Assembly (NCBI GenBank): GCA_003313425.1
Contig: NHZP01000063.1
Coordinates: 1 to 64,000, forward strand
Reading direction: 5' to 3'
Length of the DNA: 64,000 bases
DNA from: Pseudopyrenochaeta lycopersici
Lineage: Eukaryota > Ascomycota > Dothideomycetes > Pleosporales > Pseudopyrenochaetaceae
In this document: positions 1-64,000 of the stretch, one piece after another
Numbering within the stretch: the first letter of the stretch is position 1
Layout: each line of letters opens with the position of its first letter
Made by a program: the position numbers and the translations under genes
The notes under the pieces: generated by a model
The model's database searches: none
Told to the model about the DNA's origin: nothing
The model's input: only the letters and a program-made list of their open reading frames with translations

Positions 1-498
1 CGGGTACATATTGCGAAAGAATTGGACCTCGTAAGCTCATCTCTGAAGACTACTTAGTACGCTACTAATCCCTGTATAGCTCAAGAATTCCCACCCCATC
101 ATCGGTATCGTAGTTCTCGTCTTGCTCGTTTTCCAACCCTGTTTGGCTTCTTACACCACGCACTCTTCAAAAGACATCAGAGACGCACGTTGTGGTCTTA
201 CGCACATATCTGGCTTGGTCGTATCGCCATCGTCCTAGGAATTCTCAATGGTGGCCTTGGCCTCAAGCTTGCGGACTCGTCGGGCAGAAGTTCTAAGGGA
301 GGTATTATTGTATATGGAGCTATCGCTGGATTAGTTTTTCTGGGTTGGGCAACAGCGTCTATTGTTGGTGAGAGGCGGAGGAAGACCAGGGCTGTTAATG
401 CGCCCAAGTACACAGAATCCTCTGGTGGCAGAACCGACACCACTGTTATGGATGACATTCCACTCCCTGTGGGTGGTCGTTACGCACCAAAGCATTAG
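1..498 (+). pseudogene. 3' part of a DOMON-cytochrome b561 gene, left-arm copy
   Basis: This matches the last 30 nt of exon 3 (1-30), an intron (31-79) and exon 4 (80-498) of the gene at 48540-49993. Exon 4 encodes the last helices of a b561 domain (a HIWLGR segment with a histidine, then GLVFLGWATAS) and a charged cytosolic tail. Compared with the right-arm copy it lacks one C near 137, which breaks the frame early in exon 4, and three bases near 402. Both changes lie in short GC runs and may be consensus errors. Whether the 5' part exists to the left of the window cannot be seen. Confidence 0.8.
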
Positions 499-737
499 GA
501 CTAGTGAAATCCCTTCTTTCTTAAAGAGCGGAGTTGAGGGAGAACTGCCCAGGAAATATAGATACCTATACAAGGTGTGAGGGAACGATCAGGTGACTTT
601 CACGCTTTATGAATAGTCCCACTTTATGAATATTGTGAAAATAGCTTAAGTCAGAGCTTTCCTTACGAATCTCTTCCTCTCCTTGTAAACAATTACTTTG
701 CCCAAGTCGCATTTGACCTCGTTCGTGTTCTTGTACC
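499..737. other. Intergenic stretch, nothing recognised
   Basis: This holds the b561 3' flank and about 130 bp next to the left end of the hAT element. On the minus strand the last part has a short open frame without a recognisable domain. It is mirrored at 48301-48539. Confidence 0.5.
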
Positions 738-3700
738 CAGTGTGGCCAATGGATGGAAGCTTGTCCATCCAATCCGCTTCGTTTTGGATTGGATTGGATT
801 GGATGGAGGAATCCAATGAATCCAAATCGAAATTACTGCCGCCACATTGTGGTGGAGATTAGAGAACGAGGCATCATAGTGCCAATGCGTAAGCCATATT
901 TGCTAGCTAAGCGGAATGGCTGATTCCGAGCGAATTTCTTCGCATTATCGTGAACATAATTCTGAGTACGGGGCGACAGATACTCCGTGCATAAGCCACT
1001 GGAATCATAGCTATTTGCTTCCTTATAAAACGAGCCCAAGGTGACGAAGTCTGAGTTGCAAGGCGTTGAAGGTGTCGCACCTTTTCAAAAAAAAATTAGC
1101 TCTGGATCTAACATGCCTCATTAAGTTATTGTTCTTGTTTTGCTCTCCGCAGCAGTTATCACTACTGTTATTACTGCGTCACATGACATCACTATTACCT
1201 CTTACGGTTGACGCTTTACGGTCATTTGAGGGGGAGAAGGTTGCTCTATCTGCTCCTTCAACATGCTCTGCACTGTCTGCACCACTCTCCGCGGTAGGGC
1301 CCTGAAATAATTCTCTTGCACTTATACTAACCTTTCTTTGAATAGGATGGCGAGCTTTCGTCGCCAATGAGTCCCATTATACCGATTCGGACCACGATTG
1401 GTCATGGGTGCAATGGAGGTTGCTTCCCGGGCATTCAATCCCTTTGTCACGTTCAATGAAGAGGATTAGAGGATGGTTCTGGGCGTTTGGCGCGCCGACA
1501 GAGGAGCAGGGGACGAAGAAAAGATTCTGGCTCTGTAAGGAATGTCATCTGGCTGGGAAAGGTGGCCATTACAACACCGACAATGGTACCTCTGCCGTGA
1601 ATACACATTTACGAGATATCCATCATCTAGCCTGGGATAAAGACAACAAAGAAGTTATCAATGATGCCTCAAAGAGGTGGCTCTGGACAATGAAAGGCAA
1701 GCCCGCTCCCTCTACGGCGGATGCTGCTAGCCTCGACGCGTCTATTCCTCGAGAACAGGAAATCATGCACTATTTAGCGCTCGAATTTGATACGAATCGA
1801 TTCCAGAGGCTTCTCGTTCGTTGGATGTCTATGACAATGTCTCCTTTCGTCAAGTTGATAGTGCAGCGTTCCGTGAGCTCATTAGATACCTCTCTTCCCG
1901 TGCGGAACCTCCAATGCCTTCCCATACCACGATTTCGGCCTGGGTAGCTCATGGTTTTGAGCTTCATAAAGCGACAGTGAAGAAGGAGTTGAAAGATGCT
2001 TCGAGTAAAGTCCACTTCGCATTTGATCTCTGGACCTCCGGAAACCTATTATCCCTCAACGGCATTGTCGCTCACTTTCTCAACAAGGACTTTAAGGCTC
2101 GATGCATCCTTCTCTCGACTCCAGAGCAACTGGGCTCACACGCAGGTATCAACATCGCCGATGGGGTCAGCAAGGTTATAGACGACTTTGAGGTCATGAA
2201 CAAGATTGGATACCTTTGTGCTTGACAACGCTTCGAACAACGATACGGCAATGGATGCTCTTGCAGAGACGTATGGTTTTGATGCTATTAAACGACGCCT
2301 TCGCTGCTCTGGCCATATTATCAATCTTATTGCTCGCCATCTTCTTTTCGGCGTGGACCCAGATTTATTCGAAATGGAGGATCAGATGTCAAAAAACACC
2401 AAATAGAGTTTGAGGCATTGGGAGAAAAAACGGACCGGTCGGCAAACTTCACAACCTGGTTGTTTGGACGTATTCAAGCCCCCAACGACGAGCTAGATGG
2501 GTCGCAGGTAAGTTTACTGCCCTTCCGGCAAATTCAGTTCTTAATGTACCGTAGCACAGCAGAAATATATCGAAGAATCCGATGGTGAGGCCGATAAAGC
2601 TGACCTCAAGGCTTACGAGCTCTGCCGAGACAACAATACACGCTGGAATAGCGTCTATAATATGCTCCGTCGTGCGAATAAACTCCGCAATGCTCTCGAT
2701 TATTGGCTTGAATCAGAAGAGAGACTGATCAAACGGAACAATGCCAAGGGTACAAAGTTGCCAGTTGAGGATGCAGCAATCTGCAAGGACATCTTCACAG
2801 ATAGGTTAACGGAAAAGGACTGGGACATACTCTCCGAGTATGAAAGACTGCTCAGGCCATGTTATGAGGCGACGCTAGATCTACAGGGTCGACCAGGTGA
2901 TGGTACATCCAGCGGGCTGACAAACGTCATTCAGGATATCGAGTATATTCTCGAAGAGCTGACTGCTGTTTATGCCCTCATACGAATCTGCAGCAGAAGA
3001 CATTATTCAAGGGGAATGGCATTTCAAGGCCCAAATCAAGCTTGCAATCGACAAAGCTCAACAGTATTACCAGAAGCTTGGAGACTCGCCTGTCTACCTT
3101 GCCGCCGTCGTTCTTGATCCTGCGAAGAACTGGGATTATCTCGAAGCGTTCTGGAACAAGCAGCCGAAGTGGATCAAAGACGGGCAGAGAGCAGTCAAAA
3201 GGCTCTGGCTTGACAGCTACAAGCAACAGCCCATTTCAGATGCCCTTTCGCCCCAAAAGAAGAACCCGCGCGATGGTGAGCCCACGGGCATTCAAGCGTA
3301 TCGAATGAGAGGTATCAAAGCTGCGCAGACAGCTAACCGTGAGAAGAGAAAGGATGAATATGACCGCTATTGCACTCAAGGGCAGATCGAGTGTGACGAG
3401 CCAATCGTCTGGTGGACAACGACTGGCAAAGCCCAGTATCCGCAGCTTGCGCAGATGGCTATCGATATCCTCAGTATTCCGGCAATGAGCGACGAGCCAG
3501 AAAGAATATTTAGTAGATTGGGCATGATGATAACTGACCGCCGCAATCATCTACAGTGTAGTACAGCACAGGCAGCACAGTGTCTGTATTCATGGGACAA
3601 GGCCGGTATTATCGACATAAGGCAAAAGCCGGTTGAATGAGAAAAGACGTCATATTTTGTAGCAAGATCTCTACATTATACTTTAGATTAATCCATTCTA

Positions 3701-3884
3701 ACTATTTTCTAACGAAATTATGCCGTTTGTAGAGATTTCCATAATACACATTGATCACCCGCTCAGACCACTATGGCTAAGGCTGAATGGATTGAACTAG
3801 ATTGGATTTGGATTGGACTGGATACCCCTGGATTTTGTGGCGTTGGATTGGATCGACGATCCGTTCCATCCATTGGCCACACTG
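738..3884 (+). mobile_element. hAT transposon, decayed, left-arm copy
   Basis: The ends are inverted: CAGTGTGGCCAATGGATGGA at 738 and its reverse complement finishing at 3884, the CAGTG start being usual for hAT. Just inside each end are tandem GGATT repeats (about 783-805 and 3787-3852), typical of transposase-binding subterminal repeats. The 8-bp flanks (CTTGTACC and CACACATC) do not match, so no target duplication remains. The right flank is copia RNase H coding sequence and the left flank is unrelated, which suggests a deletion or recombination at one end. The mirrored copy is 45157-48300. Confidence 0.85.
1183..3640 (+). pseudogene. hAT transposase, left-arm copy, several frameshifts
   Basis: This corresponds to the three-exon transposase described at 45399-47855. 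Exon equivalents are 1183-1293, 1346-2507 and 2555-3640. Compared with the right-arm copy it has single-base changes near 1347 (-C), 1824 (-T), 2213 (+C), 2428 (+G) and 2974 (+C), each breaking the frame, plus the in-frame TAG at 2404-2406 that both copies share. All five private changes are one-base indels, some in short runs, so they may be consensus errors rather than biological decay. Confidence 0.85.
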
Positions 3885-4617
3885 CACACATCATCGACCA
3901 AGAAGAGCCAGACTTCTTTGGTGCCACCGACGCTTCATACGCTGATCATAAGGCCACTCGGAAGAGCCCACAAGGCTACATATTCCTCCTATTTGGTGGC
4001 CCTACTTACTGGAAAGCGACACTTCAACGGTGCGTCACCAAATCAACCACTGAAGCCGAGCTGATTGCCGCATCTTCTGCTGGCACTGAACTGCTCTGGT
4101 GGTGGAGACTATTCAAAGATTGTCACGGGGACCACGCGACACGCTAGCAGGAACATGACGATCCGGAGCGGATCAACACAGAACCGTGATCCTGAAGGGA
4201 TCACGGACGTGAAACCCTTTTCTCCTTCTTCGTGCTACGTCTTGTATCTAGTCTCGTCCCTAGCTAAGCTAATACTACTGCTATTCGTTACTCGAGCATC
4301 GCTGCTGAACCAGGTCGCAGCCGAACCCTGACAAAGATATTGAATTCGATCCTAGCAACGAACGGGTCCTATACTGCGACAACCAGCAAACAACCCGCCT
4401 ATTTACTGCTGCTACGCCACGCCTCAAAACATCACTTCGACACGTTGATATACATCATCACTGGCTACATCAAGAAACACAGTCAAACAGAATTAGTCTT
4501 ACTTACATGCCAACGAACTGTCAGCCAGCTGACGGCCTTACAAAACTTCTACCTCGTCAGAGGCATGAAAATTGGGTATCACTTTTACATTTCAAAGCAT
4601 TTCTTACAAAACAGTGA
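3885..4617 (+). pseudogene. Ty1/copia polyprotein C-terminus (RNase H), split by a solo LTR
   Basis: The 3893-4120 part encodes a copia RNase H core: FFGATDASYAD with a catalytic Asp, a KSPQGYIFLL strand, and STTEAELIAAS with the catalytic Glu. Removing the LTR at 4121-4333 and one AAGAT repeat rejoins the frame exactly (...LFKD then IEFDPSNERVLYCDNQ...) and it continues through a PADGLTKLLPR segment, the usual copia C-terminus, to TGA at 4615-4617. Reverse transcriptase and integrase are absent because the hAT element abuts at 3884. The single extra G near 4127 lies within the LTR. Confidence 0.88.
4121..4333. repeat. Solo LTR with 5-bp target duplication AAGAT
   Basis: A 213-bp block starts TGTCACGG and ends CCCTGACA (TG...CA ends). 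It is flanked by AAGAT at 4116-4120 and 4334-4338. It interrupts the copia RNase H frame, and excision restores it. Inside is a perfect 9-bp hairpin, CCGTGATCC/GGATCACGG. No internal retroelement sequence is present, so this is the usual outcome of recombination between two LTRs. The right-arm copy (44709-44920) is one G shorter. Confidence 0.9.
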
Positions 4618-5117
4618 GCTTCTACAAAGTAAGTACTCTTCCTGGTTTTTCCTATGTGGTTTTTACAGGTTTAACGAGGCTGTACACCTTATTATGCTCT
4701 AACCCACTACCTACACTTTTATGTATTTTAGGTATACCGTCAACCTCTACACAGAACGGAAGCAATCAGGACCTCAGTGCTAGCTCTAGGAGACGTCCGA
4801 CTACTGAGGACGCCCGTAGTACAGAGCGAGGTCCACCAACACCGCGGCGGCGGACGATCCCCACCTGGCACTGCTCCAACTAAGCGGCTACCCACCGCAA
4901 CTATACAAGCAGCTCTGCCCCTATACGGGGCAGGGGGTGGACTATGATCACATCAGCTTCTACATACATTCAAATCTAAAGGGGGTGTGTAAGCCTAGGA
5001 CGCCTACAGTCACGTGGTTTACTACAGACTAATCTGTCCATTCATAAGTTAAGTAATGACGCTAATTATTCATGCAGACAAGGTCACATGACCATTTCAT
5101 TCATCGCCCATCCTGAC
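4618..5117 (+). other. Copia 3' untranslated region, purine tract and probable LTR start
   Basis: Downstream of the copia stop lies a non-coding stretch ending in AAAGGGGGTG (4978-4987), a likely polypurine tract. TGTAAGCC follows at 4988 as a plausible 3' LTR start. I cannot fix the LTR's right end; a CTGACA at about 5111-5116 is one candidate. The segment 5081-5117 (GACAAGGTCACATGACC...) also occurs in reverse complement at 15855-15897, so it may belong to another repeat. Confidence 0.45.
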
Positions 5118-6916
5118 ACAGCTATGTATACATAATCTTAAATTCAACATGCTGCGGTTAAGAAATCGCGTGAATAAGTTAGGAGATGTGTTTTGCTGGG
5201 GTGGCCAGGTAGCCCGAAACCAGGTAGACCGGCTTAATTGTGAAATTGCGAACAAAGATTTCTCAGGCAATTCTGGTGGGCCACAGGCAAGATCTCGGAA
5301 ATTTGGGTGGCCCCCCAAGCTCGTTTCTCAGACGTTCCGCTAAAAGGATGAATCAGCCACATCCTTGTAAGGCAAGCTTAGCGATCAGATCGTGGACGTA
5401 TAAACGTATAACCGATCCAGACCAGACCATTTCGCTTCCTAATCAGGTCAGTTGCTCAGCCACCACGCTAGCGCGTAACTCCAGAACGAAGCCGGAAGGC
5501 GACCCACAATACGAAGCATAGAAAGGCCGCGAAGTGTGGAAATCAGCAGAGGTATCTGGATGCTCAGTTGTACGGAGGAACAGGCGCGCCATAAGCGTTG
5601 TTGCCCGGATGTCATGTGGGGCCCAGTGTGACTAACCAAAAGAGGTAGCATCAAGATTGTGTTTTGCTATTACATTGAAGGTACAGCCCATAAGTATTGT
5701 CAGCTCCAAAAATCTATGCACAGTTAGGTTCCCCTTCTTCCTACTACAATATGTGCAAAAGAGAAACAACAACACCTTAACTTGAGATATATTTAAGCAA
5801 CTATTTCACATTTTTTCAAAGTGGAGAATAGTTGAGAGTGGAGAGACTTGCAGATCTAAATTCTGATTGTGCGTAGGCTACCCGCTGGAGCGAACAATAC
5901 TTCTGAGTTGTACTTACAGCATTTACCTACGTAAGGTGATTGCAGGTCGTGTATTCAGGGGTAGTCAGACCAATCACCTGTTCAGTAATCACAGTACTTC
6001 GACATATCTAGCTACATATTGGACAATGCTCATTGACATTTATTTGGGCTAGTGGGTAGGGAGTTCTGATTTGGTGCTTGGCAGGGACAGCCAGCCAGAT
6101 GTCAGATTGTCAGATACAAGGTGCGTGTCCGATGAGAGAGCATGCTGTTAGATCTACAGCACAGCAGCGAGGGTACGCGATACTGTATTGTAGTACAAAG
6201 CTCGGGTGTAACCACCTGGCACACACACACACCCCACATTAAAAGGAGAAAAACAGGGAACAAGAGAAAAATCAATAAATCCTCATCCATGCTTCTGACC
6301 AAAAAAGATTTATTAAATTCTGACACCAGAAAGACGTCATGCATGCGGCTGAGCTGAGGCAGAAATAGAACTCTAACTCTCGTATGACTGCGTCTTTTAG
6401 CTTTCGGGCTAATTTGAGACCACGCGCTGGGATGAACGGGGCTGAACTGGAGGGAATACGTAACCAAAAAGTTTTGAACACGGTGATCAAGCTGATTATT
6501 GTGCTATGGTAGAGAGCTTAGCTAACGGTACTAATAATTCAAGTACAGGTGTTGAGAGCAACTGTAGACAGTAAGGGGATAGAGTGATTCCTGTTGGTCA
6601 TCATTCTACAGCAAGTAAATTGCCAATCCTGAACAAGAATCAAAGGGAGTCTCTAGCGCAACGATATAGTAGCTTTGCAAACATGCTTGCACGCAATGCC
6701 CAAGTGGGGCCCTGAGAACATTTAGAGCAGGCATGCTTGATAATCTCAAGACGCTTGGCTAGTCATACGTAATTCCGCTTAGCAGGAAGCCCCTGGGTTT
6801 ACACAAGTTACCTACTGGCGCAAGCATAAATGAAGGGGAAGCCTCTTCCTCAGATCAAACATCACCCAACTTCCCTCGTTCCCACTTCATCATCTCATTG
6901 CCGCTACAAAACCAAA
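5118..6916. other. 1.8-kb gene-poor stretch with a CA microsatellite
   Basis: No convincing gene is seen on either strand; open frames are under 125 codons and resemble nothing I recognise. A short (CA)7 run lies at 6220-6233. The last part is the tannase upstream region, with a weak AT-rich GCATAAATG at about 6822-6830. Small indels relative to the right arm occur near 5275 (-G) and 5735 (-C); none follow in this arm. Confidence 0.5.
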
Positions 6917-8733
6917 ATGAGGCTCAGCTCCATTTCGAGTGGTGTCCTCGCTCTCGCCACATGTGCTCACAGTAGCAAGGCAGACGGCTCAGCTAGACTT
7001 GCCACCTATAACGGATATGCCGATGTAACCGCAAGCAGTTTCAACGCATCGTGTACCGCATTAGCAAAGTCGATCGCAAAAGAGAACATCGTCGTCAACT
7101 TCGCGGAATATGTTCCTCCAGGCACAAACATCACCTTCCCTAACGCAGACCCGACTTGTATGCGCCCTTTCCAAATCGTCACGACAGATCTATGCCGGGT
7201 GAATATGGATGTAGCAACATCTGATAAAAGTGGACTTGTGGTTGAGGTCTGGCTTCCAAAGAACTGGACGGGGCGGTTTTTGAGCACCGGGAACGGTGGA
7301 TTGGGTGGCTGTAAGTCCTGATGCATCTTTTGTTTCAGAAGAGTCATGTACTTAACTCTGGTCTCAATACGTAGGCATCCAGTTCGAGGACCTGGACTAT
7401 ACGGCTAGCCAAGGTTTTGCTGCAGTGGGCACAAATAATGGACACGATGGCCAATCAGGCGAGGCATTCTTAGACAACGACGAGGTTGTTGCCGATTTCG
7501 TCTTTAGAGGGTATGTTTTCCACCTCTTCTATGCTTTATACAGGATTTCAAAATAGAGCTAATTGAATCTATAGTATCCATACTGGTGCAGTTGTCGGGA
7601 AGTCAGTCACAGAGCTCTTCTATGGATCTAAGCACAGCAAATCGTACTTTCTCGGTTGCTCTTCAGGAGGTCGTCAAGGATTCAAAGCTATACAAGACTT
7701 TCCAGACGACTTCGACGGCCTCGTTATTGGAGCACCCGCTCTTGCTTTCAATAGCATGGCTGCATGGACCGGTAATTTTATTGTCATCACCGGGACAAAT
7801 ACTTCCGAAAGATTCCTTCCCTTGGACTTATGGACTGTCGTTAACGCAGCGGTGATGGACCAATGTGACGAGATCGACGGCGTGAAAGACGGCATAATCG
7901 AGGATCCTAATCTTTGCATATTCAATGCATCAGCGTTGTTATGTGCGCCCGACGCGAGCACTGGGTGCCTTACAAATGCCCAAGTCACTACGGTAAATAG
8001 GGTCTTCAGCGAGCTCATTGGGGAAGATGGATCTTCGATTTACCCGCGCATGCAACCTGGGAGTGAGGGCCTTGCGTCGATTGTATACTATAATGGTGTG
8101 CCTTCTCCCTTCACAGTAAGTCACTCTGCCCTTTGTTTGGTAGTAGGGATATAGGACTAAATCCTTTGATAGGACTGGCTTAAGTTTGCTGTCTTCGCCG
8201 ATCCTAACTGGGACCCCACAACTTTAACCCCCGAAAATATTACATTCGCCCGACAGCAGAATCCTTCTAATGCAGAGACGTTTAACACTGATCTCTCGGC
8301 CTTCCGTTCCACAGGTGCCAAAGTTCTTCACTATCACGGTTTGCAGGACGGGATCATCACCTCTGAGATTAGTGAAAGGTATTATGAGGCAGTCAGGAAA
8401 GCAATGGGCTTGTCATTTGGAGAAATGGATGACTTTTATCGCTACTTCAAGGTTCCTGGTATGGATCACTGCAGCGCCGGACCTGGCGCATGGCAAATTG
8501 GGCAAACAGCTGTCGGGACGTCTCAGTTCACTAGCGAGGATAATGTCCTGATGCGCGTAGTGGATTGGGTGGAGAACGGCGCAGCCCCAGAAACCATCAG
8601 GGGAACCAAGTTTGTCAATGATACCGCTTCCCTTGGGGTTGACTTTATCCGAAAGCATTGCAAATATCCGAAACGGAGCGTTTTCAATGGTAATGGCAAT
8701 CCCGATGAGGAGAACAGCTGGGAGTGCCAGTAG
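6917..8733 (+). CDS. Tannase / feruloyl esterase family enzyme, secreted
   Basis: Four exons (6917-7310, 7375-7510, 7575-8115, 8173-8733) with GT..AG introns join to 543 residues, normal for the fungal tannase family (AoFaeB and tannases). Known members hydrolyse ester bonds of plant phenolics such as ferulate or gallate. An N-terminal signal-like segment (MRLSSISSGVLALATCAHSS) indicates secretion. The nucleophile motif GCSSGGRQG, the Asp in GLQDG and the His in MDHCSAG are present, with the paired cysteines of the family's CS-D-HC arrangement. Several N-x-S/T sites fit a glycoprotein. The ATG at 6917 is chosen because it starts the signal peptide; the in-frame ATG 87 bp upstream does not. 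The substrate cannot be decided from sequence. Confidence 0.9.
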
Positions 8734-9128
8734 TAAGATACGATGGTGGTTGTAAGCCGCTCTTAGGAAACCTTCTTAACAAGATCTTGGCGGAGGAACT
8801 GTAGTATAGACTTTCTATTTTCCCTTTCTTACCTAACATTAGGTGTATTAACAAACAAAAAAAGAGGTGGTTATGAGACGCAGAGCACTTTAGAGTTCAG
8901 GGAAGAGCTTTGATTGTTTTGGTTTTGTTTTTCTGTTTAACAGCTTACATATCAATGAATCATAACGTGTTCCACCAGTCAGTGGGCTACACCATTCAGT
9001 GGGCAGCCCCCAAACCCACCAAAAATCAAGAAAACGGACCCGTGCAATCGTAGCAACAACCTCTTATATCAACCTAAAAATATAAAATCTTTGAAACCCT
9101 AGCTTTCTGTACTTATTTAATAACTCTA
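8734..9128. other. Tannase 3' flank with a pogo-type terminal repeat remnant
   Basis: From a TA at 8963-8964 the sequence ACGTGTTCCACCAGTCAGTG follows, with a second similar block (CACCATTCAGTGGGCA) just downstream and then CAGCCCCCAAACCCACC. This resembles the end of the MITE at 61343-61737 (ACGTGTTCCACAAG..., then CAGCCCCAAAACCC). I read it as one end of a decayed pogo/Fot1-type element into which the intact element at 9129 later inserted. The rest is AT-rich with no gene. Confidence 0.5.
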
Positions 9129-10991
9129 ACGTACTTCACAAGCGCGTTAGTCACACAAGCGAATTAGTCAAGTGTGCCAAGACACTCACCAAAACATTTC
9201 ATCCCTCTACCTCATCACCACCATGGCTGTAAATTCGAAGATTCGGGACAATACGCGAGAAGGACGAATCGACTGTGCAATAAAAGCATTACAAAGGAAC
9301 GAAATCTCAAGTATTAGGAGAGCAGCGAGTATATATCGCGTAAACCATGAAACACTCAGACGTCGCCTCCAAGGCCACCCTGCACGCACCGAAACCGTTG
9401 CAAACAACAGAAACCTTGACGATGATGAAGAACAGACATTGACTGAGTGGATATTGGACCTTGCCACCCACGGATACCCCCCTCGCAAGCGTATGGTTGA
9501 AGATACCGCAAACTTGCTACGTCGACTGCGGGGTAACCCACCAGTTGGTGTCAATTGGGTCAACAACTACGTTGGACGCAACCCTGAAGTGCAAATTGCG
9601 CAGAGCAAGAAATACGACTACCAAAGAGCAGAACGGGAGGACCCTGAGGTGATCAAGGAGCATTTTCAGCTTCTCAAGAATGTGGCGAACAAGTATGGCA
9701 TACAGGACGATGATATCTACAACATGGACGAGATAGGCTTTCTAAGAGGTGACATTGGTACAGCCAAAGTTGTGACGGCAAGAGATGGCCCTAAATACCA
9801 CATACAGCCTGGTGATCGTGACTGGATGACGGTTATTGAATGCATAAATGTCGCCAAACGCCGTATACCAGCCATGGTTATCGCTAAAGGGAAGGTGTTC
9901 CAGAACGTCTGGTTTGATAAGGACGCAGGCCTTCCAGATGACTGGGTAATCGCTCATAGCGAAACCGGATGGTCTAATGACAGATTAGGTTATATATGGC
10001 TTACAGAGGTGTTTGACCCTTGTACAAAGCAAAACACCAAAGGCGTCAATCGACTCCTCATTATGGATGGCCACAGTAGCCACTGCTCAGAGCCATTTGA
10101 GACCTACGCAAGGGAAAACAACATTATCCCGTTATGGCTACCCTCACATTCCTCGCATATTCTGCAACCATTAGATGTTGCCTGCTTCAGTTCAGTTAAG
10201 AAGCGCTATCGTCGAGGGGTAGAGATGTTGGCTCGTGATGGGCAGAACCACGTTGATGTGGACGACTTCCTTCGCATCTACGCTGCTGGTCGTCCTCACG
10301 CGCTGAGTAACAGCAACATCGAAAGCGCCTTTAAAGCCACCGGCATTTTTCCATTCAATCCCGATGAGGTGCTTGACGGGTTAGGTGTGATCAACCCAGC
10401 ACCACCCTCTGAGCCTTGTTCGTCCTCAACAAATTCGGTCACCAACACACCCAAAACGGTACGCCAGATTGAGAAGCAGCAGAGAGCTATAAGACGCCGA
10501 CAACATGTGCTTGAGCGACGGTCCACGTCACCTACGATGGTGGCAATGAAAAAGGTAGCGAAGAGCGCTAAATTGGCTTTACAAGCGTCAGCAATCATCA
10601 CCGAGGAACTCGAGCGTTCAAAGGCTCTCAACGCTAAAGTAGTTAAAAAGCGCAACGTTAAAGTCAAGTATATTACCCAACGAGAGAATCTTACAATCAA
10701 GGAGGCAGTTGAGCTATCACAGGAGTCTATAGCACCTCCAGAAGCTACACAAAGTGAAGGTGGCGATGCGACACCAAAGGATTCAAGTCGAGCTCTGCGC
10801 CGCTGTAGGGGGTGTATGTCAACCGGGCATAATATAAGGACTTGCCCAACACGTAAGAGCCTTTGCGCAATGTAATCATCATACAAAATTAGATGGAGGT
10901 GTCAGAATGCAAGAAGATGGTGGTGTTGTTCGTGGTGCCAAGAAATGCCTGACTAATTCGCTTGTGAGACTAACTCGCTTGTGAAGTACGT
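9129..10991 (+). mobile_element. Intact pogo/Fot1-like DNA transposon, left-arm copy
   Basis: The element is 1863 bp, flanked by TA on both sides (9127-9128 and 10992-10993). The terminal inverted repeats begin ACGTACTTCACAAGCG and run about 43 bp with two differences. Each contains two copies of a 17-bp unit (CACAAGCGCGTTAGTCA and CACAAGCGAATTAGTCA in the left end), probably two sites for a bipartite DNA-binding domain. One uninterrupted transposase gene fills the interior. From memory its size is close to that of the Parastagonospora nodorum Molly element; I could not check this. The identical copy in the other arm is 38049-39911. Confidence 0.92.
9223..10875 (+). CDS. pogo/Fot1-like transposase with a C-terminal CCHC knuckle
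   Basis: The protein has 550 residues from the ATG at 9223 (context CACCATGG); upstream in-frame codons lack an ATG. It cuts and pastes the surrounding element. The N-terminus has a psq-type helix-turn-helix (RREAS-like RRAASIYRVNHETLRRRL) followed by a CENP-B/Tc5-type helix-turn-helix. The DDE_1 core shows NMDEIGFLRG, LLIMDGHSSHC and LQPLDVACF, giving three acidic residues in the expected places, then the family's TGIFPFNPDEVL. The C-terminus ends in a zinc knuckle (CRGCMSTGHNIRTC, CX2CX4HX4C), better known from retroelement Gag proteins. The gene is uninterrupted, so the element could be active or very recent. Confidence 0.93.
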   Translation: MAVNSKIRDNTREGRIDCAIKALQRNEISSIRRAASIYRVNHETLRRRLQGHPARTETVANNRNLDDDEEQTLTEWILDLATHGYPPRKRMVEDTANLLRRLRGNPPVGVNWVNNYVGRNPEVQIAQSKKYDYQRAEREDPEVIKEHFQLLKNVANKYGIQDDDIYNMDEIGFLRGDIGTAKVVTARDGPKYHIQPGDRDWMTVIECINVAKRRIPAMVIAKGKVFQNVWFDKDAGLPDDWVIAHSETGWSNDRLGYIWLTEVFDPCTKQNTKGVNRLLIMDGHSSHCSEPFETYARENNIIPLWLPSHSSHILQPLDVACFSSVKKRYRRGVEMLARDGQNHVDVDDFLRIYAAGRPHALSNSNIESAFKATGIFPFNPDEVLDGLGVINPAPPSEPCSSSTNSVTNTPKTVRQIEKQQRAIRRRQHVLERRSTSPTMVAMKKVAKSAKLALQASAIITEELERSKALNAKVVKKRNVKVKYITQRENLTIKEAVELSQESIAPPEATQSEGGDATPKDSSRALRRCRGCMSTGHNIRTCPTRKSLCAM

Positions 10992-10993
10992 TA

Positions 10994-11347
10994 CGACGGA
11001 AGTCCCGAAAGTATAAAAGGCAAGAGAACACAGTAGAAAAAAACAAGAAAAACACATAATCCATTATCGCAATCATCAATTTCTAAAAAAGCGCATTTCA
11101 GCATTTTATCTGACACCTGGTCGGCATAGGATATATAAGTGAAATTCCATAGACACCTACAAAAATCAACCCAGTCTTCATTCTTCTCCGCACACGCACT
11201 TTAGATGATCTATCTTACTTTAGACCTATGGGGGTAGTTACACGGCGACTAGAAGCCGCTTGTACATTCTGGAGCTAGAGAAAAAGACGCGTGGTGTTCA
11301 ACAACGAAAGACGGCGGAACCAAAACTGGTATCTGGAAAGGCGTGGC
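10994..11347. other. P450 3' flank, no gene
   Basis: This lies between the pogo element and the P450 stop codon. It is A-rich and has no open frame of interest. It probably holds the P450 3' untranslated region. Confidence 0.5.
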
Positions 11348-13009
11348 CTACCAACCAGGGACCTTTTCAAACTTAATTTCCCAGTCCTCGTAGATCTTAA
11401 ACAGCGTCAAGGCAAAGTTGTCACCGATTTCTTGGCCCTCATCAGAGCCCTTATCAGAGGCGATGGGGGTAAACTTGTAGCGTCCGATAAGGCCCGCAAT
11501 CAAACAGAAGAGCTCATCCCGAGCATATTGCTCGCCTACACATCGACGCGGACCACCGCCGAAGGTGAGGAATGAGTAGGCGTGGCCAGATCTCCCACAA
11601 GGATGGTCAAGCCACCTCTCCGGCGAGAAAGAGCGAGCGTCCGGCCCCCAGTAGGCAGGGTCACGGTTAAGAGTCCAGGGGGAGAAAACGATCGTGGTCC
11701 CCCTCGGGATGGGAACTCCAGCGATCGCAGCCGGCTCGATGCATTGCCGCCACAGCAAGGTGTTGATTGAATGGTAACGAAGAACCTCTTGGACGACTGC
11801 GTTGAGGTACTTGAGATTATGGAACTGGAAATCGCTCACTGACTCCGCCGATGCGTTGTAGGGAGACGATACGTTTGCCCTGATCTCATCGCGGAGACGT
11901 GTTTGCATATCCGGATGGCGCGAAAGCAGATGGATGGCCCAGCAGGCAGTCGCTGCAACCGTCTCTGTTCCGGCCGCAAGGAAGTGGACTGTTTGTTCAA
12001 CCAAGTCTTTGTGAGAGAAATGACCCGACCTCATAAGCAATGTGAGCATGTCGTCTCCCATAAGAATTTTCCCTTCGTTCTTGGTGTGGCAGTTGTGCTC
12101 ATGGCCGGCGACGACATCCTCGGCCGTCTCTCGAACCAGCTTCATGATTCCAGCAATGGTCCTGACTGCAGGAATTGGTAGCTTCAGAGCAATTTTGGGG
12201 CCTATAAGGGATGCTGCTTCCAAGGTGAGCTGGCCTCGCTTCGTTGTCTTGAACATGTGAATGTACGCACGGCCGAACTTCGCTTCTGTGCCCTTAGACG
12301 AGGTAGAGCCTTTGAAGTTCTGTAACCCGATATTCTTGATAGTGTTGAAAGCAACATTGAATCCAAACTGGCCTATCATGTCAATGCTCGCAGCCGAGAC
12401 GAGGCTCACGATGCTGGTAACCCCATGCATCGTGGCATCAATACCAGCGTCCGCCTTGCCTGGTTCCGTTTGCTTGCTGTACCGGGGAAGTGCATCGAGT
12501 GCCTCGACTGTCGTCTTCCACAAAGAAGGGAACCATTTCTTCATCTGCGCCGGACTGAATGCAGGGTTGAATCGCTTGCGCGCTTCCTTGTGCTCTTTCC
12601 CTTCTTGGATCAGTAAGCCCTCTCCGGCGATGTTATTTGCCAGGGTCCGCTGGAGCTCAGGCTTGATGAACTTGTATGCAGAGGTAGCCAAAAGGTCCTT
12701 TGCAGCCTCTGGACTGGCAACGAAGATGCGCTCGCGGTTAAATATGCCATGGTATCGGATAAGACCTTTATGCGGAAGCTCGTCAATCCATTTCTCAATC
12801 TCTGGAACCCTGGGTTCGTGGATCAGCCTGTACCAGATTGGCCCTTGATCGGGTGATGGAAGGTGGTGAAACGGGCTTATGCGCGGTGCGATGAGCAATT
12901 GAAAGAGATAATATAGGCATACGCCTCCTGCAAGCAGGAGCAAGAAGCCAAAGAGCGGCTCAGGGTGGGAGAGAAAGGTCAGCAGGGGCATGATAGATGC
13001 AAAATGCAT
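11348..13009 (-). CDS. Cytochrome P450 monooxygenase, left-arm copy
   Basis: A single exon encodes 553 residues starting at ATG 13009. An N-terminal hydrophobic anchor (FGFLLLLAGGVCLYYLF) places it on the endoplasmic reticulum membrane. All P450 signatures are present: I-helix AAGTETVAAT (oxygen activation), K-helix EVLR (ExxR), a PERW motif, and the heme-binding loop FGGGPRRCVG with the cysteine ligand. It would insert oxygen using electrons from P450 reductase; the substrate is unknown. It is divergent from the MFS gene at 13565 with a 555-bp shared upstream region, a common arrangement in fungal metabolic clusters. The right-arm copy encodes the same protein. Confidence 0.95.
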   Translation of the reverse strand: MHFASIMPLLTFLSHPEPLFGFLLLLAGGVCLYYLFQLLIAPRISPFHHLPSPDQGPIWYRLIHEPRVPEIEKWIDELPHKGLIRYHGIFNRERIFVASPEAAKDLLATSAYKFIKPELQRTLANNIAGEGLLIQEGKEHKEARKRFNPAFSPAQMKKWFPSLWKTTVEALDALPRYSKQTEPGKADAGIDATMHGVTSIVSLVSAASIDMIGQFGFNVAFNTIKNIGLQNFKGSTSSKGTEAKFGRAYIHMFKTTKRGQLTLEAASLIGPKIALKLPIPAVRTIAGIMKLVRETAEDVVAGHEHNCHTKNEGKILMGDDMLTLLMRSGHFSHKDLVEQTVHFLAAGTETVAATACWAIHLLSRHPDMQTRLRDEIRANVSSPYNASAESVSDFQFHNLKYLNAVVQEVLRYHSINTLLWRQCIEPAAIAGVPIPRGTTIVFSPWTLNRDPAYWGPDARSFSPERWLDHPCGRSGHAYSFLTFGGGPRRCVGEQYARDELFCLIAGLIGRYKFTPIASDKGSDEGQEIGDNFALTLFKIYEDWEIKFEKVPGW

Positions 13010-13564
13010 AGTGTTAAGGTTGATACTTTCGTCTACACCAATACTGAGTTTCCGATATAGAGGCCAAGTTTCGTCTTAAATAAGCTAAGGCAGTAGTCCT
13101 CTGATTAATCATACACCAAGTTATCGGTTCTTCTCGGAACTGCTTGACTATTTACTTGGCACTTGACTTGCGGCCATTCCATCTAATGTGACTGCTGATC
13201 GGTCCGAAATTATTGACCGAAACAGTTCCTACGTGCCTGCTTAAGGAGCATAATTTGTTAAGACCCTCTTTTTCTCCGGTCCGAATGTCTTGCGGAGAAC
13301 TGGGTTTAGGCGCTGGCCACGGTGCTTGTGATTATTCGGTTAAGATGTATTTGCATGTAAAGTGTGAGCGGGGATCGCCAAGGCCCTGCCAAACACCAAG
13401 ATCGTCCTAATTGATCAGAAATCCTGTACTTTAAATACTGGCTTGAATGTATAGCTAAAGGCATCTCCAAGGCCTACCGTAATTCCCAGTAAAAAGATCA
13501 ATCAATCTCTACTCCCCAGTCATATCAAACCATCCACGGCCACTTCAACCCCCGTGTCTCAACT
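13010..13564. promoter_or_regulatory. Shared upstream region of the divergent P450 and MFS genes
   Basis: This 555-bp stretch separates two divergent start codons. A TATA-like CTTAAATAAG lies at 13074-13083, about 65 bp upstream of the P450 start on its strand. TTTAAATA at 13430-13437 lies about 130 bp upstream of the MFS start. Co-regulation is inferred from the arrangement only. Confidence 0.45.
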
Positions 13565-15370
13565 ATGGAATGTTCCAACACAATCGGCCCTGGAAGCCTA
13601 ACCAGGCCAGACTCTCACTTACACCAAAAGCCTCAAGATACACGCATGGAGGACGAGGCGATTGCTCTTATAGGCTGGGAAGGTCCCAACGATCCAGCCA
13701 AGCCAGCCAACTGGTCTTTTGCAAGGAAATGGGCCATCGTTGTGACCACGTCACTTACCACATTCATGGTATCTTTCGGCAGTAGCGTCTACTCAGCTGC
13801 AACCTCCCATGTGCAAACGGAATTCCACGTCTCAACCACTGTCTCCCGACTGGGCATCTCGCTATACGTACTAGGTTTCGCTTTCGGACCATTAGTATGG
13901 GGGCCCGCATCTGAGCTGTATGGGAAGACCCAGCCTCTTTGGGCCGGGTACCTCATGTTCTGCTTATTCCAGGTCCCCTGCGCAGTCGCAACAGATATCT
14001 ACACTCTTCTAACGTTTCGCTTCCTGGCTGGTCTGGCGGGATCGTCAACCCTAGCAATCTTAGGCGGTATGTACGTAGACTTCCTTCTTCATCCCACCGA
14101 GCGCGGAATCTCTACCGCCATCTTCAGCCTAGCCACGTTTTGTGGCCCAGTAGCGGGTCCGATCATTGGCAATGTAGTTACTGTACAGATGAGGTGGACA
14201 TGGACTTCATGGATCACATTGATTGGGGGGGGATTTTTTGGGACTCTCGCATTCTCCGTAACTCGTGAGACATCTGAGGCTGTCATTCTGCGATGGAAGG
14301 CGCAAAAGGTCCGCAAAGAAGCACAAAATACCAGCCTTTGTGCGCAGACGGAAGACAAAACCCCGAGTATGTCATTCTTTATTCAGAGGTACCTGACGAA
14401 ACCGGTCAAAATGTTTCTCTCGGAGCCGATTGTGAGTGTGACATAGTGGAACGTGATGAATACTATTGACCCATGCGAATAGTTGGTTTTCTTCACGGTA
14501 TACATGAGCCTGGCTTACGGAATTATCTATTTGACCTTCACAATGTATCCGCTTGCCTTTGTGGGAAAGCGTGGATGGAATCCCATTGAAGGAAGCCTGC
14601 CTTTTCTCGGAATATTCTTGGGAGTCGTCATATCGTGTGTCCTGCTCGCTTTTCACAGCATCTACTACGTGGGTTCTAAATTTGCGGAGACCCAAGACCA
14701 TGCGCCAGAGAGCAGGCTCCCGCCCATGATTCTAGGATCCTTCGTTCTACCCGCAGGTAAGTCAAGCCCCTTCGAGCCATACAAATGACTGAAAGGTATG
14801 TTAGGCATCTTTTGGTTTGCGTGGACCTCCAACCCAGACATCTCCTGGATCCCCCAGGTGCTTTCGGGCATTCTCATTGGCTGCGGCTCTATCATGGTCC
14901 AGTGATCTGCTTGGACTGGACCGGACCGGACTGGAGTGGCGCACCGCTAAGCACATTAGGAAGTCGCTAAGTGCATTAGGAAGGCGTTAAACCCCTATAG
15001 GAAACTGGACTGGACTGGACTGATCTTAAAATCCAGTCCAGTCCAGTCCAAGCAGATGACTGTCATGGTCTTCATGTCCGGGATAATATACCTCATTGAG
15101 GTATACCTAATGCATGCAAACAGCGCATTAGCCATCAATAACTTCCTGCGCTCTGCTTTTGCGGCATCATTTCCACTTTTGGCAACAAATCTCTTTGTTG
15201 ATGCTGGGATGAGTATAGGTGGCACTGTCTTGGGCGGCATTTGTGTGGCCCTCGTTCCCTTTCCACTCGTTATCTGGAGGGTGGGGCATAGAATCAGAAG
15301 TCGGTCTAGATTTGCGACCAGTGATGCATTGAACCGGACTGATCCTGAAGCAGGCTCTGCTTCAGGATGA
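13565..15370 (+). pseudogene. MFS transporter (DHA1-like), truncated by a MITE, left-arm copy
   Basis: The gene begins at ATG 13565, with exons 13565-14431, 14483-14756 and 14796 onward. It is a proton-coupled drug or metabolite transporter of the plasma membrane: PANWSFARKWAI before helix 1, the helix 2-3 loop GPASELYGKTQPL, and further helices. After residue 415 the reading frame enters the MITE at 14900 and stops at once (CAG TGA, 14903-14905), giving a 416-residue product without the last helices. The missing part survives at 15071-15370 (FMSGIIYLIEVYLMHANSAL... to a charged tail); the ancestral protein had about 514 residues. Loss of the last helices probably abolishes transport. It is divergent from the P450. 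Confidence 0.88.
14900..15062. mobile_element. 163-bp hAT-type MITE inside the MFS gene, left-arm copy
   Basis: The element is bounded by CAGTGATCTGCTTGG and, inverted, CAGTCATCTGCTTGG, with an exact 8-bp target duplication TCATGGTC at 14892-14899 and 15063-15070. The CAGTG end and 8-bp duplication fit the hAT superfamily. GGACT repeats lie just inside both ends. It has no coding capacity. Element plus duplication is 171 bp (a multiple of three), but its first codons contain TGA. It is also present in the right arm at 31230-31392, so it predates the palindrome. Confidence 0.92.
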
Positions 15371-15449
15371 TTCATTGAATCAGGGATCGGATTCAGTTTG
15401 ATTCACTAATTTGAAGCGGTGATGTATGACGTACGGTGTAGCAGTAGTA

Positions 15450-15806
15450 TTATGGCTTGTTGCCCTCTAATTTAGCCTCTATGCACGCAAGCTCCTGTTC
15501 CGTAGACTCTATAGCCCTCTGAACCGCCTCCTTTGTCAAAAAAGTTTCATAAGAAAGCCCACTCGCGATCCAATGCTTCAAGCACTCCAGCATCTCTAGC
15601 GTCTTGATTGAAAGCCTCGTTCAATCCTATGAGATCGTACGCCAAGAACTACTAAATACACGCTCTACCTCTGCAGACATCGCGGGTATAGAGAATATTG
15701 TGATGGCCATTGAACTGAGTTCAGGATACGTCTTCTGCTGCGTTGGCTCAAGCCAGTATTCAAGAGGAGACTGTTCACCAATAGAATAAGGAGTAGCCTG
15801 TAGAAT
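15450..15806 (-). pseudogene. hAT transposase C-terminal fragment, left-arm copy
   Basis: Read on the minus strand, it gives a hATC dimerisation-domain segment: LEYWLEPTQQKTYPELSSMA, then FSIPAMSAEVERVFSSSWRTI, followed by two in-frame stops and about 50 more residues to TAA at 15450. A TCTACAG acceptor-like site precedes it. No N-terminal or catalytic part is near. It lies just beyond the MFS stop, next to a short perfect hairpin (TCCTGAAGCAG...CTGCTTCAGGA, about 15341-15368). Confidence 0.8.
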
Positions 15807-15917
15807 TAATTAGCTTAACTATAAAGAAGATTCAGCAAACATACTATGATAATGTCAAGATGGGCGATGAAGGCAGTGGTCATGTGACCTTGTCTGTAAA
15901 GAGCTGTTCAGCAGGAG

Positions 15918-16305
15918 ATGTCTGCTACTGTGCGCAGAAGCAGGTCCGGCCAAAACACAGCATCGGCACAGGTCACCCAGATCACCAGAAACCGGCCGCA
16001 ATCCGGAAGAGGACAGAAGCAGGCCAATACTAGAGCAACAGTCGACCCAACGAACCAGGAAAACACGCCGCCGGCAGGAACGGGCAGCCAGCGACCGCAG
16101 AGGACCATCATGCCAGGCCGCAGAGCGCTGGAGGCAATCGGAATCAACACGCGACTACCACAAAGCAGCACTCAACATATGGAGATCGATTCTGAGACCG
16201 AAGCATGAATCAGCACAACACACTAAGCATATTACAGTACAACGTGCGCAAGTCAAGAGACATGGTGATGGCAACTTTGCTTCGAGATCCCAAGGTACAC
16301 AAGTA
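15918..16305 (+). pseudogene. Tad-like LINE, 5' coding part, left-arm copy
   Basis: A 96-residue basic ORF1-like frame (15918-16208, ATG to TGA) overlaps the start of ORF2 by four bases (ATGA at 16205-16208). ORF2 opens with LSILQYNVRKSRDMVMATLL, the N-terminus of the apurinic-type endonuclease of fungal LINEs, and is cut by the chromovirus inserted at 16311. It resumes at 21548. ORF1 here is far shorter than usual, and an in-frame TAA lies just upstream of its ATG, so the 5' part may be lost. Confidence 0.75.
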
Positions 16306-16310
16306 CTGTA

Positions 16311-16483
16311 TGTAACGGGCTAGGCCAGTGCTCGAGGCTGCGCCGTCGTGCACGGATATACGGCTCGTGCACGGAAAACTTTGTACCTCGCGTGGCACCC
16401 AATTCTCCTCTTTTCTTCCTATCTTGGTTGTAGATAGCATCTGGACTAGATAGCTGGAATCCAGTTACTAGAGACCGCTCACA
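16311..16483 (+). repeat. 5' LTR of the chromovirus
   Basis: It is 173 bp, TGTAACGG...CCGCTCACA. From the primer match below, U3 would be 16311-16420 and the transcript would start near 16421 (ATCTTGGTTGTA). It carries a direct pair around GTGCACGGA...GTGCACGGA. Confidence 0.93.
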
Positions 16484-16495
16484 TACAACCAAGAT
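16484..16495 (+). promoter_or_regulatory. Primer-binding site complementary to the element's own LTR
   Basis: TACAACCAAGAT directly abuts the 5' LTR and is the exact reverse complement of ATCTTGGTTGTA at 16421-16432 inside the LTR. There is no TGG start as expected for a tRNA primer. This is the layout known from Tf1 and related self-priming retrotransposons, where the 5' end of the transcript anneals to the site and primes reverse transcription. Confidence 0.78.
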
Positions 16496-16527
16496 CTCGC
16501 AGCTGACGAGGACACTGAAAAAGCATT

Positions 16528-17682
16528 ATGCAGGACCCTACCGAAGAAGTCAATATGCGGCTTAATAACATGGACCAACTAGTCCAGCAGTTGTTCGCCA
16601 AACTCGACGATATAAGCATCCGATTGGAAACGCAGTTACAGCAGCCATCTAATACGCCTGAACTTACACCACGCGCCACTGCCGCCCCAACGCCGTCGCC
16701 CGAACCTACCCCGGTAACTGTGAAGTCACGCCTTCCCCACCCTCCAATGTTCAGCGGCAACAAATCACAATGGCGAGGATGGAAGCTAGAGATGGAAGCT
16801 AAGATTGAAGAAGATGCGCGAGCTATAGGGAGCTCGAAGGCTCAACTACGCTATATCTATGCACGCCTTGAAGGAACAGCAAAAATCAACGTTACTACAT
16901 ACTACGAGATGGCAAACAAACAAGAGTCTCCAAATCCTCGCGAACTTCTTCACCGTCTTGACCTCCTCTACGGTGAGCGCAACCGGAAAGAAAAAGCAAT
17001 CCAGAATCTACATTCCATTCGCCAGAAAGAAGACGAGACCTTCATATCCTTCTACCCCCGGTTCGAAAGGGAGATAGCCAACGCTGACGCAGAGGGATGG
17101 GACGACGTCGCTAAGACATCCTATCTGCGCAACGCGCTCAACAACAAGATGAGAGACAAGCTAGTAGGTACATCAGGAGGCGACAACCATACATATATGG
17201 GATTTGTCCAAAAGTGCGCAAACCTAAGTAACGACATGGAGCTATATGGCCAGTGGACGAAGAAGAGAAGCGTTATCAGAGACGCCCAAGTACCTACGTT
17301 GCCAACAACTACTAGTAGCAAGGCCGCCATGCAATTCAACCGCGAAGACATGATGGAATGGGAACCAACACCACCTACTCCAACCCAAGTGAACACTGTC
17401 CGCCTCCGCGACAAAGGCAACGTAAACGGATACCCTTCAAAGCGTCCGGAAGACCAAGAGCTACTTGGGAAACGAGCAAAGTGGGTTGGCCAGGAAGAGA
17501 TTGACGCTCGACGCCGTGAAGGGCGTTGCCTTCGATGCGGCCGCAGCCGGTGCCGAATAGTAACATGCCCGCTAGCAGCCGCTATCCGACCAATGTACAC
17601 CAGCGTCAAAGCCGCGTTAAGCGCCGCGGTTACAAGCGCTGCTATTGAAGACGAGCTAGACGAAGCTGACAAAGAGCAATAG
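16528..17682 (+). CDS. gag: Gag (capsid/nucleocapsid) of the chromovirus
   Basis: The protein has 384 residues from ATG 16528. It forms the particle that packages the element RNA. A proline/threonine-rich N-terminus (about residues 45-75) is followed by a retrotransposon Gag domain (WRGWKLEMEAKI, then ETFISFYPRFEREI near residue 180). The nucleocapsid knuckle near the C-terminus is C334-X2-C337-X4-C342-X4-C347, with Cys where the usual CCHC knuckle has His. It ends at UAG 17680-17682, in the same frame as Pol. Confidence 0.92.
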   Translation: MQDPTEEVNMRLNNMDQLVQQLFAKLDDISIRLETQLQQPSNTPELTPRATAAPTPSPEPTPVTVKSRLPHPPMFSGNKSQWRGWKLEMEAKIEEDARAIGSSKAQLRYIYARLEGTAKINVTTYYEMANKQESPNPRELLHRLDLLYGERNRKEKAIQNLHSIRQKEDETFISFYPRFEREIANADAEGWDDVAKTSYLRNALNNKMRDKLVGTSGGDNHTYMGFVQKCANLSNDMELYGQWTKKRSVIRDAQVPTLPTTTSSKAAMQFNREDMMEWEPTPPTPTQVNTVRLRDKGNVNGYPSKRPEDQELLGKRAKWVGQEEIDARRREGRCLRCGRSRCRIVTCPLAAAIRPMYTSVKAALSAAVTSAAIEDELDEADKEQ

Positions 17683-20600
17683 GACTACGTGGCAGCTCAG
17701 AGAGAATGGAAAGAGGAAGGAAGAGCAAAGATGGACGGTGACCCCTTTTTAGTGGACGTTAGACTTAATGGAACTGACTTCGTTACCGGTCTCGTAGACT
17801 CAGGCTGCCTTTGCTACTCCGCTATAAGTGAACGACTCTTTCAATCTCTGAGATTGCCATCGTTGAAGATAGCACCGCGCCGGTTAGAAGGAGCCGCAGG
17901 GAAGAACGCAGAATCAACGACAATCCTGAACACTATCACCTACGCCTCAATCGATATAGATGGACACCAGCAGGAGCGCATCTTCTTTTACGTAGTCCCT
18001 GGCCTCACGTACGACCTAATCCTCGGAAACCCATGGCTAGAAGATGCTGATGTCACTATCTCTACAAGACGGGGCTGCTTGGACATCGGCGTGTCTGGCA
18101 TCCGCGTTTGGAACCGCAAGAAGACGTTGCGCAGGCCGCCCCAGTTCAAGGCCGCACAACTTATAGCTAGTGCGTTTCTGGCTGAAGTAAGAAGAAATCG
18201 TAGGAAGAACCGACAGGAAGGTATCAATCTTGATACAGGAGTATACGCTGTCTCGATCGCAGATATCGAGAAAGCTCTGAAGCCACGCAAACGATCGGAC
18301 CCTAAGGTCAAACTGCCACCTCATTACCAGAAGTGGTTGAAGGCTTTTGATCAGCACCTAGCGGAGAAGCTACCACCTCACAGGGAGGGTGTCGATCTGC
18401 ACATTGAGATTGAGAAAGACCAGAACGGATCTGAAAAAACGATTCCTTGGGGACCTCTCTACGGCATGGGCCGAGAAGAACTGCTCGTATTAAGGAAGAC
18501 TCTCACTGAGCTGTTAGATAAAGAGTTCATTCGAGCCAGCAACTCGCCGGCTGCCGCGCCAGTGTTAATGGTCAAAAAGCCCGGAGGAGGAGTCCGATTC
18601 TGCGTAGACTATCGTGGCCTGAACAACATCACTAAGAAGGACCGCTACCCACTCCCGTTGTTCACTGAAACATTGAGAAACGTAGCGAAGGCGCGATGGT
18701 TCACGAAGCTTGACGTCATTGCAGCATTCCACAAGATACGACTAGCGAAAGGAGAAGAATGGAAAACAGCCTTCCGGACGAGATACGGATTGTTCGAATG
18801 GCGCGTAGTTCCTTTTGGATTAACAGGAGCACCCGCTGCCTTTCAGCGGTATATAAATAGTGTTCTGCAGGATTACTTGGACGACTTTGTATCTGCATAC
18901 ATCGACGACATCCTGATTTACTCCTCAGGGTCCCTCCAAGACCACCGGCAGAAGGTTGGAAGAGTCCTTCAACGTCTGATGGACGCCGGACTCCAGATTG
19001 ATATTGACAAGTGTGAGTTCGAAACTAAGAGAGTCAAATACCTTGGATACATTATTGAGGCAGAAGTCGGAATACGAGTTGACCCCGACAAGATTGCCGC
19101 CATACGTGATTGGGCCACGCCATCGTCCGTGAAGGCCGTACGAGGGTTTATTGGATTCGCCAACTTTTACCGAGTTTTTATACCAGAGTTCTCCGATATC
19201 GCTGAACCCCTCACTAATCTAACAAGAAAGGACGTCCCCTTCCGATGGGACGAAGCGTGTCAAGAAGCATTTGAGAAGATCAAAGAGCTCCTTATCACAG
19301 CACCAATATTGGCTCATTTTGATCCAGAAAAGGAGACCTTGTTGGAAGCAGATTCGTCTGGACACGCTACTGGTGGCTTACTCTTACAGAAGGACAAGAA
19401 CAGCAATTGGCAACCTGTTGCTTATTATTCTAAGAAGCACTCAGCGACAGAAGCTAATTACCCAATCCACGATAAGGAGCTCCTTGCTATCGTCCGTTGT
19501 TTGGAAGCCTGGGAGCCAGAGTTGCACATGGTTAAGCACTTCACTATCTTAACTGATCACAAGAACCTGAAATACTTTTACACTGAGAGACAACTATCAG
19601 AGAGACAAGTGCGCTGGTCAGAATTCCTCTCAAGGTTCAACTTCACCCTCGAATGGAAGCCCGGGAAGATGATGGGAAAGCCTGACGCATTGTCACGACG
19701 AGAACAGGACCTGCCCGCCAACTATGACGACGAACGCCTCCGATCTCGGTTCAAACGGCTCTTTCAGAATAAGCACCTCAGGAACACTCAAGTCCTATCT
19801 CTCGCCTCATCACTAACCAATATCGATTTTGCGAAGAGTGTACGACTGTTCGAAGATGACCAAATGCAAGAACTATGGCATAAGAGTCGACAGCAGGACA
19901 AACTCTACCGAGAGCTCACTACCCTGGTAATACGCAAAGAGAGAAACCTTCCAGTAGATCTGCAGAAAGAGAAATCCGTAAGCATGGCGGAATGCTCCGT
20001 GGACGAGAGAGGCTTGCTACGATTTCGAGGAAGGATCTGGATTCCAAATTGCGAACCACTACGCACCCAGATCATTCAAAATATCCACGACTCGCATATT
20101 ACTGGACACCCTGGGAGAGATCTCACCTACGCAATCCTATCAAGGCAGTTCTTTTGGTCGGGTGCTGCGAGTAACGTGCGACAATTTGTTCGAAACTGCG
20201 AAGTGTGCGGGAGAAACACTATATGGAGGGAGACGAAGAAGGGCCTCCTCAAGCCAATGCCAATACCTGAACGTATCTGGGGGGAAATCTCCATCGACTT
20301 TATCACGGACTTGCCGCTATCAGGGCGAGACAATGCTCCAAGCTGCATGGTTCTGACAGATCGGCTTACAAAAGGAGTAGAACTAGAGAGTATGCACGAT
20401 CTCTCCGCTGAAGCAGTCGCACAAAGGCTCTTTGAACGCCACTACCCAATTCATGGCATCCCTACTGCAATCACGAGCGATAGAGGCCCTCAATTTGTCA
20501 GCGATCTATGGAGATATTTTTGCAGACTCTTAAATATCGAGCAACGACTATCAACTGCTTATCACCCACAAACTGATGGTGCTACTGAACGGATGAACCA

Positions 20601-21369
20601 AGAGATTGAGAAGATGATTCGCATTTGGGCAACCTACACGCAGGAGAACTGGTCAACACTCCTGCCTATTATTATGGGAGCGATCAACAACCGAGAGGCA
20701 TCATCTACAGGACTAAGCCCTTTTTTCTTTATGCACGGATACCATAACGAGCCAATACAGCTTGTTGAAGAGCGCACAATCCAGGACCGAACAAAGAAGG
20801 ATGGCGAAGTACTAGCAGAAGATTTCCTTAAAAGACTTCAAGACGCAACAGAATGGGCCCAAGCTGCAATAGCTATGGCACAGGAGAAACAACAACACCA
20901 AGCTAACAGAACCCGAACAGCAGCACCGCAGTACAAGGAGGGAGACTGGGTATTCCTTAACCTGAGGAATGTAAAAACATCAAGACCCTCGAAGAAGCTA
21001 GACTGGTTGCATGGCAAGTACCGAGTTGTACGACAAGTTAGCTCCCACACATATAAGCTTGACGTTCCTGGTAGGATACATCCCGTTTTCCACGTTGATG
21101 TACTACGGCCTGCACCAAACGATCCCCTCCCATCCCAGAAGACTGGGGACAGCCAACCAGGGCCCTTACTTATTGACGGAGAGGAAGCCTGGCTAGTTGA
21201 GCGAATATTAGACGAAAGGGCTACAAGGCGGGGCCGAAGACACTTTAAAGAAGCACGTGTGAAGTGGGTTGACTATGCGGACCCAACCTGGGAGCCAGTT
21301 GAGAATGTGCGTAAGACTGAGGCATGGAAGCTATGGACGAAGACGCGCAGAAAGGGAGGAGGGGGGTAA
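17683..21369 (+). CDS. pol: Pol polyprotein with C-terminal chromodomain
   Basis: The frame continues from Gag directly after the UAG and stays open for 1228 codons to TAA 21367-21369. There is no ATG at its start, so expression probably needs readthrough. Numbering from codon 17689: aspartic protease with DSG at 37-39; reverse transcriptase with YIDD at 404-407; RNase H with an EADSSGHATG strand; integrase with an HHCC finger (HITGH...CEVC) and DDE residues in DFITDL, SDRGPQF and the ATERMNQEI segment; chromodomain near 1160-1215 (WLVERILDER...VKWVDY...TWEPVENV). Chromodomains steer integration towards marked chromatin. All catalytic motifs look intact. Confidence 0.94.
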   Translation, partial: DYVAAQREWKEEGRAKMDGDPFLVDVRLNGTDFVTGLVDSGCLCYSAISERLFQSLRLPSLKIAPRRLEGAAGKNAESTTILNTITYASIDIDGHQQERIFFYVVPGLTYDLILGNPWLEDADVTISTRRGCLDIGVSGIRVWNRKKTLRRPPQFKAAQLIASAFLAEVRRNRRKNRQEGINLDTGVYAVSIADIEKALKPRKRSDPKVKLPPHYQKWLKAFDQHLAEKLPPHREGVDLHIEIEKDQNGSEKTIPWGPLYGMGREELLVLRKTLTELLDKEFIRASNSPAAAPVLMVKKPGGGVRFCVDYRGLNNITKKDRYPLPLFTETLRNVAKARWFTKLDVIAAFHKIRLAKGEEWKTAFRTRYGLFEWRVVPFGLTGAPAAFQRYINSVLQDYLDDFVSAYIDDILIYSSGSLQDHRQKVGRVLQRLMDAGLQIDIDKCEFETKRVKYLGYIIEAEVGIRVDPDKIAAIRDWATPSSVKAVRGFIGFANFYRVFIPEFSDIAEPLTNLTRKDVPFRWDEACQEAFEKIKELLITAPILAHFDPEKETLLEADSSGHATGGLLLQKDKNSNWQPVAYYSKKHSATEANYPIHDKELLAIVRCLEAWEPELHMVKHFTILTDHKNLKYFYTERQLSERQVRWSEFLSRFNFTLEWKPGKMMGKPDALSRREQDLPANYDDERLRSRFKRLFQNKHLRNTQVLSLASSLTNIDFAKSVRLFEDDQMQELWHKSRQQDKLYRELTTLVIRKERNLPVDLQKEKSVSMAECSVDERGLLRFRGRIWIPNCEPLRTQIIQNIHDSHITGHPGRDLTYAILSRQFFWSGAASNVRQFVRNCEVCGRNTIWRETKKGLLKPMPIPERIWGEISIDFITDLPLSGRDNAPSCMVLTDRLTKGVELESMHDLSAEAVAQRLFERHYPIHGIPTAITSDRGPQFVSDLWRYFCRLLNIEQRLSTAYHPQTDGATERMNQEIEKMIRIWATYTQENWSTLLPIIMGAINNREASSTGLSPFFFMHGYHNEPIQLVEERTIQDRTKKDGEVLAEDFLKRLQDATEWAQAAIAMAQEKQQHQANRTRTAAPQYKEGDWVFLNLRNVKTSRPSKKLDWLHGKYRVVRQVSSHTYKLDVPGRIHPVFHVDVLRPAPNDPLPSQKTGDSQPGPLLIDGEEAWLVERILDERATRRGRRHFKEARVKWVDYADPTWEPVENVRKTEAWKLWTKTRRKGGGG
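21351..21366 (+). promoter_or_regulatory. Polypurine tract overlapping the end of pol
   Basis: AAAGGGAGGAGGGGGG precedes TAA and the 3' LTR (21370). It primes plus-strand DNA synthesis in LTR elements. Here it also encodes the last residues of Pol (RKGGGG), so coding sequence runs right up to the LTR. Confidence 0.85.
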
Positions 21370-21542
21370 TGTAACGGGCTAGGCCAGTGCTCGAGGCTGC
21401 GCCGTCGTGCACGGATATACGGCTCGTGCACGGAAAACTTTGTACCTCGCGTGGCACCCAATTCTCCTCTTTTCTTCCTATCTTGGTTGTAGATAGCATC
21501 TGGACTAGATAGCTGGAATCCAGTTACTAGAGACCGCTCACA
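21370..21542 (+). repeat. 3' LTR of the chromovirus
   Basis: It is 173 bp and identical by eye to 16311-16483. It is followed by the target duplication CTGTA. Confidence 0.95.
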
Positions 21543-21547
21543 CTGTA

Positions 21548-21990
21548 CAACATCCTGGCCATCCAGGAGCCGTGGAACCCGTTCATGGCGACCACTCACT
21601 ATCCAGCGAAGGACATTTTCCATCTCTGCTATCCCGCAGCAGCTGAAGAAGGCCCAGCCAGGGTCTGCTTCTTCATAAACAAAAGAATAGATCACAAGAG
21701 GTGGCGATTTAAGGAATACATGAGGGACGTTTGTTCTCTTGCCATCGAGCCAAGCGAAGAACTACAAGAGCAATAACGACTAACTGTACATAACGTCTAT
21801 AATCCTGCAAGGAGCAGTACGAACACTAAATTTGCGCTGGATGACATCTGTACGGTCTTTGATGAATACTAAGTTAACGAACAAATTTGGAGGCGTATGG
21901 ACGAGAAAGTGTACGTTAAAGCACTGAAACAAACCTTGCCGCCGCTGCGTAGAGCAGTCACAAAAGCAGCACTTAACGGATTCGACTAAG
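21548..21990 (+). pseudogene. Tad-like LINE endonuclease, continuation after the chromovirus
   Basis: Directly after the target duplication comes NILAIQEPWNPF, the endonuclease motif that follows the 16205 segment, then an RVCFFINKRID strand. Stops at 21774-21776 and near 21870 interrupt it, and the frame is shifted relative to the part upstream of the chromovirus. Further LINE-like reading (VKALKQTLPPLRRAVTKAAL) is seen up to about 21985. No reverse transcriptase follows, so the LINE is decayed and truncated. Confidence 0.72.
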
Positions 21991-22521
21991 TTGATTCGCA
22001 TAAAGACGGCATCTCCATCGAAGTAAAAAAAATCCCTCAACCATCCCCGCAAACCTTCTCTCGCCATCGTTTACAAGCAGCCAGCCTCAGGGCCGAATGT
22101 GGAAACAAAGCCGTCTTCGAGAACACTGGCAGATGAAAGTAGTCTTGTCACTGCCGATTCCTTCCTTGAACTAGTTTCACGCTGACAACGGAGCCCGTTC
22201 GGAAGTGCGGATCTCGGCGCTGGAAGGGCCATCGCGAAAGAGGAAACTAACTCGGTACTTAGGTCCAGAACTCTCGACTACGAGTCGTGGTGAAGACGAG
22301 AGCCTCGCCATCTGCGGAGATATCACCTCGGCGCCGAATTTGGCATTGTTGAACGCTGCTCCACAGGCATCTTTCATGTATAGAGAGCTACCCCGGATTG
22401 TTGGGGTGAAGCCTGCATTGGCTTTTTGACGTGCATTTTGGAAGGATGGGTGCGATGCCTCGTTTGCACCAGATCGAAACGGGGATCGTTCTCCTGCCCT
22501 CATGTGACAAGCCGGTGTGGT
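21991..22521. other. Unassigned innermost part of the left arm
   Basis: The mirrored strand has an open frame of about 116 codons (23765-24115) with no recognised domain. Otherwise nothing is recognised. The arm ends at 22521. Confidence 0.4.
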
Positions 22522-23770
22522 GAACGAACGAAATCCATAAGAGTCGCATCGGTATTGACCGAGCTTCATTGGCAAGTAAGTAGCTCCGACCATGAATTCG
22601 GGAGGTATGCCACCCGGAAAATGGGGTTTCCTGTCAAGGCGGTTCGAAAGTGGCCGAGATCCGGGTTAAGAACCAATCGGGTATGCTCAACGCCGGTCGG
22701 ACTTGTGGCCGAGTCAGGGTTTATCGATCTCCTTGCAAATTGCCTGAGGTGGCGCTCCCGCAAGTGATCATCCATCTCCTGCCTGCAGCGGCTGAGGCGA
22801 CTCATTCGGACCTAACATCCCCAACGATACGTCAACAATCCTAGGGGATACGTTTAACCCCATATCCTCGCTATAACGCACTAACTGCATCAAAGATTTA
22901 GTTTCAACGGCAGCAAAGAACTGAGGATAATGCAGGCTCAATGTGATCCCTTGGTCTTATCTCGGAGAGAATGCACGAAAAGCCCATAAGACGGGTATGC
23001 AAAACCATTGGTCTCATGGCTAACATCTACTACAAGGTCTACTGTCTCAGCGTTGATTTGAGACCAGTGAGCCGCAGCTTGACAACGCAAAGCGCATCCC
23101 TGAGCGGATACCGAAGGTCGAAATGCATCCGTCGTTGTCCACGGAGATTGATGAAGCTGCCAATTGTTTAAAGATCACTTCCGCAGTTGATTATAACGAT
23201 CCGGCAGCGTCACATGCAAAATGTGAGCCTCGCCCACGCCAAACTTGCTACATACTACGCAAAGCTCAGCGGCGCGCCGGTATACTGCGCCGCTACTGTC
23301 CTCCATCCGCACTACAAACACCACTTCGAGGCGCTTTGGAAGGTCCCGGATGTCATCCGGATGTGCTTATTCCTTGTACTGACGAGGTCTCGGGCCCAGA
23401 CGGTCTACACACTCGCCGGTGGTTAGATATTACCGGAAGGCATACCCAGATGCTAGCTCATCGCCTGATCGACAACTCTTCTTGTCCAATAATGCGCCCA
23501 GAAGCCGGCCGTCTCATCCACACACAGAGTGTTGTTATTCATGGTGCGATTGCAATGTCGGTACTTTTCTGATGAGAGCAACCTTCGACAAAGGTACCCT
23601 TTTCGGCAGAATGCTCGTGACCTGAAACCCATTAGTATCGATCTTGAGAACCAGAAGGAACTTTCTGTTCGACGTCACGACTACATCCCCTGGAACACGC
23701 GTTCCTGAATGACGTGAGGGCCGATTTGAATCCTAGCTGCGATTAGTTCGGTCAGGCCAGGGTATTGCAT
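22522..23770. other. Unique 1249-bp spacer at the centre of the palindrome
   Basis: This sequence lies between the two arms and does not match itself in inverse orientation. It contains no intact gene. A short stretch at 23187-23350 reads as a hAT transposase fragment; the rest shows only short unrelated open frames. A spacer of this size argues against the simplest technical fold-back, in which a read turns on itself with almost no loop. Confidence 0.85.
23187..23350 (+). pseudogene. hAT transposase relict in the palindrome spacer
   Basis: About 50 residues in one frame contain YYAKLSGAPVYCAATVLHP followed by a YKHHFEALW stretch. This is the segment that precedes the dimerisation domain in fungal hAT transposases; the hAT copies at 1183-3640 and 32814-35103 have the equivalent YLAAVVLDP and YLGALLLHP. 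No start, catalytic part or C-terminal hATC domain can be read in frame nearby, so it is a decayed fragment of a third hAT family. Confidence 0.65.
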
Positions 23771-24301
23771 ACCACACCGGCTTGTCACATGAGGGCAGGA
23801 GAACGATCCCCGTTTCGATCTGGTGCAAACGAGGCATCGCACCCATCCTTCCAAAATGCACGTCAAAAAGCCAATGCAGGCTTCACCCCAACAATCCGGG
23901 GTAGCTCTCTATACATGAAAGATGCCTGTGGAGCAGCGTTCAACAATGCCAAATTCGGCGCCGAGGTGATATCTCCGCAGATGGCGAGGCTCTCGTCTTC
24001 ACCACGACTCGTAGTCGAGAGTTCTGGACCTAAGTACCGAGTTAGTTTCCTCTTTCGCGATGGCCCTTCCAGCGCCGAGATCCGCACTTCCGAACGGGCT
24101 CCGTTGTCAGCGTGAAACTAGTTCAAGGAAGGAATCGGCAGTGACAAGACTACTTTCATCTGCCAGTGTTCTCGAAGACGGCTTTGTTTCCACATTCGGC
24201 CCTGAGGCTGGCTGCTTGTAAACGATGGCGAGAGAAGGTTTGCGGGGATGGTTGAGGGATTTTTTTTACTTCGATGGAGATGCCGTCTTTATGCGAATCA
24301 A
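23771..24301. other. Unassigned innermost part of the right arm
   Basis: This mirrors 21991-22521. An open frame on the plus strand (23765-24115) starts in the spacer and crosses the junction at 23771. I do not recognise it, and the junction inside it makes a real gene unlikely. Confidence 0.4.
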
Positions 24302-24744
24302 CTTAGTCGAATCCGTTAAGTGCTGCTTTTGTGACTGCTCTACGCAGCGGCGGCAAGGTTTGTTTCAGTGCTTTAACGTACACTTTCTCGTCCATACGCC
24401 TCCAAATTTGTTCGTTAACTTAGTATTCATCAAAGACCGTACAGATGTCATCCAGCGCAAATTTAGTGTTCGTACTGCTCCTTGCAGGATTATAGACGTT
24501 ATGTACAGTTAGTCGTTATTGCTCTTGTAGTTCTTCGCTTGGCTCGATGGCAAGAGAACAAACGTCCCTCATGTATTCCTTAAATCGCCACCTCTTGTGA
24601 TCTATTCTTTTGTTTATGAAGAAGCAGACCCTGGCTGGGCCTTCTTCAGCTGCTGCGGGATAGCAGAGATGGAAAATGTCCTTCGCTGGATAGTGAGTGG
24701 TCGCCATGAACGGGTTCCACGGCTCCTGGATGGCCAGGATGTTG
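24302..24744 (-). pseudogene. LINE endonuclease fragment, right-arm copy
   Basis: This mirrors 21548-21990, with the same stops and the same QEPW motif. It abuts the chromovirus target duplication at 24745-24749. Confidence 0.72.
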
Positions 24745-24922
24745 TACAGTGTGAGCGGTCTCTAGTAACTGGATTCCAGCTATCTAGTCCAGATGCTATC
24801 TACAACCAAGATAGGAAGAAAAGAGGAGAATTGGGTGCCACGCGAGGTACAAAGTTTTCCGTGCACGAGCCGTATATCCGTGCACGACGGCGCAGCCTCG
24901 AGCACTGGCCTAGCCCGTTACA

Positions 24923-27900
24923 TTACCCCCCTCCTCCCTTTCTGCGCGTCTTCGTCCATAGCTTCCATGCCTCAGTCTTACGCACATTCTCAACTGGCTC
25001 CCAGGTTGGGTCCGCATAGTCAACCCACTTCACACGTGCTTCTTTAAAGTGTCTTCGGCCCCGCCTTGTAGCCCTTTCGTCTAATATTCGCTCAACTAGC
25101 CAGGCTTCCTCTCCGTCAATAAGTAAGGGCCCTGGTTGGCTGTCCCCAGTCTTCTGGGATGGGAGGGGATCGTTTGGTGCAGGCCGTAGTACATCAACGT
25201 GGAAAACGGGATGTATCCTACCAGGAACGTCAAGCTTATATGTGTGGGAGCTAACTTGTCGTACAACTCGGTACTTGCCATGCAACCAGTCTAGCTTCTT
25301 CGAGGGTCTTGATGTTTTTACATTCCTCAGGTTAAGGAATACCCAGTCTCCCTCCTTGTACTGCGGTGCTGCTGTTCGGGTTCTGTTAGCTTGGTGTTGT
25401 TGTTTCTCCTGTGCCATAGCTATTGCAGCTTGGGCCCATTCTGTTGCGTCTTGAAGTCTTTTAAGGAAATCTTCTGCTAGTACTTCGCCATCCTTCTTTG
25501 TTCGGTCCTGGATTGTGCGCTCTTCAACAAGCTGTATTGGCTCGTTATGGTATCCGTGCATAAAGAAAAAAGGGCTTAGTCCTGTAGATGATGCCTCTCG
25601 GTTGTTGATCGCTCCCATAATAATAGGCAGGAGTGTTGACCAGTTCTCCTGCGTGTAGGTTGCCCAAATGCGAATCATCTTCTCAATCTCTTGGTTCATC
25701 CGTTCAGTAGCACCATCAGTTTGTGGGTGATAAGCAGTTGATAGTCGTTGCTCGATATTTAAGAGTCTGCAAAAATATCTCCATAGATCGCTGACAAATT
25801 GAGGGCCTCTATCGCTCGTGATTGCAGTAGGGATGCCATGAATTGGGTAGTGGCGTTCAAAGAGCCTTTGTGCGACTGCTTCAGCGGAGAGATCGTGCAT
25901 ACTCTCTAGTTCTACTCCTTTTGTAAGCCGATCTGTCAGAACCATGCAGCTTGGAGCATTGTCTCGCCCTGATAGCGGCAAGTCCGTGATAAAGTCGATG
26001 GAGATTTCCCCCCAGATACGTTCAGGTATTGGCATTGGCTTGAGGAGGCCCTTCTTCGTCTCCCTCCATATAGTGTTTCTCCCGCACACTTCGCAGTTTC
26101 GAACAAATTGTCGCACGTTACTCGCAGCACCCGACCAAAAGAACTGCCTTGATAGGATTGCGTAGGTGAGATCTCTCCCAGGGTGTCCAGTAATATGCGA
26201 GTCGTGGATATTTTGAATGATCTGGGTGCGTAGTGGTTCGCAATTTGGAATCCAGATCCTTCCTCGAAATCGTAGCAAGCCTCTCTCGTCCACGGAGCAT
26301 TCCGCCATGCTTACGGATTTCTCTTTCTGCAGATCTACTGGAAGGTTTCTCTCTTTGCGTATTACCAGGGTAGTGAGCTCTCGGTAGAGTTTGTCCTGCT
26401 GTCGACTCTTATGCCATAGTTCTTGCATTTGGTCATCTTCGAACAGTCGTACACTCTTCGCAAAATCGATATTGGTTAGTGATGAGGCGAGAGATAGGAC
26501 TTGAGTGTTCCTGAGGTGCTTATTCTGAAAGAGCCGTTTGAACCGAGATCGGAGGCGTTCGTCGTCATAGTTGGCGGGCAGGTCCTGTTCTCGTCGTGAC
26601 AATGCGTCAGGCTTTCCCATCATCTTCCCGGGCTTCCATTCGAGGGTGAAGTTGAACCTTGAGAGGAATTCTGACCAGCGCACTTGTCTCTCTGATAGTT
26701 GTCTCTCAGTGTAAAAGTATTTCAGGTTCTTGTGATCAGTTAAGATAGTGAAGTGCTTAACCATGTGCAACTCTGGCTCCCAGGCTTCCAAACAACGGAC
26801 GATAGCAAGGAGCTCCTTATCGTGGATTGGGTAATTAGCTTCTGTCGCTGAGTGCTTCTTAGAATAATAAGCAACAGGTTGCCAATTGCTGTTCTTGTCC
26901 TTCTGTAAGAGTAAGCCACCAGTAGCGTGTCCAGACGAATCTGCTTCCAACAAGGTCTCCTTTTCTGGATCAAAATGAGCCAATATTGGTGCTGTGATAA
27001 GGAGCTCTTTGATCTTCTCAAATGCTTCTTGACACGCTTCGTCCCATCGGAAGGGGACGTCCTTTCTTGTTAGATTAGTGAGGGGTTCAGCGATATCGGA
27101 GAACTCTGGTATAAAAACTCGGTAAAAGTTGGCGAATCCAATAAACCCTCGTACGGCCTTCACGGACGATGGCGTGGCCCAATCACGTATGGCGGCAATC
27201 TTGTCGGGGTCAACTCGTATTCCGACTTCTGCCTCAATAATGTATCCAAGGTATTTGACTCTCTTAGTTTCGAACTCACACTTGTCAATATCAATCTGGA
27301 GTCCGGCGTCCATCAGACGTTGAAGGACTCTTCCAACCTTCTGCCGGTGGTCTTGGAGGGACCCTGAGGAGTAAATCAGGATGTCGTCGATGTATGCAGA
27401 TACAAAGTCGTCCAAGTAATCCTGCAGAACACTATTTATATACCGCTGAAAGGCAGCGGGTGCTCCTGTTAATCCAAAAGGAACTACGCGCCATTCGAAC
27501 AATCCGTATCTCGTCCGGAAGGCTGTTTTCCATTCTTCTCCTTTCGCTAGTCGTATCTTGTGGAATGCTGCAATGACGTCAAGCTTCGTGAACCATCGCG
27601 CCTTCGCTACGTTTCTCAATGTTTCAGTGAACAACGGGAGTGGGTAGCGGTCCTTCTTAGTGATGTTGTTCAGGCCACGATAGTCTACGCAGAATCGGAC
27701 TCCTCCTCCGGGCTTTTTGACCATTAACACTGGCGCGGCAGCCGGCGAGTTGCTGGCTCGAATGAACTCTTTATCTAACAGCTCAGTGAGAGTCTTCCTT
27801 AATACGAGCAGTTCTTCTCGGCCCATGCCGTAGAGAGGTCCCCAAGGAATCGTTTTTTCAGATCCGTTCTGGTCTTTCTCAATCTCAATGTGCAGATCGA

Positions 27901-28609
27901 CACCCTCCCTGTGAGGTGGTAGCTTCTCCGCTAGGTGCTGATCAAAAGCCTTCAACCACTTCTGGTAATGAGGTGGCAGTTTGACCTTAGGGTCCGATCG
28001 TTTGCGTGGCTTCAGAGCTTTCTCGATATCTGCGATCGAGACAGCGTATACTCCTGTATCAAGATTGATACCTTCCTGTCGGTTCTTCCTACGATTTCTT
28101 CTTACTTCAGCCAGAAACGCACTAGCTATAAGTTGTGCGGCCTTGAACTGGGGCGGCCTGCGCAACGTCTTCTTGCGGTTCCAAACGCGGATGCCAGACA
28201 CGCCGATGTCCAAGCAGCCCCGTCTTGTAGAGATAGTGACATCAGCATCTTCTAGCCATGGGTTTCCGAGGATTAGGTCGTACGTGAGGCCAGGGACTAC
28301 GTAAAAGAAGATGCGCTCCTGCTGGTGTCCATCTATATCGATTGAGGCGTAGGTGATAGTGTTCAGGATTGTCGTTGATTCTGCGTTCTTCCCTGCGGCT
28401 CCTTCTAACCGGCGCGGTGCTATCTTCAACGATGGCAATCTCAGAGATTGAAAGAGTCGTTCACTTATAGCGGAGTAGCAAAGGCAGCCTGAGTCTACGA
28501 GACCGGTAACGAAGTCAGTTCCATTAAGTCTAACGTCCACTAAAAAGGGGTCACCGTCCATCTTTGCTCTTCCTTCCTCTTTCCATTCTCTCTGAGCTGC
28601 CACGTAGTC
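24923..28609 (-). CDS. pol: Pol polyprotein, right-arm copy
   Basis: Its amino-acid sequence is identical to the Pol at 17683-21369: protease, reverse transcriptase, RNase H, integrase and chromodomain in order. It starts without an ATG directly after the Gag UAG (28610-28612). Confidence 0.94.
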   Translation of the reverse strand, partial: DYVAAQREWKEEGRAKMDGDPFLVDVRLNGTDFVTGLVDSGCLCYSAISERLFQSLRLPSLKIAPRRLEGAAGKNAESTTILNTITYASIDIDGHQQERIFFYVVPGLTYDLILGNPWLEDADVTISTRRGCLDIGVSGIRVWNRKKTLRRPPQFKAAQLIASAFLAEVRRNRRKNRQEGINLDTGVYAVSIADIEKALKPRKRSDPKVKLPPHYQKWLKAFDQHLAEKLPPHREGVDLHIEIEKDQNGSEKTIPWGPLYGMGREELLVLRKTLTELLDKEFIRASNSPAAAPVLMVKKPGGGVRFCVDYRGLNNITKKDRYPLPLFTETLRNVAKARWFTKLDVIAAFHKIRLAKGEEWKTAFRTRYGLFEWRVVPFGLTGAPAAFQRYINSVLQDYLDDFVSAYIDDILIYSSGSLQDHRQKVGRVLQRLMDAGLQIDIDKCEFETKRVKYLGYIIEAEVGIRVDPDKIAAIRDWATPSSVKAVRGFIGFANFYRVFIPEFSDIAEPLTNLTRKDVPFRWDEACQEAFEKIKELLITAPILAHFDPEKETLLEADSSGHATGGLLLQKDKNSNWQPVAYYSKKHSATEANYPIHDKELLAIVRCLEAWEPELHMVKHFTILTDHKNLKYFYTERQLSERQVRWSEFLSRFNFTLEWKPGKMMGKPDALSRREQDLPANYDDERLRSRFKRLFQNKHLRNTQVLSLASSLTNIDFAKSVRLFEDDQMQELWHKSRQQDKLYRELTTLVIRKERNLPVDLQKEKSVSMAECSVDERGLLRFRGRIWIPNCEPLRTQIIQNIHDSHITGHPGRDLTYAILSRQFFWSGAASNVRQFVRNCEVCGRNTIWRETKKGLLKPMPIPERIWGEISIDFITDLPLSGRDNAPSCMVLTDRLTKGVELESMHDLSAEAVAQRLFERHYPIHGIPTAITSDRGPQFVSDLWRYFCRLLNIEQRLSTAYHPQTDGATERMNQEIEKMIRIWATYTQENWSTLLPIIMGAINNREASSTGLSPFFFMHGYHNEPIQLVEERTIQDRTKKDGEVLAEDFLKRLQDATEWAQAAIAMAQEKQQHQANRTRTAAPQYKEGDWVFLNLRNVKTSRPSKKLDWLHGKYRVVRQVSSHTYKLDVPGRIHPVFHVDVLRPAPNDPLPSQKTGDSQPGPLLIDGEEAWLVERILDERATRRGRRHFKEARVKWVDYADPTWEPVENVRKTEAWKLWTKTRRKGGGG

Positions 28610-29764
28610 CTATTGCTCTTTGTCAGCTTCGTCTAGCTCGTCTTCAATAGCAGCGCTTGTAACCGCGGCGCTTAACGCGGCTTTGACGCTGGTGTACATT
28701 GGTCGGATAGCGGCTGCTAGCGGGCATGTTACTATTCGGCACCGGCTGCGGCCGCATCGAAGGCAACGCCCTTCACGGCGTCGAGCGTCAATCTCTTCCT
28801 GGCCAACCCACTTTGCTCGTTTCCCAAGTAGCTCTTGGTCTTCCGGACGCTTTGAAGGGTATCCGTTTACGTTGCCTTTGTCGCGGAGGCGGACAGTGTT
28901 CACTTGGGTTGGAGTAGGTGGTGTTGGTTCCCATTCCATCATGTCTTCGCGGTTGAATTGCATGGCGGCCTTGCTACTAGTAGTTGTTGGCAACGTAGGT
29001 ACTTGGGCGTCTCTGATAACGCTTCTCTTCTTCGTCCACTGGCCATATAGCTCCATGTCGTTACTTAGGTTTGCGCACTTTTGGACAAATCCCATATATG
29101 TATGGTTGTCGCCTCCTGATGTACCTACTAGCTTGTCTCTCATCTTGTTGTTGAGCGCGTTGCGCAGATAGGATGTCTTAGCGACGTCGTCCCATCCCTC
29201 TGCGTCAGCGTTGGCTATCTCCCTTTCGAACCGGGGGTAGAAGGATATGAAGGTCTCGTCTTCTTTCTGGCGAATGGAATGTAGATTCTGGATTGCTTTT
29301 TCTTTCCGGTTGCGCTCACCGTAGAGGAGGTCAAGACGGTGAAGAAGTTCGCGAGGATTTGGAGACTCTTGTTTGTTTGCCATCTCGTAGTATGTAGTAA
29401 CGTTGATTTTTGCTGTTCCTTCAAGGCGTGCATAGATATAGCGTAGTTGAGCCTTCGAGCTCCCTATAGCTCGCGCATCTTCTTCAATCTTAGCTTCCAT
29501 CTCTAGCTTCCATCCTCGCCATTGTGATTTGTTGCCGCTGAACATTGGAGGGTGGGGAAGGCGTGACTTCACAGTTACCGGGGTAGGTTCGGGCGACGGC
29601 GTTGGGGCGGCAGTGGCGCGTGGTGTAAGTTCAGGCGTATTAGATGGCTGCTGTAACTGCGTTTCCAATCGGATGCTTATATCGTCGAGTTTGGCGAACA
29701 ACTGCTGGACTAGTTGGTCCATGTTATTAAGCCGCATATTGACTTCTTCGGTAGGGTCCTGCAT
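28610..29764 (-). CDS. gag: Gag, right-arm copy
   Basis: This 384-residue protein is identical to the Gag at 16528-17682, including the all-cysteine knuckle. It ends in UAG in frame with Pol. Confidence 0.92.
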   Translation of the reverse strand: MQDPTEEVNMRLNNMDQLVQQLFAKLDDISIRLETQLQQPSNTPELTPRATAAPTPSPEPTPVTVKSRLPHPPMFSGNKSQWRGWKLEMEAKIEEDARAIGSSKAQLRYIYARLEGTAKINVTTYYEMANKQESPNPRELLHRLDLLYGERNRKEKAIQNLHSIRQKEDETFISFYPRFEREIANADAEGWDDVAKTSYLRNALNNKMRDKLVGTSGGDNHTYMGFVQKCANLSNDMELYGQWTKKRSVIRDAQVPTLPTTTSSKAAMQFNREDMMEWEPTPPTPTQVNTVRLRDKGNVNGYPSKRPEDQELLGKRAKWVGQEEIDARRREGRCLRCGRSRCRIVTCPLAAAIRPMYTSVKAALSAAVTSAAIEDELDEADKEQ

Positions 29765-29986
29765 AATGCTTTTTCAGTGTCCTCGTCAGCTGCGAGATCT
29801 TGGTTGTATGTGAGCGGTCTCTAGTAACTGGATTCCAGCTATCTAGTCCAGATGCTATCTACAACCAAGATAGGAAGAAAAGAGGAGAATTGGGTGCCAC
29901 GCGAGGTACAAAGTTTTCCGTGCACGAGCCGTATATCCGTGCACGACGGCGCAGCCTCGAGCACTGGCCTAGCCCGTTACATACAG

Positions 29987-30374
29987 TACTTGTGTACCTT
30001 GGGATCTCGAAGCAAAGTTGCCATCACCATGTCTCTTGACTTGCGCACGTTGTACTGTAATATGCTTAGTGTGTTGTGCTGATTCATGCTTCGGTCTCAG
30101 AATCGATCTCCATATGTTGAGTGCTGCTTTGTGGTAGTCGCGTGTTGATTCCGATTGCCTCCAGCGCTCTGCGGCCTGGCATGATGGTCCTCTGCGGTCG
30201 CTGGCTGCCCGTTCCTGCCGGCGGCGTGTTTTCCTGGTTCGTTGGGTCGACTGTTGCTCTAGTATTGGCCTGCTTCTGTCCTCTTCCGGATTGCGGCCGG
30301 TTTCTGGTGATCTGGGTGACCTGTGCCGATGCTGTGTTTTGGCCGGACCTGCTTCTGCGCACAGTAGCAGACAT
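29987..30374 (-). pseudogene. LINE 5' coding part, right-arm copy
   Basis: This mirrors 15918-16305: the short ORF1-like frame (30084-30374) and the ATGA-overlapping start of the endonuclease ORF2 at 30084-30087. Confidence 0.72.
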
Positions 30375-30485
30375 CTCCTGCTGAACAGCTCTTTACAGAC
30401 AAGGTCACATGACCACTGCCTTCATCGCCCATCTTGACATTATCATAGTATGTTTGCTGAATCTTCTTTATAGTTAAGCTAATTA

Positions 30486-30842
30486 ATTCTACAGGCTACT
30501 CCTTATTCTATTGGTGAACAGTCTCCTCTTGAATACTGGCTTGAGCCAACGCAGCAGAAGACGTATCCTGAACTCAGTTCAATGGCCATCACAATATTCT
30601 CTATACCCGCGATGTCTGCAGAGGTAGAGCGTGTATTTAGTAGTTCTTGGCGTACGATCTCATAGGATTGAACGAGGCTTTCAATCAAGACGCTAGAGAT
30701 GCTGGAGTGCTTGAAGCATTGGATCGCGAGTGGGCTTTCTTATGAAACTTTTTTGACAAAGGAGGCGGTTCAGAGGGCTATAGAGTCTACGGAACAGGAG
30801 CTTGCGTGCATAGAGGCTAAATTAGAGGGCAACAAGCCATAA
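30486..30842 (+). pseudogene. hAT transposase C-terminal fragment, right-arm copy
   Basis: This mirrors 15450-15806, with the same hATC motif (SAEVERVFSSSWRT) and the same internal stops. Confidence 0.78.
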
Positions 30843-31229
30843 TACTACTGCTACACCGTACGTCATACATCACCGCTTCAAATTAGTGAATCAAACTGAA
30901 TCCGATCCCTGATTCAATGAATCATCCTGAAGCAGAGCCTGCTTCAGGATCAGTCCGGTTCAATGCATCACTGGTCGCAAATCTAGACCGACTTCTGATT
31001 CTATGCCCCACCCTCCAGATAACGAGTGGAAAGGGAACGAGGGCCACACAAATGCCGCCCAAGACAGTGCCACCTATACTCATCCCAGCATCAACAAAGA
31101 GATTTGTTGCAAAAAGTGGAAATGATGCCGCAAAAGCAGAGCGCAGGAAGTTATTGATGGCTAATGCGCTGTTTGCATGCATTAGGTATACCTCAATGAG
31201 GTATATTATCCCGGACATGAAGACCATGA

Positions 31230-31392
31230 CAGTCATCTGCTTGGACTGGACTGGACTGGATTTTAAGATCAGTCCAGTCCAGTCCAGTTTCCTATAGGGG
31301 TTTAACGCCTTCCTAATGCACTTAGCGACTTCCTAATGTGCTTAGCGGTGCGCCACTCCAGTCCGGTCCGGTCCAGTCCAAGCAGATCACTG
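31230..31392. mobile_element. 163-bp hAT-type MITE, right-arm copy
   Basis: This mirrors 14900-15062, with the same 8-bp duplication (GACCATGA on this strand) at 31222-31229 and 31393-31400. Confidence 0.9.
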
Positions 31393-32488
31393 GACCATGA
31401 TAGAGCCGCAGCCAATGAGAATGCCCGAAAGCACCTGGGGGATCCAGGAGATGTCTGGGTTGGAGGTCCACGCAAACCAAAAGATGCCTAACATACCTTT
31501 CAGTCATTTGTATGGCTCGAAGGGGCTTGACTTACCTGCGGGTAGAACGAAGGATCCTAGAATCATGGGCGGGAGCCTGCTCTCTGGCGCATGGTCTTGG
31601 GTCTCCGCAAATTTAGAACCCACGTAGTAGATGCTGTGAAAAGCGAGCAGGACACACGATATGACGACTCCCAAGAATATTCCGAGAAAAGGCAGGCTTC
31701 CTTCAATGGGATTCCATCCACGCTTTCCCACAAAGGCAAGCGGATACATTGTGAAGGTCAAATAGATAATTCCGTAAGCCAGGCTCATGTATACCGTGAA
31801 GAAAACCAACTATTCGCATGGGTCAATAGTATTCATCACGTTCCACTATGTCACACTCACAATCGGCTCCGAGAGAAACATTTTGACCGGTTTCGTCAGG
31901 TACCTCTGAATAAAGAATGACATACTCGGGGTTTTGTCTTCCGTCTGCGCACAAAGGCTGGTATTTTGTGCTTCTTTGCGGACCTTTTGCGCCTTCCATC
32001 GCAGAATGACAGCCTCAGATGTCTCACGAGTTACGGAGAATGCGAGAGTCCCAAAAAATCCCCCCCCAATCAATGTGATCCATGAAGTCCATGTCCACCT
32101 CATCTGTACAGTAACTACATTGCCAATGATCGGACCCGCTACTGGGCCACAAAACGTGGCTAGGCTGAAGATGGCGGTAGAGATTCCGCGCTCGGTGGGA
32201 TGAAGAAGGAAGTCTACGTACATACCGCCTAAGATTGCTAGGGTTGACGATCCCGCCAGACCAGCCAGGAAGCGAAACGTTAGAAGAGTGTAGATATCTG
32301 TTGCGACTGCGCAGGGGACCTGGAATAAGCAGAACATGAGGTACCCGGCCCAAAGAGGCTGGGTCTTCCCATACAGCTCAGATGCGGGCCCCCATACTAA
32401 TGGTCCGAAAGCGAAACCTAGTACGTATAGCGAGATGCCCAGTCGGGAGACAGTGGTTGAGACGTGGAATTCCGTTTGCACATGGGAG

Positions 32489-35228
32489 CAGTGTTGTCGT
32501 CGATATAGTCGATAGTCGATATCGACTAACCATATCGACTATCGACTATATCGACTAAGTCGATACGGTGGCTGTCGATATCGATATATCGACTAACTGA
32601 AAGTGCTCCAATCGCCACGATTTTGATACCTATCGTCTCGGAAAGCCATATCGACTTAATTTGTGAGGTTTTAATAATATGTACGTCTTCCATATTGGGT
32701 AATCTAAACGACGCCAAGGAGTAAGTGGCACACAGGGTTGAATATTCGATATCCTCAACTAACACCACAACCACTAATACCAACCTATCTAAACTCATTT
32801 AGGACAATTTGTAATGGCTTCTTTGACCTCTGAAAGCTCCACTAGCGACAATTTAACCCCCCCTGGTGGCTCCAAGTGCCCCGCCGACGTCGGCGACGAC
32901 GATACCTCGCACAGCGCTAAGCGTAGACGAACAAGGCCTTTGGCAGCTCTCAACACCTGGAAGGCAGGCAGGCTTCGCAGGCCTGGAGAGCTTGAATATA
33001 AAGACAAGAACCGCATATGGTACTGCGCTCATTCATCTTGTAATCCTTCGCATACTACATGGAGTACACACGTTACAGGCAATGCAAGAACCCATATGCT
33101 TAAGGCCCATGGAGTCACAATTGCAGAAGAAGAATCACTTATAAAGCAAGCTACAAGCAAAGCAATGAATATGTCTATTAAAGAATCATTCAAGAAGGCA
33201 GAGGAAGAGATGCAAAGGCGAGAAGAACTTAAGATGGATATGGTTTTATCTTCACTCATTAAGAAGGATCTCATACTCGAATGCCTTGCTCGGCTTATCG
33301 TATCACATAATCTACCTTACAACGCCGTCGAATGGCCCGAATTACGAAGCCTCCTGATCCTCTGCAATCCGGCCGTCGAAAAGGTCCTTATCAATAGCCA
33401 TACAACTGTCCCAAAAATCATTGAAAAGGCATACAATGATAGAAAGCTTGAAGCCAAGGCTGAGATGCTGGATACTCCTCATCAAATTCACCTATCTCTC
33501 GACGTTTGGAAAGGCCCAAATCGACGACACTACCTTGGAGTATGTGCGCACTTCATCAACCGTGATGGAGAGCTGAAGAAGTATACAATAGCCCTACCAG
33601 AGCTGCGCGAAGGGAAGGGTGGCAAGGCGCAGTCCATCGCCTTAATCCCCATTCTTAATGAGTATGAGATATACACAAAGCTTGGCTATATTGTTGGTGA
33701 TAACTCATCCACTAACGACGTTCTCTGCCGCGAGATCGAATACTGGCTACAATCAGAAGGTATCACCAACTGGAAGGCTACCCAACATCGAATCCGGTGC
33801 CAAGGCCATGTTATGAACCTTATCGTCCAGGCCTTCCTTTTCTGTGAGAGTAAAGAAGCAGTAGATGCTGCCATGGAGGAGCTTAATCAGACAACCAATA
33901 TTGGCAAAGATCTTGAAGATATTATCGCCGATTATATGTGTGAAGCTTCAACAGACGACTGGCGCAAGTGGGGTGTCTTGGGCAAGCTCCATAACCTCAT
34001 TATATGGCTTCAAACATCATCAGAGAGATCAATAGCCTTTACTGAACTAGCTGGCCGAATGGTACCATTAGACAACGACACAAGGTGGAATAGCTGGCTG
34101 ATAATGATTCGCACTGCTCGTCAAGTCAAACAGGCCATTAACAAGACATTTGAAGACAATTACAACCAGCTAAGGGACGACTACTTATCACCAGAGGATT
34201 GGCAGACACTGGACGATATCTACCACTTCCTATTGCCATTTGAGGAAGCTACAAAGGTGTGCGAAGGCGATGATTCAACACTGGATTGCACACTCTATAC
34301 TATTGACTTTCTTCTCTCTCATTTAAATAAAGCTGAGGTAAGCTGATATGACTACTATCTTAATATCTACTAACTTATTTCTATAGAGGGAGTATAGGAA
34401 GAAGAATAGCAACCCAAACTTCCTTATTCGAATCCATATCGCCTGGTATATCCTTGATAAATATTTTATGCTCTATGATAAAGTACCTGCTTATCTGGGA
34501 GCCCTCCTCCTTCACCCCAGTCGTCGACTTCAATATATTAAGAACAACTGGAAGAAGAGCTGGGTAAAAGATTTACAGCCAAATGTTAAAGCTTTCTGGG
34601 AGGAGCACTATAAGGATCATATTCCACCAATTGAAGATGAGATGGATGAGGATACTGAGAGCAGCTTTGCTCTTTGGAATAAGAACCAGAAGTCTCTGGC
34701 TCAATCTAAAGACGAATATGGCTCCTTTATCAACTCTGGCTGTGTACAAGTAAAGGGGCCAGCATACAAGTGGTGGTTACAACCAGAACAACAGAGCACA
34801 TATCCCAATCTTGCTCGGATGGCTGTAGATCTACTGTCGATACCGTCGATGTCTGCAGAGCCTGAAAGAGTGTTTTCGGGTGCTCGACGAACGATCTCAT
34901 GGGAGAGGATGCGGCTTGGATCAACAACAATTGAACACAACGAGTGTTTGAAGTCTTTTCAGCGAATTCGGGTGGGACGAGATAATAGCTATATTGAAGA
35001 ACTGCGAGCCTTGACGGCTAAGATCACTGCAACTCACCCACCAGAGTCAGAGATGGATATTGATAGCGAGACAGATAGCTACAGCCAGTCTACAACCACC
35101 TAAAATATATATTACTAAGCTGCCAAGAAATATCGACTAAATATTGTCGATACGGTTTAAGATTCGATCGATAGTCGATCGATATGAAAAGATTCGATAT
35201 CGACTATCGACTATCGACGACAACGCTG
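32489..35228 (+). mobile_element. Intact autonomous hAT transposon, present only in the right arm
   Basis: The element is 2740 bp. Ends are CAGTGTTGTCGTCGATA and, inverted, CAGCGTTGTCGTCGATA. The exact 8-bp target duplication is CATGGGAG at 32481-32488 and 35229-35236; the empty site is the single CTCCCATG at 13804-13811 in the left arm. Both subterminal regions (about 32500-32600 and 35130-35220) are dense in TCGATA/TATCGA units on both strands, likely transposase-binding repeats. One two-exon transposase gene fills the interior. Confidence 0.97.
32814..35103 (+). CDS. hAT transposase, apparently intact
   Basis: Two exons (32814-34337, 34387-35103) around a 49-bp GTAAG..TAG intron give 746 residues, a usual length. 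It moves the surrounding element. The N-terminus has a BED-type zinc finger (WYCAHSSCNPS... then HMLKAHG). The RNase H-like core shows LSLDVWKGPN, IVGDNSSTND and the hAT-typical CQGHVMNLIVQAF and DTRWNSWL. The C-terminal hATC dimerisation domain has LLSIPSMSAEPERVFSGARR, with the last catalytic Glu and the conserved alpha-helical interface. No stop or frameshift is seen. The start is the first ATG after the subterminal repeats. Confidence 0.94.
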
Positions 35229-35475
35229 CATGGGAGGTTGCAGCTGAGTAGACGCTACTGCCGAAAGATACCATGAATGTGGTAAGTGACGTGGTCACAA
35301 CGATGGCCCATTTCCTTGCAAAAGACCAGTTGGCTGGCTTGGCTGGATCGTTGGGACCTTCCCAGCCTATAAGAGCAATCGCCTCGTCCTCCATGCGTGT
35401 ATCTTGAGGCTTTTGGTGTAAGTGAGAGTCTGGCCTGGTTAGGCTTCCAGGGCCGATTGTGTTGGAACATTCCAT

Positions 35476-36030
35476 AGTTGAGACACGGGGGTTGAAGTGG
35501 CCGTGGATGGTTTGATATGACTGGGGAGTAGAGATTGATTGATCTTTTTACTGGGAATTACGGTAGGCCTTGGAGATGCCTTTAGCTATACATTCAAGCC
35601 AGTATTTAAAGTACAGGATTTCTGATCAATTAGGACGATCTTGGTGTTTGGCAGGGCCTTGGCGATCCCCGCTCACACTTTACATGCAAATACATCTTAA
35701 CCGAATAATCACAAGCACCGTGGCCAGCGCCTAAACCCAGTTCTCCGCAAGACATTCGGACCGGAGAAAAAGAGGGTCTTAACAAATTATGCTCCTTAAG
35801 CAGGCACGTAGGAACTGTTTCGGTCAATAATTTCGGACCGATCAGCAGTCACATTAGATGGAATGGCCGCAAGTCAAGTGCCAAGTAAATAGTCAAGCAG
35901 TTCCGAGAAGAACCGATAACTTGGTGTATGATTAATCAGAGGACTACTGCCTTAGCTTATTTAAGACGAAACTTGGCCTCTATATCGGAAACTCAGTATT
36001 GGTGTAGACGAAAGTATCAACCTTAACACT
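35476..36030. promoter_or_regulatory. Shared upstream region of MFS and P450, right-arm copy
   Basis: This mirrors 13010-13564 with the same TATA-like sites. Here the MFS partner is disrupted by the hAT element, so only the P450 side can give a full product. Confidence 0.45.
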
Positions 36031-37692
36031 ATGCATTTTGCATCTATCATGCCCCTGCTGACCTTTCTCTCCCACCCTGAGCCGCTCTTTGGCTTCTTGC
36101 TCCTGCTTGCAGGAGGCGTATGCCTATATTATCTCTTTCAATTGCTCATCGCACCGCGCATAAGCCCGTTTCACCACCTTCCATCACCCGATCAAGGGCC
36201 AATCTGGTACAGGCTGATCCACGAACCCAGGGTTCCAGAGATTGAGAAATGGATTGACGAGCTTCCGCATAAAGGTCTTATCCGATACCATGGCATATTT
36301 AACCGCGAGCGCATCTTCGTTGCCAGTCCAGAGGCTGCAAAGGACCTTTTGGCTACCTCTGCATACAAGTTCATCAAGCCTGAGCTCCAGCGGACCCTGG
36401 CAAATAACATCGCCGGAGAGGGCTTACTGATCCAAGAAGGGAAAGAGCACAAGGAAGCGCGCAAGCGATTCAACCCTGCATTCAGTCCGGCGCAGATGAA
36501 GAAATGGTTCCCTTCTTTGTGGAAGACGACAGTCGAGGCACTCGATGCACTTCCCCGGTACAGCAAGCAAACGGAACCAGGCAAGGCGGACGCTGGTATT
36601 GATGCCACGATGCATGGGGTTACCAGCATCGTGAGCCTCGTCTCGGCTGCGAGCATTGACATGATAGGCCAGTTTGGATTCAATGTTGCTTTCAACACTA
36701 TCAAGAATATCGGGTTACAGAACTTCAAAGGCTCTACCTCGTCTAAGGGCACAGAAGCGAAGTTCGGCCGTGCGTACATTCACATGTTCAAGACAACGAA
36801 GCGAGGCCAGCTCACCTTGGAAGCAGCATCCCTTATAGGCCCCAAAATTGCTCTGAAGCTACCAATTCCTGCAGTCAGGACCATTGCTGGAATCATGAAG
36901 CTGGTTCGAGAGACGGCCGAGGATGTCGTCGCCGGCCATGAGCACAACTGCCACACCAAGAACGAAGGGAAAATTCTTATGGGAGACGACATGCTCACAT
37001 TGCTTATGAGGTCGGGTCATTTCTCTCACAAAGACTTGGTTGAACAAACAGTCCACTTCCTTGCGGCCGGAACAGAGACGGTTGCAGCGACTGCCTGCTG
37101 GGCCATCCATCTGCTTTCGCGCCATCCGGATATGCAAACACGTCTCCGCGATGAGATCAGGGCAAACGTATCGTCTCCCTACAACGCATCGGCGGAGTCA
37201 GTGAGCGATTTCCAGTTCCATAATCTCAAGTACCTCAACGCAGTCGTCCAAGAGGTTCTTCGTTACCATTCAATCAACACCTTGCTGTGGCGGCAATGCA
37301 TCGAGCCGGCTGCGATCGCTGGAGTTCCCATCCCGAGGGGGACCACGATCGTTTTCTCCCCCTGGACTCTTAACCGTGACCCTGCCTACTGGGGGCCGGA
37401 CGCTCGCTCTTTCTCGCCGGAGAGGTGGCTTGACCATCCTTGTGGGAGATCTGGCCACGCCTACTCATTCCTCACCTTCGGCGGTGGTCCGCGTCGATGT
37501 GTAGGCGAGCAATATGCTCGGGATGAGCTCTTCTGTTTGATTGCGGGCCTTATCGGACGCTACAAGTTTACCCCCATCGCCTCTGATAAGGGCTCTGATG
37601 AGGGCCAAGAAATCGGTGACAACTTTGCCTTGACGCTGTTTAAGATCTACGAGGACTGGGAAATTAAGTTTGAAAAGGTCCCTGGTTGGTAG
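36031..37692 (+). CDS. Cytochrome P450 monooxygenase, right-arm copy
   Basis: The 553-residue product is identical to the one encoded at 11348-13009: membrane anchor, AAGTET, ExxR and FGGGPRRCVG all present. Two identical intact copies could double the dose of this enzyme if the palindrome is real. Confidence 0.95.
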   Translation: MHFASIMPLLTFLSHPEPLFGFLLLLAGGVCLYYLFQLLIAPRISPFHHLPSPDQGPIWYRLIHEPRVPEIEKWIDELPHKGLIRYHGIFNRERIFVASPEAAKDLLATSAYKFIKPELQRTLANNIAGEGLLIQEGKEHKEARKRFNPAFSPAQMKKWFPSLWKTTVEALDALPRYSKQTEPGKADAGIDATMHGVTSIVSLVSAASIDMIGQFGFNVAFNTIKNIGLQNFKGSTSSKGTEAKFGRAYIHMFKTTKRGQLTLEAASLIGPKIALKLPIPAVRTIAGIMKLVRETAEDVVAGHEHNCHTKNEGKILMGDDMLTLLMRSGHFSHKDLVEQTVHFLAAGTETVAATACWAIHLLSRHPDMQTRLRDEIRANVSSPYNASAESVSDFQFHNLKYLNAVVQEVLRYHSINTLLWRQCIEPAAIAGVPIPRGTTIVFSPWTLNRDPAYWGPDARSFSPERWLDHPCGRSGHAYSFLTFGGGPRRCVGEQYARDELFCLIAGLIGRYKFTPIASDKGSDEGQEIGDNFALTLFKIYEDWEIKFEKVPGW

Positions 37693-38048
37693 GCCACGCC
37701 TTTCCAGATACCAGTTTTGGTTCCGCCGTCTTTCGTTGTTGAACACCACGCGTCTTTTTCTCTAGCTCCAGAATGTACAAGCGGCTTCTAGTCGCCGTGT
37801 AACTACCCCCATAGGTCTAAAGTAAGATAGATCATCTAAAGTGCGTGTGCGGAGAAGAATGAAGACTGGGTTGATTTTTGTAGGTGTCTATGGAATTTCA
37901 CTTATATATCCTATGCCGACCAGGTGTCAGATAAAATGCTGAAATGCGCTTTTTTAGAAATTGATGATTGCGATAATGGATTATGTGTTTTTCTTGTTTT
38001 TTTCTACTGTGTTCTCTTGCCTTTTATACTTTCGGGACTTCCGTCGTA
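37693..38048. other. P450 3' flank, right-arm copy
   Basis: This mirrors 10992-11347. No gene is seen. Confidence 0.5.
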
Positions 38049-39911
38049 ACGTACTTCACAAGCGAGTTAGTCTCACAAGCGAATTAGTCAGGCATTTCTT
38101 GGCACCACGAACAACACCACCATCTTCTTGCATTCTGACACCTCCATCTAATTTTGTATGATGATTACATTGCGCAAAGGCTCTTACGTGTTGGGCAAGT
38201 CCTTATATTATGCCCGGTTGACATACACCCCCTACAGCGGCGCAGAGCTCGACTTGAATCCTTTGGTGTCGCATCGCCACCTTCACTTTGTGTAGCTTCT
38301 GGAGGTGCTATAGACTCCTGTGATAGCTCAACTGCCTCCTTGATTGTAAGATTCTCTCGTTGGGTAATATACTTGACTTTAACGTTGCGCTTTTTAACTA
38401 CTTTAGCGTTGAGAGCCTTTGAACGCTCGAGTTCCTCGGTGATGATTGCTGACGCTTGTAAAGCCAATTTAGCGCTCTTCGCTACCTTTTTCATTGCCAC
38501 CATCGTAGGTGACGTGGACCGTCGCTCAAGCACATGTTGTCGGCGTCTTATAGCTCTCTGCTGCTTCTCAATCTGGCGTACCGTTTTGGGTGTGTTGGTG
38601 ACCGAATTTGTTGAGGACGAACAAGGCTCAGAGGGTGGTGCTGGGTTGATCACACCTAACCCGTCAAGCACCTCATCGGGATTGAATGGAAAAATGCCGG
38701 TGGCTTTAAAGGCGCTTTCGATGTTGCTGTTACTCAGCGCGTGAGGACGACCAGCAGCGTAGATGCGAAGGAAGTCGTCCACATCAACGTGGTTCTGCCC
38801 ATCACGAGCCAACATCTCTACCCCTCGACGATAGCGCTTCTTAACTGAACTGAAGCAGGCAACATCTAATGGTTGCAGAATATGCGAGGAATGTGAGGGT
38901 AGCCATAACGGGATAATGTTGTTTTCCCTTGCGTAGGTCTCAAATGGCTCTGAGCAGTGGCTACTGTGGCCATCCATAATGAGGAGTCGATTGACGCCTT
39001 TGGTGTTTTGCTTTGTACAAGGGTCAAACACCTCTGTAAGCCATATATAACCTAATCTGTCATTAGACCATCCGGTTTCGCTATGAGCGATTACCCAGTC
39101 ATCTGGAAGGCCTGCGTCCTTATCAAACCAGACGTTCTGGAACACCTTCCCTTTAGCGATAACCATGGCTGGTATACGGCGTTTGGCGACATTTATGCAT
39201 TCAATAACCGTCATCCAGTCACGATCACCAGGCTGTATGTGGTATTTAGGGCCATCTCTTGCCGTCACAACTTTGGCTGTACCAATGTCACCTCTTAGAA
39301 AGCCTATCTCGTCCATGTTGTAGATATCATCGTCCTGTATGCCATACTTGTTCGCCACATTCTTGAGAAGCTGAAAATGCTCCTTGATCACCTCAGGGTC
39401 CTCCCGTTCTGCTCTTTGGTAGTCGTATTTCTTGCTCTGCGCAATTTGCACTTCAGGGTTGCGTCCAACGTAGTTGTTGACCCAATTGACACCAACTGGT
39501 GGGTTACCCCGCAGTCGACGTAGCAAGTTTGCGGTATCTTCAACCATACGCTTGCGAGGGGGGTATCCGTGGGTGGCAAGGTCCAATATCCACTCAGTCA
39601 ATGTCTGTTCTTCATCATCGTCAAGGTTTCTGTTGTTTGCAACGGTTTCGGTGCGTGCAGGGTGGCCTTGGAGGCGACGTCTGAGTGTTTCATGGTTTAC
39701 GCGATATATACTCGCTGCTCTCCTAATACTTGAGATTTCGTTCCTTTGTAATGCTTTTATTGCACAGTCGATTCGTCCTTCTCGCGTATTGTCCCGAATC
39801 TTCGAATTTACAGCCATGGTGGTGATGAGGTAGAGGGATGAAATGTTTTGGTGAGTGTCTTGGCACACTTGACTAATTCGCTTGTGTGACTAACGCGCTT
39901 GTGAAGTACGT
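38049..39911 (-). mobile_element. Intact pogo/Fot1-like transposon, right-arm copy
   Basis: This mirrors 9129-10991, with the same TA duplications and terminal repeats. Its position at the mirrored site shows it was carried along with the arm. Confidence 0.92.
38165..39817 (-). CDS. pogo/Fot1-like transposase, right-arm copy
   Basis: The 550-residue protein is identical to that at 9223-10875, including the DDE motifs and the C-terminal CX2CX4HX4C knuckle. Confidence 0.93.
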   Translation of the reverse strand: MAVNSKIRDNTREGRIDCAIKALQRNEISSIRRAASIYRVNHETLRRRLQGHPARTETVANNRNLDDDEEQTLTEWILDLATHGYPPRKRMVEDTANLLRRLRGNPPVGVNWVNNYVGRNPEVQIAQSKKYDYQRAEREDPEVIKEHFQLLKNVANKYGIQDDDIYNMDEIGFLRGDIGTAKVVTARDGPKYHIQPGDRDWMTVIECINVAKRRIPAMVIAKGKVFQNVWFDKDAGLPDDWVIAHSETGWSNDRLGYIWLTEVFDPCTKQNTKGVNRLLIMDGHSSHCSEPFETYARENNIIPLWLPSHSSHILQPLDVACFSSVKKRYRRGVEMLARDGQNHVDVDDFLRIYAAGRPHALSNSNIESAFKATGIFPFNPDEVLDGLGVINPAPPSEPCSSSTNSVTNTPKTVRQIEKQQRAIRRRQHVLERRSTSPTMVAMKKVAKSAKLALQASAIITEELERSKALNAKVVKKRNVKVKYITQRENLTIKEAVELSQESIAPPEATQSEGGDATPKDSSRALRRCRGCMSTGHNIRTCPTRKSLCAM

Positions 39912-39913
39912 TA

Positions 39914-40306
39914 GAGTTATTAAATAAGTACAGAAAGCTAGGGTTTCAAAGATTTTATATTTTTAGGTTGATATAAGAGGTTGTTGCTACGATTGCACGG
40001 GTCCGTTTTCTTGATTTTTGGTGGGTTTGGGGGCTGCCCACTGAATGGTGTAGCCCACTGACTGGTGGAACACGTTATGATTCATTGATATGTAAGCTGT
40101 TAAACAGAAAAACAAAACCAAAACAATCAAAGCTCTTCCCTGAACTCTAAAGTGCTCTGCGTCTCATAACCACCTCTTTTTTTGTTTGTTAATACACCTA
40201 ATGTTAGGTAAGAAAGGGAAAATAGAAAGTCTATACTACAGTTCCTCCGCCAAGATCTTGTTAAGAAGGTTTCCTAAGAGCGGCTTACAACCACCATCGT
40301 ATCTTA
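39914..40306. other. Tannase 3' flank with pogo-type end remnant, right-arm copy
   Basis: This mirrors 8734-9126. The remnant terminal repeat reads leftward from the TA at 40076-40077. Confidence 0.45.
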
Positions 40307-42123
40307 CTACTGGCACTCCCAGCTGTTCTCCTCATCGGGATTGCCATTACCATTGAAAACGCTCCGTTTCGGATATTTGCAATGCTTTCGGATAAAGTCA
40401 ACCCCAAGGGAAGCGGTATCATTGACAAACTTGGTTCCCCTGATGGTTTCTGGGGCTGCGCCGTTCTCCACCCAATCCACTACGCGCATCAGGACATTAT
40501 CCTCGCTAGTGAACTGAGACGTCCCGACAGCTGTTTGCCCAATTTGCCATGCGCCAGGTCCGGCGCTGCAGTGATCCATACCAGGAACCTTGAAGTAGCG
40601 ATAAAAGTCATCCATTTCTCCAAATGACAAGCCCATTGCTTTCCTGACTGCCTCATAATACCTTTCACTAATCTCAGAGGTGATGATCCCGTCCTGCAAA
40701 CCGTGATAGTGAAGAACTTTGGCACCTGTGGAACGGAAGGCCGAGAGATCAGTGTTAAACGTCTCTGCATTAGAAGGATTCTGCTGTCGGGCGAATGTAA
40801 TATTTTCGGGGGTTAAAGTTGTGGGGTCCCAGTTAGGATCGGCGAAGACAGCAAACTTAAGCCAGTCCTATCAAAGGATTTAGTCCTATATCCCTACTAC
40901 CAAACAAAGGGCAGAGTGACTTACTGTGAAGGGAGAAGGCACACCATTATAGTATACAATCGACGCAAGGCCCTCACTCCCAGGTTGCATGCGCGGGTAA
41001 ATCGAAGATCCATCTTCCCCAATGAGCTCGCTGAAGACCCTATTTACCGTAGTGACTTGGGCATTTGTAAGGCACCCAGTGCTCGCGTCGGGCGCACATA
41101 ACAACGCTGATGCATTGAATATGCAAAGATTAGGATCCTCGATTATGCCGTCTTTCACGCCGTCGATCTCGTCACATTGGTCCATCACCGCTGCGTTAAC
41201 GACAGTCCATAAGTCCAAGGGAAGGAATCTTTCGGAAGTATTTGTCCCGGTGATGACAATAAAATTACCGGTCCATGCAGCCATGCTATTGAAAGCAAGA
41301 GCGGGTGCTCCAATAACGAGGCCGTCGAAGTCGTCTGGAAAGTCTTGTATAGCTTTGAATCCTTGACGACCTCCTGAAGAGCAACCGAGAAAGTACGATT
41401 TGCTGTGCTTAGATCCATAGAAGAGCTCTGTGACTGACTTCCCGACAACTGCACCAGTATGGATACTATAGATTCAATTAGCTCTATTTTGAAATCCTGT
41501 ATAAAGCATAGAAGAGGTGGAAAACATACCCTCTAAAGACGAAATCGGCAACAACCTCGTCGTTGTCTAAGAATGCCTCGCCTGATTGGCCATCGTGTCC
41601 ATTATTTGTGCCCACTGCAGCAAAACCTTGGCTAGCCGTATAGTCCAGGTCCTCGAACTGGATGCCTACGTATTGAGACCAGAGTTAAGTACATGACTCT
41701 TCTGAAACAAAAGATGCATCAGGACTTACAGCCACCCAATCCACCGTTCCCGGTGCTCAAAAACCGCCCCGTCCAGTTCTTTGGAAGCCAGACCTCAACC
41801 ACAAGTCCACTTTTATCAGATGTTGCTACATCCATATTCACCCGGCATAGATCTGTCGTGACGATTTGGAAAGGGCGCATACAAGTCGGGTCTGCGTTAG
41901 GGAAGGTGATGTTTGTGCCTGGAGGAACATATTCCGCGAAGTTGACGACGATGTTCTCTTTTGCGATCGACTTTGCTAATGCGGTACACGATGCGTTGAA
42001 ACTGCTTGCGGTTACATCGGCATATCCGTTATAGGTGGCAAGTCTAGCTGAGCCGTCTGCCTTGCTACTGTGAGCACATGTGGCGAGAGCGAGGACACCA
42101 CTCGAAATGGAGCTGAGCCTCAT
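40307..42123 (-). CDS. Tannase / feruloyl esterase family enzyme, right-arm copy
   Basis: Exons 42123-41730, 41665-41530, 41465-40925 and 40867-40307 encode the same 543-residue secreted enzyme as 6917-8733, with GCSSGG, GLQDG and MDHCSAG. Splice sites are unchanged. Confidence 0.9.
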
Positions 42124-44424
42124 TTTGGTTTTGTAGCGGCAATGAGATGATGAAGTGGGAACGAGGGAAGTTGGGTGATGTTTGATCTGAGGAAGAGGCT
42201 TCCCCTTCATTTATGCTTGCGCCAGTAGGTAACTTGTGTAAACCCAGGGGCTTCCTGCTAAGCGGAATTACGTATGACTAGCCAAGCGTCTTGAGATTAT
42301 CAAGCATGCCTGCTCTAAATGTTCTCAGGGCCCCACTTGGGCATTGCGTGCAAGCATGTTTGCAAAGCTACTATATCGTTGCGCTAGAGACTCCCTTTGA
42401 TTCTTGTTCAGGATTGGCAATTTACTTGCTGTAGAATGATGACCAACAGGAATCACTCTATCCCCTTACTGTCTACAGTTGCTCTCAACACCTGTACTTG
42501 AATTATTAGTACCGTTAGCTAAGCTCTCTACCATAGCACAATAATCAGCTTGATCACCGTGTTCAAAACTTTTTGGTTACGTATTCCCTCCAGTTCAGCC
42601 CCGTTCATCCCAGCGCGTGGTCTCAAATTAGCCCGAAAGCTAAAAGACGCAGTCATACGAGAGTTAGAGTTCTATTTCTGCCTCAGCTCAGCCGCATGCA
42701 TGACGTCTTTCTGGTGTCAGAATTTAATAAATCTTTTTTGGTCAGAAGCATGGATGAGGATTTATTGATTTTTCTCTTGTTCCCTGTTTTTCTCCTTTTA
42801 ATGTGGGGTGTGTGTGTGTGCCAGGTGGTTACACCCGAGCTTTGTACTACAATACAGTATCGCGTACCCTCGCTGCTGTGCTGTAGATCTAACAGCATGC
42901 TCTCTCATCGGACACGCACCTTGTATCTGACAATCTGACATCTGGCTGGCTGTCCCTGCCAAGCACCAAATCAGAACTCCCTACCCACTAGCCCAAATAA
43001 ATGTCAATGAGCATTGTCCAATATGTAGCTAGATATGTCGAAGTACTGTGATTACTGAACAGGTGATTGGTCTGACTACCCCTGAATACACGACCTGCAA
43101 TCACCTTACGTAGGTAAATGCTGTAAGTACAACTCAGAAGTATTGTTCGCTCCAGCGGGTAGCCTACGCACAATCAGAATTTAGATCTGCAAGTCTCTCC
43201 ACTCTCAACTATTCTCCACTTTGAAAAAATGTGAAATAGTTGCTTAAATATATCTCAAGTTAAGGTGTTGTTGTTTCTCTTTTGCACATATTGTAGTAGG
43301 AAGAAGGGGGAACCTAACTGTGCATAGATTTTTGGAGCTGACAATACTTATGGGCTGTACCTTCAATGTAATAGCAAAACACAATCTTGATGCTACCTCT
43401 TTTGGTTAGTCACACTGGGCCCCACATGACATCCGGGCAACAACGCTTATGGCGCGCCTGTTCCTCCGTACAACTGAGCATCCAGATACCTCTGCTGATT
43501 TCCACACTTCGCGGCCTTTCTATGCTTCGTATTGTGGGTCGCCTTCCGGCTTCGTTCTGGAGTTACGCGCTAGCGTGGTGGCTGAGCAACTGACCTGATT
43601 AGGAAGCGAAATGGTCTGGTCTGGATCGGTTATACGTTTATACGTCCACGATCTGATCGCTAAGCTTGCCTTACAAGGATGTGGCTGATTCATCCTTTTA
43701 GCGGAACGTCTGAGAAACGAGCTTGGGGGGCCACCCAAATTTCCGAGATCTTGCCTGTGGCCCCACCAGAATTGCCTGAGAAATCTTTGTTCGCAATTTC
43801 ACAATTAAGCCGGTCTACCTGGTTTCGGGCTACCTGGCCACCCCAGCAAAACACATCTCCTAACTTATTCACGCGATTTCTTAACCGCAGCATGTTGAAT
43901 TTAAGATTATGTATACATAGCTGTGTCAGGATGGGCGATGAATGAAATGGTCATGTGACCTTGTCTGCATGAATAATTAGCGTCATTACTTAACTTATGA
44001 ATGGACAGATTAGTCTGTAGTAAACCACGTGACTGTAGGCGTCCTAGGCTTACACACCCCCTTTAGATTTGAATGTATGTAGAAGCTGATGTGATCATAG
44101 TCCACCCCCTGCCCCGTATAGGGGCAGAGCTGCTTGTATAGTTGCGGTGGGTAGCCGCTTAGTTGGAGCAGTGCCAGGTGGGGATCGTCCGCCGCCGCGG
44201 TGTTGGTGGACCTCGCTCTGTACTACGGGCGTCCTCAGTAGTCGGACGTCTCCTAGAGCTAGCACTGAGGTCCTGATTGCTTCCGTTCTGTGTAGAGGTT
44301 GACGGTATACCTAAAATACATAAAAGTGTAGGTAGTGGGTTAGAGCATAATAAGGTGTACAGCCTCGTTAAACCTGTAAAAACCACATAGGAAAAACCAG
44401 GAAGAGTACTTACTTTGTAGAAGC
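42124..44424. other. Gene-poor stretch plus copia 3' end, right-arm copy
   Basis: This mirrors 4618-6916. It has the GT/CA microsatellite at 42807-42820 and, near 44054-44064, the complement of the copia purine tract. No gene is recognised. Confidence 0.45.
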
Positions 44425-45156
44425 TCACTGTTTTGTAAGAAATGCTTTGAAATGTAAAAGTGATACCCAATTTTCATGCCTCTGACGAGGTAGAAGTTTT
44501 GTAAGGCCGTCAGCTGGCTGACAGTTCGTTGGCATGTAAGTAAGACTAATTCTGTTTGACTGTGTTTCTTGATGTAGCCAGTGATGATGTATATCAACGT
44601 GTCGAAGTGATGTTTTGAGGCGTGGCGTAGCAGCAGTAAATAGGCGGGTTGTTTGCTGGTTGTCGCAGTATAGGACCCGTTCGTTGCTAGGATCGAATTC
44701 AATATCTTTGTCAGGGTTCGGCTGCGACCTGGTTCAGCAGCGATGCTCGAGTAACGAATAGCAGTAGTATTAGCTTAGCTAGGGACGAGACTAGATACAA
44801 GACGTAGCACGAAGAAGGAGAAAAGGGTTTCACGTCCGTGATCCCTTCAGGATCACGGTTCTGTGTTGATCCGCTCCGGATCGTCATGTTCCTGCTAGCG
44901 TGTCGCGTGGTCCCGTGACAATCTTTGAATAGTCTCCACCACCAGAGCAGTTCAGTGCCAGCAGAAGATGCGGCAATCAGCTCGGCTTCAGTGGTTGATT
45001 TGGTGACGCACCGTTGAAGTGTCGCTTTCCAGTAAGTAGGGCCACCAAATAGGAGGAATATGTAGCCTTGTGGGCTCTTCCGAGTGGCCTTATGATCAGC
45101 GTATGAAGCGTCGGTGGCACCAAAGAAGTCTGGCTCTTCTTGGTCGATGATGTGTG
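44425..45156 (-). pseudogene. Ty1/copia RNase H remnant, right-arm copy
   Basis: This mirrors 3885-4617. Here the frame stays open through the solo LTR for 185 codons because the extra G of the left arm is absent, but that is chance: LTR removal is what rejoins the copia frame. Confidence 0.85.
44709..44920. repeat. Solo LTR, right-arm copy
   Basis: It is 212 bp, with the duplication ATCTT/ATCTT (AAGAT on the other strand) on both sides. It differs from the left-arm LTR by a single G. Confidence 0.88.
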
Positions 45157-48100
45157 CAGTGTGGCCAATGGATGGAACGGATCGTCGATCCAATCCAACG
45201 CCACAAAATCCAGGGGTATCCAGTCCAATCCAAATCCAATCTAGTTCAATCCATTCAGCCTTAGCCATAGTGGTCTGAGCGGGTGATCAATGTGTATTAT
45301 GGAAATCTCTACAACGCATAATTTCGTTAGAAAATAGTTAGAATGGATTAATCTAAAGTATAATGTAGAGATCTTGCTACAAAATATGACGTCTTTTCTC
45401 ATTCAACCGGCTTTTGCCTTATGTCGATAATACCGGCCTTGTCCCATGAATACAGACACTGTGCTGCCTGTGCTGTACTACACTGTAGATGATTGCGGCG
45501 GTCAGTTATCATCATGCCCAATCTACTAAATATTCTTTCTGGCTCGTCGCTCATTGCCGGAATACTGAGGATATCGATAGCCATCTGCGCAAGCTGCGGA
45601 TACTGGGCTTTGCCAGTCGTTGTCCACCAGACGATTGGCTCGTCACACTCGATCTGCCCTTGAGTGCAATAGCGGTCATATTCATCCTTTCTCTTCTCAC
45701 GGTTAGCTGTCTGCGCAGCTTTGATACCTCTCATTCGATACGCTTGAATGCCCGTGGGCTCACCATCGCGCGGGTTCTTCTTTTGGGGCGAAAGGGCATC
45801 TGAAATGGGCTGTTGCTTGTAGCTGTCAAGCCAGAGCCTTTTGACTGCTCTCTGCCCGTCTTTGATCCACTTCGGCTGCTTGTTCCAGAACGCTTCGAGA
45901 TAATCCCAGTTCTTCGCAGGATCAAGAACGACGGCGGCAAGGTAGACAGGCGAGTCTCCAAGCTTCTGGTAATACTGTTGAGCTTTGTCGATTGCAAGCT
46001 TGATTTGGGCCTTGAAATGCCATTCCCCTTGAATAATGTCTTCTGCTGCAGATTCGTATGAGGCATAAACAGCAGTCAGCTCTTCGAGAATATACTCGAT
46101 ATCCTGAATGACGTTTGTCAGCCCGCTGGATGTACCATCACCTGGTCGACCCTGTAGATCTAGCGTCGCCTCATAACATGGCCTGAGCAGTCTTTCATAC
46201 TCGGAGAGTATGTCCCAGTCCTTTTCCGTTAACCTATCTGTGAAGATGTCCTTGCAGATTGCTGCATCCTCAACTGGCAACTTTGTACCCTTGGCATTGT
46301 TCCGTTTGATCAGTCTCTCTTCTGATTCAAGCCAATAATCGAGAGCATTGCGGAGTTTATTCGCACGACGGAGCATATTATAGACGCTATTCCAGCGTGT
46401 ATTGTTGTCTCGGCAGAGCTCGTAAGCCTTGAGGTCAGCTTTATCGGCCTCACCATCGGATTCTTCGATATATTTCTGCTGTGCTACGGTACATTAAGAA
46501 CTGAATTTGCCGGAAGGGCAGTAAACTTACCTGCGACCCATCTAGCTCGTCGTTGGGGGCTTGAATACGTCCAAACAACCAGGTTGTGAAGTTTGCCGAC
46601 CGGTCCGTTTTTTCTCCAATGCCTCAAACTCTATTTGGTGTTTTTTGACATCTGATCCTCCATTTCGAATAAATCTGGGTCCACGCCGAAAAGAAGATGG
46701 CGAGCAATAAGATTGATAATATGGCCAGAGCAGCGAAGGCGTCGTTTAATAGCATCAAAACCATACGTCTCTGCAAGAGCATCCATTGCCGTATCGTTGT
46801 TCGAAGCGTTGTCAAGCACAAAGTATCCAATCTTGTTCATGACCTCAAAGTCGTCTATAACCTTGCTGACCCCATCGGCGATGTTGATACCTGCGTGTGA
46901 GCCCAGTTGCTCTGGAGTCGAGAGAAGGATGCATCGAGCCTTAAAGTCCTTGTTGAGAAAGTGAGCGACAATGCCGTTGAGGGATAATAGGTTTCCGGAG
47001 GTCCAGAGATCAAATGCGAAGTGGACTTTACTCGAAGCATCTTTCAACTCCTTCTTCACTGTCGCTTTATGAAGCTCAAAACCATGAGCTACCCAGGCCG
47101 AAATCGTGGTATGGGAAGGCATTGGAGGTTCCGCACGGGAAGAGAGGTATCTAATGAGCTCACGGAACGCTGCACTATCAACTTGACGAAAGGAGACATT
47201 GTCATAGACAATCCAACGAACGAGAAGCCTCTGGAATCGATTCGTATCAAATTCGAGCGCTAAATAGTGCATGATTTCCTGTTCTCGAGGAATAGACGCG
47301 TCGAGGCTAGCAGCATCCGCCGTAGAGGGAGCGGGCTTGCCTTTCATTGTCCAGAGCCACCTCTTTGAGGCATCATTGATAACTTCTTTGTTGTCTTTAT
47401 CCCAGGCTAGATGATGGATATCTCGTAAATGTGTATTCACGGCAGAGGTACCATTGTCGGTGTTGTAATGGCCACCTTTCCCAGCCAGATGACATTCCTT
47501 ACAGAGCCAGAATCTTTTCTTCGTCCCCTGCTCCTCTGTCGGCGCGCCAAACGCCCAGAACCATCCTCTAATCCTCTTCATTGAACGTGACAAAGGGATT
47601 GAATGCCCGGGAAGCAACCTCCATTGCACCCATGACCAATCGTGGTCCGAATCGGTATAATGGGACTCATTGGCGACGAAAGCTCGGCCATCCTATTCAA
47701 AGAAAGGTTAGTATAAGTGCAAGAGAATTATTTCAGGGCCCTACCGCGGAGAGTGGTGCAGACAGTGCAGAGCATGTTGAAGGAGCAGATAGAGCAACCT
47801 TCTCCCCCTCAAATGACCGTAAAGCGTCAACCGTAAGAGGTAATAGTGATGTCATGTGACGCAGTAATAACAGTAGTGATAACTGCTGCGGAGAGCAAAA
47901 CAAGAACAATAACTTAATGAGGCATGTTAGATCCAGAGCTAATTTTTTTTTGAAAAGGTGCGACACCTTCAACGCCTTGCAACTCAGACTTCGTCACCTT
48001 GGGCTCGTTTTATAAGGAAGCAAATAGCTATGATTCCAGTGGCTTATGCACGGAGTATCTGTCGCCCCGTACTCAGAATTATGTTCACGATAATGCGAAG

Positions 48101-48300
48101 AAATTCGCTCGGAATCAGCCATTCCGCTTAGCTAGCAAATATGGCTTACGCATTGGCACTATGATGCCTCGTTCTCTAATCTCCACCACAATGTGGCGGC
48201 AGTAATTTCGATTTGGATTCATTGGATTCCTCCATCCAATCCAATCCAATCCAAAACGAAGCGGATTGGATGGACAAGCTTCCATCCATTGGCCACACTG
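45157..48300 (-). mobile_element. hAT transposon, right-arm copy, one stop from intact
   Basis: The element is 3144 bp and mirrors 738-3884, with the same CAGTGTGGCC ends. The 8-bp flanks do not match here either. Confidence 0.85.
45399..47855 (-). pseudogene. hAT transposase with a single in-frame TAG
   Basis: Three exons fit (47855-47745, 47692-46531, 46483-45399), the first intron having a good TACTAAC branch site; together they give 786 codons. A BED-type finger (FWLCKECHLA... then HLRDIHH), FAFDLWTSGN, FVLDNASNND, CSGHIINLIA, DNNTRWNS and the hATC motif ILSIPAMSDEPERIFSR are all in frame. The only defect is TAG in place of a sense codon about 230 bp before the end of exon 2 (46632-46634), possibly CAG to TAG. 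A C-to-T change of this kind is what repeat-induced point mutation makes, but one site is no proof. Confidence 0.87.
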
Positions 48301-48539
48301 GGTACAAGAACACGAACGAGGTCAAATGCGACTTGGGCAAAGTAATTGTTTACAAGGAGAGGAAGAGATTCGTAAGGAAAGCTCTGACTTAAGCTATTTT
48401 CACAATATTCATAAAGTGGGACTATTCATAAAGCGTGAAAGTCACCTGATCGTTCCCTCACACCTTGTATAGGTATCTATATTTCCTGGGCAGTTCTCCC
48501 TCAACTCCGCTCTTTAAGAAAGAAGGGATTTCACTAGTC

Positions 48540-49993
48540 CTAATGCTTTGGTGCGTAACGACCACCCACAGGGAGTGGAATGTCATCCATAACAGTGGTG
48601 TCGGTTCTGCCACCAGAGGATTCTGTGTACTTGGGCGGCGCATTAACAGCCCTGGTCTTCCTCCGCCTCTCACCAACAATAGACGCTGTTGCCCAACCCA
48701 GAAAAACTAATCCAGCGATAGCTCCATATACAATAATACCTCCCTTAGAACTTCTGCCCGACGAGTCCGCAAGCTTGAGGCCAAGGCCACCATTGAGAAT
48801 TCCTAGGACGATGGCGATACGACCAAGCCAGATATGTGCGTAAGACCACAACGTGCGTCTCTGATGTCTTTTGAAGAGTGCGTGGTGTAAGAAGCCAAAC
48901 AGGGGTTGGAAAACGAGCAAGACGAGAACTACGATACCGATGATGGGGTGGGAATTCTTGAGCTATACAGGGATTAGTAGCGTACTAAGTAGTCTTCAGA
49001 GATGAGCTTACGAGGTCCAATTCTTTCGCAATATGTACCCCGAGCCCAAAGCCGGCGACGTACACAAGATATGAGAAAACTTGGAACGCCCCATGGGCCC
49101 ATACCAGGCCAGGGAATGAGGCAAGGCGGATGGCAATTGCGCCAGCAGGGAAGAAGATGATAAAGGCGAGAGACGCAAGCACTCCGTGAGCGATGAGTAA
49201 CTTCCTCCGCTTACCAGTACTGCCAGATGCGCCAATTGGAGTGAAACTATTACTGGAATTACCGCCGCCGCCACCAGGGCCCCCACTCCAAGTACCAGAC
49301 AGGGTGGCATTTACGAGCGGGTTGACGCTGCTACCTCCCTTAGCATTGGTATAGTCCCAGGAAAAGGCGGCATGGTCGTTATGCTGGCGGATTGAAGCTG
49401 ATTGATCGTCGGAATTCTTGGGTCCCCCGGATACCTGGACAGCGTATATCCAGTTACCACTCCCAGATCTGAAGTCTGCGGTGCCGCCAGACCAGCTGTT
49501 ACAGTTCGAGCCTGAACCTCAATAAGCCTGGAACCCCCACAATGTGCCCATTCACTTACATTTGACATTTGCAGTCATGACCCCGTTGGTAACACCAGAG
49601 CCCTCGAGAAGCTCCACCTGAGCGTTCCCGTTGAAGCTCGGCATCGAGTAGCCAGTTCCTCTCCGTGGTGACAGAGTTACGTTGTTACCATCTGCGGAAG
49701 TATACACGATAAAGATGTTGGAGCCTGACATCCCCCGTCCCTGGCCAAGAGCGACCCATTCAAAGCTGCTTGGACCGGATATCTGAAAGAAAACATCTCC
49801 AGTTCCTGAAGATGCAGTGCTCTGTGGAATGTTGAGCCTGAAGCAGACATTAGTTGACGGACAAACGCTAGCAACTTGCGCTGCCGCGTGAGATGCTACT
49901 TATGGTTAGCTCAGGATCGAGTTATCATCACGATGTTTACTTACCGAGTGCGAACAGGCCAGACGCGAAGAGTGCTCTACTATTACTCCTCAT
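48540..49993 (-). CDS. DOMON-cytochrome b561 membrane oxidoreductase
   Basis: Four exons (49993-49945, 49895-49560, 49511-49012, 48962-48540) encode 435 residues. A signal peptide (SRALFASGLFALASHAAAQ) precedes a CDH-type cytochrome/DOMON domain (VCFRLNIPQS..., WVALGQGRGMSGSNIFIVY). A glycine-rich linker (GGPGGGGG) leads to a b561 domain with about five helices and histidines in LLIAHGVLA, WAHGAFQVF, HPIIGIVVL and SYAHIWLGR, which can bind two hemes. This fold passes electrons across the plasma membrane to outside acceptors such as ferric iron or secreted oxidases. The palindrome boundary falls in exon 3 (49042). This is the only complete copy in the window. Confidence 0.9.
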
Positions 49994-51452
49994 GATGAAG
50001 CCGTGAAGTTCCAGTGGTGTGACGGAGCGTTATTAAAGATTGGTGTTGGCAGGCAAAGGGTTCACTTTGAGCTGAAGGGGAAGGCTTGCCGACCGTATGG
50101 CTGATAGATGGTTCCAACAAGGGAAGGTGCAGGTAGAGATCTCGTTAACGCAAGAATCCGGACCAATGGGGGTTGGGCCGTTTTGAGATTCGCTGGAAAG
50201 TTTGACAACCTTTGTGGGGTCAGGCATATCGTGAGCCGTGAACGGGATGAATGCTGGGCACGCCGGGCTTTGATGCGTAAGGAGGCTGAGTGCATAGACA
50301 ATAGAAATTAGCCCGACGAATCCATCAGTGTGCTTTCCGCATTGGTCAGCGTCCCATGGAAGGGATGAACTCAGAACTGGTCGCTAGCATGGTGTTGACC
50401 CTACGTGAAGGATTTGTGGTCTGCGTTAAATGGCGCGATCCGTCTTTGGACGCTTCAGAGATGCTTCTCCGAAGCTGTCCCCCAACACGACTGTTATGCA
50501 TCCTGACAGTGAGCTCTACATATTCCTCAGATATGTGCCAACCACCGAACTACCGACAGATGAGAGTACAGTTGGGGAAACCTCCGGAGCTGCCCCTGAC
50601 CTGGCCTCGACACACCCAGCTCCCGTCAGTAATTGACGCCCAACGGGAAATGCTTCGTGAGTGCAGCGGAGGCCTTGGCCGGCCTTACCTTTGGTACCCC
50701 TTTTGCGTCTTTCCCGGTTTCAACTGGCGTTCCACGGCTTGCGCCACGAAGGATCGGCACGCCCTGACATGGGAGACGGCTGTGCAGTCCGCGTCATGCT
50801 CGCACGGTACACATCGAAATTCACTGCCCGATCAAGCTGTGGGGCTAAGCGTCAAGAACCTGATCTCACCACTTAGCCAAAAATCTCCGAACAACGGCCT
50901 TCTCTCACAACACCGAATGGTGTTGTCAACTACCTTTGCACTGCTCACTTGGCCGTTGATCTTTAAAAAAAAAGGGGGGGAGGGGGAGGGGGAGCCGCAT
51001 TACACCGAAAGCAAACATGGAACAGCTTCATTTTTATGTTACAAGTCAAGAGGAGAGACATTGTTAAACGCAAGGTTTGAACACCTTGTTACCATATCAA
51101 GTTGTGTCATACCGTATACTGACCTGTTCCACCACTCATCCGGCAGCCCCACCAAAACCCACGCGCCTTTCTGCACGATTGCTTCACAACAACAAAACAA
51201 ATTAAATAATAACTATATAGGAAAAGCTAGCGTAGCTACGCCTACACGAAGTCCGCACATGTCCTTGACAGTTAGTATACGTTGGTAGTGCTCGCTGTTG
51301 TCTACCTGCTGTCTGATCCTGGGCACCCTCTTGGACTGCCCTTTCAGGCTCTGCAACCAACAATTGACCTTTCGGAGACTGGAGAACGCCTCCAACCGCT
51401 ATATACTGTCTCCACTGTTGCCTCTTACGCTGTTGACGCTAATTTGTAGCAC
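49994..51452. other. 1.46-kb region upstream of the b561 gene, no clear gene
   Basis: The first few hundred bases are the b561 promoter side. A 310-codon frame (50356-51288, plus strand) is open but has no domain and runs through an A/G homopolymer stretch (50965-50992), so I do not call it. Around 51131-51165, CTGTTCCACCACTCATC followed by GCAGCCCCACCAAAACCC resembles the pogo-type end remnant at 8965. Confidence 0.45.
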
Positions 51453-51684
51453 ACCAGGGCAAATGCGCCGTGTGCGCCGCGGCGCGCCTTTAAGTGGGGC
51501 ATAGGCGCATGCACTCTTAGGAGGACATCAGCGTACATCGAGGCGCAGGCGCAGGCGCAGGCACAGGTGCAGGCGCAGGCGCAGGTGCAGGCGCAGGCGC
51601 AAGGGCATATGATAACTTCTTCCAATGAGCGTACGCGCCTTTGCCCCACATGAAGGCGCGTGCCGGCGCATTTGCCCAGGAATG
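51453..51684. mobile_element. GC-rich foldback element with 11-bp target duplication
   Basis: It is 232 bp. The repeated flank ATTTGTAGCAC occurs at 51442-51452 and 51685-51695. Inverted ends share GGGCAAATGCGCCG, then GCGCGCCTT and GTGGGGCA, for about 55 bp with mismatches. The middle is a hexamer repeat. It has no coding capacity. An 11-bp duplication suits Mutator-like elements best (9-11 bp), but the ends do not match the Mutator-like gene at 62004. Confidence 0.72.
51542..51601. repeat. (AGGCGC)n hexamer repeat
   Basis: There are about ten units of AGGCGC with AGGTGC and AGGCAC variants. It lies inside the foldback element and explains the alternating Ala-Pro frames on the minus strand. 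Confidence 0.9.
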
Positions 51685-51749
51685 ATTTGTAGCACGTAGC
51701 TTCGTGACCTCTTCTGGAGGATAGTCGCTAAAGGGCAAACACCTTCGGT

Positions 51750-52104
51750 GAATTGACAAATGGACTTCCGTCCAGGCACACGCAGAAGCTCTACGGCTCT
51801 TTGCAGAGAAACCGAGCATATCTCCTAACTCAACTTAGGAGTGGACACTCATGGCTGGCCACACATGCTCGGATCTTTCGCTTCAGCGAGGAGGACAAGC
51901 GCGAGTGTGGAGCAAGAGAGACGGTGGTGCATGTGCTAGTGGATTGCCCCGAAACTGAAAGAAACTAGGCAGGAGCTCCGGAGCAAAATAGGAGACGCAT
52001 TTAACAGCACCCCAGAAATGCTGGGAGTGAAGCCGCAAGGACGAGTGAAAGGATGGACAAGCATGAACAGCGTCTTGAACGCAGTACTGGACGACGGCCG
52101 ATAA
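51750..52104 (+). pseudogene. LINE ORF2 C-terminal fragment
   Basis: The frame reads LYGSLQRNRAYLLTQLRSGH followed by a short cysteine-containing segment (ECGARETVVHVLVDCPETER), the C-terminal region after RNase H in Tad-like LINEs. A one-base shift at about 51965 breaks it. It then ends in GWTSMNSVLNAVLDDGR and TAA at 52102-52104. This is the opposite end of a LINE from the fragment at 15918, and the two need not be the same family. Confidence 0.75.
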
Positions 52105-52342
52105 AAAATAATCGCTCAATGTCCGGGCGCGATCGGTTTTATCGATCGTTGTCCAAGTCTGCCAGCTACTTGACATCTCGAGCAGTCCTGACGGCATCAA
52201 TCTCGAAGGAGCTGTTGTGGCAGGTCAAGGCGTGAGGACTAAACGATTGTTCGAGTGCTATTCGAGCTAGCGGAAGGAGAGCGGTGAAACAAGAAGGGAG
52301 GTACGGATATAAGATGTGGCAAGAGCAATGGTATGTCATCTC
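52105..52342. other. LINE 3' flank and monooxygenase 3' flank
   Basis: This is a short stretch with no gene recognised. Confidence 0.5.
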
Positions 52343-53790
52343 TCACACGGAAGAATTTACGCAAATATCTTGCGCTTCCGTACTATTCATCGCAAGCACA
52401 CCACCAGACGCCTCTTTCATCCCTTCGACCTTCTGCTTACTCTTGAAATACTGAGTGAAGTCATGTCGCACCTGGTGAATCGAGTCCTCAACACCTCTGC
52501 CCCAAACCGGATCATCGTTCGCCTTCTCGCACATTTTGAAGAACTCCTCTCGCTTTTCTTTGTGCTCGGGATCCCATAGACGATGGAAATTCTCTCTCGA
52601 CATAGGATCAATCATGTCTCTCCAGATTCTGATGCGTTCCTCACTGTACTTGTCGAGGATATCTTCATCGAGCTCGTCTTGGTGGATACCCATGAAGCAG
52701 TCGTAAAGCGAGCCAACGTCAGCAAATCCACCTGTGAGGCCTAGGCCGCCGCTATACAATGTTAGCGCAGTAGTCTACTTAGACTGATCTATGGAAACGT
52801 ACAACGGGTTACAAAGATGAGCAGCATCAGCAACAAGCAATATCTTCTCTACTCTAAAACGTGGAGCACAACGCTGCTGCAACTTGTACGGGCTCATGCT
52901 CATCAACTTATATTCTTCCGGCTTTGGATGTCCAGGCAAGATCTGCTCGTAACGTAGGGGTTGGCGCTTCATCAGTTCCTCGCGTGAGAGGTCTTCAGAA
53001 TCACCGTATGTTACCCGCCACAGCCCATCTTTAGTGATCTTTGCAGCCATGTACCAGTCGGTAGGGTGGATGATGAAATTCGTATCCCAGTAGTCAAATC
53101 TTTCGTCAAAAGGGAGGTAGACCTGCGATGTTGGGGTGTGGATTTGAGTTAGGAGTTGTTTGACGTACATTAGTGGCGACGATCTGCTGCCTCAGAGTCA
53201 CTCCGGGATACTCTTTCCCGAATAGAGCGGTTCGAACTCCACTCGACGCCCCGTCCGCGCCAACCAGGTAGTCGCCCGTGATGCTTTTCTTCTCACCATC
53301 GTTGGTTTCAACAATGGCAGTTGCTCCGTTTGCATCCTGCTCTACACCTACAAGCTTGTGACCCCAGAGTATCTCAGTGTTCGGATAGCTCTGAAAGTGC
53401 TGTACGATTATTGGACTCAGGCGGTCCAGTGGTAGTACGACCATGGAGTAATCGGAATTTTGTGGCTCCCGTCCCATGCCCGCTAGGAAAGTTGTATCTT
53501 GCAGCCTCCAACAGACACCTTTAGGTGAAAAGCCAGCTTTGCGCACATCATCAATAATGCCAGCTCGATAGAAGTCGTAGACAGCTGACGGAGCATAGTG
53601 AGCTGCGCGCGGGTTGTCGTTAATCTTGGTATCAGCATCGAGAATCGTGACCTTGATTCCCAGGTTCCGCGCAAGCAGTACGCCTAGGAGGAGACCAGAG
53701 GGGCCCGCACCGACAATGACAACCTAAGTGAATCAGCCTCACGAATAACGCCACATTTTGCAACCGACTTACATGACTGATATTCGGCAT
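52343..53790 (-). CDS. FAD-dependent monooxygenase (aromatic hydroxylase fold)
   Basis: Four exons (53790-53773, 53723-53169, 53122-52803, 52751-52343) with GT..AG introns give 433 residues, normal for the family. The N-terminal dinucleotide fold VVIVGAGPSGLLLG binds FAD; DYLVGADGASSGVR is the conserved DG motif; [21 protein letters not shown] is the GD-type motif contacting the flavin ribityl chain. Asp of VADAAH is present, though Gly is replaced by Ala. Members hydroxylate phenols or polyketide aromatics with NAD(P)H and oxygen; the substrate is not predictable. No membrane anchor is seen. The start ATG 53790 sits in a six-codon first exon. Confidence 0.9.
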
Positions 53791-54013
53791 GATTGCGTTG
53801 CTGTTGTATGCTCGTCAGTGTCGCCTTGTTGACTCGTAATCAAGGGTGTATCTTGAAATTCACAGTCGTCTCACGGTGGGGCATTTAACTCCACGAGGGC
53901 GGGCACAGCGTTTCCAGGCTCACGTAGCAGTCTTTCCGCTGAGCAGCAATGCGCGTTAGTGCTTGACGCTGCCCCACACGGACATCGCCAGGGGTGCATC
54001 GGATCACCGGGGC
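53791..54013. promoter_or_regulatory. Upstream region of the FAD monooxygenase
   Basis: This 223-bp stretch precedes the start codon (minus strand) and is cut by the MITE at 54014. No clear TATA box is seen. Confidence 0.35.
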
Positions 54014-54569
54014 CAGTGGTGTCAAGAATCAATTGATTATTAGGCGATTCGAATCAGAATTAATAATTTCTCAATAATCAATATGAATCAAAGCCTGTGA
54101 TTCATTCACGTAATTAATAATCCTTATGAATCATGCCGATTTAGTACAGGTCGCTTCCAAATGGCTGAAAAGACCTCTGAACACTCTTCAAGAGTGATCA
54201 CTACGGCGAAACTATAAATGCGAGGGTTATACAGTGACTTCGACTTGGCGGCGATGCAGTTGAACGAGGAAAGAGTTTGAAGTCATGGGTCAAGAGCAGG
54301 ATAGTCAAAGAATGGCTGCAGATGCAGGACGAAGAGATGCAAGACGCTTAAGAAAGTGAATTACAACGTCTCCAAGCGTTTACGACAGTCTATAATGGGT
54401 AGCTTGTATAGATTTCCAGCCGCATCACCGAAATCTACTGCTTCTGCTTCACAATTGCTGATTACTAATCCGATTCATAATCGAATTCATAATATGAATC
54501 CAGGTCTGCTACTAATAATCAATAAGAATCTAGCCCTCCGATTCAATTCTTTGATTCTTGACACCACTG
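54014..54569. mobile_element. hAT-type MITE, 556 bp
   Basis: Ends are CAGTGGTGTCAAGAATCAA and its inverse (TTGATTCTTGACACCACTG). The 8-bp flanks are ACCGGGGC and ACTGGGGC, matching at seven of eight positions. It is rich in GAATC/GATTC units near both ends. Inside there is no transposase, only short frames. Confidence 0.85.
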
Positions 54570-54703
54570 ACTGGGGCTAGGTTCTGGGCAATATATGTGA
54601 CTAAGTGAGGCTGCGAGGCCGCAGCGGAGACAGCAGGATAGCCTGAAAAGCAATGCTAGGTATCATGGAGCAATTGGCGAGGTATGACGCGCGTAGGCAA
54701 GAC

Positions 54704-54784
54704 CAGTGTGGTTTTCAATCCTGTCAATTCAAATCAATCGTCAATATCGATTGATAAGAATTGACAGGACTGAAAACCACACTG
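54704..54784. repeat. 81-bp hairpin with hAT-like CAGTGTGG ends
   Basis: CAGTGTGGTTTTCAATCCTG is inverted at the other end (CAGGACTGAAAACCACACTG), and CAATTC/GAATTG extends the stem. The loop is about 25 bp and AT-rich. The 8-bp flanks do not match, so transposition is unproven. Confidence 0.6.
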
Positions 54785-55758
54785 CCCTTTACAGGGGGCA
54801 CATGATAATTAGACTAGCCCATCAGGCTCGTGGGGAGATCATGCATAATTACAAGGTCCGAATGGCAGCCTTCACGTTCTGCTGCGCCTCAGAGACTGCA
54901 ATTGAGTCATCGACAGTAGGTGAGGCCACATCTGGAGACGATGTGATGAAGCGAACCGCGGGCTTTTCACTACCAGTCTTCCACGTCTTGGTATATGCCC
55001 CGCGGGGTGAGACGGAAATCGAGGTAATTCTGACATTTTTGAGAACTTCTATCACGTTCATGACTGGACTGGATCAAATGAGGAGTTGGAGGAAGATCAC
55101 GTCCACGAAGCCGTGAAGCGGCGCCGAATGTTCGGTTTCACGTCCACAACGCCCAGTGCCAGGACTGTCGGGGGTTTTGTGGGATCAGTAGCACCGCCTC
55201 CGCAAAATTGGAGGCTGACTCTTTCTCGGCGGGCGATAACCAGACGCGTCTGAACGAGCACTATAGATATACTATGTTACGATTTCCTCTCGTCCTAAAA
55301 GGCAGTCTGACAGTAATACAGCACTCTGGCATGGCAAGTATGCTATTTACGCCCTGCTGCATGAACTATCGTAGTTTGGATCCTGCATGTTCGAACATAC
55401 GGTAAGACCTGAGGAATTGCCTGTACCGGGCACAGGCGAGTAATTTCTGACAGGGCATCTCCAAACTTGACTTAGGCGACAGCCCTAGCAAATACCGCCT
55501 CTGTGGGGCCAAAGTTGAATTGGAATTGTGCGGGGGTCGCACAGAGCCCACGCTCGAACACTGCACCCCAGAAGGCGCATGTTCATCTGGTTATTGGACG
55601 CTACTTGAGTTTCGAATTGGGGATGTCGATCCTTCTTAAAGCACATTGTTCCACCCTGCAGGATTCTGGAACATCCAGTGGTACTTCAACCATCCACTTC
55701 CAGCCTTTTCACATTTTCATCGAGTTGTCATCATCAAACATCGAATTGAGCCATCATT
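54785..55758. other. Upstream flank of the MFS gene with a possible LINE remnant
   Basis: Near 55470-55570 the plus strand reads LGDSPSKYRLCGAKVE then EPTLEHCTPEG, which vaguely resembles the C-terminal cysteine cluster of LINE proteins. The rest has no recognised gene. The last part must hold the MFS promoter; no clear TATA box is seen. Confidence 0.35.
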
Positions 55759-57568
55759 ATGGGTTTCCTTGGTATCCTTGAGGACAAGCACCTCGCCCAT
55801 GTGCCCGCCACTGTCACCCTCAGCGAAGAACAGAGTCAACAGACCCAAGAGACATCGGGTTTGAAGCGTGGAACTGGCAAAGATTCAGACATCATCTTGA
55901 TTCCTCAACCGTACGTCTTTGATGAAGCAACTACCCCTGTGCTGCAGGAGTGCTCCATGGCACAACAACAAGAATGACGCCTCGCAGGTCCGAAGACCCA
56001 AATGATCCCCTCAACTGGAGCTATACCAAGAAGATAACCATTATGGCCATTGTCGCGTATGGCTCAGTTCTTTACGCTGCCGTGCTAGCACCTCTGCTGT
56101 CGCCTGCTCTTGTGCTCATCGCAATGGACTTCGGAAAGGAGATCGGCGATATCACCGTCATCTCGGGTTACATGCTACTGGTCGCTGGAGGTGTGGGGCC
56201 TGTAGTCAGTGCTCTGTCTCGGAAGTACGGCAAACGACCTCAGCTTCTGATTGCGTCCGTCTTCGGCCTGATTGGTACGGTCATTGGTAGTGCGGCATAC
56301 AGTTACGATGGTCTGATGGCAGGTCGCATTATCCAAGGTGGTTCAATGTTCGCTCCCACTTTTCCTATAACATACAACAGCACAAGTTGACTTGTTGCAG
56401 TTCAGCCTTTGAGTCTCTTGTAGTCTCTATGATCGGTGATCTCTTCTTCGTTCACCAGCGAGGCGCGTTCATGACACTCATCCAGTTCATTCTAGGAGCT
56501 GCATCGAACTTCTCTGCCATCATCGTCGGACCCATTGCAACGAACCTCGGCTGGCGCTACTTGTTCCATATCCTCACCCCATTCACGGCTCTTGAAGTCA
56601 TACTGTTGTTCTTCTTCGTCCCAGAAACAAACTACAACCGCGACCATCGGTACGATATCGACGAGCTGTCCAACGACAACCTGGCAGATCTCGCTGCCGT
56701 TGAGAAAGGACACGCCAACGTGAGTGGTGATGCGGAAAAGGGAGGAAGTGACGAGATCAAGCTCCAGACAGCTTCAAGCTCGCCTCCTGCGCTGAGACCA
56801 AAGAAGACGTTCGTGCAAGAGCTAGCTATCTTCACCGGCACATACTCGAACGACAACCTCTTGCAACTTGTCATCGCTCCCTTCGCCGTCTGCACCAACC
56901 TCGCTGTGCTGTGGATGGTCATCGTCACTGGAGGCCTCTCAGCATTCTTTGTTGCCCAATCCTATGACATGGCACAGATCTTCATGGCACCCCCATACCT
57001 TCTGTCTGCAGCAGGTGTAGGCTACCTATCCCTTGGCCCCTTCCTTGGCGGTCTTCTTGGCTCCCTCTTGCTCGGCGCGACCCTGGATCCTCTCATCAAG
57101 TGGTGCGCAAAGAAGAACAAAGGTGTCTACGAACCCGAATACCGACTTCTCGGCATAATCCCCGCTGTCACCATCGTCATCGGCCTCTGTCTGTTCGGTC
57201 ATTACGCCGAGAAGGGCTCGTCGTTCTACCTCACTGCTTTCTTCCACGGCATGGATCTCTTCGGCATCGTGATAGCAGCCATTGCAACATCGACGTACGT
57301 GCTGGACTCTTTCCGAGACATCAGCTCTGAGGTGTTCATCATGAACATGGTATTTAAGAACTTCTTGTTCTACAGCTTCTCGTACTTCGTCAATGACTGG
57401 ACGGCGAGGGAGGGCCCTGCCATTGTGTTCTACGTGTTTGCGGCGGCGGCTGGTGCGATGGTCATTACTACGCCAGTATTCTACTTCTGGGGCAAGAAGT
57501 ATAGGAGCTATTGGCACAGGCATAACCTTCTCCAGAAGTGGAGTATCACTACTCACGCCGAGTTGTAG
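55759..57568 (+). CDS. MFS transporter (DHA1/HOL1-like)
   Basis: Three exons (55759-55910, 55988-56347, 56401-57568) give 559 residues. It is a twelve-helix proton antiporter of the plasma membrane, a family that exports drugs, toxins or metabolites or takes up small solutes. PNDPLNWSYTKK precedes helix 1; the helix 2-3 loop reads SALSRKYGKRPQL; SAFESLVVSMIGDLFFVHQRG is typical of this subfamily; a long acidic central loop (NYNRDHRYDIDELSND...) separates the halves. The second intron (GTTCGC..TTGCAG) is inferred because it restores that conserved motif; its donor is weak. Unlike the MFS gene in the palindrome arms, this one is intact. Confidence 0.87.
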
Positions 57569-58007
57569 GATTTGCAGACAAATTGTACTTTAGGTCGATT
57601 TTCGTTCTGCATGTGATTCATTGGTGAGTACGAGCAATTTCCCCAGAAGAGGAGAAGAGAGACGCAGGAGGCATATGAGACGAGAAAGGTGTTCTTTAGT
57701 TCAATGAGGATGGTGGATCTTTGTAATCAGTTGCATGATGAGTTAAAGGATAGCCCAAGGTTGAGGCATATCGAGTTGCACGAATACCCGTTCAGGTATC
57801 ATGCGGCCGTAGGCTCGGAGGCATTGTGCGATGGAATTGACTGCCCCTTTATTGGTGACAGCGTGGTAGCTGGAGGCGAGATGCCGTATGTAGGCCTAGA
57901 GGCCAGTCGGGCCAAGGCAGTATTAACAGATCTATTGAGTAACTTAGATCCCTGATACTTGCACACCTTCATCACCTCTACGACCACAAATTTCAAAATC
58001 GTATAAA
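57569..58007. other. MFS 3' flank with an unassigned small open frame
   Basis: A frame on the plus strand (57689-57955) could encode up to 88 residues (first ATG at 57707), but no domain is recognised and its start is uncertain. It ends 50 bp before the pogo relict, so it may be a leftover of a disrupted gene. Confidence 0.35.
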
Positions 58008-59845
58008 ATGGCCAGCGAAGCAGTTATTCAGAAGGCGGTTGATGATGTAAATTCGCAAGAAGTACTGAATTACGCTAAAACTGCAAGATATTTCAAAATT
58101 GACCGTACAACCCTGATGCGCAGGCATAAGTGCGTTGCTCGCTCTGTTCAGAAAGCACACTCTGACTTGCTTCAGCTGCTCACAGATAGACATGGAGAGA
58201 CTCTCATACAGCATATCATAATCTCTCAGATCGTGGCCAACCTCCCACACCTCAATTTCTCAGGAACCTCGTGTTTGGGATCATGAAAAAGGAGCCCGGA
58301 AAGAACTGGGCGGCCACATTCTGCAAGCGTCACCAAAACAAGAATTAAAGCCTCTATCTTCGCGCAATCGACCATACACGTCATGTCGCCGATAATTTTA
58401 CTTATTTTAAGCACTTTTACACCAATGTGAGGTCCTCTAGCCTTTCCTTATACTCCATTACTAATCGTTTAAAAGTTGAAGCAGAAGGTGGAGAAATGCC
58501 ACATCAAGTCGCAGAACATCCACAGCTTCGATGAGAAAGGCTTTCTTCTCGGCATCTGCCATTCCACAAGGGCATCGTTGGGATCAAACAACTCAAGAGC
58601 AAAAACATCATCGGTGCCAGTCAGGATGGGAGCCAAGCGTTCATCTCTCTCCTTGGCTGCATCTGCGCGGACGGATCGGCCATTCCACCGGCTCTCATTT
58701 ACCGGGGAACCTCTAGAGATCTTCGAGACACTTGGTTAGAGGATTTCGATCACTTATCTGACCGGGCATACGTTGCAACTTCAGAGAAAGGGTGGACAAA
58801 CGAGGATCTTAGGATAAAATAGCTCGAGATAATTAACCGGCACACAAAGGAGAAAGCGGGCAATTTGAGGCGTCTGTTGCTTGTGGATGGCAATTAAGTC
58901 ACGTAAACCTCTGGCTTCTCGACTATTGCGACAATAACGGGATTCTACTGGCGGGTTTCCCTCCGCATTCGACCTACCCCCTACAGCCAATTGACATTGG
59001 CATTTTCTGGCCCTGGGATCTTCCCTCTGGAGCCTGAAAAGGTTCTACAGTCGATAAAGGCGAAGACTCCATCTCTGGCAAACAGCGACAATGATTTCAA
59101 GAGGAAGACACCGGGGTCTATGAGAGGAGTCCGTCGGCTTGCCAAAGAAATTCGCAAGGAACAAGCTATGCACACAGCCAAGATGGAAGAAATTATCCGA
59201 GCGTGTGGGCAGTTCGCAATTCAGAATGAAATTCTCCAGCATGAGAATACTGGGTTGCGTGCAGCACTTGTGGAAGAGGAAAAAAGGTGAAAGAGAGGGA
59301 AAGGCATGGGGCTTTTCGACAAAGAACGGCCTGGAGAAGCGCAGTTCTTTTCGCCAGCGAAGGTTGCGGCAGTCAGACAGCGAGCGGAAGAGCTGGAGAC
59401 TGAAAGCCAACTGCAGAAGTCTATCCCAGAGGAAAGGGGGATCTAGCAGGCGTGAGAGAGGGAGGAGAAAGCACAGCAAAAGGCGGAAAAGGCACGGGAA
59501 AGAGAGGAAACGAAACAAGCCAAAATTGCGGAGCACGAACATAGTGCAAAACAGAAGGACGAGGAAGAGCGAAAAGCTGCAAAACTTCGTTTGAGACAAG
59601 TTCAGCTGGAAAAGAAGGCTCAATTGGCTGCTGAACGAGAGGGTCAGAGAAAGCGGAGCGGAGAAGATGTGAGAAAACCAGCTGTTGAAAGGCGCAAGAT
59701 CACACTCCAGGAACGCGCGGAAGCGCCTGGAAAAGCGATTCAAAAGCAGAAGCAGGCTTCAATAAATCGGACTAGGGCAGCAAATTCGTCAAAGAGGTTT
59801 GTGGCCCAGGTCACAGTGGATCAAACAAGGATGGGCAGGTTTTGA
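58008..59845 (+). pseudogene. pogo/Fot1 transposase, heavily decayed
   Basis: The start (MASEAVIQKAVDDVNSQE, helix-turn-helix) is readable. Then come scattered pieces in different frames: KSLYLRAIDHTRHVADN, SFDEKGFLLG (first Asp), ADGSAIPPALIYRGTS, NLRRLLLVDGN (second Asp), GFPPHSTYPLQPIDIG (third Asp), and GIFPLEPEKVL, the last two brought together by an internal deletion near 59000. A long charged coiled-coil tail follows (59270-59845). It has at least six breaks. It is a family distinct from the intact element at 9129. Confidence 0.85.
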
Positions 59846-59991
59846 GAGTTTCAGGGACCGAGCGCAAAATTTCTCCTCCACGGCGATTTTTACACTAAAG
59901 AAATAAATAGATAGACTCTCTAGGTTTTATTCGATAAGGCCGAAAAGTTCTGTATAACTTGATGAATCTGTTGTGGAGTAAGGCCATTGTA

Positions 59992-61340
59992 CAGTACCAG
60001 TTCAAAAGTTACTTCCGCGCTAAGCTAACGCGTCTCCCCAACAACATCATCATCTCAACTTGAAGCCTCATAACTATGCCACTACGACGCCGAATTTTAC
60101 AAGAGTTAGATCAAAATGTGCGCAGAAGAGCCAACTTAACAACTAAGCAGAGAAAGCAAATTATTGGAATGCTGCGTGGTGGCTTTACAGTCCCTCAAGC
60201 TGCTGACACGTATGGCTGCACCCCACGCTGCATACGCGATCTCAGAAAGAAATACCACCAAACAGACATAATAAAGGATAAGCCTCGCTCTGGCCGGCCA
60301 CCTATACTATCATTTCATTAGAAGAAGATCATTTATCAAAAAGCTCGCGCGCAGCCCAAAGTTGAGTACAAAGCACTGGCAAGTGGGTGTCTCCACGAAT
60401 GCAGATGGCACCTCAACGAAGCCACCCAGCCACTCTACATGGTACAGATGCTTAAAAGGACGTGGTCTCACTAAATTGCCAAGCAAAAAGCGTCCTAAGC
60501 TTAATCGCGCGCGTGCGTTGAGGCGCTTGAAGTTCTGTAGGGAGTACTCAAACTTCCCGTGGCATCAGCGCACGGTTAAGTTTTCAGATGAGTGCTCAGT
60601 TGAGAAGGGCTCAGGCCAAAACAAGGAGTAGGTATTCAGATTTCTATGGGAGAAAATAGGAGCCAGCAATGCTACAAACTAACGATACAAGCAGGAAGCC
60701 AGCATAGATGGTGTGGGCTTCAATATGGCTTGATGAACGCGGCCACGCGCGGAGGAGCCCGCCTGGTCACTATGCAGCGTGATTCTAATGCTCTAAGAGG
60801 TGGCTACTCCGCCCAAAGTTACATTAACGCTTTGACAAAAGGGCTCCTCCCTTATTGGCGTCGTTCTCAGCTTTTTATGCAGGATAACGCGCGTATACAC
60901 ACGGCTGCTGTGACGCGCGAGTTCCTCCACGAGCATCATATTACAACGATCGACTGGCCAGCCTACTCACCTAATCTCATCCAATTGAGCACCTCTGGTG
61001 GCACCTCAACAAGCGCATGTTTAAGTTCTTTCCACAGTATAATAATCACAGCCCTGCTAAGGAAGAGTGGGATGGCTTTTTTAGGGCTTTAAAGGAGTGC
61101 TGGCGGAGCATACCAGCTAAGCTTATCAAGCAACTAATTGTGAAGATGCCACGACGAATATGCGCATGCAAGAATGCGCAAGGGTGGAATACAAAATACT
61201 GGTCGCACACGCAACGTTTAGTCCAAAAATAATTATATTATATAATATATTGGCTGAGTTATGAGGTTGTAAAGTTTTGGGTGAGTATGCTTGATGAGGT
61301 GACTCGTGCGTTGGCGGAAGAAACTTTTGACTAGGGACTG
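59992..61340 (+). mobile_element. Tc1/mariner-type transposon relict
   Basis: The element is 1349 bp, flanked by TA (59990-59991, 61341-61342). The inverted ends align as CAGTACCAGTTCAAAAGTTAC and, from the other side, CAGTCCCTAGTCAAAAGTTTC, both continuing CTTCCGC. A decayed transposase lies inside. Its right TA is also the left TA of the MITE at 61343. Confidence 0.82.
60076..61230 (+). pseudogene. Tc1/mariner transposase, decayed
   Basis: It opens with a paired-like helix-turn-helix (LTTKQRKQIIGMLRGGFTV, then YGCTPRCIRDLRKKY). A stop at 60319 and several frameshifts follow. The catalytic parts are still readable: VKFSDECSVEKGSG, LFMQDNARIHTAAV and IDWPAYSPNL, then after a shift PIEHLWWHLNKRMF, the DDE residues of this family. 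It ends at TAA 61230-61232. Confidence 0.85.
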
Positions 61341-61342
61341 TA

Positions 61343-61737
61343 ACGTGTTCCACAAGCCAGGCGATCATACAAGCGAGGCGATCAGCCCCAAAACCCATAC
61401 ATGGTATCTCTACAACGACTCAATGGTGTATTAGGAAAGTGTACAAAGACGTTTAAATACTTTTTTACAACCTCTATTTAGAGTATAAGAGTAGTAAGTC
61501 TAGCGGCTCTTGAGAAATTGAGTTTTAGCCCCTAAATTCGAGCCGAACTACAAGATCTCAAGAATTATCAGTTCTACTAAGCTGAAACTCGAGAAAGGAT
61601 CTTTAGGCACATAAGAAACACTAAGTTTGAAACCATAGGAAATCCTGTTGGGTCGTTGTAGAGATACAATGTATGGGGTTTGGTGAGAATCGGGCTGATC
61701 GCCTCGCTTGTATGATCGCCTGGCTTGTGGAACACGT
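61343..61737. mobile_element. 395-bp pogo-type MITE
   Basis: Inverted ends start ACGTGTTCCACAAGCCAGG and extend about 90 bp with mismatches. TA lies on both sides (61341-61342, 61738-61739). Each end has two 17-bp units (CACAAGCCAGGCGATCA and TACAAGCGAGGCGATCA), the same two-unit layout as the intact pogo element at 9129. It has no coding capacity. Confidence 0.85.
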
Positions 61738-61739
61738 TA

Positions 61740-62003
61740 TAACTTATCAATTACTAATAGAGTCGAACTCCCATACCTGGGCATATGGGAATTGATTCGG
61801 ACCACCCACTGTTCGTTTTGGACCACCTTGCCAAGGCGGGAGCAATAATGGTTTTATCGCTCGTCGGGCATTACTAGTAAAATAATGCCGCTTAACCCGA
61901 TCCGGCTACGCTTTCAAGAACGCGTTCCAGCGCGTAACTTCGCGGTCCCTGACTTTGCAACGCAGTACACCATCCTACTCAGCGCACGCACGCGTATGAC
62001 CCA
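61740..62003. other. 5' flank of the Mutator-like gene
   Basis: This is probably the terminal region of the Mutator-like element. TCGGACCACCCACTG and TTTTGGACCACC (about 61796-61832) are candidate end or subterminal motifs, but the other end lies outside the window. Confidence 0.35.
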
Positions 62004-64000
62004 ATGCCGGTGCCCCTAGAGCCGCCTCCAGAAGGCCTATGCGACTCAAAAGAAGATCTCGTTAAGCAATGTAAAGACCATGCAATGCAAGCTGGATATG
62101 CCATGTCAATTCTGAAGTCGAATACCCGCAATAAGACCATTGTAATCGCATGCGTCTGTTACGGCCAGCCAGCAAACAAGTGGAAGCTTACTGAAGAAAC
62201 TCGCCAACGTCCGAACCGATCGTCCAAGAAAACTCGGCTGCCGGATGTGCTGTGTTGGAAAGGAAGAGCCAGATGGGAAGTGGCGACTGACGATTAGAGA
62301 AGGGCAACACAATCATAATCCCGCACCAATTGGAACATACGCGGCTCACAGGAAGAGGGCAACCCCCGTTAAGGAAAGAATTACTCAAGACCTATGGGCC
62401 GGCTGTGCCGTGCGGCAGACACAAGCGCAATTGCAACAGCAATTCCCAGGGGTCCTCATCACCAAACGCGATATCTTCAACGAGCGGGTCCAAGCAAAGA
62501 TAAAGGCTCTGCAAGGGAGATCCATAGTGGAGGCTCTATTCCATGAACTTGAGGCCGGTGGTTACTACTACGCTTACGAGACATTTCCGGAATGGCACGA
62601 GAAAGCAGGAACTCTTAGTAACCTGCTTATGATAAATCCCCGATCCCTGAATATCTACAAGGAAAACTTCGACCTTCTTGTCCTTGACTGTACATATAAG
62701 TCTAATCGATATAATTACCCGCTACTTGACATCGTCGGCTGCACCGGAATGAATACCACGTTCAATCTCGGGGTGTGTTTCCAACACAATGAGGTATGCG
62801 GATATATGAAAGTAGGCGAGTTGGTGGCTAATTCCAAATTCGACAGGTTCAGGAGGATTACGAATGGGCGCTTGAGAGGCTTAAGTCGATCTTTCGCCTG
62901 AACAACATTAGAGATCCAAGTGTATTCGTTACTGATCGTGACCTCGCATTGCTACGCGCGCTTGAACACACATTTCCCTCCGTCCCTACCTTACTCTGCC
63001 ATTGGCATATCAACAAGAACGTCCTTACAAAAGCAAGGGTATACATGCCAAAGGCTGTCGACCCGGAGAAGTCCACAGAGTCAAATATTGTGATGAAAGA
63101 CTCCGAGGGCTGTTCTACATTCATGGCAGCTTGGTATAGCGTGGTAGAGTCAGAGACGGATGATATGCTTAAGGAACGGCTTGAGCTGCTTCGCAGCAAG
63201 CACCGGGCTGTCGCTGAGTACTGTGAGTACGAGTGGCTCGATCTGTATAAGGAGAAGGTTGTGCGGGCCTACACCAATAAGGTCCTGCATTTCGGTACGA
63301 TCACGACCTCAAAGGCGGAGGGGTGCCATGCGAAGATTAAGCGATACATTCAGACGTCTCGAAATGATCTGTTCTGCGTCTTTCGATTGATGCAGAGTCT
63401 GTGGGATAGCGAGCACACTGAGTATGAAAACGCAAAGGGCCAAGGCATCATAAGTAGAGCTTTCAACGCTAGAAATGCTATCTATGATACCGTTGCCTAT
63501 AAAGTACACAAATATGCGCTCGGCCAATGCCAAAAACTCGTTGCTGGGAAAAAGCCGTGTGGCCCATGCAAAGGTATATATACAAATGTGTATGGCATGC
63601 GGTGCAAACACATTATTCTTGGACGAATGGCGACAGGAGCCCCGTTGGAAGTCACGGACTTTCACCCTCATTGGTGGCTTGATCGTACAGCGGCGTCTGA
63701 GGAGGTCCCGCCTCGGCCACGGGAACCCATACCAATACCCCAACGGCGCCGGAGAGGAGGGTTCCGGGGCCGGGGTTCGTGCGGTAGCGGTCCGTGGGGC
63801 ACAAGGCGAGAACCGTCTTCATTTGAAATTCAAGATACGTCCCAATCTCGACGATGGGTATGGTTAGAAGGCGAGCATTACAGACGAACTGGGCCCTCGC
63901 TACAAACTCCTTTGCTTGATCAAAATGAACAGGCACCTACTCCTGCACGAACGACCAAAAAATCCAGCGAGGAGCTTGAACGAGAGATTGTACAACGGTC
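62004..64000 (+). pseudogene. Mutator-like (MULE) transposase, partial, one frameshift
   Basis: Starts at ATG 62004 and runs off the window. A WRKY/FAR1-like zinc-binding N-terminus (CRMCCVGKEE... with GQHNHNP) is split by a one-base shift near 62237. The MULE catalytic core follows: LLVLDCTYKSNRYNYPLL (first Asp), FVTDRDLALLRAL (second Asp), LLCHWHINKNV, and TTSKAEGCHAKIKRYI (Glu). An intron 62794-62846 (GTATGC..GACAG) restores the frame between the first and second Asp. A SWIM-type zinc motif (CGPCKG...MRCKH) and an Arg/Gly-rich tail come after it. The frame is open to the last base. With only one break it may be a recent copy or carry a consensus error. Confidence 0.85.

What the first reader, a model, noticed from the sequence alone, without database searches (positions are those of the whole stretch)
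1..49042. A near-perfect palindrome of two arms over 22 kb with a 1.25-kb spacer
The left arm (1-22521) and right arm (23771-49042) match in reverse complement with one substitution in the inner 16.8 kb. Each arm carries the same genes and transposons at mirrored places. If real, it gives two identical copies of a P450 and a tannase gene and is a very recent inverted duplication, for example from template switching, fold-back at a break, or a breakage-fusion-bridge event near a chromosome end. If false, it is an assembly error of unusual form.
Basis: seen in the sequence. Interest (0 to 1): 0.92.

Follow-up and report, generated by a model that had tools for sequence, protein, structure and literature searches.

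The report
Recent near-perfect palindrome, older mutated twin
In a fungal genome assembly a 49-kb stretch reads as a near-perfect mirror image of itself, likely made by a recent chromosome break and fusion, and a second mirror-image copy of part of it elsewhere carries mutations of the kind left by the fungal anti-repeat defence, so the pair would show a young and an old stage of one process.

Summary
In detail: 1-22521 and 23771-49042 match in reverse complement around a 1249-bp spacer. Three things were missed. The window starts at base 1 of its contig (C63). A 2740-bp hAT transposon sits only in the right arm, with an 8-bp target duplication and an empty site in the left. Eleven 1-3-nt indels crowd the left arm's outer 5.7 kb and look like contig-end read errors (6 of 6 testable are derived in the left arm). 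So 49042 is where comparison stops, not a proven end.

Two strands of one molecule cannot give arms that differ by a transposon. The assembly also holds a second palindrome of the P450-MFS part (contigs C79/C64, 7-kb overlap) with both flanks present; 90 of its 91 arm differences are transitions, mostly CpA/TpG (RIP). A 6.66-kb identical core suggests later gene conversion. Its axis is an inverted-repeat element absent from C63, so the two palindromes most simply arose independently.

Best reading: a real, recent inverted duplication by sister-chromatid fusion or fold-back. Read support, outer end and joint mechanism are unproven.

The parts
1..22521 (+). left arm; begins at contig base 1
22522..23770 (.). 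single-copy spacer (1249 bp), part of a repeat also found together with the inner right arm on C56 and C70
23771..49042 (-). right arm as far as it can be compared; the contig goes on without a break
22521..22522 (.). left junction: the new joint; no other place found in the assembly
23770..23771 (.). right junction: older continuous sequence (C56 91.9-93.0%, C70 90.6%)
1..5730 (.). contig-end stretch of the left arm with 11 indel sites against the right arm; 6 of 6 testable are derived in the left arm
32489..35228 (+). hAT transposon (2740 bp) present only in the right arm; Dimer_Tnp_hAT domain in frame 34387-35103; a copy at 100% (rounded) on C28
32481..32488 (.). 8-bp target-site duplication of the hAT element, first copy (second copy 35229-35236)
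13804..13811 (.). matching empty site in the left arm, single copy CTCCCATG
15181..15181 (+). the only substitution between the arms; left-arm G is derived (C79 and C64 have T)
11348..13075 (-). cytochrome P450 reading frame, left arm
35965..37692 (+). cytochrome P450 reading frame, right arm, same protein
6830..8733 (+). tannase-like gene, left arm: three open frames (6830-7321, 7567-8154, 8173-8733); the Pfam tannase match is to the middle one, the first had none, the third was not scanned
40307..42210 (-). the same tannase-like frames, right arm
13493..14446 (+). MFS transporter frame (317 aa, first half of the MFS profile), uninterrupted in the left arm; not shown to be a complete gene
31846..35547 (-). 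the same MFS frame in the right arm, split by the hAT element
   Evidence: outer coordinate by mirror arithmetic
16310..21542 (+). Gypsy-type LTR retrotransposon with identical 174-bp LTRs, left arm
24750..29982 (-). the same Gypsy-type element, right arm
9127..10993 (+). DDE_1 (Fot1/pogo-like, name recalled) transposon, left arm
38047..39913 (-). the same DDE_1 transposon, right arm
737..3886 (+). older hAT family element (hAT-1), left arm; frames broken by the contig-end indels
45156..48300 (-). hAT-1 element, right arm, long open frames (Dimer_Tnp_hAT in 45399-46493)
   Evidence: coordinates by mirror arithmetic

Best explanation
This is a near-perfect palindrome that is likely a real, recent inverted duplication, inferred to have formed when a chromosome broke inside a transposon-rich stretch and its two copies were joined head to head with unequal loss of their ends. 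Inferred steps: (1) the chromosome carried tannase - Fot1-like element - P450 - MFS - Gypsy - repeat, reading towards a break near the present 22.5 kb. (2) After replication one copy kept the repeat down to the present 22522 and the other was trimmed to the point that is now 22521 (equal to 23771 on the right). (3) End joining of the two sisters, or fold-back priming of one strand, made the left junction; the 1249-bp spacer is the part kept by one side only. (4) Later a hAT element jumped into the right-arm MFS frame, leaving the left one uninterrupted. Shown directly: the arms, the spacer, the continuity of the right junction in other repeat copies, the hAT insertion with target duplication and empty site, and the contig-end indels. 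Inferred: that one DNA molecule carries both arms, the break-and-fusion step, and the recency. I put sister-chromatid fusion slightly ahead of fold-back priming because no inverted repeat is seen at the joint itself, but the original sequence left of 22522 is unknown and the two cannot be separated here.
For: Arms differ by a 2740-bp hAT element with 8-bp TSD and a single-copy empty site; a fold-back read, being two strands of one molecule, cannot produce that. The hAT element has a copy at 100% (rounded) on C28, so it moved recently. Small indels sit at 136-5730 (plus the G-run at the contig start) and none in the next 16.8 kb (chance of such crowding 3e-7), so more than one molecule likely covers the inner left arm. 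At 6 of 6 testable indel sites, of 11, the right arm agrees better with 10 of 10 hAT-1 copies examined. The same contig-end pattern appears on C64: its 5 indel sites against C79 all lie within 102-798 bp of its end. The spacer is genomic and continuous with the right arm in other repeat copies. A second palindrome of part of the locus (C79/C64) has both flanks present, a 7-kb overlap without mismatch, and arms differing at 91 of 10086 sites, so this genome holds such structures. Recency: 1 substitution in 22.5 kb, against about 1-2% between the right arm's hAT-1 and ten other copies, and no RIP-type difference between the C63 arms.
Against: No reads were available. The left arm starts at the contig end, and no partner contig carrying its non-transposon outer part near 100% was found. 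PMC12870357 (passages) reports that artefact fold-backs can recur at one place, typically with two reads, and shows one with about 2 kb between the halves, so neither a few reads nor a spacer alone would prove the joint. If the culture were mixed for the hAT insertion, a chimeric joint between two nuclear types could mimic this. The single substitution lies at a T-run/G boundary and could be a consensus error. Low divergence could also come from gene conversion in an older palindrome, which palindrome 2 suggests can happen here. No telomere repeat is listed on C63. An imperfect 10-nt inverted pair lies 34 and 16 bp inside the two spacer ends, a point for fold-back over fusion, though not at the joint.
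Confidence: 0.72

Rival explanations
1. Assembly artefact: one or a few fold-back (hairpin) or chimeric long reads made the contig turn back on itself at its end.
For: The duplicated arm lies at a contig start and fades out with error-like indels. Fold-back reads were about 0.55-0.6% of nanopore genomic reads in PMC12870357, which also quotes 1-4% and up to 20-30% from another study, notes recurrence at one place, and shows a case with about 2 kb between the halves (passages). Whole-genome amplification makes artificial palindromes (PMC6218980, start of abstract in the listing).
Against: Arms differ by a hAT insertion with target duplication. The halves are 1249 bp apart in genomic terms, and the spacer is continuous with the right arm in other repeat copies. 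16.8 kb of the left arm has no indel. A diverged palindrome of part of the locus exists with both flanks present. PMC12870357 found virtually no fold-backs in the PacBio HiFi data it examined, but the method used for this assembly is unknown to me.
Confidence: 0.13
2. Two nuclear genotypes, with and without the hAT element (heterokaryon, diploid or mixed culture), were wrongly joined through the repeat-rich centre; each genotype has a single arm.
For: Would explain the hAT presence/absence difference. Repeats at the centre occur elsewhere.
Against: Only 1 substitution in 22.5 kb between the supposed haplotypes. The left junction was found at no other place, so a chimeric read would still be needed.
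Confidence: 0.08
3. An old palindrome whose arms are kept alike by arm-to-arm gene conversion, as on the human Y chromosome, rather than a young duplication.
For: Palindrome 2 has a 6.66-kb mismatch-free core between diverged edges (28 mismatches on its outer side, 63 on its inner side) and a strand pattern pointing to conversion from the C64 arm to the C79 arm.
Against: C63 arms are alike over the whole visible length, inner edges included, where palindrome 2 is most diverged. The hAT insertion has not been converted. Palindrome 2 is centred on a 185-bp inverted-repeat element that C63 lacks, so one shared old palindrome is not the simplest reading.
Confidence: 0.12
4. Fold-back priming at a short inverted repeat near a break (hairpin-capped end, then replication), rather than fusion of sister chromatids.
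For: This route is shown in yeast (PMC10622511, abstract and passages). Palindrome 2 has its axis inside a short element with inverted ends, the kind of seed that route uses. In C63 a 10-nt pair (90%) lies 34 and 16 bp inside the spacer ends (22556-22565 / 23745-23754).
Against: That pair is not at the joint, and 26 such pairs, most of them longer, lie in the same 2.2 kb (25 listed). The sequence once left of 22522 is unknown; the C56 and C70 flanks show no evident match to the left-arm end (by eye).
Confidence: 0.35

Closest known systems
Large palindrome on accessory chromosome 14 and sister-chromatid-fused chromosome 17 of Zymoseptoria tritici (PMC3681731, passages read)
   Same: Large fungal palindrome in transposon-bearing sequence; fusion of sister chromatids giving a nearly doubled chromosome and proposed breakage-fusion-bridge cycles.
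   Different: Here the joint is placed to the base in the assembly, with a 1249-bp spacer and a transposon difference between arms. The organism is by protein similarity probably a leotiomycete (P450 71-72% to Rhexocercosporidium and Cadophora), and a second palindrome of part of the same locus exists.
Break-induced inverted duplications of yeast (PMC10622511, abstract, outline and passages read)
   Same: Inverted duplication around a short central region, expected dicentric product, stabilised by secondary events.
   Different: Seen in laboratory strains with an induced break; here natural, cause unknown, outer end not seen.
Gene-converting palindromes of the human Y chromosome (recalled; cited within the PMC3681731 passages)
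   Same: Long near-identical arms with a short spacer. Palindrome 2 shows a conversion-like core.
   Different: C63 identity is better explained by youth; no conversion test was possible on C63 itself.
Fold-back read artefacts of long-read sequencing (PMC12870357, passages read)
   Same: Mirror-image sequence at a contig end.
   Different: Arms differ by a transposon insertion with target duplication; halves 1249 bp apart in genomic sequence.

Membership tests
Fold-back read artefact | Both arms come from one molecule, so no structural difference between arms | tested here: not met
   2740-bp hAT element with TSD in one arm only
Fold-back read artefact | Second half maps within 200 bp of the end of the first (default criterion of PMC12870357) | tested here: not met
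   1249 bp apart; the same paper shows an artefact with about 2 kb of sequence between the halves
Fold-back read artefact | Supported by one or few reads only | not testable with these tools
   no reads; indirect: no indel in 16.8 kb of the inner left arm
Breakage-fusion-bridge / sister-chromatid fusion | Head-to-head duplication with a single new joint and short unique centre | tested here: met
   left junction found nowhere else, right junction continuous in other copies; fold-back priming would give the same
Breakage-fusion-bridge / sister-chromatid fusion | Duplication runs from the joint towards the centromere, 2x depth, later break or telomere capture at the outer end | not testable with these tools
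   left arm ends at contig base 1; no TTAGGG x4 listed on C63
Fold-back priming at inverted repeat | Short inverted repeat at the joint in the unrearranged locus | tested here: inconclusive
   none at the C63 joint, one 10-nt pair 34 and 16 bp inside the spacer ends; ancestral left side unknown; palindrome 2 axis lies in a 185-bp inverted-repeat element
Y-type gene-converting palindrome | Arms more alike than expected from the age of the duplication | tested here: inconclusive
   suggested for palindrome 2 (6.66 kb with 0 mismatches between diverged edges); no age marker for C63
RIP-mutated duplication (palindrome 2) | C-to-T changes mainly in CpA | tested here: met
   90 of 91 arm differences are transitions, 71 in CpA/TpG
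RIP-mutated duplication (C63 palindrome) | C-to-T changes mainly in CpA | tested here: not met
   the only substitution between the C63 arms is a G/T transversion
hAT transposon insertion | 8-bp target duplication, terminal inverted repeats, hAT dimerisation domain | tested here: met
   CTCCCATG on both sides, inverted ends CAGTGTTGTCGTCGAT / ATCGACGACAACGCTG, PF05699

The most novel reading that the evidence does not exclude
One P450-MFS locus in this fungus has been turned into a palindrome at least twice, independently, with axes a few hundred bases apart in the same transposon nest. It is then a natural palindrome-forming hotspot caught at two ages: C63 fresh, unmutated and already hit by a transposon in one arm; C79/C64 older, inactivated by RIP laid down along one chromosomal strand and re-homogenised by arm-to-arm gene conversion. 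C63 may further be the visible end of a much larger mirror chromosome that reaches well beyond 49042.
Probability: 0.35. Interest if true: 0.78.

Novelty: new variant of a known kind. Interest (0 to 1): 0.62.

Why it matters
Fungi with RIP are expected to mutate duplications, and large palindromes are expected to be unstable. A young RIP-free palindrome beside an older RIP-mutated palindrome of part of the same locus gives a before-and-after pair. It would let one ask when RIP acts on linked inverted repeats, whether it runs along one strand through both arms, and whether gene conversion later spreads or erases its mutations. It also shows how a gene block could be doubled in one step and how one copy can then be split by a transposon while the mirror copy stays uninterrupted.

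Tried and rejected
Chromosome-end origin: C63 is absent from the listed TTAGGG x4 places (the list is cut off but runs in contig order past C63 to C89); not supported. A partner contig for the left arm's outer flank: none found near 100% for the non-transposon parts with queries 1-3000, 48500-52500 and 3700-9100; query 11100-15000 found a partial 100% copy on C41, followed with 10500-11700. One ancestral palindrome shared by C63 and C79/C64: not the simplest reading, because the C79 axis is an inserted element that C63 lacks; a stretch of about 35 bp missing from C79 and from one C56 fragment is not explained by either reading. Reading the 91% identity of C63 and C79 as age: rejected, because of 468 differences 430 are transitions, with T or A in C79 at 383 and in C63 at 47. 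Calling the central repeat a LINE with 5' truncation: dropped; some of its frames look hAT-like or endonuclease-like by eye, but the two frames scanned gave no Pfam match. Rfam and tRNA scans found nothing; 11 tandem-repeat rows did not bear on the question. A paper search for the assembly by size and contig number found none. Script one search failed on a file name, and one search gave no output for the same reason; both were redone (and for the indels).
Full report
WHAT WAS CHECKED. BLASTN of the window on itself and a full alignment of the arms confirm the palindrome: 1-22521 against 23771-49042, with spacer 22522-23770. The arms differ by one substitution (15181), eleven indel sites of 1-3 nt, all at 136-5730 of the left arm (plus one G fewer in the G-run at the contig start), and a 2748-nt insertion in the right arm. 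One search places the window at C63:1-64000 of an assembly of 62.7 Mb in 188 contigs; C63 is 245,916 bp. The left arm therefore starts at the contig's first base.

WHO IT IS. Pfam matches: tannase, P450, MFS, a DDE_1 transposase (Fot1/pogo-like, name recalled), a Gypsy-type polyprotein, and two hAT elements.

DIFFERENCES BETWEEN THE ARMS. (a) The 2740-bp hAT element 32489-35228 has 8-bp duplications CTCCCATG on both sides, and the left arm has the single-copy site. It splits the MFS frame in the right arm, while the left frame is open for 317 aa; that frame matches only the first half of the MFS profile, so I do not claim a complete gene. A copy at 100% (rounded) lies on C28:487982-490721. (b) The small indels are in the outer 5.7 kb of the left arm only. 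Six of the eleven lie in hAT-1, and at 6 of 6 the right arm agrees better with 10 of 10 hAT-1 copies examined; for the other five no relative was at hand. Indels of 1-3 nt without substitutions, at a contig end, look like uncorrected read errors. The overlap of C79 and C64 repeats the pattern: its 5 indel sites all lie 102-798 bp from the C64 end, and the C79 version aligns to the opposite arm without any indel. (c) At 15181 the left arm has G where C79 and C64 have T.

WHAT THIS MEANS FOR 'REAL OR ARTEFACT'. A fold-back read contains two strands of one molecule, so it cannot yield one arm with and one without a transposon; (a) argues strongly against it. Absence of indels in 16.8 kb of the left arm suggests more than one read. 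Against this, PMC12870357 (passages) says fold-back artefacts can recur at one place, typically with two reads, and shows one with about 2 kb between its halves. The left arm reaches 13.8 kb beyond the hAT-empty site and then stops. The simplest account (inference) is that reads can be assigned to the left arm only if they reach the empty site or the spacer, so coverage fades outward and the contig ends. Then 49042 is not a breakpoint, and the palindrome may go on. No other contig was found to carry the non-transposon outer part of the arm near 100%; the nearest is a tannase-region relative on C31 at 90%.

THE JOINTS. Spacer plus inner right arm recur as one repeat on C56 (22529-24299 in two pieces, 91.9-93.0%) and C70 (22581-24304, 90.6%); no copy with the left junction was found. 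The left joint is therefore the new one. It lies within 7 bp of the left end of the C56 match. No inverted repeat lies at the joint itself; one imperfect 10-nt pair lies 34 and 16 bp inside the two spacer ends, among 26 pairs in 2.2 kb (25 listed).

A SECOND PALINDROME. C79:167069-174117 equals C64:269579-262529 with 0 mismatches and 5 gaps, so C79 and reversed C64 are two sides of one palindrome. Its arms run from C79 158376 and C64 258048, where the flanks become unrelated, to a 45-nt centre. Its arms match window 11116-16306 and 21545-22500 at 90-95% and lack the Gypsy and DDE_1 elements. The innermost 185 bp (168395-168579) is a short element with inverted ends, found in whole or part at five other places, on C42, C28 (twice), C70 and C25. 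C63 is uninterrupted at the corresponding point. So the two palindromes have different axes; the inner arm ends are about 150 bp apart on the right-arm scale (23771 against 23621). They most simply formed independently. That the inverted-repeat element seeded palindrome 2 is inference.

RIP AND CONVERSION IN PALINDROME 2. Of 91 differences in 10086 aligned sites, 90 are transitions, 71 of them in CpA/TpG context and 17 in CpG, against 24.6% of cytosines being in CpA (binomial p 4e-27). C63 could polarise 49 of the 91, all at the inner edge. Changes private to the C79 arm there are C>T 23 and G>A 1; those private to the C64 arm are G>A 22, C>T 2 and T>C 1. In chromosome orientation the two main classes fall on the same strand. 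From 160051 to 166711 there is no mismatch, although in the 4732 sites that map to C63 both arms share 341 C/G-to-T/A changes (256 G>A, 85 C>T), besides 35 changes the other way and 28 transversions. That ratio fits the C64 arm's edge (29:13, p 0.45) and not the C79 arm's edge (8:34, p 2e-12). I read this as conversion from the C64 arm to the C79 arm after RIP. Caution: sites are linked, and an assembly collapse over the core is not excluded. Both P450 copies there carry stops (17 in the full copy, 11 in the 358 codons of the second copy present on C79). Against C63, T or A stands in C79 at 383 sites and in C63 at 47, so C63 escaped most of this. Ten hAT-1 copies differ from the C63 copy by about 1-2%; summed over the ten, 96 of 265 transitions are in CpA (copies share sites), a mild excess at most. 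RIP has therefore probably been weak or absent lately, and its absence on C63 does not by itself date the palindrome.

KNOWN WORK. Croll et al. 2013 (PMC3681731, passages) describe a large palindrome on Z. tritici chromosome 14 and fused sister chromatids of chromosome 17, and predict that RIP would degrade such a duplication. Al-Zain et al. 2023 (PMC10622511, outline, abstract and passages) set out sister-chromatid fusion and fold-back priming as two routes. PMC12870357 (passages) gives rates of fold-back artefacts. PMC12543289 (passages) reports loss of RIP genes in one clade of leotiomycetes; whether this fungus belongs there is unknown. Searches with palindrome, gene conversion, inverted duplication and RIP terms listed no report of a young and a RIP-mutated palindrome of one locus side by side; of most papers I saw only title and start of abstract, not every paper that held the terms was listed, and the library is partial.

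VERDICT. The mechanism of the joint, the outer end and physical proof remain open. After re-checking the calls I left all odds as they were.

Noticed in passing
C41:65289-66927: A third, partial copy of the P450 3' half and downstream sequence (window 10978-12616) at 99-100% identity on another contig, ending inside the terminal repeat of the DDE_1 element.
   Followed up: partly
C31:460994-464501: A tannase-region relative at 90% (76% and 86% in two further pieces); no P450 match was listed there.
   Followed up: no
L032 (C44:321000-328000): Dinucleotide indices 1.35 and 0.87, the range of strongly RIP-mutated sequence (thresholds recalled), unlike the six other loci and the window parts computed.
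   Followed up: no
C79:167069-174117 and C64:262529-269579: The two contigs overlap by 7 kb without mismatch and belong together through the second palindrome.
   Followed up: yes
window 14899-15060: A roughly 160-bp insertion in both arms relative to C79/C64; its first 101-102 bp have copies at 100% at C63:77211, C63:108982 and C70:10135; likely a MITE.
   Followed up: no
window 54704-54784 and 61341-61739: A self-inverted repeat (81 nt, 86%) and a pair of inverted repeats (92 columns, 88%) near a weak DDE_3-like frame at 60604-61092 (below the Pfam cut-off), likely transposon remnants.
   Followed up: no
C79:158376: On the C79 side the outer end of the second palindrome falls at the edge of a sequence also found on C25 and C117 (97-98%).
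   Followed up: partly
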